DNA of 64,000 nt. It comes from Tridacna crocea. Taxonomy: Eukaryota > Mollusca > Bivalvia > Cardiida > Cardiidae. The notes below the pieces were generated by a model that did no database searches, was not told the origin of the DNA, and saw only the letters and a list, made by a program, of their open reading frames with translations. This document shows positions 1 through 64,000 of the stretch, in pieces. The translations under genes were made by a program, and so were the position numbers. Where the stretch lies: NCBI GenBank assembly GCA_943736015.1, contig OX031056.1, forward strand, positions 65,499,277-65,563,276, read 5' to 3'. Numbering within the stretch: the stretch's first letter is position 1; every line of letters begins with the position of its first letter.

Positions 1-1153
1 AGTTAAGAGAGGTAATGGTACAGTTATGGTTTAGGTTACAGAATGTCAGTTTTAGGAAGCCTTCTCTGAATTATCAAGCTTTACGATACCAACTAAGAAA
101 TGTTCTGATTAGTATAAATAAGGTAAAGATTAAATGATTTTCAGTTAGTTCATAAATATATTGTTGCCACTGTTTGCCCATATGGGCAAAAGTCCCAGTA
201 GGCTTTTAGTTATGTTATGGAGGACAGTGCAGGATACCATCTCAAGTTAAATGCCCGGTTCTTTATCGCCGTCTGATTTATGGCTCATTGAAAAATTTAT
301 AAGTAATTTCAGATGGCAAGCTATGGGGCTTAAAAGGCCAGAGATTTGATGTTATAACAAGTCCTACAATCTATCACTTGAGCCACACAAATGGATAACT
401 GGTTAAAAGTAGCATGATTATAAATGCAAATATATTCATGATACTTAATCCTAATATTACTTCCTGGTTCCACAATATTAGCCAGATAACTACCATCAAG
501 TTCTTAACATTTGACATTTTTGTAAAAAGTAGTTTTTGTAGTTTCTAACACCAAAGTGCTAAATGTTTTAATCAATCATTAACGGTGAACACCGAACCAA
601 AGAATCCTCTGTACATATGACCTTGAGGTAGAACACTTCTAATAACTTTGTGGCAAAAGGAAACCAGCATTTTTTCTTTTTTCTACAATGTTTTCATGCT
701 TTTCACAGACAATCCTCATGTTTCTAGCCACCTTTGTAACACCACAAGAGCTGTCATTCACTACCGTGGACAAGTAAAAAATTCTGCTATCTGACAGTGT
801 AAATCTGAAAGTGCCTTAAACAAGTGTGGTTACTTTTGTAGCAAAAGTAGATCAAGATCGGTCTGCACAGAATGTGCAGTCTAATCTTTGATTGAGAGTC
901 TGCTCTGCCGAGACATTATTAATAATACCAGCCTCAAAATCTCTCCTTTTAGGGTCTTATCTATGGAATATAAATATTTGCTAACTTTATTTGGTGCTCT
1001 AAGGGTTAATGCCTTTATCAAGAGTACATGTAATTCAGTTTCTCTCATAAGAACCTACATGTAACTCATATGAAGCCAGTCATCTGATGAGTTGGTCACC
1101 CTGAAATGACGCCAAAATGCGCCCATAGTAACCACAGAATGTATTTCTTTCCT
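1..1153. other. AT-rich DNA, mostly unassigned
   Basis: I see no coding exon on either strand. It holds a decayed TTAA-Pal scrap near 645-705 and one short foldback at 848-893. It may be intron of the minus-strand gene. Confidence 0.5.
848..893. repeat. Short AGATCAAGATC foldback
   Basis: AGATCAAGATCGGTCTGCACA is followed after GAA by a near-complement ending TGTGCAGTCTAATCTTTGATT. Relatives occur at 51670-51715 and 53792-53839. Confidence 0.6.
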
Positions 1154-1327
1154 TTAACCCTTTACCACACGATCCCAACTTTCACTAACCAGCATTTTCT
1201 TCTTTTCATACAATGTTTTCTACCCTTCCCATAACAAATTCCAAATTATCAGTCCCATTTATTTTATCATCTACAAATGCCTTCAATTTGGACCAGTCTA
1301 TAAGTTTGTCATTTGGTACAGAGTTAA
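1154..1327 (+). mobile_element. TTAA-Pal MITE, left palindrome arm lost
   Basis: TTAACCCTTTACCACAC at the left and TTTGGTACAGAGTTAA at the right; only the right arm of the palindrome remains. Confidence 0.7.
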
Positions 1328-2470
1328 CTGAACTACGAGAAATGTAGCAGCAAAATTACATGAATTGAAGATACTCAAAAAAATTTACTGTGTGATACTT
1401 TGATCTTATTTTATGTAATCCATGTCATAGAGGTTGATAGCTGTCACCTTCACGGGTAAGTTTCTGTACATGAAAAAGAAGTGATGTGATACTGAAACAA
1501 ACAACTTGAGATATGAAGAGCAAGTAGATCTAATCTAAAATTAGGGAAAAAAAAGATTAAATCAATGTAATTTTAACAATAATTTGATTAGTAATGGTAG
1601 TATTGATACAACTTACAATCTCTTATCAATTTGTTCGATTTGTGCTTGAATTTGTACATCTTATAATAGCCCTTAGAAACAATCAAGTGAAATATTCACA
1701 GAATATGCATGCAGAAAATGTGTGATGCATACAACAACGCGCATGCGCATTCGACGAATTTGTTTGAAAAAAAAAAGCGTTTATAAAAAATGGATCAGAC
1801 TGTTAGATCTACATAAAAATCAAATGTTTGAACAAAGAGTTAACTCTTTCAATGTTTCTGTCCAGTAGACCTGCACTTAAAGGCTTTTAATTTTTTCAAT
1901 TATTTGCTAGATAGCTAGATCTACCAGTTGTAGCATTTGAATAATATACATAGAGTTGTGTAGATCTAGTAGATCTAACAACTTTTGTATGTAGAACTAC
2001 AAGATAATCTTCTTTGGGATAAATGTCTACTTTTTTTTTTTTTAAAAAGTGAGTTTATGACAAAAAAGTAGATCTACCTTCAGGAAAAAAGAACAGATTG
2101 ATACCTATTAACTTCATTGTAAAATAAAATCCTCTTTCAGTTAGACAGAATGCAAAAGTCACACACTCACCCATTAATTTAATTTCTATCCAATTATCTC
2201 AATAATAAACTTAGTTATCCACTGTATATAGGTAATCTATTCACTCCAGTCAGGCGACAGCTATTCCTAGGGCAGTCTGATACAGACTGACTCAAAGTTG
2301 ACCTATTTCACTGACTTTGACCCCAGACAAAACATGTTAGTACTCACATGTACGGAATATCACTTTCACTCACACTTTTCTCTATAAAAACTGATAAATT
2401 TATTAATCACTTTTTTTTAAAACAAGAATTAATACTGAAAATATCCGGAAAATTCGTCGATGTTCATAAA
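1328..2470. other. AT-rich stretch with repeated AGATCTA motifs
   Basis: No gene seen. The palindromic word TAGATCTA or AGATCTA recurs several times between about 1800 and 2080. Probably intron of the minus-strand gene. Confidence 0.4.
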
Positions 2471-2478
2471 TAACTTAC

Positions 2479-2617
2479 CGGCCATAAAAAAGATATTTCA
2501 GACGTGCATCATACCCGCAGCGCTCGTTATAGAAACAGCCGAACAGACGACCTATTTTTGGAACAAAGCAAAACAAGGAAAGACCGTAGGCATGTTGATG
2601 CGAATTTACCGGGGTTT
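2479..2617 (-). CDS. Probable second coding exon of the divergent unidentified gene
   Basis: Acceptor CCAATACAG and strong donor GGCCG|GTAAGT on the minus strand bound a 139 nt segment. It continues the frame of the upstream exon as TETPVNSHQHAYGLSLFCFV, then GRLFGCFYNERCGYDARLKY and a final LFYGR. It is cysteine- and aromatic-rich. Later exons would lie left of the window. The function is unknown. Confidence 0.45.
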
Positions 2618-2736
2618 CTGTATTGGAAAGTTTAGAATTATTATAATAATGTCTAGACTTTGGAAAACTGACAGTATTTGAGAAAATAAACAAGAACTTA
2701 TATTAATTTTTCATTGTTACAAATTAAGACACATAC

Positions 2737-2767
2737 CGGTTGTTACACTTGGCGTGTTTTCATCCAT
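2737..2767 (-). CDS. Probable first coding exon of a divergent unidentified gene
   Basis: Read on the minus strand, a well-placed ATG (AACGATGG) at 2767 opens MDENTPSVTT and ends one base into the next codon at the donor ACCG|GTATGT. That phase matches the next minus-strand exon exactly. I do not recognise the protein. Support is two splice signals, shared phase and a good start context; there is no homology. Confidence 0.45.
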
Positions 2768-2934
2768 CGTTGACCGATTTTTACTCCCTAACTCCGACCT
2801 AGTTTTTGACGTCATACCCACAATTCTACATTCAATATGTCAGCGCCCTGTGTTTTGGTATCGCCCACAGAATTTTGCTGAAAATCCTGAAAGGAAGCAT
2901 AACATTAATGCGAGGGTCTAAAACGGCTTTCGAG
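2768..2934. promoter_or_regulatory. Possible bidirectional promoter between the divergent gene and FERRY3
   Basis: This spacer lies between the minus-strand first exon and a possible + strand donor CGAG|GTTAGT at 2935. It contains the CRE-like motif GACGTCA near 2810 and is less repetitive and richer in CpG than its surroundings. Placing the FERRY3 first exon here is inference only. Confidence 0.3.
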
Positions 2935-3277
2935 GTTAGTCTAAGAAATCATTGAAATGTCATGAATGGCATGTTTTAGGATGTCATTCTACTGGTTCTG
3001 TGAAATCCAGTTTTCTTTTAGATTCGTTTGAATTGTCTACTTCCATTTTTACTCCCCAGCTCATATTTTTGTGGGAGAGCAGCCAGAGGCTTTTAAACTT
3101 TGTAAAGAGCATAAAATATTGATGGAAAAAAAAAAAACCCAAGGAAAGCATGAAGAGATGCACTGCCTGCTGCAATGTTTTAACAATGTTGCAAATTGCT
3201 TCAAACTATTGCAAACATTCAAATTTGTAGGCTACGATATGTTCTGATATATGACGTTGGGTGACTCACGACCAGAC

Positions 3278-3351
3278 GCCCGGCTAGCTCAGTTGGTAGA
3301 GCTGCAGTACTAGTGGTTCCGAGGGTTGTGAGTTTGAGTCCCGCGCCGGGC
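3278..3351 (+). repeat. tRNA-like SINE head
   Basis: A 74 nt tRNA-like module. Acceptor arms GCCCGGC (3278-3284) and GCCGGGC (3345-3351) pair perfectly; box A is TAGCTCAGTTGG and the box B-like word is GTTTGAGTCC. The anticodon arm is irregular and no CCA or clean intron is present, so it is a SINE head rather than a working tRNA gene. Confidence 0.6.
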
Positions 3352-3402
3352 ACAGTTTTCTCCCTTGATTTACTTCAGATAAGAAAATTAATTAAGATCA
3401 AG

Positions 3403-3564
3403 GCTCCAGATAAGAGGAAGTGATGGCATTCTCAATCTGTTTTTTCGCCTCCAAAACCTATGTTGAGGTTACTCATCGGAATCATGTCGTTGAGACAATT
3501 CTAATTAGTAACCATAACATGGGGTTTCAATTATGAAATCAAAATCACTCCCTCTATCTGGAGA
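3403..3564. mobile_element. MITE with GCTCCAGATAAGAGG inverted ends
   Basis: GCTCCAGATAAGAGG at the left and CCCTCTATCTGGAG at the right are inverted copies around about 130 bp. A second copy with the same inner sequence lies at 60573-60760. Confidence 0.7.
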
Positions 3565-3676
3565 TCTGTAAGATTATGAAAATTAATATTAAAAATGTGC
3601 AATATTTAAACTTTCACAGACAGGCAACCACTGAAAGGATGGGGCATATGCAGTGCATGTATTTTCTCGCTTTGTC

Positions 3677-3880
3677 TTAACTCTTTAACAAGTAACTAAA
3701 TCGTAAACTTATCCAAATATTTGCAGACGACAAAATGAATGGGACTCAAAAATTGAAATTTGACTTTAGAGCAGTAGAAAACATTAAGGGAAAAAGAGAA
3801 AATGATGGTTACCAGCATTTTCTCTTTTTTCCCCACAATATTTTCAGAGGTTTCTATATCTGGGTTGTAAAAACCGTTCT
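3677..3880 (-). mobile_element. TTAA-Pal MITE, right end eroded
   Basis: Left TTAACTCTTT, GCAGACGACAAAAT, and a palindrome centred on GGTTACC. The short-arm terminus is lost. Confidence 0.7.
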
Positions 3881-4540
3881 TGCGTGAAAGTATGTATGTA
3901 CACGAAAGGAAGATTTTTTCCTCGAACGTAGTCTTTTTGCATGAAAGGATTTTTTTCTGAATTTGAGAATATCTTTTCAACATGGATGAACTTGACTTGT
4001 CAAATTTATAAGTTTTATATAAAACTTTTGCTAGTAATGAGATTCGTTAGTGTAAGGAAATTCCTTTTGCGAAATACAAAGCCGTCTATAGAACCAAGAT
4101 ATAAAACTGTTCTTCTTGGAAGAGTCTAAGACTTTAAGATGAAATCATTAGACTAGCAAGCTTTATGGAAGACGAAAAATAAAATGTAAATATGGTTTTC
4201 TAATAATTTAGACGTGATTTAAGTTTAAAATATGAGATTGAAATCACAAATGTAAAACACGCTGATCAGTGGTTGTTAAACTCGTATAATTCTCTCTTGT
4301 CCTTATCTGAAAAGCATATTTTGGAGTGAAATGTTGTTGGAAAGGGATAAAATGCTATTTCCAGAGTTTTTTTCTTTTTCTATCAAAAACATTATGATGG
4401 AATATGTAATCATTTCGTACCATAATCATTTTGCTTCCTTGCGCGAAAGGAAGATTACGTTCACCAAAGGAAGATGTTTACTATGAAAGAAGCGTTTTCC
4501 TCACGAAAGGAAACCGCCGTTGATTTATTGATTATTAGGC
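3881..4540. repeat. Region with dispersed CGAAAGGAAGAT words
   Basis: The word CGAAAGGAAGA or close variants recurs about five times (3904, 4446, 4466 and others). No gene is supported. It may be an eroded element. Confidence 0.35.
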
Positions 4541-4541
4541 C

Positions 4542-4567
4542 AGGGAATCCCTCTCAAGGGATTCCCT
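4542..4567. repeat. Perfect 11-bp stem-loop
   Basis: AGGGAATCCCT, loop CTCA, then AGGGATTCCCT. An isolated hairpin of unknown role. Confidence 0.7.
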
Positions 4568-4800
4568 TGCCTATAGGGATCGTAAGCTGCCTATTCAGAC
4601 AAAAATGTTGGACGGTGTGTCCACTCTATATCGCTGAGTCCGCCAAAACAACTAGTTTCCCAAGTATATACAGAGATTGCTTATCACACGGTGTGAATGC
4701 TTTCCTTTCCTCAAAGCTTTCATCTGCAAAATGCCATAGAATTACAAGGGTAATACAATCCTTTAATAACTGACGAGTGTGTATTTTTTATCCCGTTTTT

Positions 4801-6701
4801 AGCTTACCTGAGCACAACGTGCTCAAGGGGAGCTTTTAGGGTCACTGACTGTCCGTCGTGCGTTGTGCGTCATGCGTCGTCCGTCGTGTGTCGTGCGTCG
4901 TCAACAATTCTTTAAACATCAACTCCTCCTAAACCACTGGGCCAATTTGGACCAAACATGGCAGGAATGTTCCTTGAGAGGTCCTCTTTAAAAATTGTTC
5001 ACAGAAAAATTGATTCCGTCAAAAACTCTGGTTGCCATGGCAACCAAATGGAATTTTTTAGCAAATTCTTTAAAAATCTTCTCCTCTGAAACCGCTGGTC
5101 GGATTTTGAAATTATTTCACAGATATGTTCCTTGGGTGACCCTTTTCAAAAATTGTTCGTGAAATTTCGATCCGTCAAAAATTGTGGCTCTGGTGAATGG
5201 GGGCTACTTGCACTATACAGAAATGAAGGAATTCTTTAAAAATCTTCTTCTCTGAAACCGCTGGTCGGATTTTGAAATAATTTCACAGATATGTTCCTTG
5301 GGTGACCTTTTCAAAAATTGTTCGCGAAATTTTGATCCGTCAAAAAATGTGGCTCTGGTGAATGGGGGCTACTTGCACTATACAGAAATGAAGGAATTCT
5401 TAAAAAATCTTCTTCTCTGAAACCGCCGGTCAGATTTTGAAATAATTTCACAGAGTTGTTCCTTGGGTGACCGTTTTCAAAAATTGTTCGTGAAATTTTG
5501 ATTGGTCAAGAAACATGGCTCTGGTGAATGGGGGCTACTTGCACTATACAGAAATGAAGGAATTCTTTAAAAATCTTCTTCTCTGAAACCGCTGTTCAGA
5601 TTTCGAAATAATTTCACAGAGTTGTTCCTTGGGTGACCGTTTTCAAAAATTGTTCGTGAAATTTTGATTGGTCAAGAAACATGGCTCTGGTGAATGGGGG
5701 CTACTTGCACTATACAGAAATGAAGGAATTCTTTAAAAATCTTCTTCTCTGAAACCGATGGTCAGATTTTGAAATAATTTCACAGAGTTGTTCCTTGGGT
5801 GACCCTTTTCAAAAATTGTTCACGAAATTTTGATTGGTCAAGAAACATGGCTCTGGTGAATGGGGGCTACTTGCACTATAGGGAAATGAGGAAATTCTTA
5901 AAAAATTTTCTTCTTTGAAACCGCTGGTCAGATTTTGAAATAATTTCTCAGGGATGTTCCTTAGGTGACCCTGTTCAAAAAGTGTTTGCGAAATTTTGAT
6001 TGGTCAAGAAACATGGCTCTGGTGAATGGGGGCTACTTGCACTATAGGGAAATGAAGAAATTTTTAAAAATTCTTCTCTGAAACGGCTGGACAGATTTTG
6101 AAATAATTTCACAGAGATGATTCTTGGGTGACCCTTTAAAAAACTTGTTCACAAAATTTTGATCCGTCAAGAAACATGGCTCTGGTGAATGGGGGCTACT
6201 TGCTCTATATGGAAATGAAGAAATTCTTGAAAATTCTTCTACTCTGAAACCCCTAGTCAGATTTTAAAATAATTTGACAGAGATGTTCCTTGGGTGATCC
6301 TTGGTCTTGTGAATGGGGGCTACTTGCACTATATGGGCACGATGAAATTCTTGAAAATTCTCTTTCTCTGAAATCCCTGGTCAGATTTTAAAAGAAACTT
6401 TCTGAAATGTTCCTTGGGTGACCCTTTTCAAAACTTGTTCGTAAATTTTGATCCATTAAGAAACATGGCTCTCGTGGATGGGGGCTACTTGCTCTTATAC
6501 AGAAATGAAGAATTCTTAAAAATTCTTCTTTTTGAAACTGATGGTCAGATTTCAAAATTACTTTTACAGGTGACCTTTTGAAAATTGCTTAACAAAATGA
6601 TAAATTTGATTCCAATGTTTCAATACCTCAACAAAAAAAATAGGCTATGGTCATCTCAAAAATTCAGGTGAGCGGTCCAGGGCCATCTTGGCCCTCTTGT
6701 T
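4801..6701 (+). mobile_element. Helentron/HINE-like element H1
   Basis: Begins at AGCTTACCTGAGCAC with a head hairpin (GAGCAC AAC GTGCTC) directly after a run of five T. It ends at the hairpin-forming GGGCCATCTTGGCCC followed by TCTTGTT. The interior is about nine degenerate tandem units of about 166 bp, each with TGGTGAATGGGGGCTAC. No transposase is encoded. The Helentron-like assignment rests on architecture and T-rich target. Confidence 0.8.
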
Positions 6702-6995
6702 GTCATTAACACTGACCTAATAAAGGCGTAACCTAATGAACTTAGCTTTATCCGGCAGTTGTGTATTCCTACGCGCTATATACGGTTAATATCTATAACG
6801 CTCTCTCTTGCACTCCGGATCATTCACATTCAGGTATGGTGAGATTAACGAACGACGTCTCTGCTCGGAGTTTGTCTATAACGTTGTGTTGACATTTGAA
6901 CATGTGTGTCAAAAAACGCGTCTCCGCTAAAATGCGATTGTAAATAAAGCAAACTACATATAGAGTATTGGCCCGTGTTATGTTTATCACTTTTT
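6702..6995. other. Spacer between H1 and H2, possible solo-LTR remnant
   Basis: CpG-containing, non-tandem sequence with a TATATA-like word near 6778 and AATAAA at 6953. No coding sequence. LTR remnant is only a suggestion. Confidence 0.3.
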
Positions 6996-8602
6996 AGCTC
7001 ACCTGAGCACAACGTGCTCAAGGGGAGCTTTTAGGATCACCCGGTGTCCGTCGTCCGTCGTGCGTCAGTGCGTCGTGCGTCGTGCGTCGTCAACAATTCT
7101 TTAAACATCAACTCCTCCTAAACCGCTGGGCGGATTTGGACCAAACTTGGCTGGAATGTTCCTTGGGAGGTCCTCTTTAAAAATTGATCATAGAATTTGA
7201 TTCCGTCAAAAACTCTGGTTGCCATGGCAACGAAATGGAATTTTTTAGCAAATTCTTTAAAAATCTTCTTCTCTGAAACCGCTGGCCAGATTTTAAAATG
7301 ATTTCACACAGATGTTCCTTGGGTGACCCTTTTCAAAAATTGTTCGTGAAATTTTGATCCGTCAAGAAACATGGCTCTGGTGAATGGGGGCTTCTTGCAC
7401 TATACAGAAATGATGAAATTCTTGAAAATTCTTCTTCTCTGAAACCGCTGGCCAGATTTTAAAATAATTTCACACAGATGTTCCTAAGGTGACCCTTTTC
7501 AAAAACTGTTCGTGAAATTTTGATCCGTCAAGAAACATGGCTCTGGTGAATGGGGGCTTCTTGCACTGTACAGAAATGAAGAAATTCTTAAAAATTATTC
7601 TTCTCTGTAACCGCTGGTCAGATTCTAAAATAATTTCACAGAGATGTTCCTTGGATGACCCTTTTCAAAAATTGTTCGCGAAATTTTGATCTGTCGAGAA
7701 ACATGGCTCTGGTGAATGGGGGCTTCTTGCACTATACAGAAATGAAGAAATTCTTAAAAATTCTTCTTCTCAGAAACCGCTAGTTAGATTTTGAAATAAT
7801 TTCACAGACTTGTTCCTTGGGTTACCCTTTCCAAAAAATGTTCGCGAAATTTTGATTGGTCAAGAAACATGGCTCTGGTGAATGGGGGCTACTTGCACTA
7901 TATGGAAATGAAGAAATTCTTGAAAATTCTTCTTCTCTGAAATGGCTGGACAGATTTTGAAATAATTTCACAGAGACGTTCCTTGGGTGACCCTTTTCTA
8001 AAATTGTTCGCAAAATTTTGATTGGCCAAGAAACATGGCTCTAGTGAATGGGGGCTACTTGCACTATATGGAAATGAAGAAATTCTTGAAAATTCTTCTT
8101 CTCTGAAACCTGTGGTCAGATTTTAAAATAATCTGACAGAGATGTTCCTTGGGGGACCCTTTCCAAAAGCTGTACATATAATTTTGATCCATCAGGAAAC
8201 ATGGCTCTTGTGAATGGGGGCTACTTGCACTGTATGGACATGATGAAATTCTTTAAAATTCTCTTTCTCTGAAACCCCTGGTCAGATTTTGAAATTGTTT
8301 CAGAGAGATGTTCCTTGGGTGACCCTTTTCAAAACTTGTTCGTAAATTTTGATCCATCAAGAAACATGGCTCTCATAGATGGGGGCTACTTGCTCTTATA
8401 CAGAAATGAAGAATTCTTAAAAATTCTTCTTTTTGAAACTGATGGTCAGATTTCGAAATGACTTTTACAGGTGACCTTTTGAAAATTGCTTGGCAAAATT
8501 ATAAATTTGGTTCCAGTGTTTCAATACCTCAAAAAAAAAAAAAGACTATGGTCATCTCAAAAATTCAGGTGAGCGATCCAGGGCCATCTTGGCCCTCTTG
8601 TT
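6996..8602 (+). mobile_element. Helentron/HINE-like element H2
   Basis: Same head (AGCTCACCTGAGCAC), the same roughly 166 bp tandem units (about eight) and the same 3' end as H1. Inserted after five T. Confidence 0.82.
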
Positions 8603-10357
8603 TTTATGTATATTGACTAAATCTAGGGTACTTCAGCGGAATGCTGGGCAAATCGGCCCCTGGAGAAATCGTCCCCAAACTGCTTGGCTCATGTTATGTT
8701 TATCACTCCGTAGAAATTGTCCCCTGGAGACGATTTCTTTGGTGAAATCGTCCCCAAATAAAATTTTAGAAAAATCGACCACAACATCAAATTTCATCCA
8801 TATCGTTAATCAAGTTGTCTATAAAAATATTTTTGAAATTTCGTTGTCTTTAGTATGTACATTATGTGTATTAGTTACCTTTATCCAAGAGTTATTTGGT
8901 AGTTTTGTCATTGTTTATACTGCCTATTTCACACTGATAGGATGTATTTCACACCTTTTACACCAGTCACAAATAGATTACACCTGTGTGATTCTTAAAA
9001 GTGTCTTTGATTGACTTTGATTTGAAACCAAATAAATATGCTTATAATTTTTTTTCTGTAGTCGTTCGCTTGTCATTTAATGTATTTTTTTTTATCTCTC
9101 TCTCTCTCTCTACTAGTGTCATATGACATACCTGTGACCAATTCCATTTAGCAGGGGCATCAGTGTCCCTGACACACCTATTTCTAGTGTTCAGTAGGGC
9201 TTGTGTGCATCCGAATATTTCCGGTCCATAACTTCTACAATTGTGGATGGATTTCAAAATAATTTGGCACAATTGACTTCCATCACGGTTAGATGTGCAG
9301 TTTGAAACATCTGTTCAAGTAGGTTCAAGATCAAGGCCACATTGAAGGCCAATTTTTCATCTGAACTATAACTCCTACATTTTTGGATAGATTCCGATAT
9401 AAATTAGCATAATGCATTGTTCTCCATCATGAGTAGAAGTTCCCTTTGAAACATTTATTCAGGTCTAGGGTCTAGGTCAAGCTTGAGAGTCAAGTGTTCG
9501 CGGGCTTGACACAAGTTGTCCTTGGACAACGATTATGAATAAGAATTAACATCTTTTTATATTATGTAGATATAAGTATCGAAGCTCAAGTCACTGTGAC
9601 TTGTCCGTAAAATAGGCAAGTAAAATAGGAAAACCTAGCCTAATCATTTTCCCAAAACAATCCAACTTTTCACAGTATTTTATTGAGAAAATATTTTGGC
9701 TAAAAGAGAATTCACTTGTAACAAGCAATTCCTCCTAATTTCCCCAAAATCTTACTTTTCAATATACACGAAGAACTACTTTGGATTTTCATCTACAACT
9801 TCCTTCAAATATGACCAGTTCAAAATTTCGTCGACTTGTGGAAGCTACAGACCACATGACCAACTGCCGTATCACTCCAATCTTTATTATTCATTACATT
9901 TTACATTGATATCTATCTTACACGTATTTTCATTGAAATCAATAAAAATAAATGTGTTCTTGCGTCATAAATGTAAAAAATAGCGTCATTCAGGACTACA
10001 AGACATCACATGTCTCAGAAAATTTAGATAACCAAAGTTGGTATTGCACCGATTGAATACGGTTCAATTTTGACTTGGGATTGTTTACAAGCACGACAAA
10101 TTACTAAGTATTCTAAGCCATTATCAAGCACCGCATAACTGTGAGCACATGCCTAGCTATGGCTTAATTAGTTTCTGGCTGGTGCTTTCTAGTATCAGTT
10201 CAAAACTTCCTGATAAACCAAGAATTCCAGGGGCTTAATGGAATCCGCTTGTATCCCTATCTGTCTACCTGTTTGTATTAATTAAAATTGACCTCATGTG
10301 TTGTTTCGTATCCTCAATTTCCTGGCCTTCAGTACTATCAGTACTTTGATTTTGTTT
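8603..10357. other. Low-repeat intergenic stretch
   Basis: No gene found. 8645-8775 carries several copies of AAATCGTCCCC in both orientations. 9200-9540 holds about two degenerate units of another tandem-bearing element. A (CT)n run lies near 9100. Confidence 0.4.
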
Positions 10358-12065
10358 AGCTCACCTGAGCACAACATGCTCAAGGGGAGCTTTTGGGTCA
10401 CTGGGTGTCTGTCGTGTGTCGTCCGTCATGCGTTGTCAACAATTCTTTAAACATCAACTCCTCCTAAACCGCTGGGCCAATTTGGACCAAACTTGGCAGG
10501 AATGTTCTTTGGGAGGTCCTCTTTAAAAAGTGTTCACAGAATTTGATTCCGTCAAAAACTGTGGTTGCCATGGCAACCAAATGGAATTTTTTAGCAAATT
10601 CTTTAAAAATCTTCTCTGAAACCACTGGTCGGATTTTGAAATTATATCACAGATATGTTCCTTGGGTGACCCTTTTCAAAAATTGTTCGTGAAATTTTGA
10701 TCCGTCAAAAATTGTGGCTCTGGTGAGTGGGGGCTACTTGCACTATACAGAAGTCAAGAAATTCTTTAAAAATCTTCTCCTCTGAAACAGCTGGTCGGAT
10801 TTTGAAATTATTTCACAGATATGTTCCTTGGGTGACCCTTTTCAAAAATTGTTCGTGAAATTTTGATCCTCAAAAATTGTGGCTCTGGTGAATGGGGGCT
10901 ACTTGCACTATACAGAAATGAAGGAATTCTTAAAAAATCTTCTTCTCTGAAACCACTGGTCAGATTTTGAAATAATTTCACAGAGTTGTTCCTTGGGTGA
11001 CCCTTTTCAAAAATTGTTTGCGAAATTTTGATTGTTCAAGAAACATGGCTCTGGTGAATGGGGGCTACTTGCACTATAGGGAAATGAGGAAATTCTTAAA
11101 AAATTTTCTTCTCTGAAACTACTGGTCAGATTTTGAAATAATTTCACAGAGTTGTACCTTGGGTGACCCTTTTCAAAAACTGTTCGCAAAATTTTGATTG
11201 GTCAAGAAACATGGCTCTGGTGAATGGGGGCTACATGCACTATAGGGAAATTAGGAAATTCTTAAAAATTTTTCTTCTCTGAAACCGATGGTCAGATTAT
11301 GAAATTATTTCTCAGGGGTGTTCCTTGGGTGACCCTTTTCAAAAAGTTTTCGCGAAGACTTGATTGGTCAAGAAACATGGCTCTGGTGAATGGGGGCTAT
11401 TTGCACTATAGGGAAATGAAGAAATTCTTAATAATTCTTCTTCTCTGAAACGGATGGACAGATTTTGAAATGATTTCACAGAGATGATCCTTGGGTGACC
11501 GTTTTCAAAAATTGTTCACAAAATTTTTATCCGTCAAGAAACATGGCTTTGGTGAATGGGGGCTTCTTGCACTATATGGAAATGAAGAAATTCTTGAAAA
11601 TTCTTCTTTTTTGAAACCCCTAGTCAGATTTTAAAATAATTTGACAGGGATGTTCCTTGGGTGATCCTTGCTCTTGTGAATGGGAGCTACTTGCACTATA
11701 TGGACATGATGAAATTCTTGAAAATTCTCTTTCTCTGAAACCCCTGATTAGATTTAAAAAAAAAAATTCCGAAATGTTCCTTGGGTGACCCTTTTGAAAA
11801 CTTGATCGTAAATTTTGATCCATCAAGAAAATGGCTCTCGTGGATGGGGGATACTTGCTCTTATACAGAAATGAAGAATTCTTAACAATTCTTCTTTTTG
11901 AAACTGATGGTCAGATTTCTAAATGAATTTTACAGGTGACCTTTTGAAAATTGCTTAGCAAAATTATAAATTTGGTTCCAATGTTTCAATACCTCAAAAA
12001 AAAATAGGCTATGGTCATCTCAAAAATTCAGGTGAGCGATCCAGGGCCATTTTGGCCCTCTTGTT
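10358..12065 (+). mobile_element. Helentron/HINE-like element H3
   Basis: Head AGCTCACCTGAGCAC, about nine tandem units, then GGTGAGCGATCCAGGGCCA and CTCTTGTT. It directly abuts element H4. Confidence 0.82.
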
Positions 12066-13450
12066 AGCTCACCTGAGCACAACGTGCTCAAGAGGAGCTT
12101 TTAGGATCACCCGGTGTCCGTTGTGCGTCAGTGCGTCGTCAACAATTCTTAAAACACCAACTCCTCCTAAACTGCTGGGCGGATTTGGACCAAATTTGGC
12201 AGGAATGTTTCTTGGGAGGTCCCCTTTAAAAACTGTTCACAGAAATTGATTCTGTCAAAAACTCTGGTTGCCATGGCAATGAAATGGAATTTTTTTAGGA
12301 AATTATTTAAAAATCTTCTTCTCTGAAACCGCTGACCAGATTTCAAAATAATTTCACAGAGATGTTCCTTGGGTGACCCTTTCCAAAAATTGTTCGCGAA
12401 ATTTTGATCCATCAAGAAACATGGCTCTGGTGAATGGGGGCTTCTTGCACTATACAGAAATGAAGAAATTCTTAAAAATTCCTCTTCTCTGAAACCGCTG
12501 GTCAAATTTTAAAATAATTTCACAGAGATGTTCCTTGGATGACCCTTTTCAAAAATTGTTCCCGAAATTTTGATCTGTTTAGAAACATGGCTGTGGTGAA
12601 TGGAGGCTTCTTGCACTATACAGAAATGAAGAAATTCTTGAAAATTCCTCTTCTCGGAAACTGCTGATCAGATTTTAAAATAATTTCACAGAGATGTTCC
12701 TTGGATGACCCTTTTCAAAAATTGTTCGCGAAATTTTGATCTGTTTAGAAACATGGCTCTGGTGAATGGAGGCTTCTTGCACTATACAGAAATGAAGAAA
12801 TTCTTAAAAATTCTGCTTCTCTGAAACGGCTTGTCAGATTTTGGAAAAGCACTGAAATTCATATGAAAAAATAATACAAATCATCAATAATTAAGATTCA
12901 TAAAATTGCAAAAAAAAATTTTTTTGATGGTATTCCCTTAAAAGGCTACGTAGCCTCTTAAGCTATTTTTAGATTTCGCGCCAAAAATCAATAAAGCATT
13001 GTGGGAATGTCAAGTGACTGGTACGTGACTCATAATGCTTAAATTCCCTATCATAACAAACATGCAATAATTATTTTCTTCGGACGCTATGTTTGAAGCT
13101 TCTTCTGTGTATTCCTGTAAGTAAATGAGCGAATTGATCATCTAAAAATAGAACGTGTCTCCCTATGATGTCAACCTGGGCCGTAAAAAATCTCTAATTT
13201 CTCGTGTCGTCGGACGGTTTTTGACTACTGGGGTTTTATGAATGAAAATTAAAAGGCTTTGGGAGTATAAGGGTGATTTTTTTTCACTTTTGTAAAATTG
13301 TTGTCCAAAAATTTGAAGGGCCACCTTTAAAAATTGCTTGTCAAAATGATGATTTTGTTTCCAGTGTTTCAATACCTTCAAAAAAAAAAAAGGCTATGGT
13401 CCTCTCAAAAATTCAGGTGAGCGATCCAGGGCCATTTTGGCCCTCTTGTT
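12066..13450 (+). mobile_element. Helentron/HINE-like element H4, interrupted
   Basis: Begins with no spacer after H3 (CTCTTGTT|AGCTCACC). It has only about four tandem units and then foreign sequence at about 12837-13275 before the usual end CCAGGGCCATTTTGGCCC and TCTTGTT. The foreign part shows no clear ends. Confidence 0.78.
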
Positions 13451-13626
13451 TTTATGTTTCAATGACATTTTTTGTATTTAGGTTTGAAAAAGAAATTCTA
13501 TAATTTCAGCAGCATTGCCTGTCTTGTCTGAAGTGTTCGGAATATTGATGAGTCGGTCTACTTTCATTTTTGTCTTGTGATGATGATTATTAATTATGCA
13601 ATCATCATGCAACAAGAAGTGTATTG

Positions 13627-13858
13627 TTAACCCATTACCACTCATTGATGCCTTTTAACACCAGTGAGGAGGAAACCTTTTGAAAACATTGTGGGAAAAG
13701 GAGAAAATGCTGGTCACCAGCATTTTCTCCTTTTCCCACAATGTGTTCTACCCTATCGAGGTCAAATTCCATTATTTGAGTCACACTGAAATTGTCGTCT
13801 GCAAATGCTTTCAGTTTGGACAAGGCTGCTAAATCTTTATTGTGTGGTAAAGGGTTAA
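13627..13858 (+). mobile_element. TTAA-Pal MITE, complete
   Basis: TTAA at both ends, near-perfect palindrome centred on GGTCACC, and a long arm with GTCGTCTGCAAATGC. Confidence 0.9.
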
Positions 13859-14228
13859 AAGAAAGAAAAGCATGGTATTTTGCAACTCAAAGCAGTGACC
13901 TTTCACTTTTCAACTATTACGAAGTGACAAGAATTTTAGCCTATTCCAAACTGAATGTACACATACGCGTATATGTACACTACAAGTAAAAAGTGAGACA
14001 AAACATGAAATTTGGCATTTGAAGGGTATAAGATATACATACTTATAGTTGGAATAGAAGAAAATGCTTGTTACCAGCACTTTCTATGAATCATACTGTT
14101 TTCAAAAGCCCTTTTCCTTACACTATGGTCACAATGTGAAACTGCTGCGTGCCGATTTTTAGACATCACTGGATTCTTAAAATTACATGCCGCTGGCCGA
14201 TTTTTTTTAAAATTACAAATCGGTGAGA

Positions 14229-15026
14229 GTGGTCATAAATAACTGCCAGTAAAAGGCCGCCTGGCGGGTTCAGGGCGGCACAAGGCAGTTTCTTCAAATC
14301 GAGGGGTGTAGGGTGTCATCAGGGTGTCAGCTGGTGGCATTTAGGTGACAGGCCGTCAGCCGTCAGATTTTACCTGCCACCACCCGGCGACCTGGAAGAG
14401 ATTTTTTCTTCCAACAAGTTACCCCCTAAAGACAAGGGGGGGGGGCAGGACAAAGGGCAGGACTGAAGCTCAAGAGACCACAGCCCAACCCAGCAATACG
14501 CAAGTCTGAGTCGCTCTGGTGCTGTTAGAATGACGACTATGTTTGATTGTGAATAACCTCAGATTTATATTCAGGGGCCTGGGCTGGACAGGTCGCCATC
14601 CTGCCACCTACCAACACCAACAGCCGCCTTCCATCTGCTTTTCAATTTTCGCCCTGCCGCCGGCAAATATTTAGAAATCGTACGGTGGCATGACGGTAGC
14701 AGCGATGCTGGAGAGTGGCAGTTAGTTACTACCGATCTCCGGCCGAAAATTGAATGCCCTCGAACCCCGTGACGACCAAGTAAAAATTGGGACGCTTGAT
14801 AGCCACCGCACGACTACGAAATGCGCCTGCCTGGCGCCCTGACGATATGCACACTTGGAAAAAATCGTGGCAGACAGAATTTTAACTTTTTCTTAAAACT
14901 TCAGCGGCGTCCTGGCGGCGTCTAAAATGCCCCCTGCCACCTGCCGATTGTGCCTGCCACCGGCCGAATTTGAGTGAAAATTGGCAGTTACCAGGCCGGC
15001 AGGCGGCATTTGCTGATTTGTGACCG
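14229..15026. mobile_element. GC-rich foldback element
   Basis: Ends TGGTCATAAATAACTGCC and TGCTGATTTGTGACC are imperfect inverted repeats. The interior is far more GC-rich than its surroundings and full of CCTGCC/GGCAGG words of both orientations. No transposase seen. Confidence 0.55.
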
Positions 15027-15274
15027 TACTATTAGGATCGTTTAAGGCTGTGAAAATTGATAAAGGGTTTTCACTCACTATGAGCCTTTTAATTTGTGAT
15101 AGCTATTCAACTGTATTCAATCTACAAGCAAGATAATGACCTAGCTTTTTCGGCTTAGCTGTATATGCTGGCTTTGTACCTAATTTTTAGCACTGATAAA
15201 AAGTGAATAAACAGAAATTTGAGATTGGTCAAGAATGTATTTATATTTGTTCGAAGGGCCCCTGCCTAAGTAGT

Positions 15275-15503
15275 TTAACCCATTACCACGCAATCCCTAC
15301 TTTTGATGCCCTTGAGAAAGAAGCCTTTTGAAAACACTGTTGGAAAAGGAGAAAATGCTGGTAACCAGCATTTTCTCCTTTTCCCACAGTGTTTTCTACC
15401 CTTCCCAGAACAAATTTCAATTTTTCAGTCACCTTTATTTTGTCGTCTGCAAATGCTTTCAATTTGAAACAGTCTAAAATTTTGTCGTGGGGTAATGAAT
15501 TAA
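15275..15503 (+). mobile_element. TTAA-Pal MITE, complete
   Basis: TTAACCCATTACCAC to GGTAATGAATTAA, palindrome centred on GGTAACC; ACACTG/CAGTGT keep pairing. Confidence 0.9.
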
Positions 15504-15508
15504 ACATA

Positions 15509-15712
15509 TTTATTTACATCAATTTAGAAATAAGTTCTTACAACTTATTCTAGTTCCTCTCGGTTTTTCGTCTCGGGAACTACACCAGTACAAGTGCTGA
15601 ATGTGTGGGCTGATGAACAATCTCAAAGTTGACAGTCAGTCAGGGTATCGAATTTAGGACCTTATGGTTGCGAGGCCAATGCTCTACCTCAAAAACACAG
15701 AAACAACCTACT
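15509..15712 (-). repeat. tRNA-derived SINE, reverse copy
   Basis: Read on the minus strand, a tRNA-like head (GAGGTAGAGCATTGGCC, box B-like AAATTCGATACCC) leads to a 3' tail GTTGTAAGAACTTATTTC. It closely matches 23157-23355. Confidence 0.6.
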
Positions 15713-16094
15713 TGCTGACAAATTTACATCATCTTTCTTTTTTAAAGATATTTCTTGTTACATTTTTTTTTTTACTTTCATACCACCTTCTTTCCCCTGA
15801 TATTTAATAGTCTAGTCAATTTCTCGAGAGATTACAAGTCTTTTTTTCGTTGATGCTTATATCACCACTCTCCGCCTGATATTTGATAGTCTAGTCAATT
15901 TTTCATTTACCATGTGTCATATGTTCTCGATTGTCTAGACACCAATTAGAACAAATTATTGAAATCTTCACCATTGGATTCCATGGTTACAAGCAAGATG
16001 GCTTTCCAAAACAAGGGACCAAGAAGAAAATGTGGGTTTTTCACTTTCTTCTTTTTGTTTTCTACCTCTTCAAAAACAGAGCCCATAGTTTGAC

Positions 16095-16273
16095 TTAACC
16101 CTTCACCAAATAATTCCTGGTTTTTACAACCCTGAGATAGAAGCCTTTTGAAAACTTTGTGGGAAAAGGAGAAAATGCTGGTAACCAGCATTTTCTCCTT
16201 TTCCCACAATGTTTTCTACCTTGCTGGAAACAAATTTTAATGTTTGATTTTGGTTTATTTTAGTAAAGGTTAA
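16095..16273 (+). mobile_element. TTAA-Pal MITE, long arm deleted
   Basis: Intact short arm and palindrome (GGTAACC); the long arm is cut from TGATTTTGG to AAAGGTTAA. Confidence 0.8.
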
Positions 16274-16309
16274 ATCCTTGAAGATCATGAAAGAAAAGGA
16301 AAGAATTAA

Positions 16310-16543
16310 AACTTTACCCCCCACAATGCTGCTGTTTTAATAATCCTGAGAAAGAGAACTTTTGATGCATTGTGGGAAGAGGAGAAAATGCCAGTAAGTA
16401 GCTACATGTACTTTTACTTTTCCCACAACATTTTTTTTATCCCTTTAATGACTAATCAAATAATGTGTGCACATTGAATTTATTTTATGCAAATGCTTTC
16501 AATTTTGTTGGGTCCTAGAAATTTGTCATTTTGATAGTGTTAA
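16310..16543 (+). mobile_element. TTAA-Pal MITE, decayed
   Basis: GTGGGAAGAGGAGAAAATGC and CTTTTCCCACAAC still pair around a lost centre. It lies just 5' of the FERRY3 start exon. Confidence 0.6.
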
Positions 16544-16569
16544 TATGTAATGTACTTAACATATTTCAG

Positions 16570-16880
16570 AGACAGTCATAAAGGTCTTTGGAATCAAGGG
16601 GCTTCATGAGGCAGTAGACAGGAAACAAAATAGATATTTAAGAAATTGCCTTCAAGTATTTCAAGAATACAAATCTTAGGCTTATGATACAAGGCCTGTT
16701 CAAGCCAATCTGACAGACCAATGCCGCTTTCAGTGGAAAAGGATTTCGTCTATACATTCAGAACGAAGGAACATGAATCTGCTCTGCGTGTTCCAGTGAC
16801 CATTCCTTTCAGCCAAGATGCGAGAGATTTGACGGGACGGCTCATATTTGAACATAATCTTCCTTGTCACATTGAAGATG
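16570..16880 (+). CDS. FERRY3: FERRY3 exon with 5' UTR and start codon
   Basis: The exon probably begins after the acceptor ATATTTCAG at 16569, runs through about 151 nt of 5' UTR and starts translation at the ATG at 16721. It encodes residues 1-53, including [20 protein letters not shown], typical of the family N-terminus. The donor is GATG|GTTTGT at 16881, leaving one base that joins the next exon as G|AT. At least one non-coding upstream exon is therefore expected; I cannot place it with certainty. Confidence 0.8.
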
Positions 16881-19800
16881 GTTTGTGTTTACAATTTAAA
16901 TGTCATATTTCTGAGTCCTACAACAGAATACTTTCAAAAAAATTTTCATGAAGAAACTTTTTATCATGATCAAACTTTCCCCTAGCAATGTTTTCATACC
17001 TGTTTATATATTGACCCCTTGACAAACAGTCTTGTGACCATGAGACAAGGCTTTTGAAAACATTGTTTCTCCTTTTTCCGCAATGTTTTCTAACCTTTTA
17101 TGGATAAATCCAGTCATGAGAACCACTTTTAAATTGTTGCTGGCAAGGACAATCTGATTAATTATTAAAACATGTGTTTTGCAAGAAACTAAATGAGTAT
17201 ACCCTGAGAGAAAGAAAGTGCAAAAGCAAAAAGTAAGAATGTCTGAAATAAAACAAATTCTACTTTGATTTCAACAGAATGTCTCCTCATAATCAGATAG
17301 TGAAGACCAAAATTTAATATCGGATTGCATCTTGTGATTTAGAATCTAATATACTGTAGCTTATATTTTGTAAATATGATTTCATGTGCTTTCTGATCTG
17401 AATCTATACTGTTCCAACCATAGATCTTTTTGAAAGGCCGCTCTGTATTAATTTTTTTCTACAAAGTTCTGACTTTTAATGTCCCTGGGGAAGAAGCCGT
17501 TTGAAAACATTTTGAGTAGAGGAGAAAATGCTGTTAACCAGCATTTTCTCCTTGTTCCACAACGTTTTCTGCTTTATCAAGGAAAATTGTCATTTATGCC
17601 ACCTTTAATTTGTTGTCTGCAATTGGGCAAGTCTCGAATTTTGTCATTTGATAATAAGTTAACCATTAACTCTTTACCAAACAACAAAGTTTTAGACTGG
17701 TTCATATTCAAAGCATTTGCAGATGACATTAAGTCTTCATTCTCACTGAAAAAAAAACCCATAAATTTGCTGTGGGAAGTGTGGAAAACATGGTGGAAAA
17801 AGGAGAAAATGCTGTTTCACACCGTGTTTTCAATAGGCTTCCTTCTCAGGGTCATAAAAAGTCAGGGTTGTGTGGTAAATAGTTAACTCTTTAGTAAACG
17901 ACAAAATTGTAGACTGGTTTAAACTGAAAGCATTTGCAGACAACAGGATAGAAATTACTGGAAAATTGAAATTTGTTTCAGAAAGGGAAGAAAACATTGT
18001 GGGAAAAGGAGAAAATGCTGGATACCAGCATTTTCTCCTTTTCCCACAATGTTTTCAAAAGGCTTCTCTCTCAAAGTTGTATAAACCAGGGATTGGTTGG
18101 GAAAGGGTTAACGAACAACCTCTTGTTTTTACAACACTGTGGATGAAAGGTTTTGAAAAGTTTGTTGGAAAACGACTTTTCTCCATTTCATGGACAGTGC
18201 TCACCATTTTTTGCATTTGCAATTTCTTGTCTGCAAATCTCTTCAACTTGGACAAGTCTAAAATTTTGTTGTCTGATAATTATAGAAGTCTGAGAAACTT
18301 GACAAAACTACAGGAAATTGTTCTGCTTAAGATTTTTTGATAAATGAGATTTATCAAATGTTCAATTTTTTTTTCTACTTTAGATTTGACCACAAAGCTG
18401 CAAGAATTCATTCTGCATGAAACAAACAAGTTGTGTGATGAAAACGACAGTGAAGTGATAGGCAAATTCCGGAAGGGGGAAATAGATCTAGATAAACTTG
18501 TTGACGACTGGGATCATGCGTTCGCCCAGGTGACAATCCGCTTTTTATTTCCTCCAGGGTTGGTAATGTTATTTAGACTGATAAATGAAGTAAATTTGTA
18601 AATCTTTACTAGACTGACAAAATTTTAGCCCAGTCCAAATTGAAAGCATTTGCAGATGACAGTTACATTGTGGCTCAAATAGTGCAATTATTTATTGATA
18701 GGGTAGAAAACGTAGTGGGAAAAGGAGAAGATGCTGGTAACCAGCATTTTCATCTTTTCTCACAATGTTTTCAAAAGGCTTCTTTCTAAGGGTCATCAAA
18801 ATTTGTTATTGTGTGATAAGGGGTTAACTTTCTGAATGCTTCTCTTTTAGTCTTGCATCAGTTTGGTTTTGAAAACATGGTGGAAAATGAGACAAGCAAT
18901 TTCTTCTTTTGTCACAATGTTTTTTACATCAAGAACATTTTTTGTAGTTTTTAAAAGTTTAACCCTTTACCACACAATCACTAGTTTTAATGACCCTGAA
19001 GGAGTCTTCGGAAAACATTGGAGGAAAAGGAGAAAATGCTGGTCACCAGCATTTTCTCCTTTTTTCCACGTTGTTTTCTGCTATTCCAAAAAGAAATTAG
19101 AATTTTTGAGCCATATTTATCTAGTTGTCTGCAAATCAGAGAAGTCTTAAATTTTGTTGTTTGATAAAGGATCAATCACACAGCATCAAAAACCTTTTCA
19201 AAGTTGACACTTTGAATTCCATAGGGAATAGTTAACAATACGAAAAATAACACTCTAATGTTCTATATTTCTTCTAAATATTGCCTTTTTCAAGAGTTAG
19301 AGAAAAAGAAAAACAACAAGAAAACAACAGAGCGCAGTAACATTGACGTTATGTTGTGTAGCAGAGTTGACGTCATCTTTTATTAGTACAACAGTATGGC
19401 TGCGTGATACAAGCTAAAATGTGTTCTAGAAGGATAAAGTATTTCTAACTCTTGAAAAAGGCAATAGCCGAAATATTGAACATTAGAGTGGTATTTTCCA
19501 TAGCTTTTCAAGTTGTCTGCATATTTTTATTTAACCCTTTCCAAAACAATCCCTGGTTTTTACGAGTCTGGAATAGTAGCCTTTAGAAAACATGGTGGAA
19601 AATGGAGAAAATGCTGGTAACCAGCATTTTCTCCTTTTCCCACAATGTTTTTTACCCTATCATAGACAAAAGTCATTTTTTCAGCAAGAGTTAAATTGTC
19701 ATCTGCAAATACTGTCAATTTGTTCTTGTCGTTTAGGAAAGGGTTAAGAGGGCAGGTTGAATAACAATGTCTGTCAGTAGAAAAGGTCCCATCATTGCAT

Positions 19801-22800
19801 TACTAATGGACTGTCAGAGCAAAATCATAAAAATTGCACTATGCAGATCCAAGATCAGTCTGCATGTTCTGCGCAGTGGTATCTTTCTCTCCACTGTTCA
19901 GAATTTCTTTTATGTCCTATGCATTCTGATAGGAGAGGAAACTGATTCCTATGTAGCTATGGCCAAAGGAATTGAAGATGTTTATTTCTTTACCAAACAA
20001 CACAAATTTTAGACTGGTCCAATTGAAAAGCATTTGCAGATGGTAATTTAAATGTGTGTCAGATTACGAGAAAATTGTCTCCAATTATGTAGAAAATTTT
20101 GTGGGAAAAGGAGAAAATGCTGATCACCAAGAATTGCTTCTTTTTATACGCCCGAAGGGTCGTATTATGTTATACCCCCGGTCGTCCGTCCGTTAGCAAT
20201 TTCTTGTGTGCGCAACTCCTCCTACAGTTTCCATCGGAATTATTTGAAACTTGCCACAATGAATCTCCATGATGTCTAGTTGTGCACCTGGGTCTTAGAA
20301 TTTGGATCGCTGTTTGCGTTCTAAAATTATCTGCCCTTGATTTCTGAAATAACCAACTTTTCACTTTGAAGTTTTTGTTCCAGCTATAACTTCCATACTA
20401 TGAAAGGTATCAACTTGAAACTACATACACTGATAGGACACATTATGGAGAAGTGCAGTGCACATGAACCATGAACTCTGCCAACGTTATTTTTTGAGTT
20501 ACTGCCCTTTGTTAATTTTCAGTTTGAATTTTTATAGCTTCTAAACTATAAAAGCTATTAACTTGGAACTTCATACACTGATAGAACCCATTATGGAGAA
20601 GTGCACTGCACATGAACCATAACTCTGTCACCGTTATTATTTGAGTTATTGCCCTTTGTTAATTTTCACTTTGAATTTTTGTCCAGGCCATAACTTCCAA
20701 ACTATAAAAGATATCAACTTGAAACTACATACACTGATAGAACACATTATGGAAAAGTACAGTGCACATGAACCATGACTCTGCCAACGTTATTTTTTGA
20801 GTTACTGCCCTTTGTTAATTTTTAGTTTGAATTTTTGTCCAGGCCATAACTTCTAAACTATAATAGCTATTATCTTGAAACTTCAAAGACTAATAGAACA
20901 CATTATGGAGAAGTGCACTGCACATGAACCATAACTCTGCCACTTTTATTTTTTGAGTTATTGCCCTTTGTTAATTTTCAGTTTGAATTTTTGTCCTGGC
21001 CATAACTTCCAAATTATAAAAGCTAATAATTTGGAACTTCATACACTGATAGAACCCATTATGGAGAAGTGCATTACACATGAATCATAACTCTGCCATC
21101 TTTATTATTTGAGTTATTGCCATTGGTTAATTTTCAGTTTGAATTTTTGTAAAGACCATAACTTCCAAACTTCAAAATCCATCATCTTGAAACTTCAAAG
21201 ACTAAAAGGACACATTATGAAGAAGTGCATTGCACAAGAACCATAACTCTGCCCTCCCTCCTTCTGAGTTATTTCCCTTTTCACTTTGAATTTTCGTCTG
21301 GGCCATAATTTCTAAAATATAAAAGGTATGATCTGGGACCTTCAAAGACTGATCGAACACCTTGTAGATAAAAGCAATTCACAAAATTTGTAACTTTGCC
21401 ACCCTTATTTTTCTAGTTATTGCCCTTTAATATTTTTCATATGTCATGGAGAATAACTACTCTTCATTCATGGCCCATCCGTCAATGCAAGTCGTTTCAC
21501 TGACAAGCCCCTTCGGGCATATATGCGCCGCTCTGCGAAGCTCTTGTTCTACAATCTTTTCTAAAGCCTTTCCCATCAGAGTCATTACACTACTGATTGT
21601 TCTATAAAGGATTAACGCTTCAATACAGTCCTAACTTTTAATCCATTACCACACAATCCTTACTTTTGATGACTTTGAGAAAGAAACCTTCAGAAAACAT
21701 TGTGGAAAAATGAGAAAATGCTGGTAACCACCATTTTCTCCTTTTCCTACAATGCTTTCTACCCTTCACAAATTGAATTTCGAATTTCAGTCACTTTTAT
21801 TTTGTCGTCTGCAAATGCTTTCGATTCGAACAAACCTAGAATTTTGTTGTTTGGTAAAGCATTAATGATCCAAAGAAAACAGCTTTTTGAAAACATGTTG
21901 GAAAAGAAGAAATTGTTGGTTTTCAGCATTTTCTCCTCTTTCTACAAAGTTTTTCTAGTCCTTGAAAGAGAAATTTCTTGTTTTTAGTAACAGTGAACTT
22001 TTTCGTCTGCAAAACCTTTCAAATTAGAAATGTCTCTAATTGTGTTGCTTGGTAAGGAGTTAAACAATTACTGAAACAGTTCAAGTAAACCTGAAAAAGA
22101 AGGCCTTTAACTCTTTACGACACAATGCTGACTTTTAACGACCCTTAGAAAGAGAGCTTTTGAAAACATTGTAGGAAAAGGAGAAAATGCTGGCTACCAG
22201 CATTTTCTCCTTTTCCCACAATGTTTTCTACCCTTCCAAAATCAAATTTCAATTTTTGAGTTACATTTATTTTGTCGTCTGCAAATGCTTTGAATTTGGA
22301 ATAGCCCGAAATTTTGTGTTTGGTAAAGAGTTCAGAATCCTGTGGGAGAAGGGTAAAATGCTAGTCACCAGTATTTTACTCATATCCTATAATATTTTCC
22401 ACCCATCTCATCATTTGAGAAACATTTTAAATTGTTTCCTGCAAATGCTTTAGTTTGGACTAGATTGAAAATTTCGTCATCTGTAGAGAGCTGCCATGGT
22501 ACCAGATTACAAAAATTTGGGACCAATTCAATCTGAAGGCTTTTGCAAATATGAAATTGATTGTTGTTTAATTGGTGTGTTTGTGTTTGAAATTGCAAAA
22601 TATAGATATAAGAAATTGCAGCTGACCAGAATCTTCTCCTTTTCCCATATTGTTTTCTACCCAATCAAAAACAGAAATTGTTATATGTCTTCCATACATG
22701 CCTTTTATTTAGCCAAAAATTTTATCATTTAGTAAAGAGTTAATGTAAAGTTGGAAAGTAGCTTGCAAAAGAGGGGAAATACATGTACTTAACCCATCAG

Positions 22801-25800
22801 TGTAGAGATTTATATTCAGAATAAGGACTGATACTGTGAAACACACTGTATTATTCAAATAAGAGAAATACTCCACCCATACTGTTACATATTAGCGAAA
22901 ATTAACTCATAATTTTGATATCAAACAACTGAAGTACAGACTTTTTCTCTTAGAAAAACCTTACATGCACACAAGGTGCAAAAATTTTCAGATTGATATT
23001 CATTAAACTATTGTCTTGATGATATCTAGGACAAGACTGAATCTTGTCATAGCAAAAAGTAGGTCACATAAAAAACTTAGAAAAACCTTGTGTGTAGTGT
23101 AGAGGCCACATTTTCAGCCTGATTCTAATTAAACTTGGTCAGAATATTTAGTTTAAATGTATTTATTTTACTTTGATTGAGAAACAAGTTCTTACAACTT
23201 ATTGTTGATCTCTGTTGATTCTACTTCCTGGGAATCACACCAGTGCTCGTGAAAAATGTGTTGGCCAATGAACAATCCAGAGGTTGACACTTTCTCCTGG
23301 GTATTGAATTTCAGACCTTATGGTTATGAGGTAGATGCTCTACCTCACAAACATGGACACCACACAGAATATTGGTCAGAAAATTTGTCATGATGATTTG
23401 GACAGGTTTGAAATTGGGTCATGTCTGGTTTAAAATTGGGTCATATCTGGTCAAAAGTAGTTCTCTCAGCCAAATCAGAGTAAAACCTTGTTTACACTTT
23501 AGAGGCCACATTTCATCTGGATACTCATGAAACATTATCTGAATGTTTGTGTTGATTCTATCTTGAACAAGTTTTGAATTGGATCTCACAGACATCAGGC
23601 TAGAAAGATTGTCTTTTTGAACACTCAGGTTTTAAATTGGGTCACAACAGATCAGAAAGTGGGTCACTGGGTCAAATCTTAGAAAGAACTTGTAAGCAGT
23701 CTATTGACCAAATTTTCAGTCTAATACCCATGAAACGTTAAGCAGAATGTTTTTCATGATATATCTGACAAATAATAGGTCAAGTTGATAAAAAAGTACC
23801 AAGCAACTGTTCCTTTTCCCAAAATGTTATTCCCTCTGCTAAAAACTGAATTTTCTTTGCCTATAACATTAGTGTTTATCCTTTGTGTGTACCTCTCAGT
23901 AGTTTTTTATATGTCTGTAAAATCCAGTCTTTATGATAAATGATAGAATTGACAAAAATATCTTTGCAATCATTGACTTACGTAGGTGGTATAAGTGCTT
24001 TGTAGGTTTTGAAATACCATGTGCAATTACAGGTTCACACTTAACCACACATCATATTTCAGGCTGGTTCAAATTGAAAGCATTTGCAGACAACCAGTCA
24101 ACAGTAGCTTAACTCTGTACTGAACAACAAAATTTTAAAATGGTCCAAATTGAAAGCAATTGCAGGCAACAAAATAAATGTGACTCCAAAAATTAAGATT
24201 TGTTTCCAGCAGGGTAGAAAACATTATGGGAACACATTGTGGGAAAAGGAGAAATGCTTCTGCTAATGCTTTCAGTTTGGATCAGTCTAGGATTTTGTAG
24301 TCTAGTTAAGATTTAACTCTTTACAACACAATCCTGAGTTTTAACGACCCTAAAGAAAAAAAACTTTTGAAAACATTATGTGAAAAGGAGAAAATGCTGG
24401 TAACCAGCATTTTCTCCTTTTCCCATAATGTTTTCTACCCTACGAAAAACAAATTTCAATTTTTGAGTTATGTTGATTTTGTCGTCTGTAAATGTTTTCG
24501 ATTTGGACCAGTCTAACATTTTGTCGATTGGTAAAGGGCTAACCTCATAGTCTGATGTTTCCGTACTTCTGAGGACTGGAGGAAAACAGATTTTGAAAAT
24601 GTCTTATGCGAAGGAGAATGTTGGTAACTAGTATTTTAATCTTTTACTTTGCTGTTTTTTACCCTAACAGGTCTTGATATTTCAGCCAATTTTACCCTGA
24701 CAGGTCTTAATTTTTTTTTAAACCTCATTTGATTTTTGATCTGCAAAGACTCTCTGTACAGACATACCTAAAGTTTTGTTGTCTGGATATAGTTTTACCC
24801 TTTACCAAACAATCCCTTGTTTTAACAACCCTGGGATAAAAGCCTTTTGAAAACATTGTGGGAAAAGGAGAAATTTCTGGTAACCAGCATTTTTTCCTTT
24901 TCCCACAATGTTTTTTTACCCTGCTGGAAACAACTTTCAATTTTTGAGTTATGTTTATTTTGTCGTCAGCAAGTGCTATTGATTTGGACCATGTTAAAAT
25001 TTTGTTGTTTTGTAAAGAGTTAACCCTATACAAGACAAAAAAATTTACCCTTGTCCAAATTGAAACCATTTGCAGACGACGATTTCAAGGTGGCTCAAAT
25101 GGTGCAATTTTAACCATGATAGGGTAGAAAACATTGTTGAAAAAGGAGAAAATGATGGTCAGCAGCATTTTCTCCTTTACCCACAATGTTTTCTACAATA
25201 TCAAAGAAAAATTACACCATGTAAGCCACACTGAATTCTTGTTTTCAAATACTTTCAATTTGGGCAAGGCTTAAATTTTGTCATCTGGTTAAGGGTTAAA
25301 AAATCAACAAAATCCCTTTCTTATACAGGAGGTAAAAGAGTTTGCCAAGCCGGAGGAAGTGAGCAAGGAGCAGATCTTCTCGGAGGTCTACCACTCCCTG
25401 ATTCATTCACCCGCTCTAGAGACGCTTCTTAACCTTGAACACACCTACGCGCTTGCCATTGATGACCTCATACAGCAACGGGATAAAGATCTAAAACATC
25501 TCCAAACAAAGTAAGTCGTACCACAGTACAACACCTCTCATTTAGTACTTTACTGTCTGCAGATGATTTGCAGTGTTTTGCAGCAGACAACTTTTAACCC
25601 ATTACCACACAATCCCTACTTTGGATGCCCCTGAGAAAGAAGCCTTAAGAAAACATTGTGGGAAAAGGAGAAAATGCTGGTAACCAGTATTTTCTCCTTT
25701 TCCCACAATGTTTTCTACCCTTCACAAAACAAATTTCAAATTTTCAGTCACTTTTATTTTGTCGTCTGCAAATGCTTTCAGTTTGGATCAGTCTGAAATA

Positions 25801-28800
25801 TTGTTGGTTGGTAATGAGTTTAGAGCAGTGTAGCAAAATGAGAAATTGCTGGCAACATCCAGTGTATTTCATTATATGTCAGTTAACTCTTTACCAAAGG
25901 ACAAAATATTAGACTGGTCCAAATTGAAAGCAGTTGCAGACGATTATTTTAATGTGGCTCAAATGGAGAAAAATTGTCTTAGACAGGGTAGGAAAAATCA
26001 AGGTAAAAGGAGAAAATGATTGTTTATTAGCATTTTTAGCTCACCTGAGCACGAAGTGCGAAGGTGAGGTATTGTGATCGGTCATTGTCCGGCATCCATC
26101 TGTTCCTCTGTCCATAATTCCTTTAAACATCTTCTTTTCCTAAACCAGTGGGCCAATCACCTTGAAACTTGGCAGGCACGATCCTTGGGTGAAGCTCTAC
26201 CAAAGTTGTTAAAAGAATTGAATGAACCCATTAACCCATTAGCAAACGACAATATTTTAGGCTGGTCAAAATTGAAAGCATTTGCAGACGACAAAGTAAA
26301 AGTGACTGAAATTTTGAAATTTGTTTTGTAAAGTGTAGAAAACATTGTGGGAAAAGGAGAAAATGCTGGTTACCAGCATTTTCTCCTTTTCCCACAATGT
26401 TTTCTAAAGGCTTTATCCTAAGGGGCGTCAAAAGTAGGGATTGTGTGGTAATGGGTTAACTCTGGTTGCCATGGCAACAAAAAAGGGAAAATTTACATCT
26501 TTAAAAATCTTCTTGTCTGAAACCATAAAGCCTAGAGCTTTAATATTTGGTATGTAGTATCTCCAAGTAGTCCTCTACCACTTTTTTCAAATGATGCCTC
26601 TGGGGTTAAAAATGGCCTCACCCAGGTGGTCACAAGTGTGAACATAGGAACAAAGGAGGAAAACATTAGAATTCTTCTTCTCTGAAACTTGAAGGCGTGG
26701 AGCTTTGATATTTTGCATATAGCATCTCCTACTGGACCTCTACCAAATTTGTTCATAATTATGATGCCCCTGGGATCAAGAATGGCCCCACCCCGGGGGT
26801 CACAAGATTGAAATTAGGAACAAAGAAGGAAACCTTTAAAATTCTTCTTCTCTGAAACTGAAAGGCGTATTGCTTTGATATTTGGTATGTAGCATCTCCT
26901 AGTGGACCTCTACCAAATTTGTCCATATGATACCCCTGGACTCAATACTGGCCTTGTCACAGGGGCCACAAGTTTCAGGGTTCCCACGCAGTCGGGAAAA
27001 CTGGAAAAAGTCAGGAATTTTGTAAAACCCGTTCCTGGTCTTGTAAAAAGTCTTGATTTTTGTTATATCTGTGAAAAATCGGGAAAAACCCGGGAAAAGT
27101 GTGAAACGTTTTGGGTACGAAACAAGAATTTAGGACGATAATAATCTTTGGTCCTGGTGTACTCCATTTTTCGGAGAAAAGTCCAATTTTTTACAAGGTT
27201 ATAGTCGAAAAAAGGTGAATTTCCCAAATACATTACTGTCTTTTTTTAAGTTCGCTGGTCCCAGAGTTATGTATTCTAAAATTTTAAAAAAACTGGGGTC
27301 CAGTGTATTGATTTCAGAGAACGCGGTAGTTATTCTAAAACACAATGCAGCTGCGCTTTGTATTTTTATAGACGGACTGACATGTGTTTTCGCGGGGAGA
27401 TGAATTGAGGTTAATTAACGTGATTAGTTACAACAGTAAATATTGCGGAAAATTTGAAACCTTTGGGATGTGAAAGGTTAATAGACTTTGTCTTTATGAA
27501 GCCAAGTTTTGATTCTAGTCAGGATGAGGTTGACGAGTCTGAGGAAACTGAAAATAAGTGCTTGTCTGCAATTATGGATCAAAACACTTTAAATCTAACA
27601 AAGTTATGATTATTCGTATTTTCAGAAACATGAAAAGCAGGAATATTGCCCTTTAAAAAGACCAATTTATTTGTTCATGTATTTCAGGTCATGAAAACTG
27701 AACAATTAAAGCAAAAGTGAAACATGGTACTTTTGAGTTCAGTTTTAGTTTCAATGACTGAAGAGGGAAAAGAACCTCTATTTGAAGGCTTACAGCAAAA
27801 ATGTTGTAAGTGCCTATACATATATTTACATAGGCAGTTACAGTAATGTTGCACTATGATAGTAAATGATATGCAAGGACTTGATTCTGTCTAAAATCAT
27901 GAAGAAAATAATTCCCCATTTTAGAAAAAAATGACACATTTTTCCCAATTTGCCTGTTTAGGTAGTCTTATAAGGGTCTATACTATTTGCTTAAAATTAT
28001 TCATTACTTGTAGGAACTAAGAGAACAGCATGGATCCTTATTAATTCATGACTAAACGACAATATTTTAAGCTTGCACAACTTGAAAGCATTTGAAGACG
28101 ACAAAATTAAAGTGAACAAAAATTTGAAATTTGTTTTGTGAAGGGTATAAAACATTGTGGGAAAAGGAGAAAATGCTGGTTACCAGCATATTATCCTTTT
28201 CCCACAATGTTTTCTAAAGGCTTCTTTCACAGGGGCGTCAAAAGTAGGGATTGTGTGATAATGTGTTAAACTGCCTGTATGGATAGGCTGATCTGAATCT
28301 ATATTTGGTCATTTGTAGTATCGTTACTGGCCAAGTAAAGAAATAACTATCATGTTCATAGAATGATTATGTTCTTTAAATCTTAATTTGTCATTAAAGC
28401 AAGGAATGTATGTAAGAAAGTAGCTTTCAAAAGGTTTTAATTTCCAGTTTTTCTATTGCAAAAAACCTTGAATTTTGAAAAGAAATCCTGGAAAAAAGTC
28501 TGGAATTTCACAAGCAGAAAGTTGTGGGAACCCTAAAGTTTGAACATCGGAACAAATAAGAAAACTTCAAAATTCCTCTTTTCTTAAACTGAAAGGCATA
28601 AAGCTTTGTTATTTGGTATGTAGTGAACTTGTTAGTATGTAGTTTGTTAGCACACCTGAGCAAGTATTCAGTCAGTTCCAAATTGGATAATCTGGGGTCT
28701 TAAACTAAGTCTCTGGGTCAAAGTGAAGTAATACCTTGTGGGCACTCCAGAGGCCACATTTTTTGCTTAATTGACTTAAAAATTGGTCAAAATAATTACC

Positions 28801-31800
28801 TTGATAAAATCTCAAATGAGTGTGAATTTGGGTCATGTGGGGTTTAAAACTAGGTCACTAGGTCAAATTAAAGAAATGCCTTATGTGCACTCTAGAGACC
28901 ACATTTATCGTCCGATTGATTGCAAAATTGGATAAAATGTTTGTCTAGATGAAATCCAGGATGGGTTCAAATTTTGGTCCACTGTGGTCATAATCTAGGT
29001 GATTTTCAATTAGATACTTATGAGACTTGGTCAGAATATTTGTCTGAATCATACTTTGTACAAATAGTGGGTTGTGCAGGGTGATGAAGTAGATCACTAA
29101 GACAAATCTTTGGAAAACATGGTGAGCACTGTAAAGGCCACATTTTCAGCCAGATACCCATGAAACTTGGTCATAAAATATGTCTTGACAAAGTCTCAAA
29201 CAATTGTGAGATTAGGTCACATTGGGTCAAAAAGTAGGTCACTTAAACAAATCTTACAAAAATCTTATGTGTTCTGTAGAGGCCACATTTCTGCATCAAA
29301 ACTTATGAAAATGTTTATCCCTATGTTATATTTGACAGTTAAAAAATTGGGTCACATTCAGTTTGAAACTAGGTCAAATGGACAAATCTAAGAAAAAATG
29401 TGTGTGCACTGTAGAAGCCACATTTCCAGTCAGATACACACGAAATCTAGTCTGAAAGGTTTGTTTGAATGACATTTTGTACAAGTTCAAACTTGGGTCA
29501 TGTTGAGGCAAAAAAAGGCGGACAATTTTTAGGAAAACATTTTGTGCACTCTAGATGCTCTTTTCACTGGAAATTGATGAACCTTATTCAGAATGTTTGG
29601 CTTGATGAGTAGGGGACAATAATTTGGTCATGTCAGGTCAAAAACTATATCACTGAGACAAATCTTGGAAATAAATTGTATAGTCTCAAGAAGCTTTATT
29701 TAGTCTTTGTCCTACTTTTCTATCCAATCAGAATGCTCATATTTGAAAATTTTTGACTGTCTATCTTCCATAAACTACCCAACGCAGGTTTATTTTGATC
29801 ATTTATCCATTTAACCCATTACCACACAATCCCTACTTTTGACGCCCCTGAGAAAGAAGCCTTTAGAAAACATTCTGGGAAAAGGAGAAAATTCTGGTTA
29901 CCAGCATTTTCTCCTTTTCCCACAATGCTTTCTACCTTTCACAAAACAAATTTCAAATTTTCAGTCACTTTTATTTTGTCGTCTGCAAATTCCTTCGATT
30001 CGTACGAGTCTAAAATTTTGTAGTTTGGTAATGAGTTAAATGTCGCAGTTTATCTGGAGTTTATCTGGATTTACTGCACATGCGTACCTAAACCCTACCC
30101 CCCTCATTAATATTCAACAATTACTTAACCCTCTCCCAAGCAAGCCTTTGTTTTTACGTGTCTGCAGTAGTCTACAAGTCTTTTGAAAACATTGTGGGAA
30201 AAGGAGAAATTGCTTGTAACGAGAAATTTCTCTTTTTCCCACAGTGTTACCTGTCCGTTCGGATAATTTTCTGCGATTATTATGAAAGTTAAAACTGTCG
30301 TCTGCAAACTCTTTCAGTTCGGAAGAGTCTGAAATTTGTCGTTTGGGAAAGGGTTGAATTAAGTCTAGCACATGCCAAGTAGATCTAGCTCTACAAGTTA
30401 CGCCGTTGAAAAAAAAAGGTAAAACACAGATACAATTTATGTAATAAAAGCCGATCAATCTAGATCTATAATTATGTTCGGTTGTCCTCTAAAAAATACC
30501 ACCTGAAGCTTGAAATAAGCTGTTGTTATAGGGTTTAAGAAGTAAATCGACGATATGTTGAAATATTAAGAAAAAATAATGCTGTAGTAGATCTAAATCT
30601 GTAGAAATTTTCATAGGCTGAGTGTAGTCGTTACTTCCTCAAAATCTTGGTCAAATTCTGCCATATTTCACATTGTTTAACACTGGCGATAGTCAAGCGT
30701 GAACTGGAAATGAAGCTGATAATAAAGGTTCCTTAACCCTTTCCCATATGACAAATTTTATACCATTCCAAATTGAAAGCATTGGCAGATATCAAATTTT
30801 GAAAGTGGAACAAATGAAGTTGAGTTTTTTGACAGGGTAGAAAATACTGTAGTAAAAGGATAAAATGCCAATAACCAGAATTTTCTCCTTTCCTAAAAAT
30901 AAACTTCCTTCCCAATTGATTGCTTCGTAAAGGATTAAATACCACGTGGTCGTGTACGCGGTTAAGCCGGGCCGATAAATTACGTCATATTTAGCGATGA
31001 TGCAAGGATGACGTTTCTTTAGCGAATCAGCCAACTCCATAAAGGGCGTTTCTTTGAGAATAGTGGATTCCTTATATGGAACATTATTTTGGCAATGATG
31101 TAATATGGGCGGAAAAAGACTAAGTCAGTTAAATGCTAAGAAGTTCAAAATTAAACGATTTAAACAGCCACAGTCGATCGCTACGCTCCCTCCTTTTGGC
31201 TGTTTAAATCGTTTTTGGGGGTATACTGGAATCAGGCTGTCTATCTGTGTGTATGTCTGTCTGTACAAAATACTAGTACTGGTAATTGCCTGTTTCTGTC
31301 AAAGTGCTGGCGGGGGTATTAAGTAACATTTAGTGACAGCTCAAGTTTTTAGCTCACCTGAGCACATAGTGCTTGGGGTGAGCTATTGTGATTGATCATT
31401 GTCCATTGTCCGTCCATCCATCCTTCTGTCTGTCCGTCCGTAAACAATTACTGAAAAATCTTCTATGAAACCGCCCATCAATTTTCAATGAAACTTCACA
31501 GAAGTGATCCTTAGGTGATGCACTTTCAGAAGACTTCAAAGATTTGAATTCTATGTAGAACTCTGGTTGTCATGGCAACTGAAAGAAAAAACTTTAAAAA
31601 TCCCGTAAGGGCTAGAGATTTCATACATAGCATATAGCATCATCTGGTGGCTCTCTACCAAAATACTCCAGATTATGGCCCTAGTGTTGAAAATGGCCCT
31701 ATGATGTGGATTCTCAGATATAGAGATCAAGAAGGAAATTTTTAAAAATCTTCCTGTCCCAGAACATAAAGACTAGAGCTTTCATATAATTATGGCATGT

Positions 31801-34800
31801 AGCATCATCTAGTAGCCCTCTACCAAAGTACTTGAAATTATGGCCCTAGGGTTGAAAATGGCCCTATGTTGTGGCTTCTCAGATTTCACATAGAGATCAA
31901 GAAGAAAATTTTTAAAAATCTTCTTGTCCCAAACCATTAACTCTTTACCACACAATCCCGACTTTTGACGACCCTGAAGTAGAAGCCTTTTGAAAACAAT
32001 GTGAGAAAAGGAGAAAATGCTGGTAACCAGCATTTTCTCCTTTTCCCACAATGTTTTCTACACTTCCCAAACCAAATTTCAATTTTTCAGTCACATTAAT
32101 TTTGTTGTCTGCAAATGCTTTCAATTTGGACCAGTCTAAAATTTTGTCGTTTGGTAATGAGTTAAGGCTAGAGCTTTCATATTTGGCATTTAGCATCATC
32201 TAGTGGCCCTCTACCAAAGTACTTGAAATTATAGCCCTGGTGTTGGAAATGGCCCTATCTTGTGTCTTCTTGGATTTTACATAGAGATAAAGAAGGAAAT
32301 CTTTAAAAATCTTCTTGTCCCAAACCATAAGGGCTAGAGCTTTCATATTTGGCATTTTAGCATCATCTAGTGGCCCTCTACCAAAATACTTCACATTATG
32401 GCCCTGGTGTGAAAATTAGCCCTATATTTTTGGTCTTGGACTTCACATAGAGATTTTTCCCATGAATGAGAAAAATTGCTATATTTGACTCTGTTACTTA
32501 TATGACCATAAGATCTCGGGTGAGGTTGATAGTGGGTATAATCCAACTAGAACGACTGGAGTTATTTGCCCTTGAATTGTGAAACTACTATATTTGACAT
32601 TGTTTAGACTCTAGCATCTATAAATATCAAATAATCAGCACCAAACTTGGTCAAAATATATATTATAATAAGATCTCGGATGAGGTCGTTTATGGGTCTA
32701 ATCAGACCAGAATGACAAGAGTTATTTGCCCTTGAATGAGAAAGTTCTGTAGAATAGTTCCTTGTCTGGATTATAACTTTGTCACCTCAAGTCTGATTGA
32801 CTTAAAACTTGGCATTTTGTGTTTCTTGCAATAATACAGAGTGCAGTGTGAAAGAACCATAACTCTACCTCGTACTATGAGTCTATGAGTTATTTCCCTT
32901 CGACCATAATTTTTTACAGCATTTTCTGCTTGTCCAGAATATAACTTTGTCATCTGTAGACTGAACATCTTCAAATTTTGTATGCATGATTTAATAATTA
33001 CGAATTGCAGCACACAAGAACCATAACTCTTCCTCTCATGAATTTTGAATTATTCCCCCTTTGACCTTCATTTTTATAGCATTTCTTCCTTGTCTGCAGC
33101 AAATGTTTGTCATCTTAAGTAGGAATGACTTGAAATATGGTATGCTTATTTGTTGCAATATTTGGAAGTGCAGTGCACAAGAATTGTAACTGGACTTCTT
33201 GCTGTCTTTGAATTTATTTCCCTTTGATCATCAGTTTTACAGTGTTTAGTGCTTGTCCAGAATATAACTTTGTCATCTTTAGTCAGAAGGACTTCAAACT
33301 TGGTATGCATGTTTCTTGCAATATTACCCAGTACTGTGCTCAAGAACAATAACTCTACCTAGGGCAGTGTTTGAGTAATTCCCCTTTGATCTTCATTTTT
33401 ACTGTATTTTTTTGCTTGTCTGGAATGGAACTTTAAAGTCTCAAGTCATATTGTTCAGAGACTTGATAAACATGTTTGTTGTATTATCTGCCCTTTGCAA
33501 CTATCATTGTTTACCTCCTGGACAACTGGTGGTGGGATGGGCCTATCTTGTGACAATTTGCCACTCTTGTTTCATTATTATTTGGCCTTGAACCTCAATA
33601 TTTGGTATTCATCTTCTTTTAAGTACTCAGGTGATCATCGTGGTCCTCTAGTTTATGTTTTTTTGTTATAAACTTCATTCATGTTTCTTTTCCCCACTTC
33701 TTGCGCAGACTTTTTTAAATGTTTAACTCTTTACCAAACTACAAAATTGAAAGCATTTGCAGACGACAAAATAAATGTGAATAAAAAATTGAAATTTGAT
33801 TCGGAAAGGGTTGAAAAACACTGGTTACCAGCATTTTCTCCTTTTCCCACAATGTTTTCAAAGGCTTTCTTTCTCAGGGCCATTAAAAGTTGTGATTGTA
33901 TGGTAAAGAGTTAAAGAAAGCAAAATGGTTTCCAGAGCAAATGATTTAACTCATTTCATGGAAGGAGCCACTTGAACAAATTTATCTTCAATTTTTTTGA
34001 TACAGCATCATGTACAAAATAGATAAAAGTGCAAAACATAAAGAAAATCTTCATTTTAGCTATTTCTTCATAAGTGAGACAGCCCCTTTTAATCCTTTAC
34101 CAAAAGACAAAATTTTAGACTGGTCCAAATTGAAAGCAATTGCAGATGACAATATAAATGTAACTGAAAAATTGAAATTTGTTTCCAGCAGGGTAAAAAA
34201 CATGGTGGGAAAAGGAGAAAATGCTGGTAACCAGCATTTTCTCCTTTTTCCACAATGTTTTCAGTAGGCTTCTTTCTTAGGGTCATTAAAAGTTAGGATT
34301 GTGTGATGAAGGGTTAATCCTTCTACAGGCAATCCCAGGTTTTAGCCCTTTACCATGATATCCCAAATTTCAGCAACCCTGAAAAAGAGGGCTTTGAAAA
34401 AATTGGGGGAACTGTAGGAAATACTAGTTACCAGCATTTTCTACAGTTCCCAGAATGTTTTCTTGCTATTTAAGGAAAAAAGCTTTCAGCGAAAAACATA
34501 TTTGAATCGATGCTTGTTAATTCCTCCATTAACCCTCTACCAAATAATCCCTGGTTTTTACGACCCTGAGATAGAAGCCTTTTGAAAACATTGTGGGGAA
34601 AGGAGAAAATGCTGGTAACCAGCATTTTCTCAATTTCCAACAATGTTTTCTACCCTGCTGGAAACAAATTGCAATTTTTGAGTTATGTTTATTTTGTAGT
34701 CTGCTGGTGCTTTCAATTTGGACCAGTCTAAAATTTTGTTGTTTGGTAAAGGGTTAAGGACAAGTGGGAGATTTTGTCTTGAGGTACAGAGTTAACCAAC

Positions 34801-37800
34801 CCCAGGAAAAGGGCTTTAAAAAACATGATGGGAAAAGGAGAGAATTGTGGTAATCAGATTTTTTCTTCTTGTTCAACTATATTCCCATAAACTTTCACTG
34901 ACAAATTTCTTGATGTAATAAATACTTTGCGAACTGTAATTGTCTGTATTTGAACAAGTCAGACATTTTGTCCTCTGATAAAGATTATTTCTTTTCCACA
35001 CAATCCCAGGCCTCAAAAACTTAAACTTGACTTTAAGTGAACAGAAAACATTGTGGAAAAAAGGAGAAAATGGTGGTTACCAGCACTTTCTCCCTTTTCT
35101 TACAACGCTTTTAGAAGATTTCTTGGTTGTAACAATCAGGTATTGCTTGGTAAAGGGTTAATAGAACCCTTCAAAAGATGTTTTTTCAAACATTATAGGA
35201 CCATCATTCTCTCTTTTTCCCACAGTGTTTTCTAGCCTATCATAGAAAAATGCATCAATTTGAGCTGACTTTAACCTTTTACCAAACAACAAAATTTTAG
35301 ACTTGTCCAAATTGAAAGCATTTGCTGATGAGGAAATAAACGAAACTCAAAAAATTGAAAATTGTTTCCAGCAGGGTTGGAAACATTGCAGGAAAAGGAG
35401 AAAATGCTAGTAATCAGCATTTTCTTTTTTTCCCACAATGTTTACAAATGGCTTTTATCTCAGTGTCGTACAACCCAGGGATTGTTTGGTAAAGGGTTAA
35501 GTGCTGTCTATTTAAGTTCTAAAATTTTTGAATTGGACCTGTCTGAAACTTCGTCATCAGATAAAGAGCTGACCCTTTACAACAAAATAAAAGCCACTGA
35601 AAATTTTAAATTCTTTTGTGAAGGGTAGAAAACATTGTGGGTAAAGGAGAAAATACTGATTACCAGCATTTTCTCCTTTTCCCACAATGTTTTCTAAAGG
35701 CTTCTTTCTCAAAAGTACGGATTATGTGGTAATGGGTTAATCAAGGGTTCTTCTAGGATTTTAGAGTAATTATGTACTGACTAGACTGATATTGAACTGC
35801 AAAAGTGCTTAGAATATGAAAATACCTTTTCAAATCTGGGAGTGGGAAAGGGGGGGGGGGGTTGAAACGCAAGTTGATGGCTATTTTTGTCATTAAGTAA
35901 AAGAGACAAGCAGTAGGTGAAGGTCAAACATCAGACAGCAGATTCTGTGAAACCCAGTACATACATCATTTTATGTGAGGTGTTTCAGTGATATGACTAA
36001 TATGCTGTTGAAAGAGGCATAAAACATCAATAAATCAATCAATCAATTGATCGATCAATCAACTGAATTTAAAAAGAAAATAAATCTAGATATGAGTCAC
36101 ATGACTAATTAAGATTGTAGCATTTTAACAAATTTGTTTTAAAAAATTGAAAGCAGTTGCAGACAACAAAAATATGACTGAAAAATTGTAATTTCGTTTG
36201 GGAAGGGAAGAAAACATCATGGGAAAAGGAGAAAATACTGGCTTCCAGCATTTTCTCCTTTTTCCACAATGTTTTCTTTAGGCTTCTTTCTAAGGGTTGT
36301 TAAAAGAGCTAAGAATTTTAAGGGCAGTATACATTGTGAGAAAAAAGGGGGGAAATGCTCGTGACCTGAATTTTTTTCTTTTCCCACATTGTTTTCAGAA
36401 ATCATTTACCTCCCCCTTATTAAAACACTGGATTGTTTTGTCAAAGGTAGTCCCTTTATCACACAATCCAGAGTTTTACTGACCCGAAGATAAGGACCTC
36501 TGGAGAACATCGTGGGAAAAGGAGAATGTACTGGTATCCAGTACAATTATTTTTCTCCTTATCCTGCTGCGTCCCAGTATTTTAGTCTGTAGCGTACAGG
36601 ATTCGAGAACAGGGGGACACGGGTTCGATCCCCGGCTCGGCCAATTTCTTTCCAAGGATTGATGATATTCATTATGACAGGATTCATTCCTCTCTCACTG
36701 CTGACCTTGGTTTCAACTGTGGTTATGTGGGAAAGCAGCCACTGGCTTTAGTAAGAAAATTGTGGGGAGTACTGGTAATACTGGGATATACCTGAAATAG
36801 TGTCGAAAATGGTGTAGGCAATCCCTACTTTTGATGCCCCTGAGAAAGAAGCCTTTTGAAAACAATGTAGGAAAAGGAGAAAATGCTGGTAACCAGCATT
36901 TTCTCCTTTTTCCACAGTGTTTTCTACCCTTCCCAGAACAAATTTCAATTTTTCAGTCACCTTTATTTTGTCGTCTGCAAATGCTTTCAATTTGAACCAG
37001 TCTAAAATTTTGTCGTGTGGTGGAGTTAAACACCATACAATCGATCAATTTCTCCATTTCCCACAAGGTTTTCCAATCTTCCACAGATAAATTGTATTGT
37101 TTCTGCCACATTCACAATGTTATCTACAAGGGTCCAAATTTGAATTGGTGTAAAATTTGTTGCTTGGTAAAACAATGAAATGAGCAATACTTATTGGATA
37201 CTTTACTGTATCATAATGATCTTCTGCTAAACTAGGTTATTAATATTTGTGTAACTGTCTGAATTTGTGAAATGAAAATATAGATAAATTTATCAGCAAT
37301 TTGTTGCCTCTGGAAACTGTGAAGAAGTTGATAATGACGCCCACTGCTTGTTGTAAAAGTGCAACATGATTCAGATCATTTTATCTTTATGTTTCCTTCT
37401 TTCACCCCTCACTATACAATCCTGAGTTTTAACCCTTTACTCCATAGATACTAGTTTCTATGCATTGGTTGTCGGAGCCTTTGGAAAACATTGTGACAAA
37501 AGGTGAAATTGCTCATGACAAGCAATTTCACCTTTTGCAACAATGTTTTCTACATTATCCAAAGGTGTCATATACACATAAGAAACGGCTTCATTCTTGC
37601 TGTTACTTAGGGTCAGTTAAAGATACCATAGAAATGCCTTATGGGGTTAAGGGTTAATGACCCAGTGAAGGGGAAGGGTTTTGAAAACATGGTGGAAAAT
37701 GAAGAAAATGCTGGTAAACCAGCATTTTCTCCTTTTCCCACTATGTTTTCTACCCTGTCAAAGAAGTTAGGTGCAGTTGTATCACTATAGATTTGTTGTC

Positions 37801-40800
37801 TGCAGATGGAAGTTGGAAATCTTAGATCTGTTGTTTAACTCTTTACCAAACAACAAAATTTTAGATTGGTCCAAATTGAAAGAACTTGCAGACGACAGAG
37901 GCAACTCATGAACTGAAATTTGTTTCCAGCAGGGTAGAAAACATTATGGGAAACAGAGAAAATGCTGGTATCAGCATTTTCTCTGTTTCCCACAATGTTT
38001 TCAAAAGGCTTCTTTCTATCTTAGGGTCGTTAAAAGTTGGGATTGTGCGGTAAGGGGTTAATAAAGTACATGTCTATTCAAAGAGTGTCTGACACAACTT
38101 GGGTTACTTTTGCAAATGGTATAGATTAAGATCACACTGCAGATAGATTAGATAAGACTGCAGATAGTGTGAATCAAGAACAGACTGCAGATAGTATAGG
38201 TGAAGAGAAGACTTGAAAGTGTGGATTAAGATCAGACTGTAGATTTGTGTGAATCAAGATTAAACCATAGACAGCGTAGATCAAGATCAGACTGCAGATA
38301 GTGTAGATCGAGATTCCAAAAACGTCTTCGATAGCCCTCTCCATCTAGGTCATCATAAATGATAATTGTATGCTACAAGAGTTAAAAGTACATTGTTCAC
38401 TTGAGTTAAATTGTGCTGTTTCACTATTCATATATTGTGATTTTTGCTGAATAGAGAGAGAGGTACAAAGATCAAGGGACAGAAAGTGGGCGGAAGTGAA
38501 AATTGTTTCATGGGTATTTAACTCTTTATCAATCAACATAATTTTGGACTGGTCAAAATTGAAAGCATTTGCAGATAACAAATTTACTGGGACTTAAAAA
38601 CTAGAATTTGCTGTTGGAAGGGTAGAAAACATTGTAGGAAAAGGAGAAAATGCTGGTTAGCAGCATTTTTTCCTTTTCCTACAATGTTTTCAAAAGCCTT
38701 CTTTTTCAGGGTCATTTAAACTCGGGATTGTATGGTAAAGGGATAAACTCTTCGAGATTACCACATGACAAAAATTAGACTTGAAAGCATTTGCAAGTTT
38801 ATAAGGTTGAAATTATGGAATTGTCTTTGATAGGGAAGAAAACATTGTGGGAAAAGGAGAAAATGCTGGCTACCAGCATTTTCTCCTTTTCTCAATGTTT
38901 TCAGTAGCCTTTACTCTGATCATTATTATATCCCTGGATAACAAATGTTTTCGGAGGTATGCTGAAATCAGCCTCTCTGTCTGTGTGTTTGTCCGTGTTT
39001 CTGTTTGTGTACAAATAATTGCCTGTGTCTGTCACAGCACCGGCAGGGGTATAAGTGGCATTCAGTGACAGCTCTAGTTATAACTGTATGTTTATGTTAA
39101 AGGAGTTTAAAGTACATTGGTAATGCATCGATCACAAATAAAACATGCTCCGGACAATTTTTTCCAACTTTGCCGCTTCAAAGATTTGAGACATCGTCCG
39201 GGAGCCGTTCGATTTTAAGACATTTTGCTGAAGCAGATACAAATGAAACGGGCATTGGACAGCAGTTTCTTTTGAAATGCCATGCATGCACTTTTCAGTT
39301 CAGAAAAGCACTGGGCGGCTTTTGGACTAAAATTCTGCCGCCATCCAGCTAGCTACAGAGGTGTGTCATAATATCCAAGGATGACACGCCTCTGTAGCCA
39401 CATTCTGACCCACACAGTCCTTACTCTGCGACCTTGCCCAGCACGCTTCTGATTGTAAACAGCAGCAGCTGCTATTACATTTATCTGCCTTTGGCAAACA
39501 GCTTGCAAGATTTCTTGATAAAGCAGAAGATTCATCAGATTTTGTGGTGGTACAAGTGCCATTTTCACTTTAGAACTGATTAACCCATTACCATAGGACA
39601 AAATTTTAGGCTTATCCAAATGGAAAGCATTTGCAGACGACAAAATAAAAGTGACTGAAATGTCTTTTATGAAGGGTAGAAAACATTGTGGGAAAAGGAG
39701 AAAATGCTGGTTACCAGCATTTTCTCCTTTTCCCAGTGTTTTCTGAAGGCTTCTTTCTGAAGGTGTCAAAAGTAGGGATTGTGTGGTAATGGGTTAATTA
39801 TCATGAGGTAAGGTATCAATATACATTTTTATAATGTAGTCTGATTTATGATCATGTTGTCAAAGTATATGTTTGCCGTCGAGTCACCATCTGGAAAGAT
39901 TTAACAAAATCAATACCGCATGGCAATCTGACGGTCACTGGACGGTGCCGGTACAAATATTCGTAATCGGGCGGTACCCATTTGGCGACTGGAATGCCTC
40001 CATCTGGTCACCGGACGGTTGCAGTTTGGTCGCCAGACGATTTGGAGATGAATGTTTTGATAATAATCGGCTGGGCGCCATCCAATTTCTGAAGGCATCA
40101 TCTGGTCACCGGACAGCGCCCGGACAGAGCCTGGAAGATGAGTTAATGGCTCTCAGATGCCCAAAAAATCGTCCAGTCACCATCCAATTATAACTTTGTT
40201 TTTAACCTCGAACACTGGCTCCGAACAGCATCTCAAAATTGAACTGCCGCTGTTCAAATTGAACTGCCACCAGAAGGTCACCGTGCGGTCCCCGGGCGAT
40301 TGAGTCAAAATCTCCTGAAAAACTCACCATCTGGCGGCAGTTAGTCATTTGTGACTGGGGCATAACTTGAATCAACCCACTGGTTCACTATTGTGAATTG
40401 TATTGAAAAAAAGAGAAAGGCACAAAGGTAATGGAAATAAAGAGTGGGTGGACAAGGATATTTTTTGAAGGTTATTTAAACTGTAACCAGGATATATCTT
40501 AACCCTTTACCTCACTACAAAATTGTAGACCTGTCAGAATCCAAAACATAGGCAGATGCAAAATTTATGGATGCTAGAATTGTGGAAGATGTCTTTCAAT
40601 GGGTAGAAAACATTGTGGGAAAAGGAGAAAATGCTGGTTACCAGCATTTTCTCCTTTTCCCACAATGTTTTCAAAAGTCCTGTTTCTCAATTTAGGTTGT
40701 CAAAAGTTGTGTGGTGAACTGCATTATGTGGAAAACGGTTTAATCATAGTACTCAACAAAAGTTTTAGACTTACTAAATTGAAAGCATTTTCAACCAACA

Positions 40801-43800
40801 TATTTGATAATGGGATTGTGTTTGTGATGGCAGCAAACGTTGTTGGAACAGGAGAAAATGCTGGAAAACAGCATTTTCTCCTTTTTCCACAATGTTTTTT
40901 AAAGGCTTCTTTCTCAGGGTTGTCAAAAGAAGGGATTGTGAGGTAATGGAAGGATCAAGGGCAATCCAGACTATTGACACCTGTACTTACTGAATGTACC
41001 TTGTACTAAACAGTTGTCTGTTTAAACAACCCTGAAGGAGTAATATGAAAATGGCGTGAAAAAAGGAGGAAACGAGGGATACCAAGATTCTTCTCCTGTA
41101 TTGTACACCAATGTCTTCTGTCCATTTATAGACAAATCCCATAATTTTTCAGCCAATTCTAATTTGTCGTCTGCTAATTCTTTCAATCTGGACAAGTCTA
41201 AAATGTTGTTGTTTAGTAAAGAGTTAAACACATCAGCAGGATCTCAGATTATACAATACAGGTTAACACCTTAACTTCAAAACAGACAATCCCAACATTT
41301 AACTACCCCAGAAGAGAAGGCTTTTGAAACATTGAGAGAAAAGGAGAAAATGCTGGTAACCAGCATTTTCTCCTTTTCCCACATTGTTCTCTACCCTATG
41401 AAAGACAAAAATCATAATTTTAGCAACAGTTACGGTAATTTGTTGTCTGCTAATGCTTTCAATTTTGTTCAGCCAAAATTTTGTTGCTTGGTAACACTTT
41501 TACTTGATACCACACTGCAGGATTTTTCTTGTTAAAACTGTCTGCAGATGACAAAAAAACATAAAACAATATTTATCCTTGAATAATTGGAAAATGAAGC
41601 GGGGAAAGGAGAAAATTATGGTCAATAGAGTTTTTGTCTTTTTAATACAGTGATTTTAATAGCTTTCTTTTCCAAGTTTATGAAAATAATGATTGCATGG
41701 TTTTTCCTTTAGCCTTAATTATTAGATTCGTCTGTAATTAAATGCATGTGCAAACATCAAAATAAATACAACTCAAATGACTGAATCTTTTCTCACAATA
41801 TTCTTCAATCACTTAGTGACATCAAGTGGTTATTGTTTTGGTCATGAATAGTTCTTTACCACACAATCCTGACTTTTAACTCTTTACCAAATGACAAAAT
41901 TTTAGACTTGTCCAAGTTGAAAGCATTTGCAGATGACAAAATTAATGTGACTCAAAACTTGAAACTTGACTCTAGACGAGTAGAAAACATCGTGGGAAAA
42001 GGAGAAAATGCTGGTTACCAGCATAATCTCCTTTTCCCACAATCCTTTCAAAAGTTCTCTTCTTCAGGGTCGTTAAAAGTCGGGATTGTTTTGTAAAGAG
42101 TTAACACCCCTGAAGAGAGGGCTTTTAACAACATGGTGGGAAACGGAGAAGATGCTGTTAGCAAAATTTAATCGTTGGAAAGAAAGTTTGTCAATACTGG
42201 TTATTGAATCCACAACCTGCAGGTCACGAGTCAAATATGCAAATCACTAAGGCACCCGGTTGACTGTTTGGTACAAAGTTTAGCTGTCATCTGCGAATTC
42301 TTTGAATTTCCACACGTCAGAAATGTTGTCTGTTAAATGGATGAAGCAGACTATTGTGTGGTGAAGGGTTTACAAGATCTTCTATCCTTGTTCCTGTCTA
42401 CCCCTCCCCCGCTTCTTGCGTCATAGATTTTATCTTTTTTGAAGTGACTCGTCTAGATTTTAAAGCCCCATTTTTTCTTTCAACATCTTTTAACAAAACT
42501 GATATTCTGTATCTTTCTGCAATGGTTGCTTTTATCACTTAACTATTTACCAAATGACAAAATTTTACACTGGTCCAAATTGAATGCACTTGCAGAGGAC
42601 AAAATAAACGTAACTCAAAAATTGAACTTTGTTTCCAGTAGAGTAGAAAATATTTGGGAAAAGGAGAAAATGTGGGTAAACAGCATTTTCTTTTCCCACT
42701 ATGTTTTCAGACAGCTTTTTTCTCAGGGTTGTGAAAACCTGGGATTGTTTGGTAAAGGGTCAACCCTTTACCACACAATCCTGACTTTTAACACTTTTGT
42801 GCAAAGAAAACCTTTTAAAACATTGTGGGAAAAGGAGAAAATCCTGGTTACCAGCATTTTCTCCTTTTCCCACAACATGTCTCCCATTTCTGAAACAAAT
42901 TTCATTTTTTTAGTCACATTTATTTTGTAATCTGCAAATGCTGTTTAATTTGGACCAGTGTAAAATTTTTTTGTTTGGTAAAGAGTTAACAGAGAACAAA
43001 ATTTTATACTGTTCAAAACTAAGTGTTTGCAGACAAATTTTGAATGTCAGTCAAACTACAAGTATTATATTTGTTTGTGAATGCTATTTTCAACATTAAT
43101 TCAGTTATAAGGAGCTGGCCAGTGCCTCGATCTATCATTGCTTTTCTGGAGTTTCATCATCAAAACAATGATCAGCAGTGAGAGAGGGACAAATCCTGTC
43201 ACAATGACTTATCATCCATCCTCAGAGAGAGGCAGGGACGAACCCATGACCCCCTGATCTCAAGTCCTGTATGATACTTACTGTCAGTCACGGGGGCAAT
43301 GACCCTGTGGAAAGAAGACATTTCAAAACATTTTCTCCTGTAGTCCAAAACTTTGTTGATTGGCAATTCAGACTTTTAATGACCCTGAGAAAGAAGCCTA
43401 TAGAAAACATTGTGAGAAAATGCTAAACAGCATTTTCTCCTTTTCCCACAATAATTCCTACCCTATTAGTCAGAAATGATCACATTACCAAGATTTAGTT
43501 TGTTGTCTGCAGATGCTTTGAATTTGGTCCAGTCCAAAAGTTTTTCTTGTTAACTCATTACCAAACAACAAAATTTTAGGTTTGTCCAAATCAACAACAT
43601 TTGCAGATGACAAAATAGAAGTGACTGAAAATTTGAACTTCATTTTGTGAAGGGTAGAAAACATTGTGGGGGAAAAGGAGAAAATGCTGGTTACCAGCAT
43701 TTTCACCTTTTCCCTCACAATGTTTTCTAAAGTCTTTTTTCTAAGGGTCGTCAAATGTAGGGACTGTGCAGTACAGAGTTAAATGATCATTTGGTGTTAC

Positions 43801-46800
43801 TAATTTGGTTCTTACATATATGAGCCCTGTCCAGGCAAAGGTGGGTTTAACCCATTACCACACAATCCCTACTTTTGACGACCCTGAGATAGAAGCCTTT
43901 GGAAAACATTATGGGAAAAGGAGAAGATGTTCGTTACCAGCGTTTTCTTATTTTCCCACAAAGTTTTCTACCATACGAAAGTAAAATCATACCATTTAAC
44001 TCTTTACCACACAAGAAAATTTTAGACTGGTCCAAATTGAAAGCATTTGTAGACAACAAAATAAATGTGACTGAAAAATTGAAATTTGGTTTAGGAAAGG
44101 TAGAAAACATTGTGGGAAAAGGAGAAAACGCTGGTTACCAGCATTTTCTCCTTTTCCCACAATGTTTTCCAAAGGCTTCTTTCTCATGGTCGTTAAAAGT
44201 TGGGATTGTGTGGTAAAGAGTTAATTGATGTCTGCAAATACTTTCAATTTGGATATATCTATATTTTGCTGTGTAGTAACAGGTTAATACATCTCTGTAA
44301 TACTTTATTACAAGCACGTCATCACACTATCTTGGATCCGTAAATTCCATTTTGTCGCACAACCAACTGTTCTATGAAGTAAGCTGGTCCTTTGACATGC
44401 AATTGAAAACTAACCAGTGGGAAAAAGTTTCTACTCAGGTCGGCCTGCACAAGTTGCACAGGCTGACCTAGTCAATACGCATTGCAGAAACAATAACTCA
44501 TTGCCAAACGACAAAATTTTAGGTTTGTTCAAATCGAAAGCATATACAGACGACAAAAGGAAAGTGACTGAAAATTTGAAATTTGTTTTGTGAAAAGTAG
44601 AAAATGTTGTGGGAAAAGGAGAAAATGCTGGTTACCAGCATTTTCTCCTTTTCCCACAATGTTTTCTAAAGGCTTCTTTCTCAGGGTCATCAAAAGTAGG
44701 GACTGTGTGGTAATGGGTTAAGCCCCTTTTTACAGAGATAGCTGTTGTCAATATTGCAGACAAGAGGAAGACATGCAGGAAGCCATTCCAAAGGTGGGCG
44801 GAGCATACACTGATGAGCAGATCAATCAGCTTGCCCAGCTGCACTTTGAGAACACGCAGATGATCGAGGGGAAATGGTCCAGCGAGCTCACTGTCCAACA
44901 AGAGATACAGAAGAAAGAATTCAGAGAATGGGTCATGAAGGTTCATGAAGACTCCAAAACTTCCGGAACTCCCAAATACATGTAGGCATTTTCTGTTTGT
45001 TAACCTAAATTTTTTTGTGCGTCCCCTTTTATCATCCATGTCCCATTTCTAGTTAAACTTGTACTTGACATATCAGGCCCGTAGGAACGGGGGGCTAGGG
45101 GGGGCTCAGCCGCCCCAATAATTTTGAAAATCATAGTAACTAAAATATGAGTTTTTAGCGCAATGCAATTACCACGCAAAAAATCTCAGTATTTCGAAGT
45201 TAGCCCCCCCCTATCTTGAAATGCTTCCTACGTGGCTGCATATTGCCCATAAAAGTAAACAACAGGCAACACGTCCTATTTATCAGTGGAAGCTATTGGT
45301 AACTAATCTTGTCATAGGTACCATTCAGACAATGTGTAACCGAATACTGTTATGTTTGTTCTTCACATATCGCCCATAAAGGTAAACAAGAGTCAACATC
45401 CTGTTTATCAATAGAAGCTATTGGTAGATGATATTGTCATATGTACCATTCAGACAATGTATGACAGAATACCTGTATGTTTTAGTACAAAGGATTTATC
45501 TTTGATAAAAATTTTCATGACAAAGACTATTCTGACTAGGAATAATAAAATTTTTTTTTGTGATTAGTACTATCTTTATGAATAAATTGTATCACTTTTC
45601 AAATTTTCAAGTCTCACATTTTACAAGATAACTACCTTTGTTTTCAATGTAAGACAGCCATTATGAATTGTCATCTCTTACATGTGTGAGATAAGAAAAA
45701 AAGTGCCATATTTGGACATGAATGATGCAATTATATGCCTTTTTCTAAAACACTACTGACCAAGATGCCTTCAGGAAATTGACTGTCAAAACTAATAATC
45801 ATTTTGTGACAAAGCTGCTGGTTTTAGTATCTTTAGATGTAAAACAAAACTGTTATATGAAAGTTTCTTGGGAACTATTTTTATGCTCCCCGAAACATTT
45901 CAGGGGAGCATATAGTCTCCAGGCTGTGCGTACTTTCGTGTGTCCATTTGCCCGAAGCCATTTCTCCATAACCCTTCGACCAGGTTTTATGAAACTTCGT
46001 ATCTGAACTCCTCAGAACAATGCACAAATACTTCTTTCCAGGTTCCTCAATTTGAGAAAAAAAGGGCTTCATGTAAAAAATTGTTTTTCCTAATAAAAAA
46101 TTATGTCCTACATCAATGCTCAAAACTTTGTGAAATTTCAAATCTGAACTTGATGAAACGTTGCCCAGATACCTCGTTCTGGGTTTCTCAATTACAGTCT
46201 GTGTCGTGGAAAAAGGGGTCTTCATGTAAAAAAATTGTTTTTCTCCAATATTTCCTGCATTAGTGCTCAAAAGTTCATGAAATTTCAAATCTGAACTCCT
46301 TGGAACATTGCCCAGATACCTCTTCCCTGGTTTCTCAATTTCAGGCTGCATCACGGAAAAAGGGGGGGCTTCATGTAAAAAATTGTTTTATATGACACCT
46401 CTTTCCCGGTTTCTCAATTTCAGGCTGCGAAATGGAAAAAAGGGGCTTCGTGTAAAAAATTGTTTTATGTAATATCTCCTACATTACTGCTCAAAATTTC
46501 ATGAAATTTCGATTTCGAAATATTTTGAAAAAATGCCACAAACCACACCCTTTGTATTTATTCCAATCATGCAATATTGTCTTAAGGGAAAAAGGGGGCT
46601 TAAAGGAGGCTTAGTTGGCTTAGTGTCCTCTACAAGTTTGTGATGGCTATTACTCCAAAAGTATTACAGCTATAATGGCAAAATTCATAAACAGATAGAT
46701 CTTACTGATTAATAGAAAATGTAATTTTTCCATGTTTCAAGACGTTTTACGGGAAAAGGGGGCTTCATGGTAGAGTTAGAATCAGTTTTTCTCCATTATC

Positions 46801-49800
46801 TTGCTGGTAAAAATTTAACGTTTCAGTTACTATCCTCCCTAAAAGAATTTTGCTGTCAGTCTGTCCATTCGTTTGTCAAGCTCCATTTCAGTTTTTGTTT
46901 GCGCGTTTTTCTCCTGGTAGATATATCGCCAATTATTATCATCGTAATGTTTGCCTTTGGATTATTTTTTCCAATTTCATACATTTAATGACAAGCACTT
47001 GTTCAGGGAGCATAACCCATCTCTGATGGCTCTTGTTTGTCTGTGATATATAAATCTGTCAAAGAAAGGATACATATTATGTAAATTCAGTCCACATGCA
47101 CTTGTAGCCTATGTTTTGAAATATTACAGACAATAATTTCTGGAGATAATTATGTGGTAAAAGAATCTGTTATTCATTGGCTTTTGAGGTAAAAGTTTGC
47201 TCAACTTGTCCACAAATAATGTTGTTAAGCTAGCCAGAGACTTGCTTCTTTACCACACAATCCTTACTTTTAACAACCCTGAGAAAGAAGCCCTTTGAGA
47301 ACATTATGTTTTCTATCCTTTCAAAAATGGATTTCAATTCTTAAGTCACACTTAAGTTGTCTTCTGTAAAAGCTTTCAATTTGGACAAGTCTAAAATTTT
47401 GTTGTGTGGTAAAGGGTTAGAGTTTTTTTTTTTTTCATTCACCAACAAATACCAGATCCTATAGCTCATGAAGCCTCAAAATTGATATCTGCCTTGTAGC
47501 ATTGGGTGTTACTTATTGTTGATACAAGGCTCGATAACAGGCTACCAGTTTATATTCTGGTCCATCAGTACAGCCCAAAGTCTTGTCCAAATATTAGTTG
47601 ACACTGTTTTACCATGTTTTTTAATTTTTTCCAGTGATCAGTCATATATTAGTTCATTAGCATACTACCAGTAAATATTATCTTGACAATGGTATTCACT
47701 GTTTTGACTTGGATTATGTGAACTTGGTACAGCACTTTCTTGATAAATATAGATGGTTTCTGTGATACTAGTGCTTAGAGTTTTAAAGGTGAAAGTCAAA
47801 GTGAGGCTACGTGACAACCTTTAAAGTTACATTATGCCTTGAGAGGTTTTTCTTGGGTTATTTAAAGGGGGGATCATATGCTTAAGGGTTAAATGATGAG
47901 AGAATATGTTCCATAGTTATTTTTACCCAGGCAGAGAGTTAGAGCCATGACAAGTAATCTACCAGAGGCTGAGGATGAGGAGAGAACAACACAGGCCAGG
48001 ATGGAGGAGAGTTTCACCATTATTCTTGGTAAGAAATTGTTGATGTAAGATAACAGTTTGTTTATGTCAGACAACAAAAATTTCACTTGTCCAGTTTTAA
48101 AGGATTTGCAGACAGCACATTGAATTTGGCTTAACCCTTTACCATGTAATCCCGACTTTTAAATGACCCTGAAGGAATGGCTTCTAAAATCTTGTGGGAA
48201 AAGGAGGAAATGCTGGTAACCAGTATTTTCTCCTTTTCCCACAATGTTTTCTACCGTATTAAAGACAAAAAAAGCATTTCAGCTACAGGGTTCTCTTTTG
48301 ACCCGGGACTCCGGGTTTTGACTCTTGGAAATCCAGAATTACCTGTTTCTGACGCTCAAAATAATCTGCCTAAGCGTCAATCTGACGCACGAGATTTCCA
48401 GTCAAAGGGTCATATAAATTATGTCGCATACGTCCGGCAGGAATGTAGACTATAATAAACATGATCAGTATCAACTGTGTAAAGACGCAGCTCTGTTTAT
48501 CACACGTAATCAAGCTGTCGAGTGGCGAGTCATTTATGAAAACATGATAAAGGTGCTAATCCAATTATCTAGTTTAAAATGACAGGTTTTCAAGTTAACT
48601 GCTTATCTAATTAACAAATTTATGTCAAAACATGCACTAGTGCTTGTAAAAGAATTAACAGATTTGAAAAAAAAGATCGCTAGAAAAAGCGTGAAAACCC
48701 ATGACACAACAGAGATCAGTTTGACATCGTCCGATCAGAGGCACTTCAAACTACCTTTTCATCTTTACTAACAGATTTAAACAGTGAATTTATACTTATT
48801 TCTTCATGAAACAATAAGTGAAAGCTAAAATCTCTGTTTATAAATTAGGATATTTTTTCTTTAAGATGAATAGAATAGATTAGGGGGGGGGGGGGGGGAA
48901 GATGGACGTTAGGTCTTCTTGTCTTAAATCATTAGTGCTGAAAGAATAGTGAAAGAAAAAGAATTTAGACAAGAAAAGAAAACTTAAACCTTTAGAAATA
49001 AAACTTTAACAGGCCTTTACATTCTCCCTTTTTCCACAATGTTCTAGGCCAAGAAAGACAAATTCAGTCATCCCAGCCGCATTTGAATTGTCGTCTGCAA
49101 ATGTCTAAAATAATTATGATCTAGATAGTCAATTCTTTTTTGTTGTTTGGTAATCAGTTCAAAAATGTTATTTGTGTCCATTTATTTATCAAGATGAATT
49201 GCATACTAGGGATGCAATTTAAAGTTTTTCTGTCCACTGCATTCTAAGGGTATTTTCTTATCTAATTTCCTACCCATAAACAAAGAATATAAATAGAAAA
49301 TCTTCAGTATTTCACTCTTATTTCTCCATCATATTTTTGACCCTTGGACATCACTATTTGACTCTTGGAAATACCATTTTGACTCTTGAAAATTTGGGCT
49401 CAAGAGTCAATGACTCTTGTGATTCTGGACCTAGGGAGAACCCTGCAGCTACATTTGTATTATCATCTGCAAAAGCTTTCAGATCTGTTGAGTCCAAAAT
49501 AAAATTGGTGAATAATAATAAGATTTGCTTCTGAAAGAATGGGGGATTTTGTGTGAAAAATAGGAATTGTTGTTTTCTTGCATTTTGTTCTTTTCCCATG
49601 ATTTAAATAGGTTGAAAATCATTAGGGTGTTTAGAACTGTGGGCTGTTTCCAAGACAGTTTTTTGCTCTATATCTCATGTAAGCAGATTCCCATGTTTTA
49701 ATGACCCATACCAATATAGCCTGTGAAAAGAGAAACCCAGCATTTTCACTTTTTCCCACAAAGTTTTCTAGGCTTTCTAACAAAAATTAATCCTTTACCA

Positions 49801-52800
49801 CGAGGCAAAATTTTAAACTTACCCAAATTGGAAGCATTTGCAGATGGCAATTTCATAGTGGCTCAAATTACGAAATTTCTTTTTGATAGGGTAGAAAACT
49901 TTGTGGGAAAAGGAGAAAATGCTGGTTACCAGCATTTTCTCCTTTTCCCAGAATGTTTTCAAAAGGCTTCTTTTTCAGGGTCGTGAAAACCAGGGATTAT
50001 GGGAAAGGGATAAAGGTAAAAGGATCCAATTAGAATAGAATAGAATAGTTTTATCATTTCCATAGTGGGCCCTGTAATGGCATACATAACACATATCAAT
50101 ATACTAGATAATACATACTTATGCTAAGATACATAATGATAGAGACATCGCATGGCATTTCCAACAAAGTGAAACGGACATCCAGAAAAGACACAGATCA
50201 GCCCATGTATCAGTGCAGTCTGATCTGGATCCTTGTGTGGGTTTACAGGACAGTGCGAGTCTTCACTGTTTAACCATTTAAAATCAAGACTGTGAAAATG
50301 CCATATGCCGGATCAAATACTAGTATTCAATTATATCACAGATAATTAATGTTAAAAACTATTACTCTGTGACCATCAAATTGCTGCAGATTTTTTACAT
50401 AATTATACTACTCAACATTTGCCAGGGATCCCCCTAAAAGATTCGCTCTAAATATATATGTGGCATGTATCATGTATGGTTTTACGATATCGTCGGTGTG
50501 CTTCCAAAACCTCGTAACTACAGCTTGTTACAACCTGTAGTTACGAGGTTTTGGAAGCACACCGACGATATGTTACACTGCTACACTGATCAATAAAATG
50601 ACAAGTGGAAATGGATCTTTAAGCCTTTACCTCACAATGCCGACTGCTAAAGATACTGAGAAAGAAGTCTTTGGAAAACATTGTTAGAAAAGGAGAAAAT
50701 ACTGGATACCAGCATTTTTTGCTTTTCCAATGATGTTTTCTACCCTGTGACAGACAGCATAGTGCGTGTTGCAGACAGTTTTTGGTCAGCAAATGCTTTC
50801 AACTTAGACAGACCTGGAATTTTATAGTATCATAAAGTGTTTATGCAAAACTGTTGTAACATATAAACCCACACAGAAATATGTAAGTGATCCCTATCAA
50901 AGTTTGAGTAGTATATTTATGTATGTTGCATCAGTATTTTGTTTTCATCAGGTGCACAGATGAAGACAACCCACAACCTTCGACTGTTATGTGCCAGTGT
51001 CATGGACTTGTGTAGGCATAAACCTCACACTGTTGGGTAAGAGTTTGAACTCTCTACTGCAGTATTGAGTTTAACCAACCCTCAAGGAAGAAAGGTTTGA
51101 AAACATTGTTGGAAAGCGAGAAAATGTTGGTAACCATCAAGTAGTGATGTAAAGTATTTGCTGCTACGTACATGTACTCATGTTGGTAGAAATTGAACTA
51201 AATTCTATCTTGTTATTTACACATACCAGCCAGTCATTCTAGCCGACCATAATGGGCGTATTCCTTTCACCTGTTCTGGCACAATGATCTGTGTTCTGGA
51301 ATCCTTTTCTGGAAAGTTTGAAAAGAAAGTACATTGCCATGATGGTCATTACAAGAGCTACTGTCTTAGATGTGTTAGTTGGGGATATAATTAGCTGAGG
51401 GAGTAGAGCTGAGTCTACAATGCCCCTATATATGGCATTCATATCTTTAAAAAGACAATTGCAAATTTGGCCATGAAGTATTGTCTGTCTTTCAGCCATC
51501 TTTTATCACCTAGCAACCTCGACTGAATTAGAACAGTCAGAATATGTTCTGAAGAACATGGTACAGTGGTCCGAAATACTCCATTGACCTAGAACATGTT
51601 CCTGGTGTTTGGGGTATCAGTGAAAGATTTAAGCTCCTTTCACAACTTTAGTTGATGTTAGTATTGATTTAGACCAAGATCAGACCACATAGAACATGCA
51701 GTTTGATCTTTGATCCATTGTTCCATTCACTATTTTGCAGTAATTCTGATCAATAGCAACCTTGAAATAATAATTAATTATTTTATTATACTCCCGTAAA
51801 ACAAATATTTTTGGGGGTATACTGGAATCAGCCTGTCAGTGTGTCCATTCTTGTCTCTGTTGGTGCGTCTCTCTGTGTACGAAATAGTAGTACATGTAAT
51901 TGCCTGTTTCTGTCAAAGCGCTGGCGAGGATATTAAGTCACATTCAGTGACAGCTCTAGTTTATAAACTGTAATTGTCTGTTACATTTATTTTGGGCTCA
52001 AGAAATCAATTTACTTACCATGTACATACATGTATTCAGTAATGTTCAATAAAGTTATTGTTGTTTGTCATTAAAGGGGTGTAATGGTGGCACAGCCACA
52101 AAGGTTACAGACAGCCATGTCCCTGTACTCCAGCAACCTGAATGGGCTTATCATGTTGGTGGATAATAGACTAAACACTTATACAGGATGTAAGAGAGGT
52201 AAGCCCGAGACCAGTGCTTTGTCTATTTCTACTCCCAACAACAAAGTGGAGGGAGGTATACTGGAACCGTCATGGCTTTCTGTCCATCTGTCCATAGACA
52301 CAAATGTCCGGGGCAATACTCAAACAGTTTTTCATGTACTGTTTTCTACCCTTCAAATGTTCTCTACCCTTCAAAACTTTACATACAGGGTTCCTCTATG
52401 TATAATTATGAAGTTGTGCATGTGCAATTTGCATGACCTTACTGCAACTTGTTGCGGAATTATCTCTCATTGAACTTTTTTCACTCTTAATTTGTACTTA
52501 ATCATCCTGCACTCTGTGACAAAGACCCGCTTTTGTGACAAAGAGCTGATGGGAGGGTATAATCACGCTCACGCCAAAATCAAAATTCAATTTTTGATTC
52601 ACATTTGTTTTGTCGTGTGCAAATGCTTTCAATTTGGACTAATCCAAAATTTTGTCGCTTGTAAAGAGTTAAATGCTGTTTAGGTAATGAGATCTGTCTT
52701 TGAAAGAAAGACTTGTGATCCTGTAGTTATGAGTCTGATATCCTATTTAACCCATTACCATACAATCCGTACTTTTGACGCTCCTGTAGAAAATGTTGTG

Positions 52801-55800
52801 GGAAAAGGTGAAAATGCTGGTAACCAGCATTTTCTACTTTTCCTACAATGTTTTCTACCCTTCACATATCAAATTTTTAAATTTTCAGTCACTTTTATTT
52901 TGTCACCTGCAAATGCTTTTGATTTGGACAAGTCGAAAATTTTGTCATGTGGTAATGAGTTAAGTAAACTTTCTTTGCGATGATTTTTCACTTCTCACCT
53001 CTGAGAGAGTAGTCAGTGACTTGGAATGGAAGCCAGAAAACAGTGGCATAGGTGGTGCACTCACTGCCCTGATACAATCTTAACTGTAAAACCCTGTTGA
53101 ACTCCAGTCAATAAAACTTTGAAAAGGTGGAAGAAACTTACCTGAAAGACTGAAAAGAAGAAAATCTTATTACCATATTTGGGTTGTCCTAGGGAAATGT
53201 GTGTTTACCCTGAAACACACAATCCCGAGTTTTAAACCTTTACCACACAATGATGATTTTGAACAACCCTGAGAAAGAAGCCTTTTGAAAACATTGTAGG
53301 AAAAGGAAAACATGCTGGAAACCATTTGTTCCTTTTCCCAAAATGTTTTCTACCCTTCAAAACTTTTTCGTCTGGTAATGGGTTAATGACCCTATGGAAG
53401 CAGGCCTTTGAAAACATTGCAGGAAAAGGAGAAAATGCTGGTGACCAGCATTTTCTCCTTTTCCCACTATGTTTTCAACCTTTCATAAGATAATTTCCAC
53501 CAATTGAGCCAAATTTTAATTTCCTTTGGATTTGGACCAGACCAATATTTTTTTGTTTGGTTAAAAAGTTTTTTAAACATCCAGCCTGTAGTTGCCGCAA
53601 CACCAGAAACTTAAGGATAAGTGAAGTGTAACTATTACATAACTTGAACAGCTTTCATGCATGTTGGGTCAGATGCCATTGAAATGAAACCTACAAATAA
53701 GGAATTAATGAGGTAACTAAGGAAGCAGATTCACAGGAAATTTAATCTGCAAAAGACTCTTTCACTACTATAGTTGTCTCTTCAGCTAGTGTAGGTCAAG
53801 ATCAGACTGTGCAATATGTGCTGTCTGATCTTTGATCTACCCTGTATGTTTAGGAGAAACAGTAAAGACAGAAGAAAGAATGAAATTTCAATATTTTTTA
53901 TCTTTTTTTCTAAACTGGCAATGTCTGTTGGGTTTATTTGGTGCTTTAACCCATTACCACACAACCTCTACTTTTGACAACCCTCAGAAAGTAGCCTTTA
54001 GAAAACATTGTGGGAAACTGAGAAAATGCTGGTGACAAGCATTTTCTCCTTTTCTTTCCCACATTGTTTTCTACTTGTCACAAAATAAATTTCAAATTTT
54101 CAGTCACTTTTATTTTGTCATCTGCAAATGCTTTTGATTTCGACAAACGTACAATTTTGTCATTTGGTAATGAGTTAATCTTTTACCACACAACCCTGAC
54201 TTTTAGCAACCCTGAAGAGGACAGCTTTTAAAAACATTGCGGGAAAAGGAAAAAATGCTGGTAACCAGCATTTTCCCTTTTTCCCCCACAATGTGATCTA
54301 TCCTTCTTAAAACAATTTTCCAATTTCGATTCACATTTTGTCGCCCTCAAATGCTTTAATCTGGACGCGTCTAAAATTTTGATATTTAGTTAAAAGTTGA
54401 AAGTAAATTGATGTGTTTGTCACTGCATGTAAATTTTTTCATCATTATGTAACTGTTTCAGCGTTTGCCAAAGTGTGTGAAAGTTCAACAGATTTTCACT
54501 TCCCCAATTTACAAAAGCAGTTTCTGGACGTGGAGGAGAAGATAAAAGAGGCAAATCAAACAAGGAAGAAGAATGTGGAGGATGGAGATAAAATCAGTTT
54601 AAAAAGTACAGGAAGTACCGGCAGTTACGAGACACAGGTGTGGTCGGAGAAATCCATAAGATTGTTTGTTGCATGATTTTTACGACATTATAGATCAGTA
54701 TCAGGCCTTAGTGTTATCCTGCTGTATAAGTTAACTCTTTATCAAACGACAAAATTATAGCCTGGTGCAAAATCGAAAGCATTTGCAGACGACAAAATGA
54801 ACGTGACAATAAAATTGAAATTCCTTTTGGTAAGGGTAGAAAACATTGTGGAAAAGGGAGAAAATGCTGGTTATCAGCATTTGAGATTTCTGCATGTTTT
54901 CCTTTTCCCACAGTGTTTTCAGAAGGCTTCTTTTTCAGGGTCATCAAAAGTTTAGATTAGGTGGTAAAGAGTTAAATAAAATCTTTAAGCGGAGAGTAAA
55001 AATCCAAGCAATGCCATTTCAAAGTTATTTTTTGGAGAAAAATAATCTCCTTATAGGACAGTGGCTATCCAAGATCAGACATCTGCACTGTCCACAAGAG
55101 GTCCTTTAGGCAAGCATAGCAGTCTTAGGTTTGAACTGGTACAGCAAACCTCAGGTGATCTGTTGATCAATTTTGACAGTTTGATAAGTGTGAATAAATG
55201 TACTTTAGTTGATGCTGCTAATTGATTGAACCCTTTACCAAACAATTCCTACTTTTGACGACCCTGAGAAAGAAGCCTTTAGAAAACATTGTGGGAAAAG
55301 GAGAAAATGCTGGTTACCAGCATTTTCTCCTTTTCCCACAATATTTTCTACCCTTCACTAAACAAATTTCAAATTTTCAGTCACTTTTATTTTGTTGTCT
55401 GCAAATGCTTTGGATTTGGACAAACCTAAAATTTTGTCGTTTAGTAATGAGTTAATTTGGCATTGCCATGTTTAAGATCATATAAACTGATAGTACTTCA
55501 AAACAGAAACGCCCTTGTTGTGGATGAGGTTGGATGTAGTTTTGGAATCTTCTTCTAAATTGTGATAAAATGGCTCAAAAGAAAGCACTAATACCACTAT
55601 ATTAGTGTTAAAGACAATTATTGTAACATTACTGACTCAAAAATCATGTTTACCTTCTCTAGCATACAACAAACTTTCAGCCTAGACTAAACCAAAAATG
55701 TTTGTAAACAATGAATTTCGCATGTCTGTAAACTCTGTATCACGTAGCAGATTTTTAGACTTAACCAAATCGAAAGCCTGTGGAGAAGACAGTTCAACTT

Positions 55801-58800
55801 ATTACCACATGAGAAAATTTTAGGCTGGTCCAAATTGAAAGTATTTGCAGATGACAAAATAAAGGTGACTCAAAAACAGTTGTGCTGGTAAGGGTAGAAA
55901 ACAGTGGGAAAAGGAGAAAATGCTGGTTACCAGCATTTTCTCCTTTTCCCACAGTGATTTCAAAAGGCTTCTTTCTCAGGGGCGTCAAGAGTAGGGAATG
56001 TGTGGTAATGGGTTAATCATGTCTCAAATGATGCAATTTTTGTTTGAAAGGGTAAAGAACTTTGTGGGAAAAGGAGAAAATGCTGGTTACCAGTATTTTC
56101 TTCTTTTCTCACAATGTTTTCAAAAAGGCTTCTTCCTCAGGGTCGCTAAAAGTGGTCATTGTGTTGTAAAGGGTTAATGATAAACTCGATTTCAGATGGG
56201 TAGAGAACATTGTTGGAAAAGCAGGAGATATGCCCTATATGATGTAATTTAATTTTGAAAGGTAGAATATATTCTAAAGAAAGGAGAAATGCTGTTACCT
56301 AGCATTTCCTCTTTTTTCCAACCATGTTTCAAAAAGAATTTTTTTGTCTGGTCATAAAAACCCAAGAAAAGTGGCAAATTTTGATAAACTTCACGTAGGG
56401 GAAGCACCATTGCATTGCACAAAAGATTTTAATCTTTTCAGAGAATTGTAAACTTTATATTTTTGTGGTCATTTGCACATAGGCAGTGACATAATTTTCG
56501 TAATGCTATTTAATGATATTTTGAGAGATTAATCAAAATTATTTTGAAATCTTACAAATCTCCTGCACCAGCATTTTCTCTTTTTCCCATAATGTTTTCT
56601 CTCTTCTAAAGTCAAGTTTTAATGTTTGAGTCTCATTTATTTTGTCATCTGCAAATACTTTCAATTTGGACAAGTCTAAAGATTTTGTTTTAAGATCTTT
56701 AACTCTTTACCAAACGACAAAATTTTAGACCAGTCCAATATGAAAGCACTTGCAGACGACAAATTAAAAGTATTTCGACAATTAAAATTTTTTTTTCCAG
56801 CAGGGTTGAAACATTGTGGAGAAAAGGAGAAAATGCTGCTTACCATCATTTTCTCTGAACCAGCATTTTCTCCTTTTCCTTCATTTTCAAAAGGCTTTTA
56901 TATCAGGGTGGTAAAAATCTGGGATCATTTGTGTAAGGGTTAAATACCTCCTTTTCTCACATTGCTGAATAAAATATTGAAAACTGTAAATTGTTTTCTC
57001 TGTCTTATGAATTATAATGAACAATATTTCAGGACAAAAGTTCAAAACTTTACACCGGAGATTTCTACATCACAAGACATTCCAATCTGTCAGAAGTTCA
57101 TACGGTATTTCATCTAGTCACAGACGACAGCACCCGTAGTGAAATATCCTCACGCCATCCGGTCATTCTAAGTCTACGTAGCATCATCAAACTATGTTTT
57201 AAGTACGATATCATGACACTGACCATTCCCTTACTGTTGACACATGAAATGTCAGAGGTGAGTCAACATAAACAATTATTGGCTGAACTCTTTACAATAC
57301 AGTTGCATGCTCTTTCCCAAATTCAAAGCATTGGTAGATGATAAATTGAATGTAGCTTGACTGATTGGATTAAATTTGTCTTTTAACCCTATACCAGACA
57401 ACAAAATTTTAGCCATGTCCAAATTCAAAGCATCTGCAGACAACAAGTTCATTATGGTGCAAACTGTGCTATATTTCTTTGATAGGGTAGAAAACATTCT
57501 TGGAAAAGGAGAAAATGCTGGTTACCAGCATTTTCTCCTTTTCCAACAATGTTTTCTAAAGGCTTTTTCTGAGGGTCGTTAAAAGTAAGTATTCTGGAGT
57601 AAAAGGTCAAAGGTTAGAAAATATGGGAATAGTGGGAATGCAGCCCAACTCTTTCTCAAAGGACAGTATTTTAGACGGGTCCAATTTAAGAGCACTTGCA
57701 GATGACACAATGGGATTTGTATCAGATAGTCTATTAAACATTGTGGTAAATGGAGAAATTGCTGGTTAAGAGCATATTCTCCTTTCTCCACAATGTATTT
57801 AAAAGGCTTACTTGTCAGGGATGTTAAAATTGGAGATAGTGTTAGGTAAAGGGTTAACATCATTGTCTTTGTTTCCTTGAATGTTTTCTATGTCCTGCTT
57901 CCTCAGAGTCTGAAAACAGTTTTTTTTCCCGAAGGTAAAATATCTCAACTCTTTACCAAACAACAAAATTTTAGGCTTGATCAAAATGGAAGCATTTGCA
58001 GATGACAAAATAAAAGTGACTGAAAATTTAAAATTTGTTTTGTAAAGGGTGTAAAACATTGTGGGATATGAGAAAATACGGTTTACAAGCATTTTCTCCT
58101 TTTCCCTCAATGTTTTCAAAAGTTTTCTTTCTTAGGGTTGTTAAAAGTCAGGATTGTGTGGTAAAGGGTTAAAGACTGTGATAGAAATACCATTTACCTG
58201 TACCAACACATTTGAAATAGGTACAAATATTTGAGAGAATGAAACTGCAGTTTTTCATTTTTGTGTAAAAAATTGTGGAAATGTTTTGGTATAACGAATT
58301 GTCTGTTTTTCTAATCTTTGCTTTTTCCAATGATTATAATGTTACTGTGTGTGTATTCTATCTATGTAACTTGTAGGAGATGACCATCCCATGGTGTATG
58401 AAGCGTGCTGAACTGGTGTTTAAATGTGTGAAAGGTTTTATGATGGAAATGGCAACCTATGGTGGCCAAGACTCCAGAACAATACAGTTTCTGGTGCCAC
58501 CCGTAAGTCTACCCTCATTGCATTACAACAACTAGTTTTCTTGGGTTCCTTTGTGACTGATTAGTTACCCCATACTAAACAAATTCTAGACTGGTCCAGA
58601 TTGAAAGTATTTGCAGACAAAAAATTAGTTATGACTGAATTGGAAAAATATGTCTCTCATAGGCAACCCGCATTTTCTAACAATTTATTCAAAGGCTTTT
58701 CCCACGAGTTGTTAAAACAGGCCAAGACTGTGTGGTATAGGGTTAAGTCTTTAAAAGAGGACAAAACTGTAGACTCCATTGTCAAAGCATTTGCAGACTT

Positions 58801-60917: not shown

Positions 60918-60989
60918 ACTGGTGGATCAATGCTCTGAGAACAGCAGCCATATTGACTTCTCTTTAACCCTTTACCACACTATCTGGAC

Positions 60990-61174
60990 TTAACCCATTA
61001 TCACACAATCCCTACTTTGACGACCCCAAGAAATAAGCCTATAGAAAACATTGTAGGAAAAGGAGAAAATGCTGGTAACCACAATGTTGTCTTCCCTTCA
61101 CAAAACAAATTTCATATTTTCAGACAGTTTTATTTTGTCATCTGCAAATGCTTTCAATTTGGGCACACTTAAAA
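60990..61174 (+). mobile_element. TTAA-Pal MITE, right palindrome arm deleted
   Basis: TTAACCCATTATCACAC, left arm to GGTAACC, then directly CACAATG. It follows a 27 bp start of another copy (60963). Confidence 0.75.
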
Positions 61175-61189
61175 TGGATGAACATTTTT

Positions 61190-61335
61190 TAATTCATTGT
61201 GGGGTGAGAAAATGCTGGTAACTGGCATTTTCTCCTTTTCCCAAAGTGTTTTCTAAGCTCTCAAATATATACATGTATTTCAATTTTTGAGCCATAATTT
61301 TTGTTAAAAGTCAGGATTGTGTGGTAAAGGGTCAA
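61190..61335. mobile_element. TTAA-Pal MITE, chimeric
   Basis: Palindrome centred on GGTAACT, long-arm-like TTTCAATTTTTGAGCC, then a short-arm end GTGTGGTAAAGGGTCAA. Confidence 0.6.
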
Positions 61336-61563
61336 CCTTGTACCAGACAACAAAATTTTAGACTGGTCCAAATTGAAAGCATTAGCAGATGACAAAAAAT
61401 CAAAGCGACTCCAAAATTGGAACTTGTATTGGGAAGGGTAGAAGAAATGGTGGGAAAAAGGAGAAAATGCTGGTTACCTGCTTTTTCTACTTTTCCACAA
61501 TGTTTTTAAAAAGTCCTCTTCTACTGGGTTGTGAAAACCAGGGATTGTTTGGTAAAGGGTTAA
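61332..61563 (-). mobile_element. TTAA-Pal MITE, complete
   Basis: TCAACCTTGTACCAGAC to TTTGGTAAAGGGTTAA; centre GGTTACC. Confidence 0.85.
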
Positions 61564-61624
61564 GTGTTCCTCTTGACAGTAACAACAAATGATGAAATTG
61601 CCTTTTATCAATTTATACCAAATT

Positions 61625-61815
61625 TTGATTAGATAAACATTTGAAAACATTGTTGGAAAAGGAGAAAATGCTAGTAACCAGCATTTTCTCCTTTTTCAAC
61701 AGTGTTTTATCACCATGTACGAGAAAAATCTGATCATTTCAGCTGCATGCAGTTTGTTGTTTGTAAGTGTTTTCAATTTGGAGAATTCTAAAGTATTGCT
61801 TTGTGGTAGAGATAG
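61625..61815 (+). mobile_element. TTAA-Pal MITE, short arm eroded
   Basis: TGTTGGAAAAGG pairs with CCTTTTTCAACA; centre AGTAACC. Confidence 0.75.
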
Positions 61816-61967
61816 CCATAGAGTAAAAAAATATTGTTGGAAATGACAAAAATAGGGAATTACCATACATAAAAGCGAAATATTGGAGAAAGGATTTTTT
61901 GTATGATATCATTTGAAAAGGGTCTCTGCTCCTTTTCTTGCAATCTTATCAAAATCTTTTCATCACA

Positions 61968-62194
61968 GACTTACTTACCAAACAATTCCAATTTTAACGA
62001 CCCTGAGAAAAAAGCCTATAGAAAACATTTGGGGAAAAAGAGAAAATGCTGGTAACCAGCATTTTCTCCTTTTTCCACAATATTTTCTAACCTATCAAAA
62101 TCAGAAATCATCATAGAAACAAAATTTAATTTGTTGTCTGCAAATGCTTTGAATTTGGTCAAGTACAAAAATTTGTCGTTTGGTAAAGAGATAA
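61968..62194 (+). mobile_element. TTAA-Pal MITE, complete
   Basis: CTTACTTACCAAAC to TTTGGTAAAGAGATAA; centre GGTAACC. Confidence 0.85.
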
Positions 62195-62254
62195 CCCATT
62201 ACCACAAAACAGTTTAAGAATTATCCAAATTGAAGGCATTTGCAGAATGCAACA

Positions 62255-62453
62255 TTAACCCTTTACCAAACGACAAAATTTTAGACTGTTCCAGATTGAA
62301 AGCATTTGCAGACGACAAAATTAATGTGACTGAAGAATTGAAAACTGTTTTAGGAAGAGCAGAAAACCAGCATTTTCTCCTTTTCCCACAATGTTTTCAA
62401 AAGGCTTCTTTCACAGAGGTGTTAAAAGTCAGGATTGTGTGGTAAAGGGTTAA
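62255..62453 (-). mobile_element. TTAA-Pal MITE, left palindrome arm deleted
   Basis: TTAA both ends; GCAGAAAACCAGCATTTTC shows the missing arm. It abuts a long-arm fragment at 62191-62254. Confidence 0.82.
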
Positions 62454-62721
62454 TTTAAATGTCTCAAATGATGGAATTTTTCCTGAAAGGATGGAAAACA
62501 TTGTGGAAAAAGAAGATGCAAGGATGTAGTATACATATTTCTGTGGTTATAGGTTATTGCAGTCTCATTTCAAGTGTCTATTTTGTTTTCAACATTCATT
62601 TTGCCTAATCAAGTATCATAAATTAACTGCCACATGTTACACCAGTGTTTCTTTCCAAAGTGCAATATTTGTCATTAAACTTTTGTCTGACATATTCTTC
62701 ATCTTTGTTTTCTTCCACAAG

Positions 62722-63465
62722 TAACTCTTTACCACACAATCCTGACTTTTAACGACCCTAAGAAAGAAAGCTTTTGAAAACATTGTAGGAAAAGAAGATA
62801 ATGCTGGTAACCAGAATTTTTTTATGCCCAAAGGGTCGTATTAAGTTATACCCCCGGTCGTCCGGTAGCAATTTCTTGTGTGTGCAACTACTCCTACAGT
62901 TTTCATCGGAATTATTTGAGACTTGCCACAATGAATCTCCATGATGTCTAGTTGTGCACCTGGGTCTTAGAATTTGGATCGCTGTTTGCGTTCCAAAATT
63001 ATCTGCCCCTGATTTCTGAAATAACCAACTTTTCACTTTGAATTTATGTCCAGGCCATAAATTCCATACTATACAAGGTATGAACTTGAAACTACATACA
63101 CTGATAGAACACATTATGGAGAAGTGCAGTGCATATGAACCATAACTCTGCCACTGTTATTTTTTGAGTTACTGCCCTTTGTTAATTTTCAGTTTGAATT
63201 TTTGTCCAGGCCATAACTTCTAAACTATAAAAGCTATTAACTTGGAACTTTTTTTTTAGTTATTGCCCTTTAATATTTTTCACATATCGTGGAGAATAAA
63301 TACTCTTTATTCATGGCCCATCCGTCAATGCAACTCATTTTACTGACAAGCCCCTTTGGGCGTATATGCGCCGCTCTGTGAAGCTCTTGTCAACTTTTCC
63401 CACAATGTTTTCTATCCATCTCTAAACAAGTTTCAATTTTCAAGTCACATTTATTTTGTTGTCGG
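62722..63465 (+). mobile_element. TTAA-Pal MITE split by element C3
   Basis: 62722-62823 has the short arm and left palindrome arm (GGTAACC); 63391-63465 continues as CTTTTCCCACAATG and long arm. Confidence 0.8.
62824..63390 (+). mobile_element. CCCGAAGGG-family element C3
   Basis: Head ATGCCCAAAGGGTCG and end GGCGTATATGCGCC...GCTCTTGT around about two tandem units. It splits a TTAA-Pal copy at the T-run of its palindrome. Confidence 0.78.
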
Positions 63466-63512
63466 ATATGAATAGTCAATGAAGATAGAACAGCAGAACA
63501 ATGTAGAAACTG

Positions 63513-63518
63513 AATAAA
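63513..63518 (+). terminator. Possible polyadenylation signal AATAAA
   Basis: AATAAA followed by a TTTGTTTATTTTTT stretch, 2.6 kb past the FERRY3 stop. Use would require a 3' UTR containing several MITEs. Confidence 0.2.
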
Positions 63519-63770
63519 CTTTGTTTATTTTTTAACATTGATGCTGTAACAAATAATATTCTGATTTTCTTAAAGATAGTTTATTATATTATGTCCTTAG
63601 AACCAGTCAGACCTAAACACACTGTTAAAATTTAATTAAGTGTAGAACAGTTCAGAATTTAGTCAGCTACGTAAATATAAATTACCAATACATATATATA
63701 TTGTCAGGGATAAAGAAACTCAAGGTATTTGTCTTTAACTTTTAACCAGAAATGACAACACTGGTTTCTT

Positions 63771-63999
63771 TTAACCCATTACCACACAATCCCTACTTTT
63801 GACGCCCCTAAGAATGAAGCCTTTAGAAAACATTGTGGGAAAAGGAGAAAATGCTGGTAACCAGCATTTTCTCCTTTTCCCACAATGTTTTCTACCCTTC
63901 ACAAAACAAATTTCAAATTTTCAGTCACTTTTATTTTGTCGTCTGCAAATGTTTTCAATTTGGACCAGTCTAAAATTTTGTTGTTTGGTAAAGATTTAA
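63771..63999 (+). mobile_element. TTAA-Pal MITE, consensus-like complete copy
   Basis: TTAACCCATTACCACAC to TTTGGTAAAGATTTAA. 63824-63894 is a perfect 71-nt palindrome: two 35-nt arms around a single A in GGTAACC. Good reference copy. Confidence 0.95.
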
Positions 64000-64000
64000 T

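Follow-up and report, generated by a model that had tools for sequence, protein, structure and literature searches.

A dense family of TTAA-flanked elements with a central palindrome among the exons of a FERRY3-type gene in Tridacna crocea

The window, which is the whole 64,000-nt stretch of Tridacna crocea DNA analyzed here, contains a cluster of short repeated elements that lies, from 18.4 kb on, among the exons of a FERRY3-type gene (Pfam Fy-3) (Table 1). A six-frame domain search of the window returned this host gene and two marginal, chance-level matches, and no other coding domain. A family profile built from 23 of 25 aligned copies gave 228 raw matches in the window and none in 20 Markov-simulated windows, and the end 14-mer TTAACCCTTTACCA, with up to two mismatches, was matched 110 times compared with 0.75 expected from 100 shuffles, which establishes that the dense family of TTAA elements proposed in the first-pass annotation is real. 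When one strand was chosen per place, the profile search yielded 130 non-redundant copies or pieces, some of which are halves of one interrupted copy, and these are divided 65/65 between the strands. The span 13627..63999 given earlier holds for the 125 pieces beyond 13 kb, where the family covers 21.2 of 50.4 kb (~42%), and for 107 of the 110 end matches, which start at or after 13627, but it misses the remaining five pieces upstream. Likewise, the earlier figure of more than 90 copies applies to pieces covering the palindrome core (98) and not to end-to-end copies, of which there are 51, with lengths of 192-245 bp (exactly 229 bp in 15 and 228-230 bp in 24) and a divergence of 7-26% from the consensus. 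The common ends stand only as a consensus, because the 14-mer is exact in 12 places only, and the left and right tips differ. Back-to-back copies sharing a single TTAA occur in the cluster, and the window also holds other tandem arrays.

Table 1. Features of the window (positions counted from its first letter)
Feature	Positions	Strand	Details
Family cluster	13627..63999	.	125 pieces, 21,162 bases covered (21,436 counting all raw hits)
FERRY3 possible exon	18377..18541	+	Profile 18-72; 20.4 bits, below Pfam cut-off 25.8
Full copy, nested	21638..21865	+	At internal TTAA of older copy; host picks up again at model column 30, its left piece identified by eye
Mirror-image derivative	25020..25299	.	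Palindrome between a right arm and an inverted right arm; 77% similarity of the halves
FERRY3 exon-like match	25320..25511	+	Profile 66-129
Full copy with perfect 71-nt palindrome (26336-26406)	26231..26459	-	Joined flanks 69-74% like sequence beside 166-bp tandem arrays
Full copy	31937..32165	+	Joined flanks match uninterrupted paralogous sites 32248-32410 (90.8%) and 31692-31854 (86.3%)
Element with different outer arms	37429..37657	-	Palindrome related but altered, with 12 changes and 3 compensated pairs
Full copy, nested	41876..42104	-	Inserted in older copy at its internal TTAA (model column 29), the two host pieces sharing exactly 4 columns
Full copy in older copy	43996..44224	-	Older copy split into 43847-43985 and 44225-44287; its flanks, once joined, align to model without a break
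FERRY3 exon-like match	44758..44964	+	Profile 129-197
FERRY3 possible exon	50951..51070	+	Profile 239-277; 23.7 bits, below cut-off 25.8
FERRY3 exon-like match	52042..52197	+	Profile 251-302
Shortened 155-bp copy	53232..53386	.	Nested at internal TTAA of older copy; 53383-53567 continues host; left piece read by eye
FERRY3 exon-like match	54458..54610	+	Profile 302-352
Full copy, nested	55794..56016	-	In right arm of older copy; 4-column overlap; duplicated site TCAA on one side, TTAA on the other
FERRY3 exon-like match	57033..57257	+	Profile 357-432; better of two stretches in frame
Type copy, 229 bp	63771..63999	+	Left end, left arm, 71-nt palindrome, right arm, right end; top profile score, 252 bits
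Perfect palindrome	63824..63894	.	35-nt arms, 0 mismatches, 1-nt spacer; folds as one hairpin

The element, of ~229 bp, is composed of TTAA, a CCCTTTACCA-like tip, a 39-nt left arm, the 71-nt palindrome, a right arm of ~91 nt, an inverted tip reading CTC rather than CCC, and TTAA. Among the 51 full copies, TTAA is present at the left end of 40, at the right end of 36 and at both ends of only 26. The left tips are mostly CCC (32/51), and 32/51 fit CC[C/T]T or CCCAT; the right tips are mostly CTC (23/51), as CTCTT or CTCAT, and fit the piggyBac motif in only 14/51. A short and uniform length, inverted terminal repeats, many copies, target duplication and the lack of coding sequence mark the family as a MITE, very probably one moved by TTAA cut-and-paste transposition. 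As had been noted from the letters, the window shows no transposase: a six-frame search (E 0.01) detected no transposase domain in it. Pfam PF13843 is the domain of the piggyBac transposase. CCCTT and CCCAT are listed among the conserved piggyBac tip motifs in PMC10813416. The piggyBac-like, non-autonomous origin suggested earlier is thus favored by the TTAA target duplication and the left tips but not by the right tips, and the element is probably a piggyBac-type MITE, an assignment made somewhat less firmly because the right tips were counted.

Insertion at TTAA is evident from copies nested in older copies and from an uninterrupted paralogous site. The internal TTAA occupied by the copy at 41876 was also the target of three more insertions, as read by eye (21638, 37429 and 53232), the second being the element with different outer arms, itself nested in an older copy. 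The paralogous sites of 31937-32165 read CATAAGG and CATAAAG, not TTAA, at the insertion point, and the nested case at 62255 has an overlap of 8 columns, not 4. A stricter column-overlap test did not return the nesting of 43996..44224, and the pairing at 42760 in the column-overlap test was false. Among the best 30 half-to-half comparisons of a mirror test, only 25020-25299 (0.77) clearly stands out. A second mirror element, now decayed, may be present at 24109-24316 (0.61, subterminal 0.69), where right-end pieces occur at either side; 43996-44287 was rejected as a mirror element and is a nested copy instead, and 53232-53386 and 35569-35740, which overlapping matches had suggested, were not established as mirror elements.

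Adjacent copies resemble each other no more closely than distant copies do (mean similarity 0.692 in 63 pairs versus 0.702 in 6892 other pairs), and therefore the cluster grew by independent insertions and not by tandem duplication. Since the region has 405 TTAA sites, 74 of which form the ends of full copies and 197 of which are not part of the family, shared TTAA junctions would be expected of random TTAA choice, and targeting of copies by each other need not be invoked. The very high local density, the back-to-back copies on one TTAA and the other tandem arrays could be read as a satellite-like array, a segmental duplication or an assembly artefact, but such an origin is highly improbable given the similarity values, the equal use of both strands, the uninterrupted paralogous site and the nested copies, and assembly error would not create the divergence of the full copies from the consensus. 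It is also unlikely that the MITE belongs to another TTAA superfamily, above all Kolobok. The account of the Xenopus T2-MITE/Kolobok system describes an abundant MITE and the same TTAA target duplication (PMC6004289), Kolobok is recorded from bivalves (PMC10294476), and the right tips of the present family misfit the piggyBac motif; however, Kolobok tips are given as AG/RR in that account (PMC6004289), whereas the first tip base here is C in 45/51 left and 42/51 right ends.

The palindrome at 63824-63894 was confirmed as a 71-nt structure with one unpaired base, and an equal second perfect case lies at 26336-26406. In total, 50 palindromes scoring at least 16 were detected in the window, 49 of them in the family, and none in three Markov nulls. 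Within the full copies, conservation is highest in the palindrome, with identities to the consensus of 0.923/0.926, compared with 0.890/0.876 for the tips and 0.817, 0.764 and 0.866 for the arms; the central base of the palindrome is poorly kept (0.681). The further the arms of a copy have diverged, the more mismatched its palindrome tends to be (rho 0.46, n = 48). Pair mismatch was 0.144, equal to the 0.141 expected of independently mutating arms, in 48 full copies (of 51, after those with fewer than 25 readable pairs, three in number, had been dropped), and in-place correction of the palindromes was rejected on this ground. As a trend, the palindromes are near-perfect in young copies and then decay as if their arms mutate independently. 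Compensated pairs numbered 35 (shuffle mean 18.4, sd 3.7, maximum 30 in 500 shuffles), or 15 versus 4.8 expected in copies with 10 or fewer changes, an excess that can be inflated where source copies are related by descent. The number of pairs with both sides changed (63) was no higher than in slid controls (54-74), only the complementary share of these pairs being raised, and 541 of the 604 pair cells with any change were changed on one side. The earlier view that keeping such palindromes is unusual, given their general instability, is not supported: resident palindromes decay at the independent rate, and human Made1 is described as a nearly perfect palindrome in PMC1784062. Palindromes of such size, as human Made1 in that source illustrates, are not exceptional in eukaryotes, and the element kind is already known; what is unusual is that the palindrome is its best-kept part.

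The best overall explanation, to which we assign a probability of roughly 0.7, is a piggyBac-kind MITE that inserted independently at TTAA sites and carries the palindrome, perhaps as a cis-acting module. A piggyBac-type transposase from elsewhere in the genome would excise the element and join it into TTAA, the duplication of which is directly observed. The element spread by many independent insertions, most of them in introns of a single gene, and older copies also received new ones at TTAA sites within them or at their ends, as the copies themselves record. Each new copy would start with a near-perfect palindrome and then decay, in line with the observed trend, and source copies would have to keep the module, whose simplest role could be a transposase docking or bending site. 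In piggyBac and piggyBat, palindromes inward of the tips are bound by the cysteine-rich domains of the transposase, but these are 19-bp or imperfect 14-bp palindromes near the ends, according to PMC11707139, unlike the 71-nt central palindrome here; by this analogy, a role of the palindrome in transposition is conceivable but tentative. A reading that is likewise only tentative keeps the same MITE kind and regards the palindrome as a passive relic, formed by a snap-back inverted duplication in the founder and carried by a few young source copies, whose youth would account for its perfection. The independent decay of resident palindromes, the mostly one-sided changes and the lack of excess over the slid controls agree with a relic, and the mirror derivative at 25020-25299 shows that such duplications occur; the better conservation of the palindrome than of the tips and arms, the compensated pairs in excess of shuffles and the altered, still palindromic version retained in the element with other arms speak against it.

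It is improbable that the palindrome is retained for its RNA hairpin, whether to give rise to small RNAs in the manner of human Made1/mir-548 or for silencing or escape from silencing. As RNA, 63824-63894 is predicted to fold into a single uninterrupted hairpin (-56.1 kcal/mol, z -14.8) and most copies sit among the exons of a gene, but one-sided changes leaving G-T are not favored over those leaving A-C (139 versus 157), a lack of bias that speaks against RNA selection through G-U tolerance, and Rfam gave no match at gathering score. It is rather doubtful, too, that the palindrome is a movable hairpin module common to MITEs with different ends, a cis-acting "hinge" extruding as a hairpin or cruciform, by which arms would be copied over (25020-25299), the central base flipped and source palindromes renewed, with an edge in transposition. 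On a tree built from the arms only, the A/T state at column 89 requires 12 changes for 12 T copies and is thus without phylogenetic signal, in contrast to the majority of the other transversion columns, which agree with this tree. In the intact GGTnACC context, T occurs in only 5/45 cases (37 A, 2 C, 1 G), and therefore a hypermutable unpaired base explains column 89 as well as flipping does. The other columns lacking signal include the neighboring CpG pairs 33/34, 170/171 and 212/213, as well as 23, 50, 162 and 217, which are not obviously CpG.

The closest precedent is provided by the coral CMITEs. The Acropora families, as presented in the excerpt of PMC2872659, likewise duplicate TTAA, lack coding capacity, can lie next to one another in several copies and have an internal region conserved better than the tips, which read CCCTTT in five of the six families. 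In contrast, CMITEs are ~100 bp long and are not described there as palindromic, their arrays are ascribed to replication slippage whereas adjacent copies here are independent insertions, and their 60-bp internal sequence looks, by eye, unlike the family consensus. The exact palindrome patterns had no match in public viral and genome contig collections; an end pattern matched one viral contig (L001), but just once in its 3,521 bases and unpaired (1 match versus 0.30 expected), and this was taken as chance. In the open-access papers covered, the end and palindrome strings occurred only in papers unrelated by title, and no title or abstract among the matches listed described the family. Made1 is a member of the mariner family with TA targets. 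It is likewise a short, near-perfect palindromic MITE with many copies in primates, but a whole Made1 consists of two 37-bp terminal repeats plus 6 bp, according to PMC1784062, whereas the palindrome here is internal, between unlike arms. The piggyBac transposons of molluscs and other animals resemble the family in TTAA duplication and in the CCCTT/CCCAT tips of its left end, but they carry a transposase, of which the window has none, and differ from its mostly CTC right tips; that survey excluded MITEs (PMC10813416).

One small element family thus makes up about 42% of 50 kb, mostly introns of one gene, and its ~95 palindromes of varied age in one locus form a natural record of how a 70-nt palindrome decays in an animal genome. 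The part kept best is this palindrome, not the tips that a transposase is supposed to need. If the palindrome is necessary, the family would offer an answer, in testable sequence, to the question raised by the coral CMITEs of why the middle is preserved in some piggyBac-type MITEs; if it is idle, the family would warn against assuming a function for whichever part of a MITE is conserved best.

The end motif TTAACCCTTTACCA of the TTAA-inserting MITE family occurs 110 times in the window at ≤2 mismatches, versus 0.75 expected, and the alignment of 25 full-length or near-full-length copies gave a consensus of 229 nt. The profile built on 23 of these copies (two divergent ones were excluded) yielded 228 hits spanning 22,221 bases in the window, 21,436 of them at or after 13627, whereas 20 simulated windows gave none. 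Since the palindrome matches on both strands, only the best strand was retained at each place, which left 130 pieces (65 plus, 65 minus; 125 beyond 13 kb) covering 21,162 bases (42%) from 13627 onward. Full-length copies number 51 (30 minus, 21 plus), with exactly 229 bp in 15, 228–230 bp in 24 and a range of 192–245 bp, and 98 pieces cover the palindrome core, in agreement with the dense family of palindrome-bearing TTAA elements described in the first-pass annotation. This local density is one of the unusual points of the family.

TTAA borders 40 of the 51 full copies on the left, 36 on the right and 26 on both sides. The left tip begins with CCC in 32/51, mostly CCCTT or CCCAT, whereas the right tip next to TTAA is CTC in 23/51 and CCC in only 12/51, a difference that is consistent in the family. 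Elements of the piggyBac kind are characterised by duplication of TTAA and by tips reading CCCTT or CCCAT (PMC10813416; PMC2872659), and the left end of the family fits this tip motif while the right end mostly does not. Kolobok elements also use TTAA as target, but their AG/RR tips (PMC6004289) are found at neither end of this family. The piggyBac-like origin suggested earlier is probably right, with the mostly CTC right tips standing against it. Judged from sequence, the family is likely of piggyBac type, for which a transposase partner would be needed as proof. Because the right tips mostly misfit the motif, the odds of this assignment were lowered slightly, and those of the overall explanation from 0.72 to 0.70. 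When the whole window was translated in six frames and its 66 stretches were scanned against Pfam (E up to 0.01), no transposase domain appeared, as had been stated before.

The cluster grew by independent insertions into TTAA, as evidenced by an uninterrupted paralogous site, nested copies and the similarity of neighbours, which are no more alike than distant pairs. When the copy at 31937-32165 was excised and its flanks joined at one TTAA, the product showed a 90.8% match to 32248-32410 (163 bp) and an 86.3% match to 31692-31854, these paralogues showing CATAAGG and CATAAAG, respectively, instead of TTAA. The flanks of 26231-26459 resemble sequence adjoining tandem arrays at 69–74%, which is weaker evidence because of this level of match and the poor alignment at the TTAA itself. 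The nested-copy test of 54 elements returned four rows: 41876-42104 and 55794-56016 (TCAA on one side) lie in older copies whose two parts have exactly 4 model columns in common, 62255-62453 shows an overlap of 8 columns, and 42760-42989 was rejected as a false pairing with a neighbour. Copies 21638-21865, 37429-37657 and 53232-53386, whose left host pieces fall below the program's minimum length and were read by eye, all sit at the internal TTAA (column 29), as does 41876. In addition, a full copy and the next piece have one TTAA in common at eight right ends, including nested 21638 and 41876. Similarity is 0.692 between neighbouring pieces (63 pairs) versus 0.702 between distant ones (6892 pairs), and among full copies 0.727 for neighbours (8 pairs) versus 0.769 for others (1267 pairs). 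Full copies diverge from the consensus by 7–26% (median 14%), which indicates that insertions were spread over time.

The palindrome scan found 50 strong palindromes in the window, 49 within the family, and none in three simulated windows. Those at 63824-63894 and 26336-26406 pair perfectly throughout their 71 nt apart from a 1-nt spacer, the former as previously noted, and single-stranded folding was far more stable than in shuffles, with z −9.4 for the 229-nt type copy as DNA and −14.8 for its palindrome as RNA. The palindrome occupies columns 54–124, flanked by the left arm and by a right arm that is longer and unlike it in sequence, and is distinct from the terminal inverted repeat; this mid-element place is unusual. 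The earlier surprise at such palindromes, given their supposed instability, is tempered by human Made1, in which two 37-bp repeats flank 6 bp and form a nearly perfect palindrome (PMC1784062), so that a multi-copy 71-nt palindrome does not run against experience. A review on palindromes does describe rearrangements that start from short inverted repeats, either following a break or where repair is mutant (PMC7999016). The sole non-family palindrome, 50487-50571 (85 nt), has 42-nt arms with one mismatch and a 1-nt spacer. A decayed palindrome at 18867-18928, in a 131-bp stretch separating two full copies, appears by eye closer to that of 37429-37657 than to the main one.

Unusual, too, is that the palindrome is the best-kept part of the element. 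Compared with the consensus, full copies have an identity of 0.923 and 0.926 in the palindrome arms (0.681 at the central base); the 14-nt tips reach 0.890 and 0.876, the left arm 0.817, and the two parts of the right arm 0.764 and 0.866. Decay after insertion is expected to be even along the element, from which we infer that the greater variability of arms and tips goes back to the source copies, among which the palindrome varied least. Copies with more diverged arms also have more mismatch within the palindrome (rho 0.46, p 0.001, 48 copies): it amounts to 4.8% in the three least diverged copies and 21% in the 14 most diverged, and its mean of 0.144 equals the 0.141 expected of independently mutating arms, so resident copies are unrepaired. 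Compensated pairs number 35 versus 18.4 in shuffles (sd 3.7, maximum 30 in 500 shuffles; 95 copies), and 4, 11, 17 and 3 per divergence class versus 0.9, 3.8, 9.7 and 2.1 by chance; however, pairs changed on both sides total 63, no more than in slid pairings (54–74), which counts against a compensation signal. In our reading, source copies retained the palindrome with slight sequence drift, and inserted copies merely decay. This reading is supported by 37429-37657, which has different outer arms and a palindrome with 12 changed positions and three compensated pairs; among the matches listed from its 128 BLAST hits, all but one span about columns 48–137 (the palindrome and its edges), the exception being 71% over 1–123 against 18959-19079. 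In yeast, template switching between inverted-repeat arms evens out arms and inverts spacers (PMC8604942), and such switching in source copies could keep the palindrome while it drifts. The mirror derivative 25020-25299, with the right arm on either side of the palindrome, fits such an event. Apparent repeated flipping of the central base was set aside, because under strict context T is left in only 5/45 copies. At CpG columns 33/34, 170/171 and 212/213, C>T and G>A changes show no association with the tree of copies, the pattern that decay of methylated CpG would produce.

The sole gene in the Pfam scan is Fy-3 (FERRY endosomal complex, subunit 3; eight stretches, best E 1.8e-52); two further families (E 0.006 and 0.009) were dismissed as chance. 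The presence of this gene suggests an animal host, and the appearance of other repeats would suit a bivalve. Seven stretches were placed, collinear on the plus strand across 18377-57257, and from this order the MITEs from 18.4 kb onward are interspersed with FERRY3 exons, crowding the stretches between them; 13.6–18.4 kb may be upstream of the gene or its first intron. Several tandem arrays of a 166-bp unit, interrupted by other sequence, lie at 5064-12842, and sequence like that adjoining them flanks the 26231-26459 copy.

Gene matches, tandem arrays and tRNA gene in the window
Feature	Position	Strand	Remark
Fy-3 match	18377-18541	+	alone below Pfam cut-off
Fy-3 match	25320-25511	+	Pfam profile
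Fy-3 match	44758-44964	+	Pfam profile
Fy-3 match	50951-51070	+	alone below Pfam cut-off
Fy-3 match	52042-52197	+	Pfam profile
Fy-3 match	54458-54610	+	Pfam profile
Fy-3 match	57033-57257	+	Pfam profile
Tandem array	20358-21253		unit 156 bp
Tandem array	26501-26953		unit 170 bp
Tandem array	32761-33434		unit 163 bp
tRNA-Thr (agt) gene	3278-3353		ARAGORN prediction

Among described elements, the CMITEs of corals come closest, with TTAA, mostly CCCTTT tips, side-by-side copies and an interior that is more conserved than the tips and to which their authors assign no definite role (PMC2872659). CMITE arrays are attributed there to slippage, whereas the copies of this family do not form slippage-type arrays. 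A bivalve survey assigns MITEs a considerable genome share, in its overview without finer classification (PMC10294476), and the family could therefore stand undescribed in bivalve repeat libraries. For the mechanism that keeps the palindrome, a candidate role is proposed by analogy: since piggyBat transposase domains bind palindromes near the element ends (PMC11707139), the palindrome of this family may serve as a docking site for the transposase.
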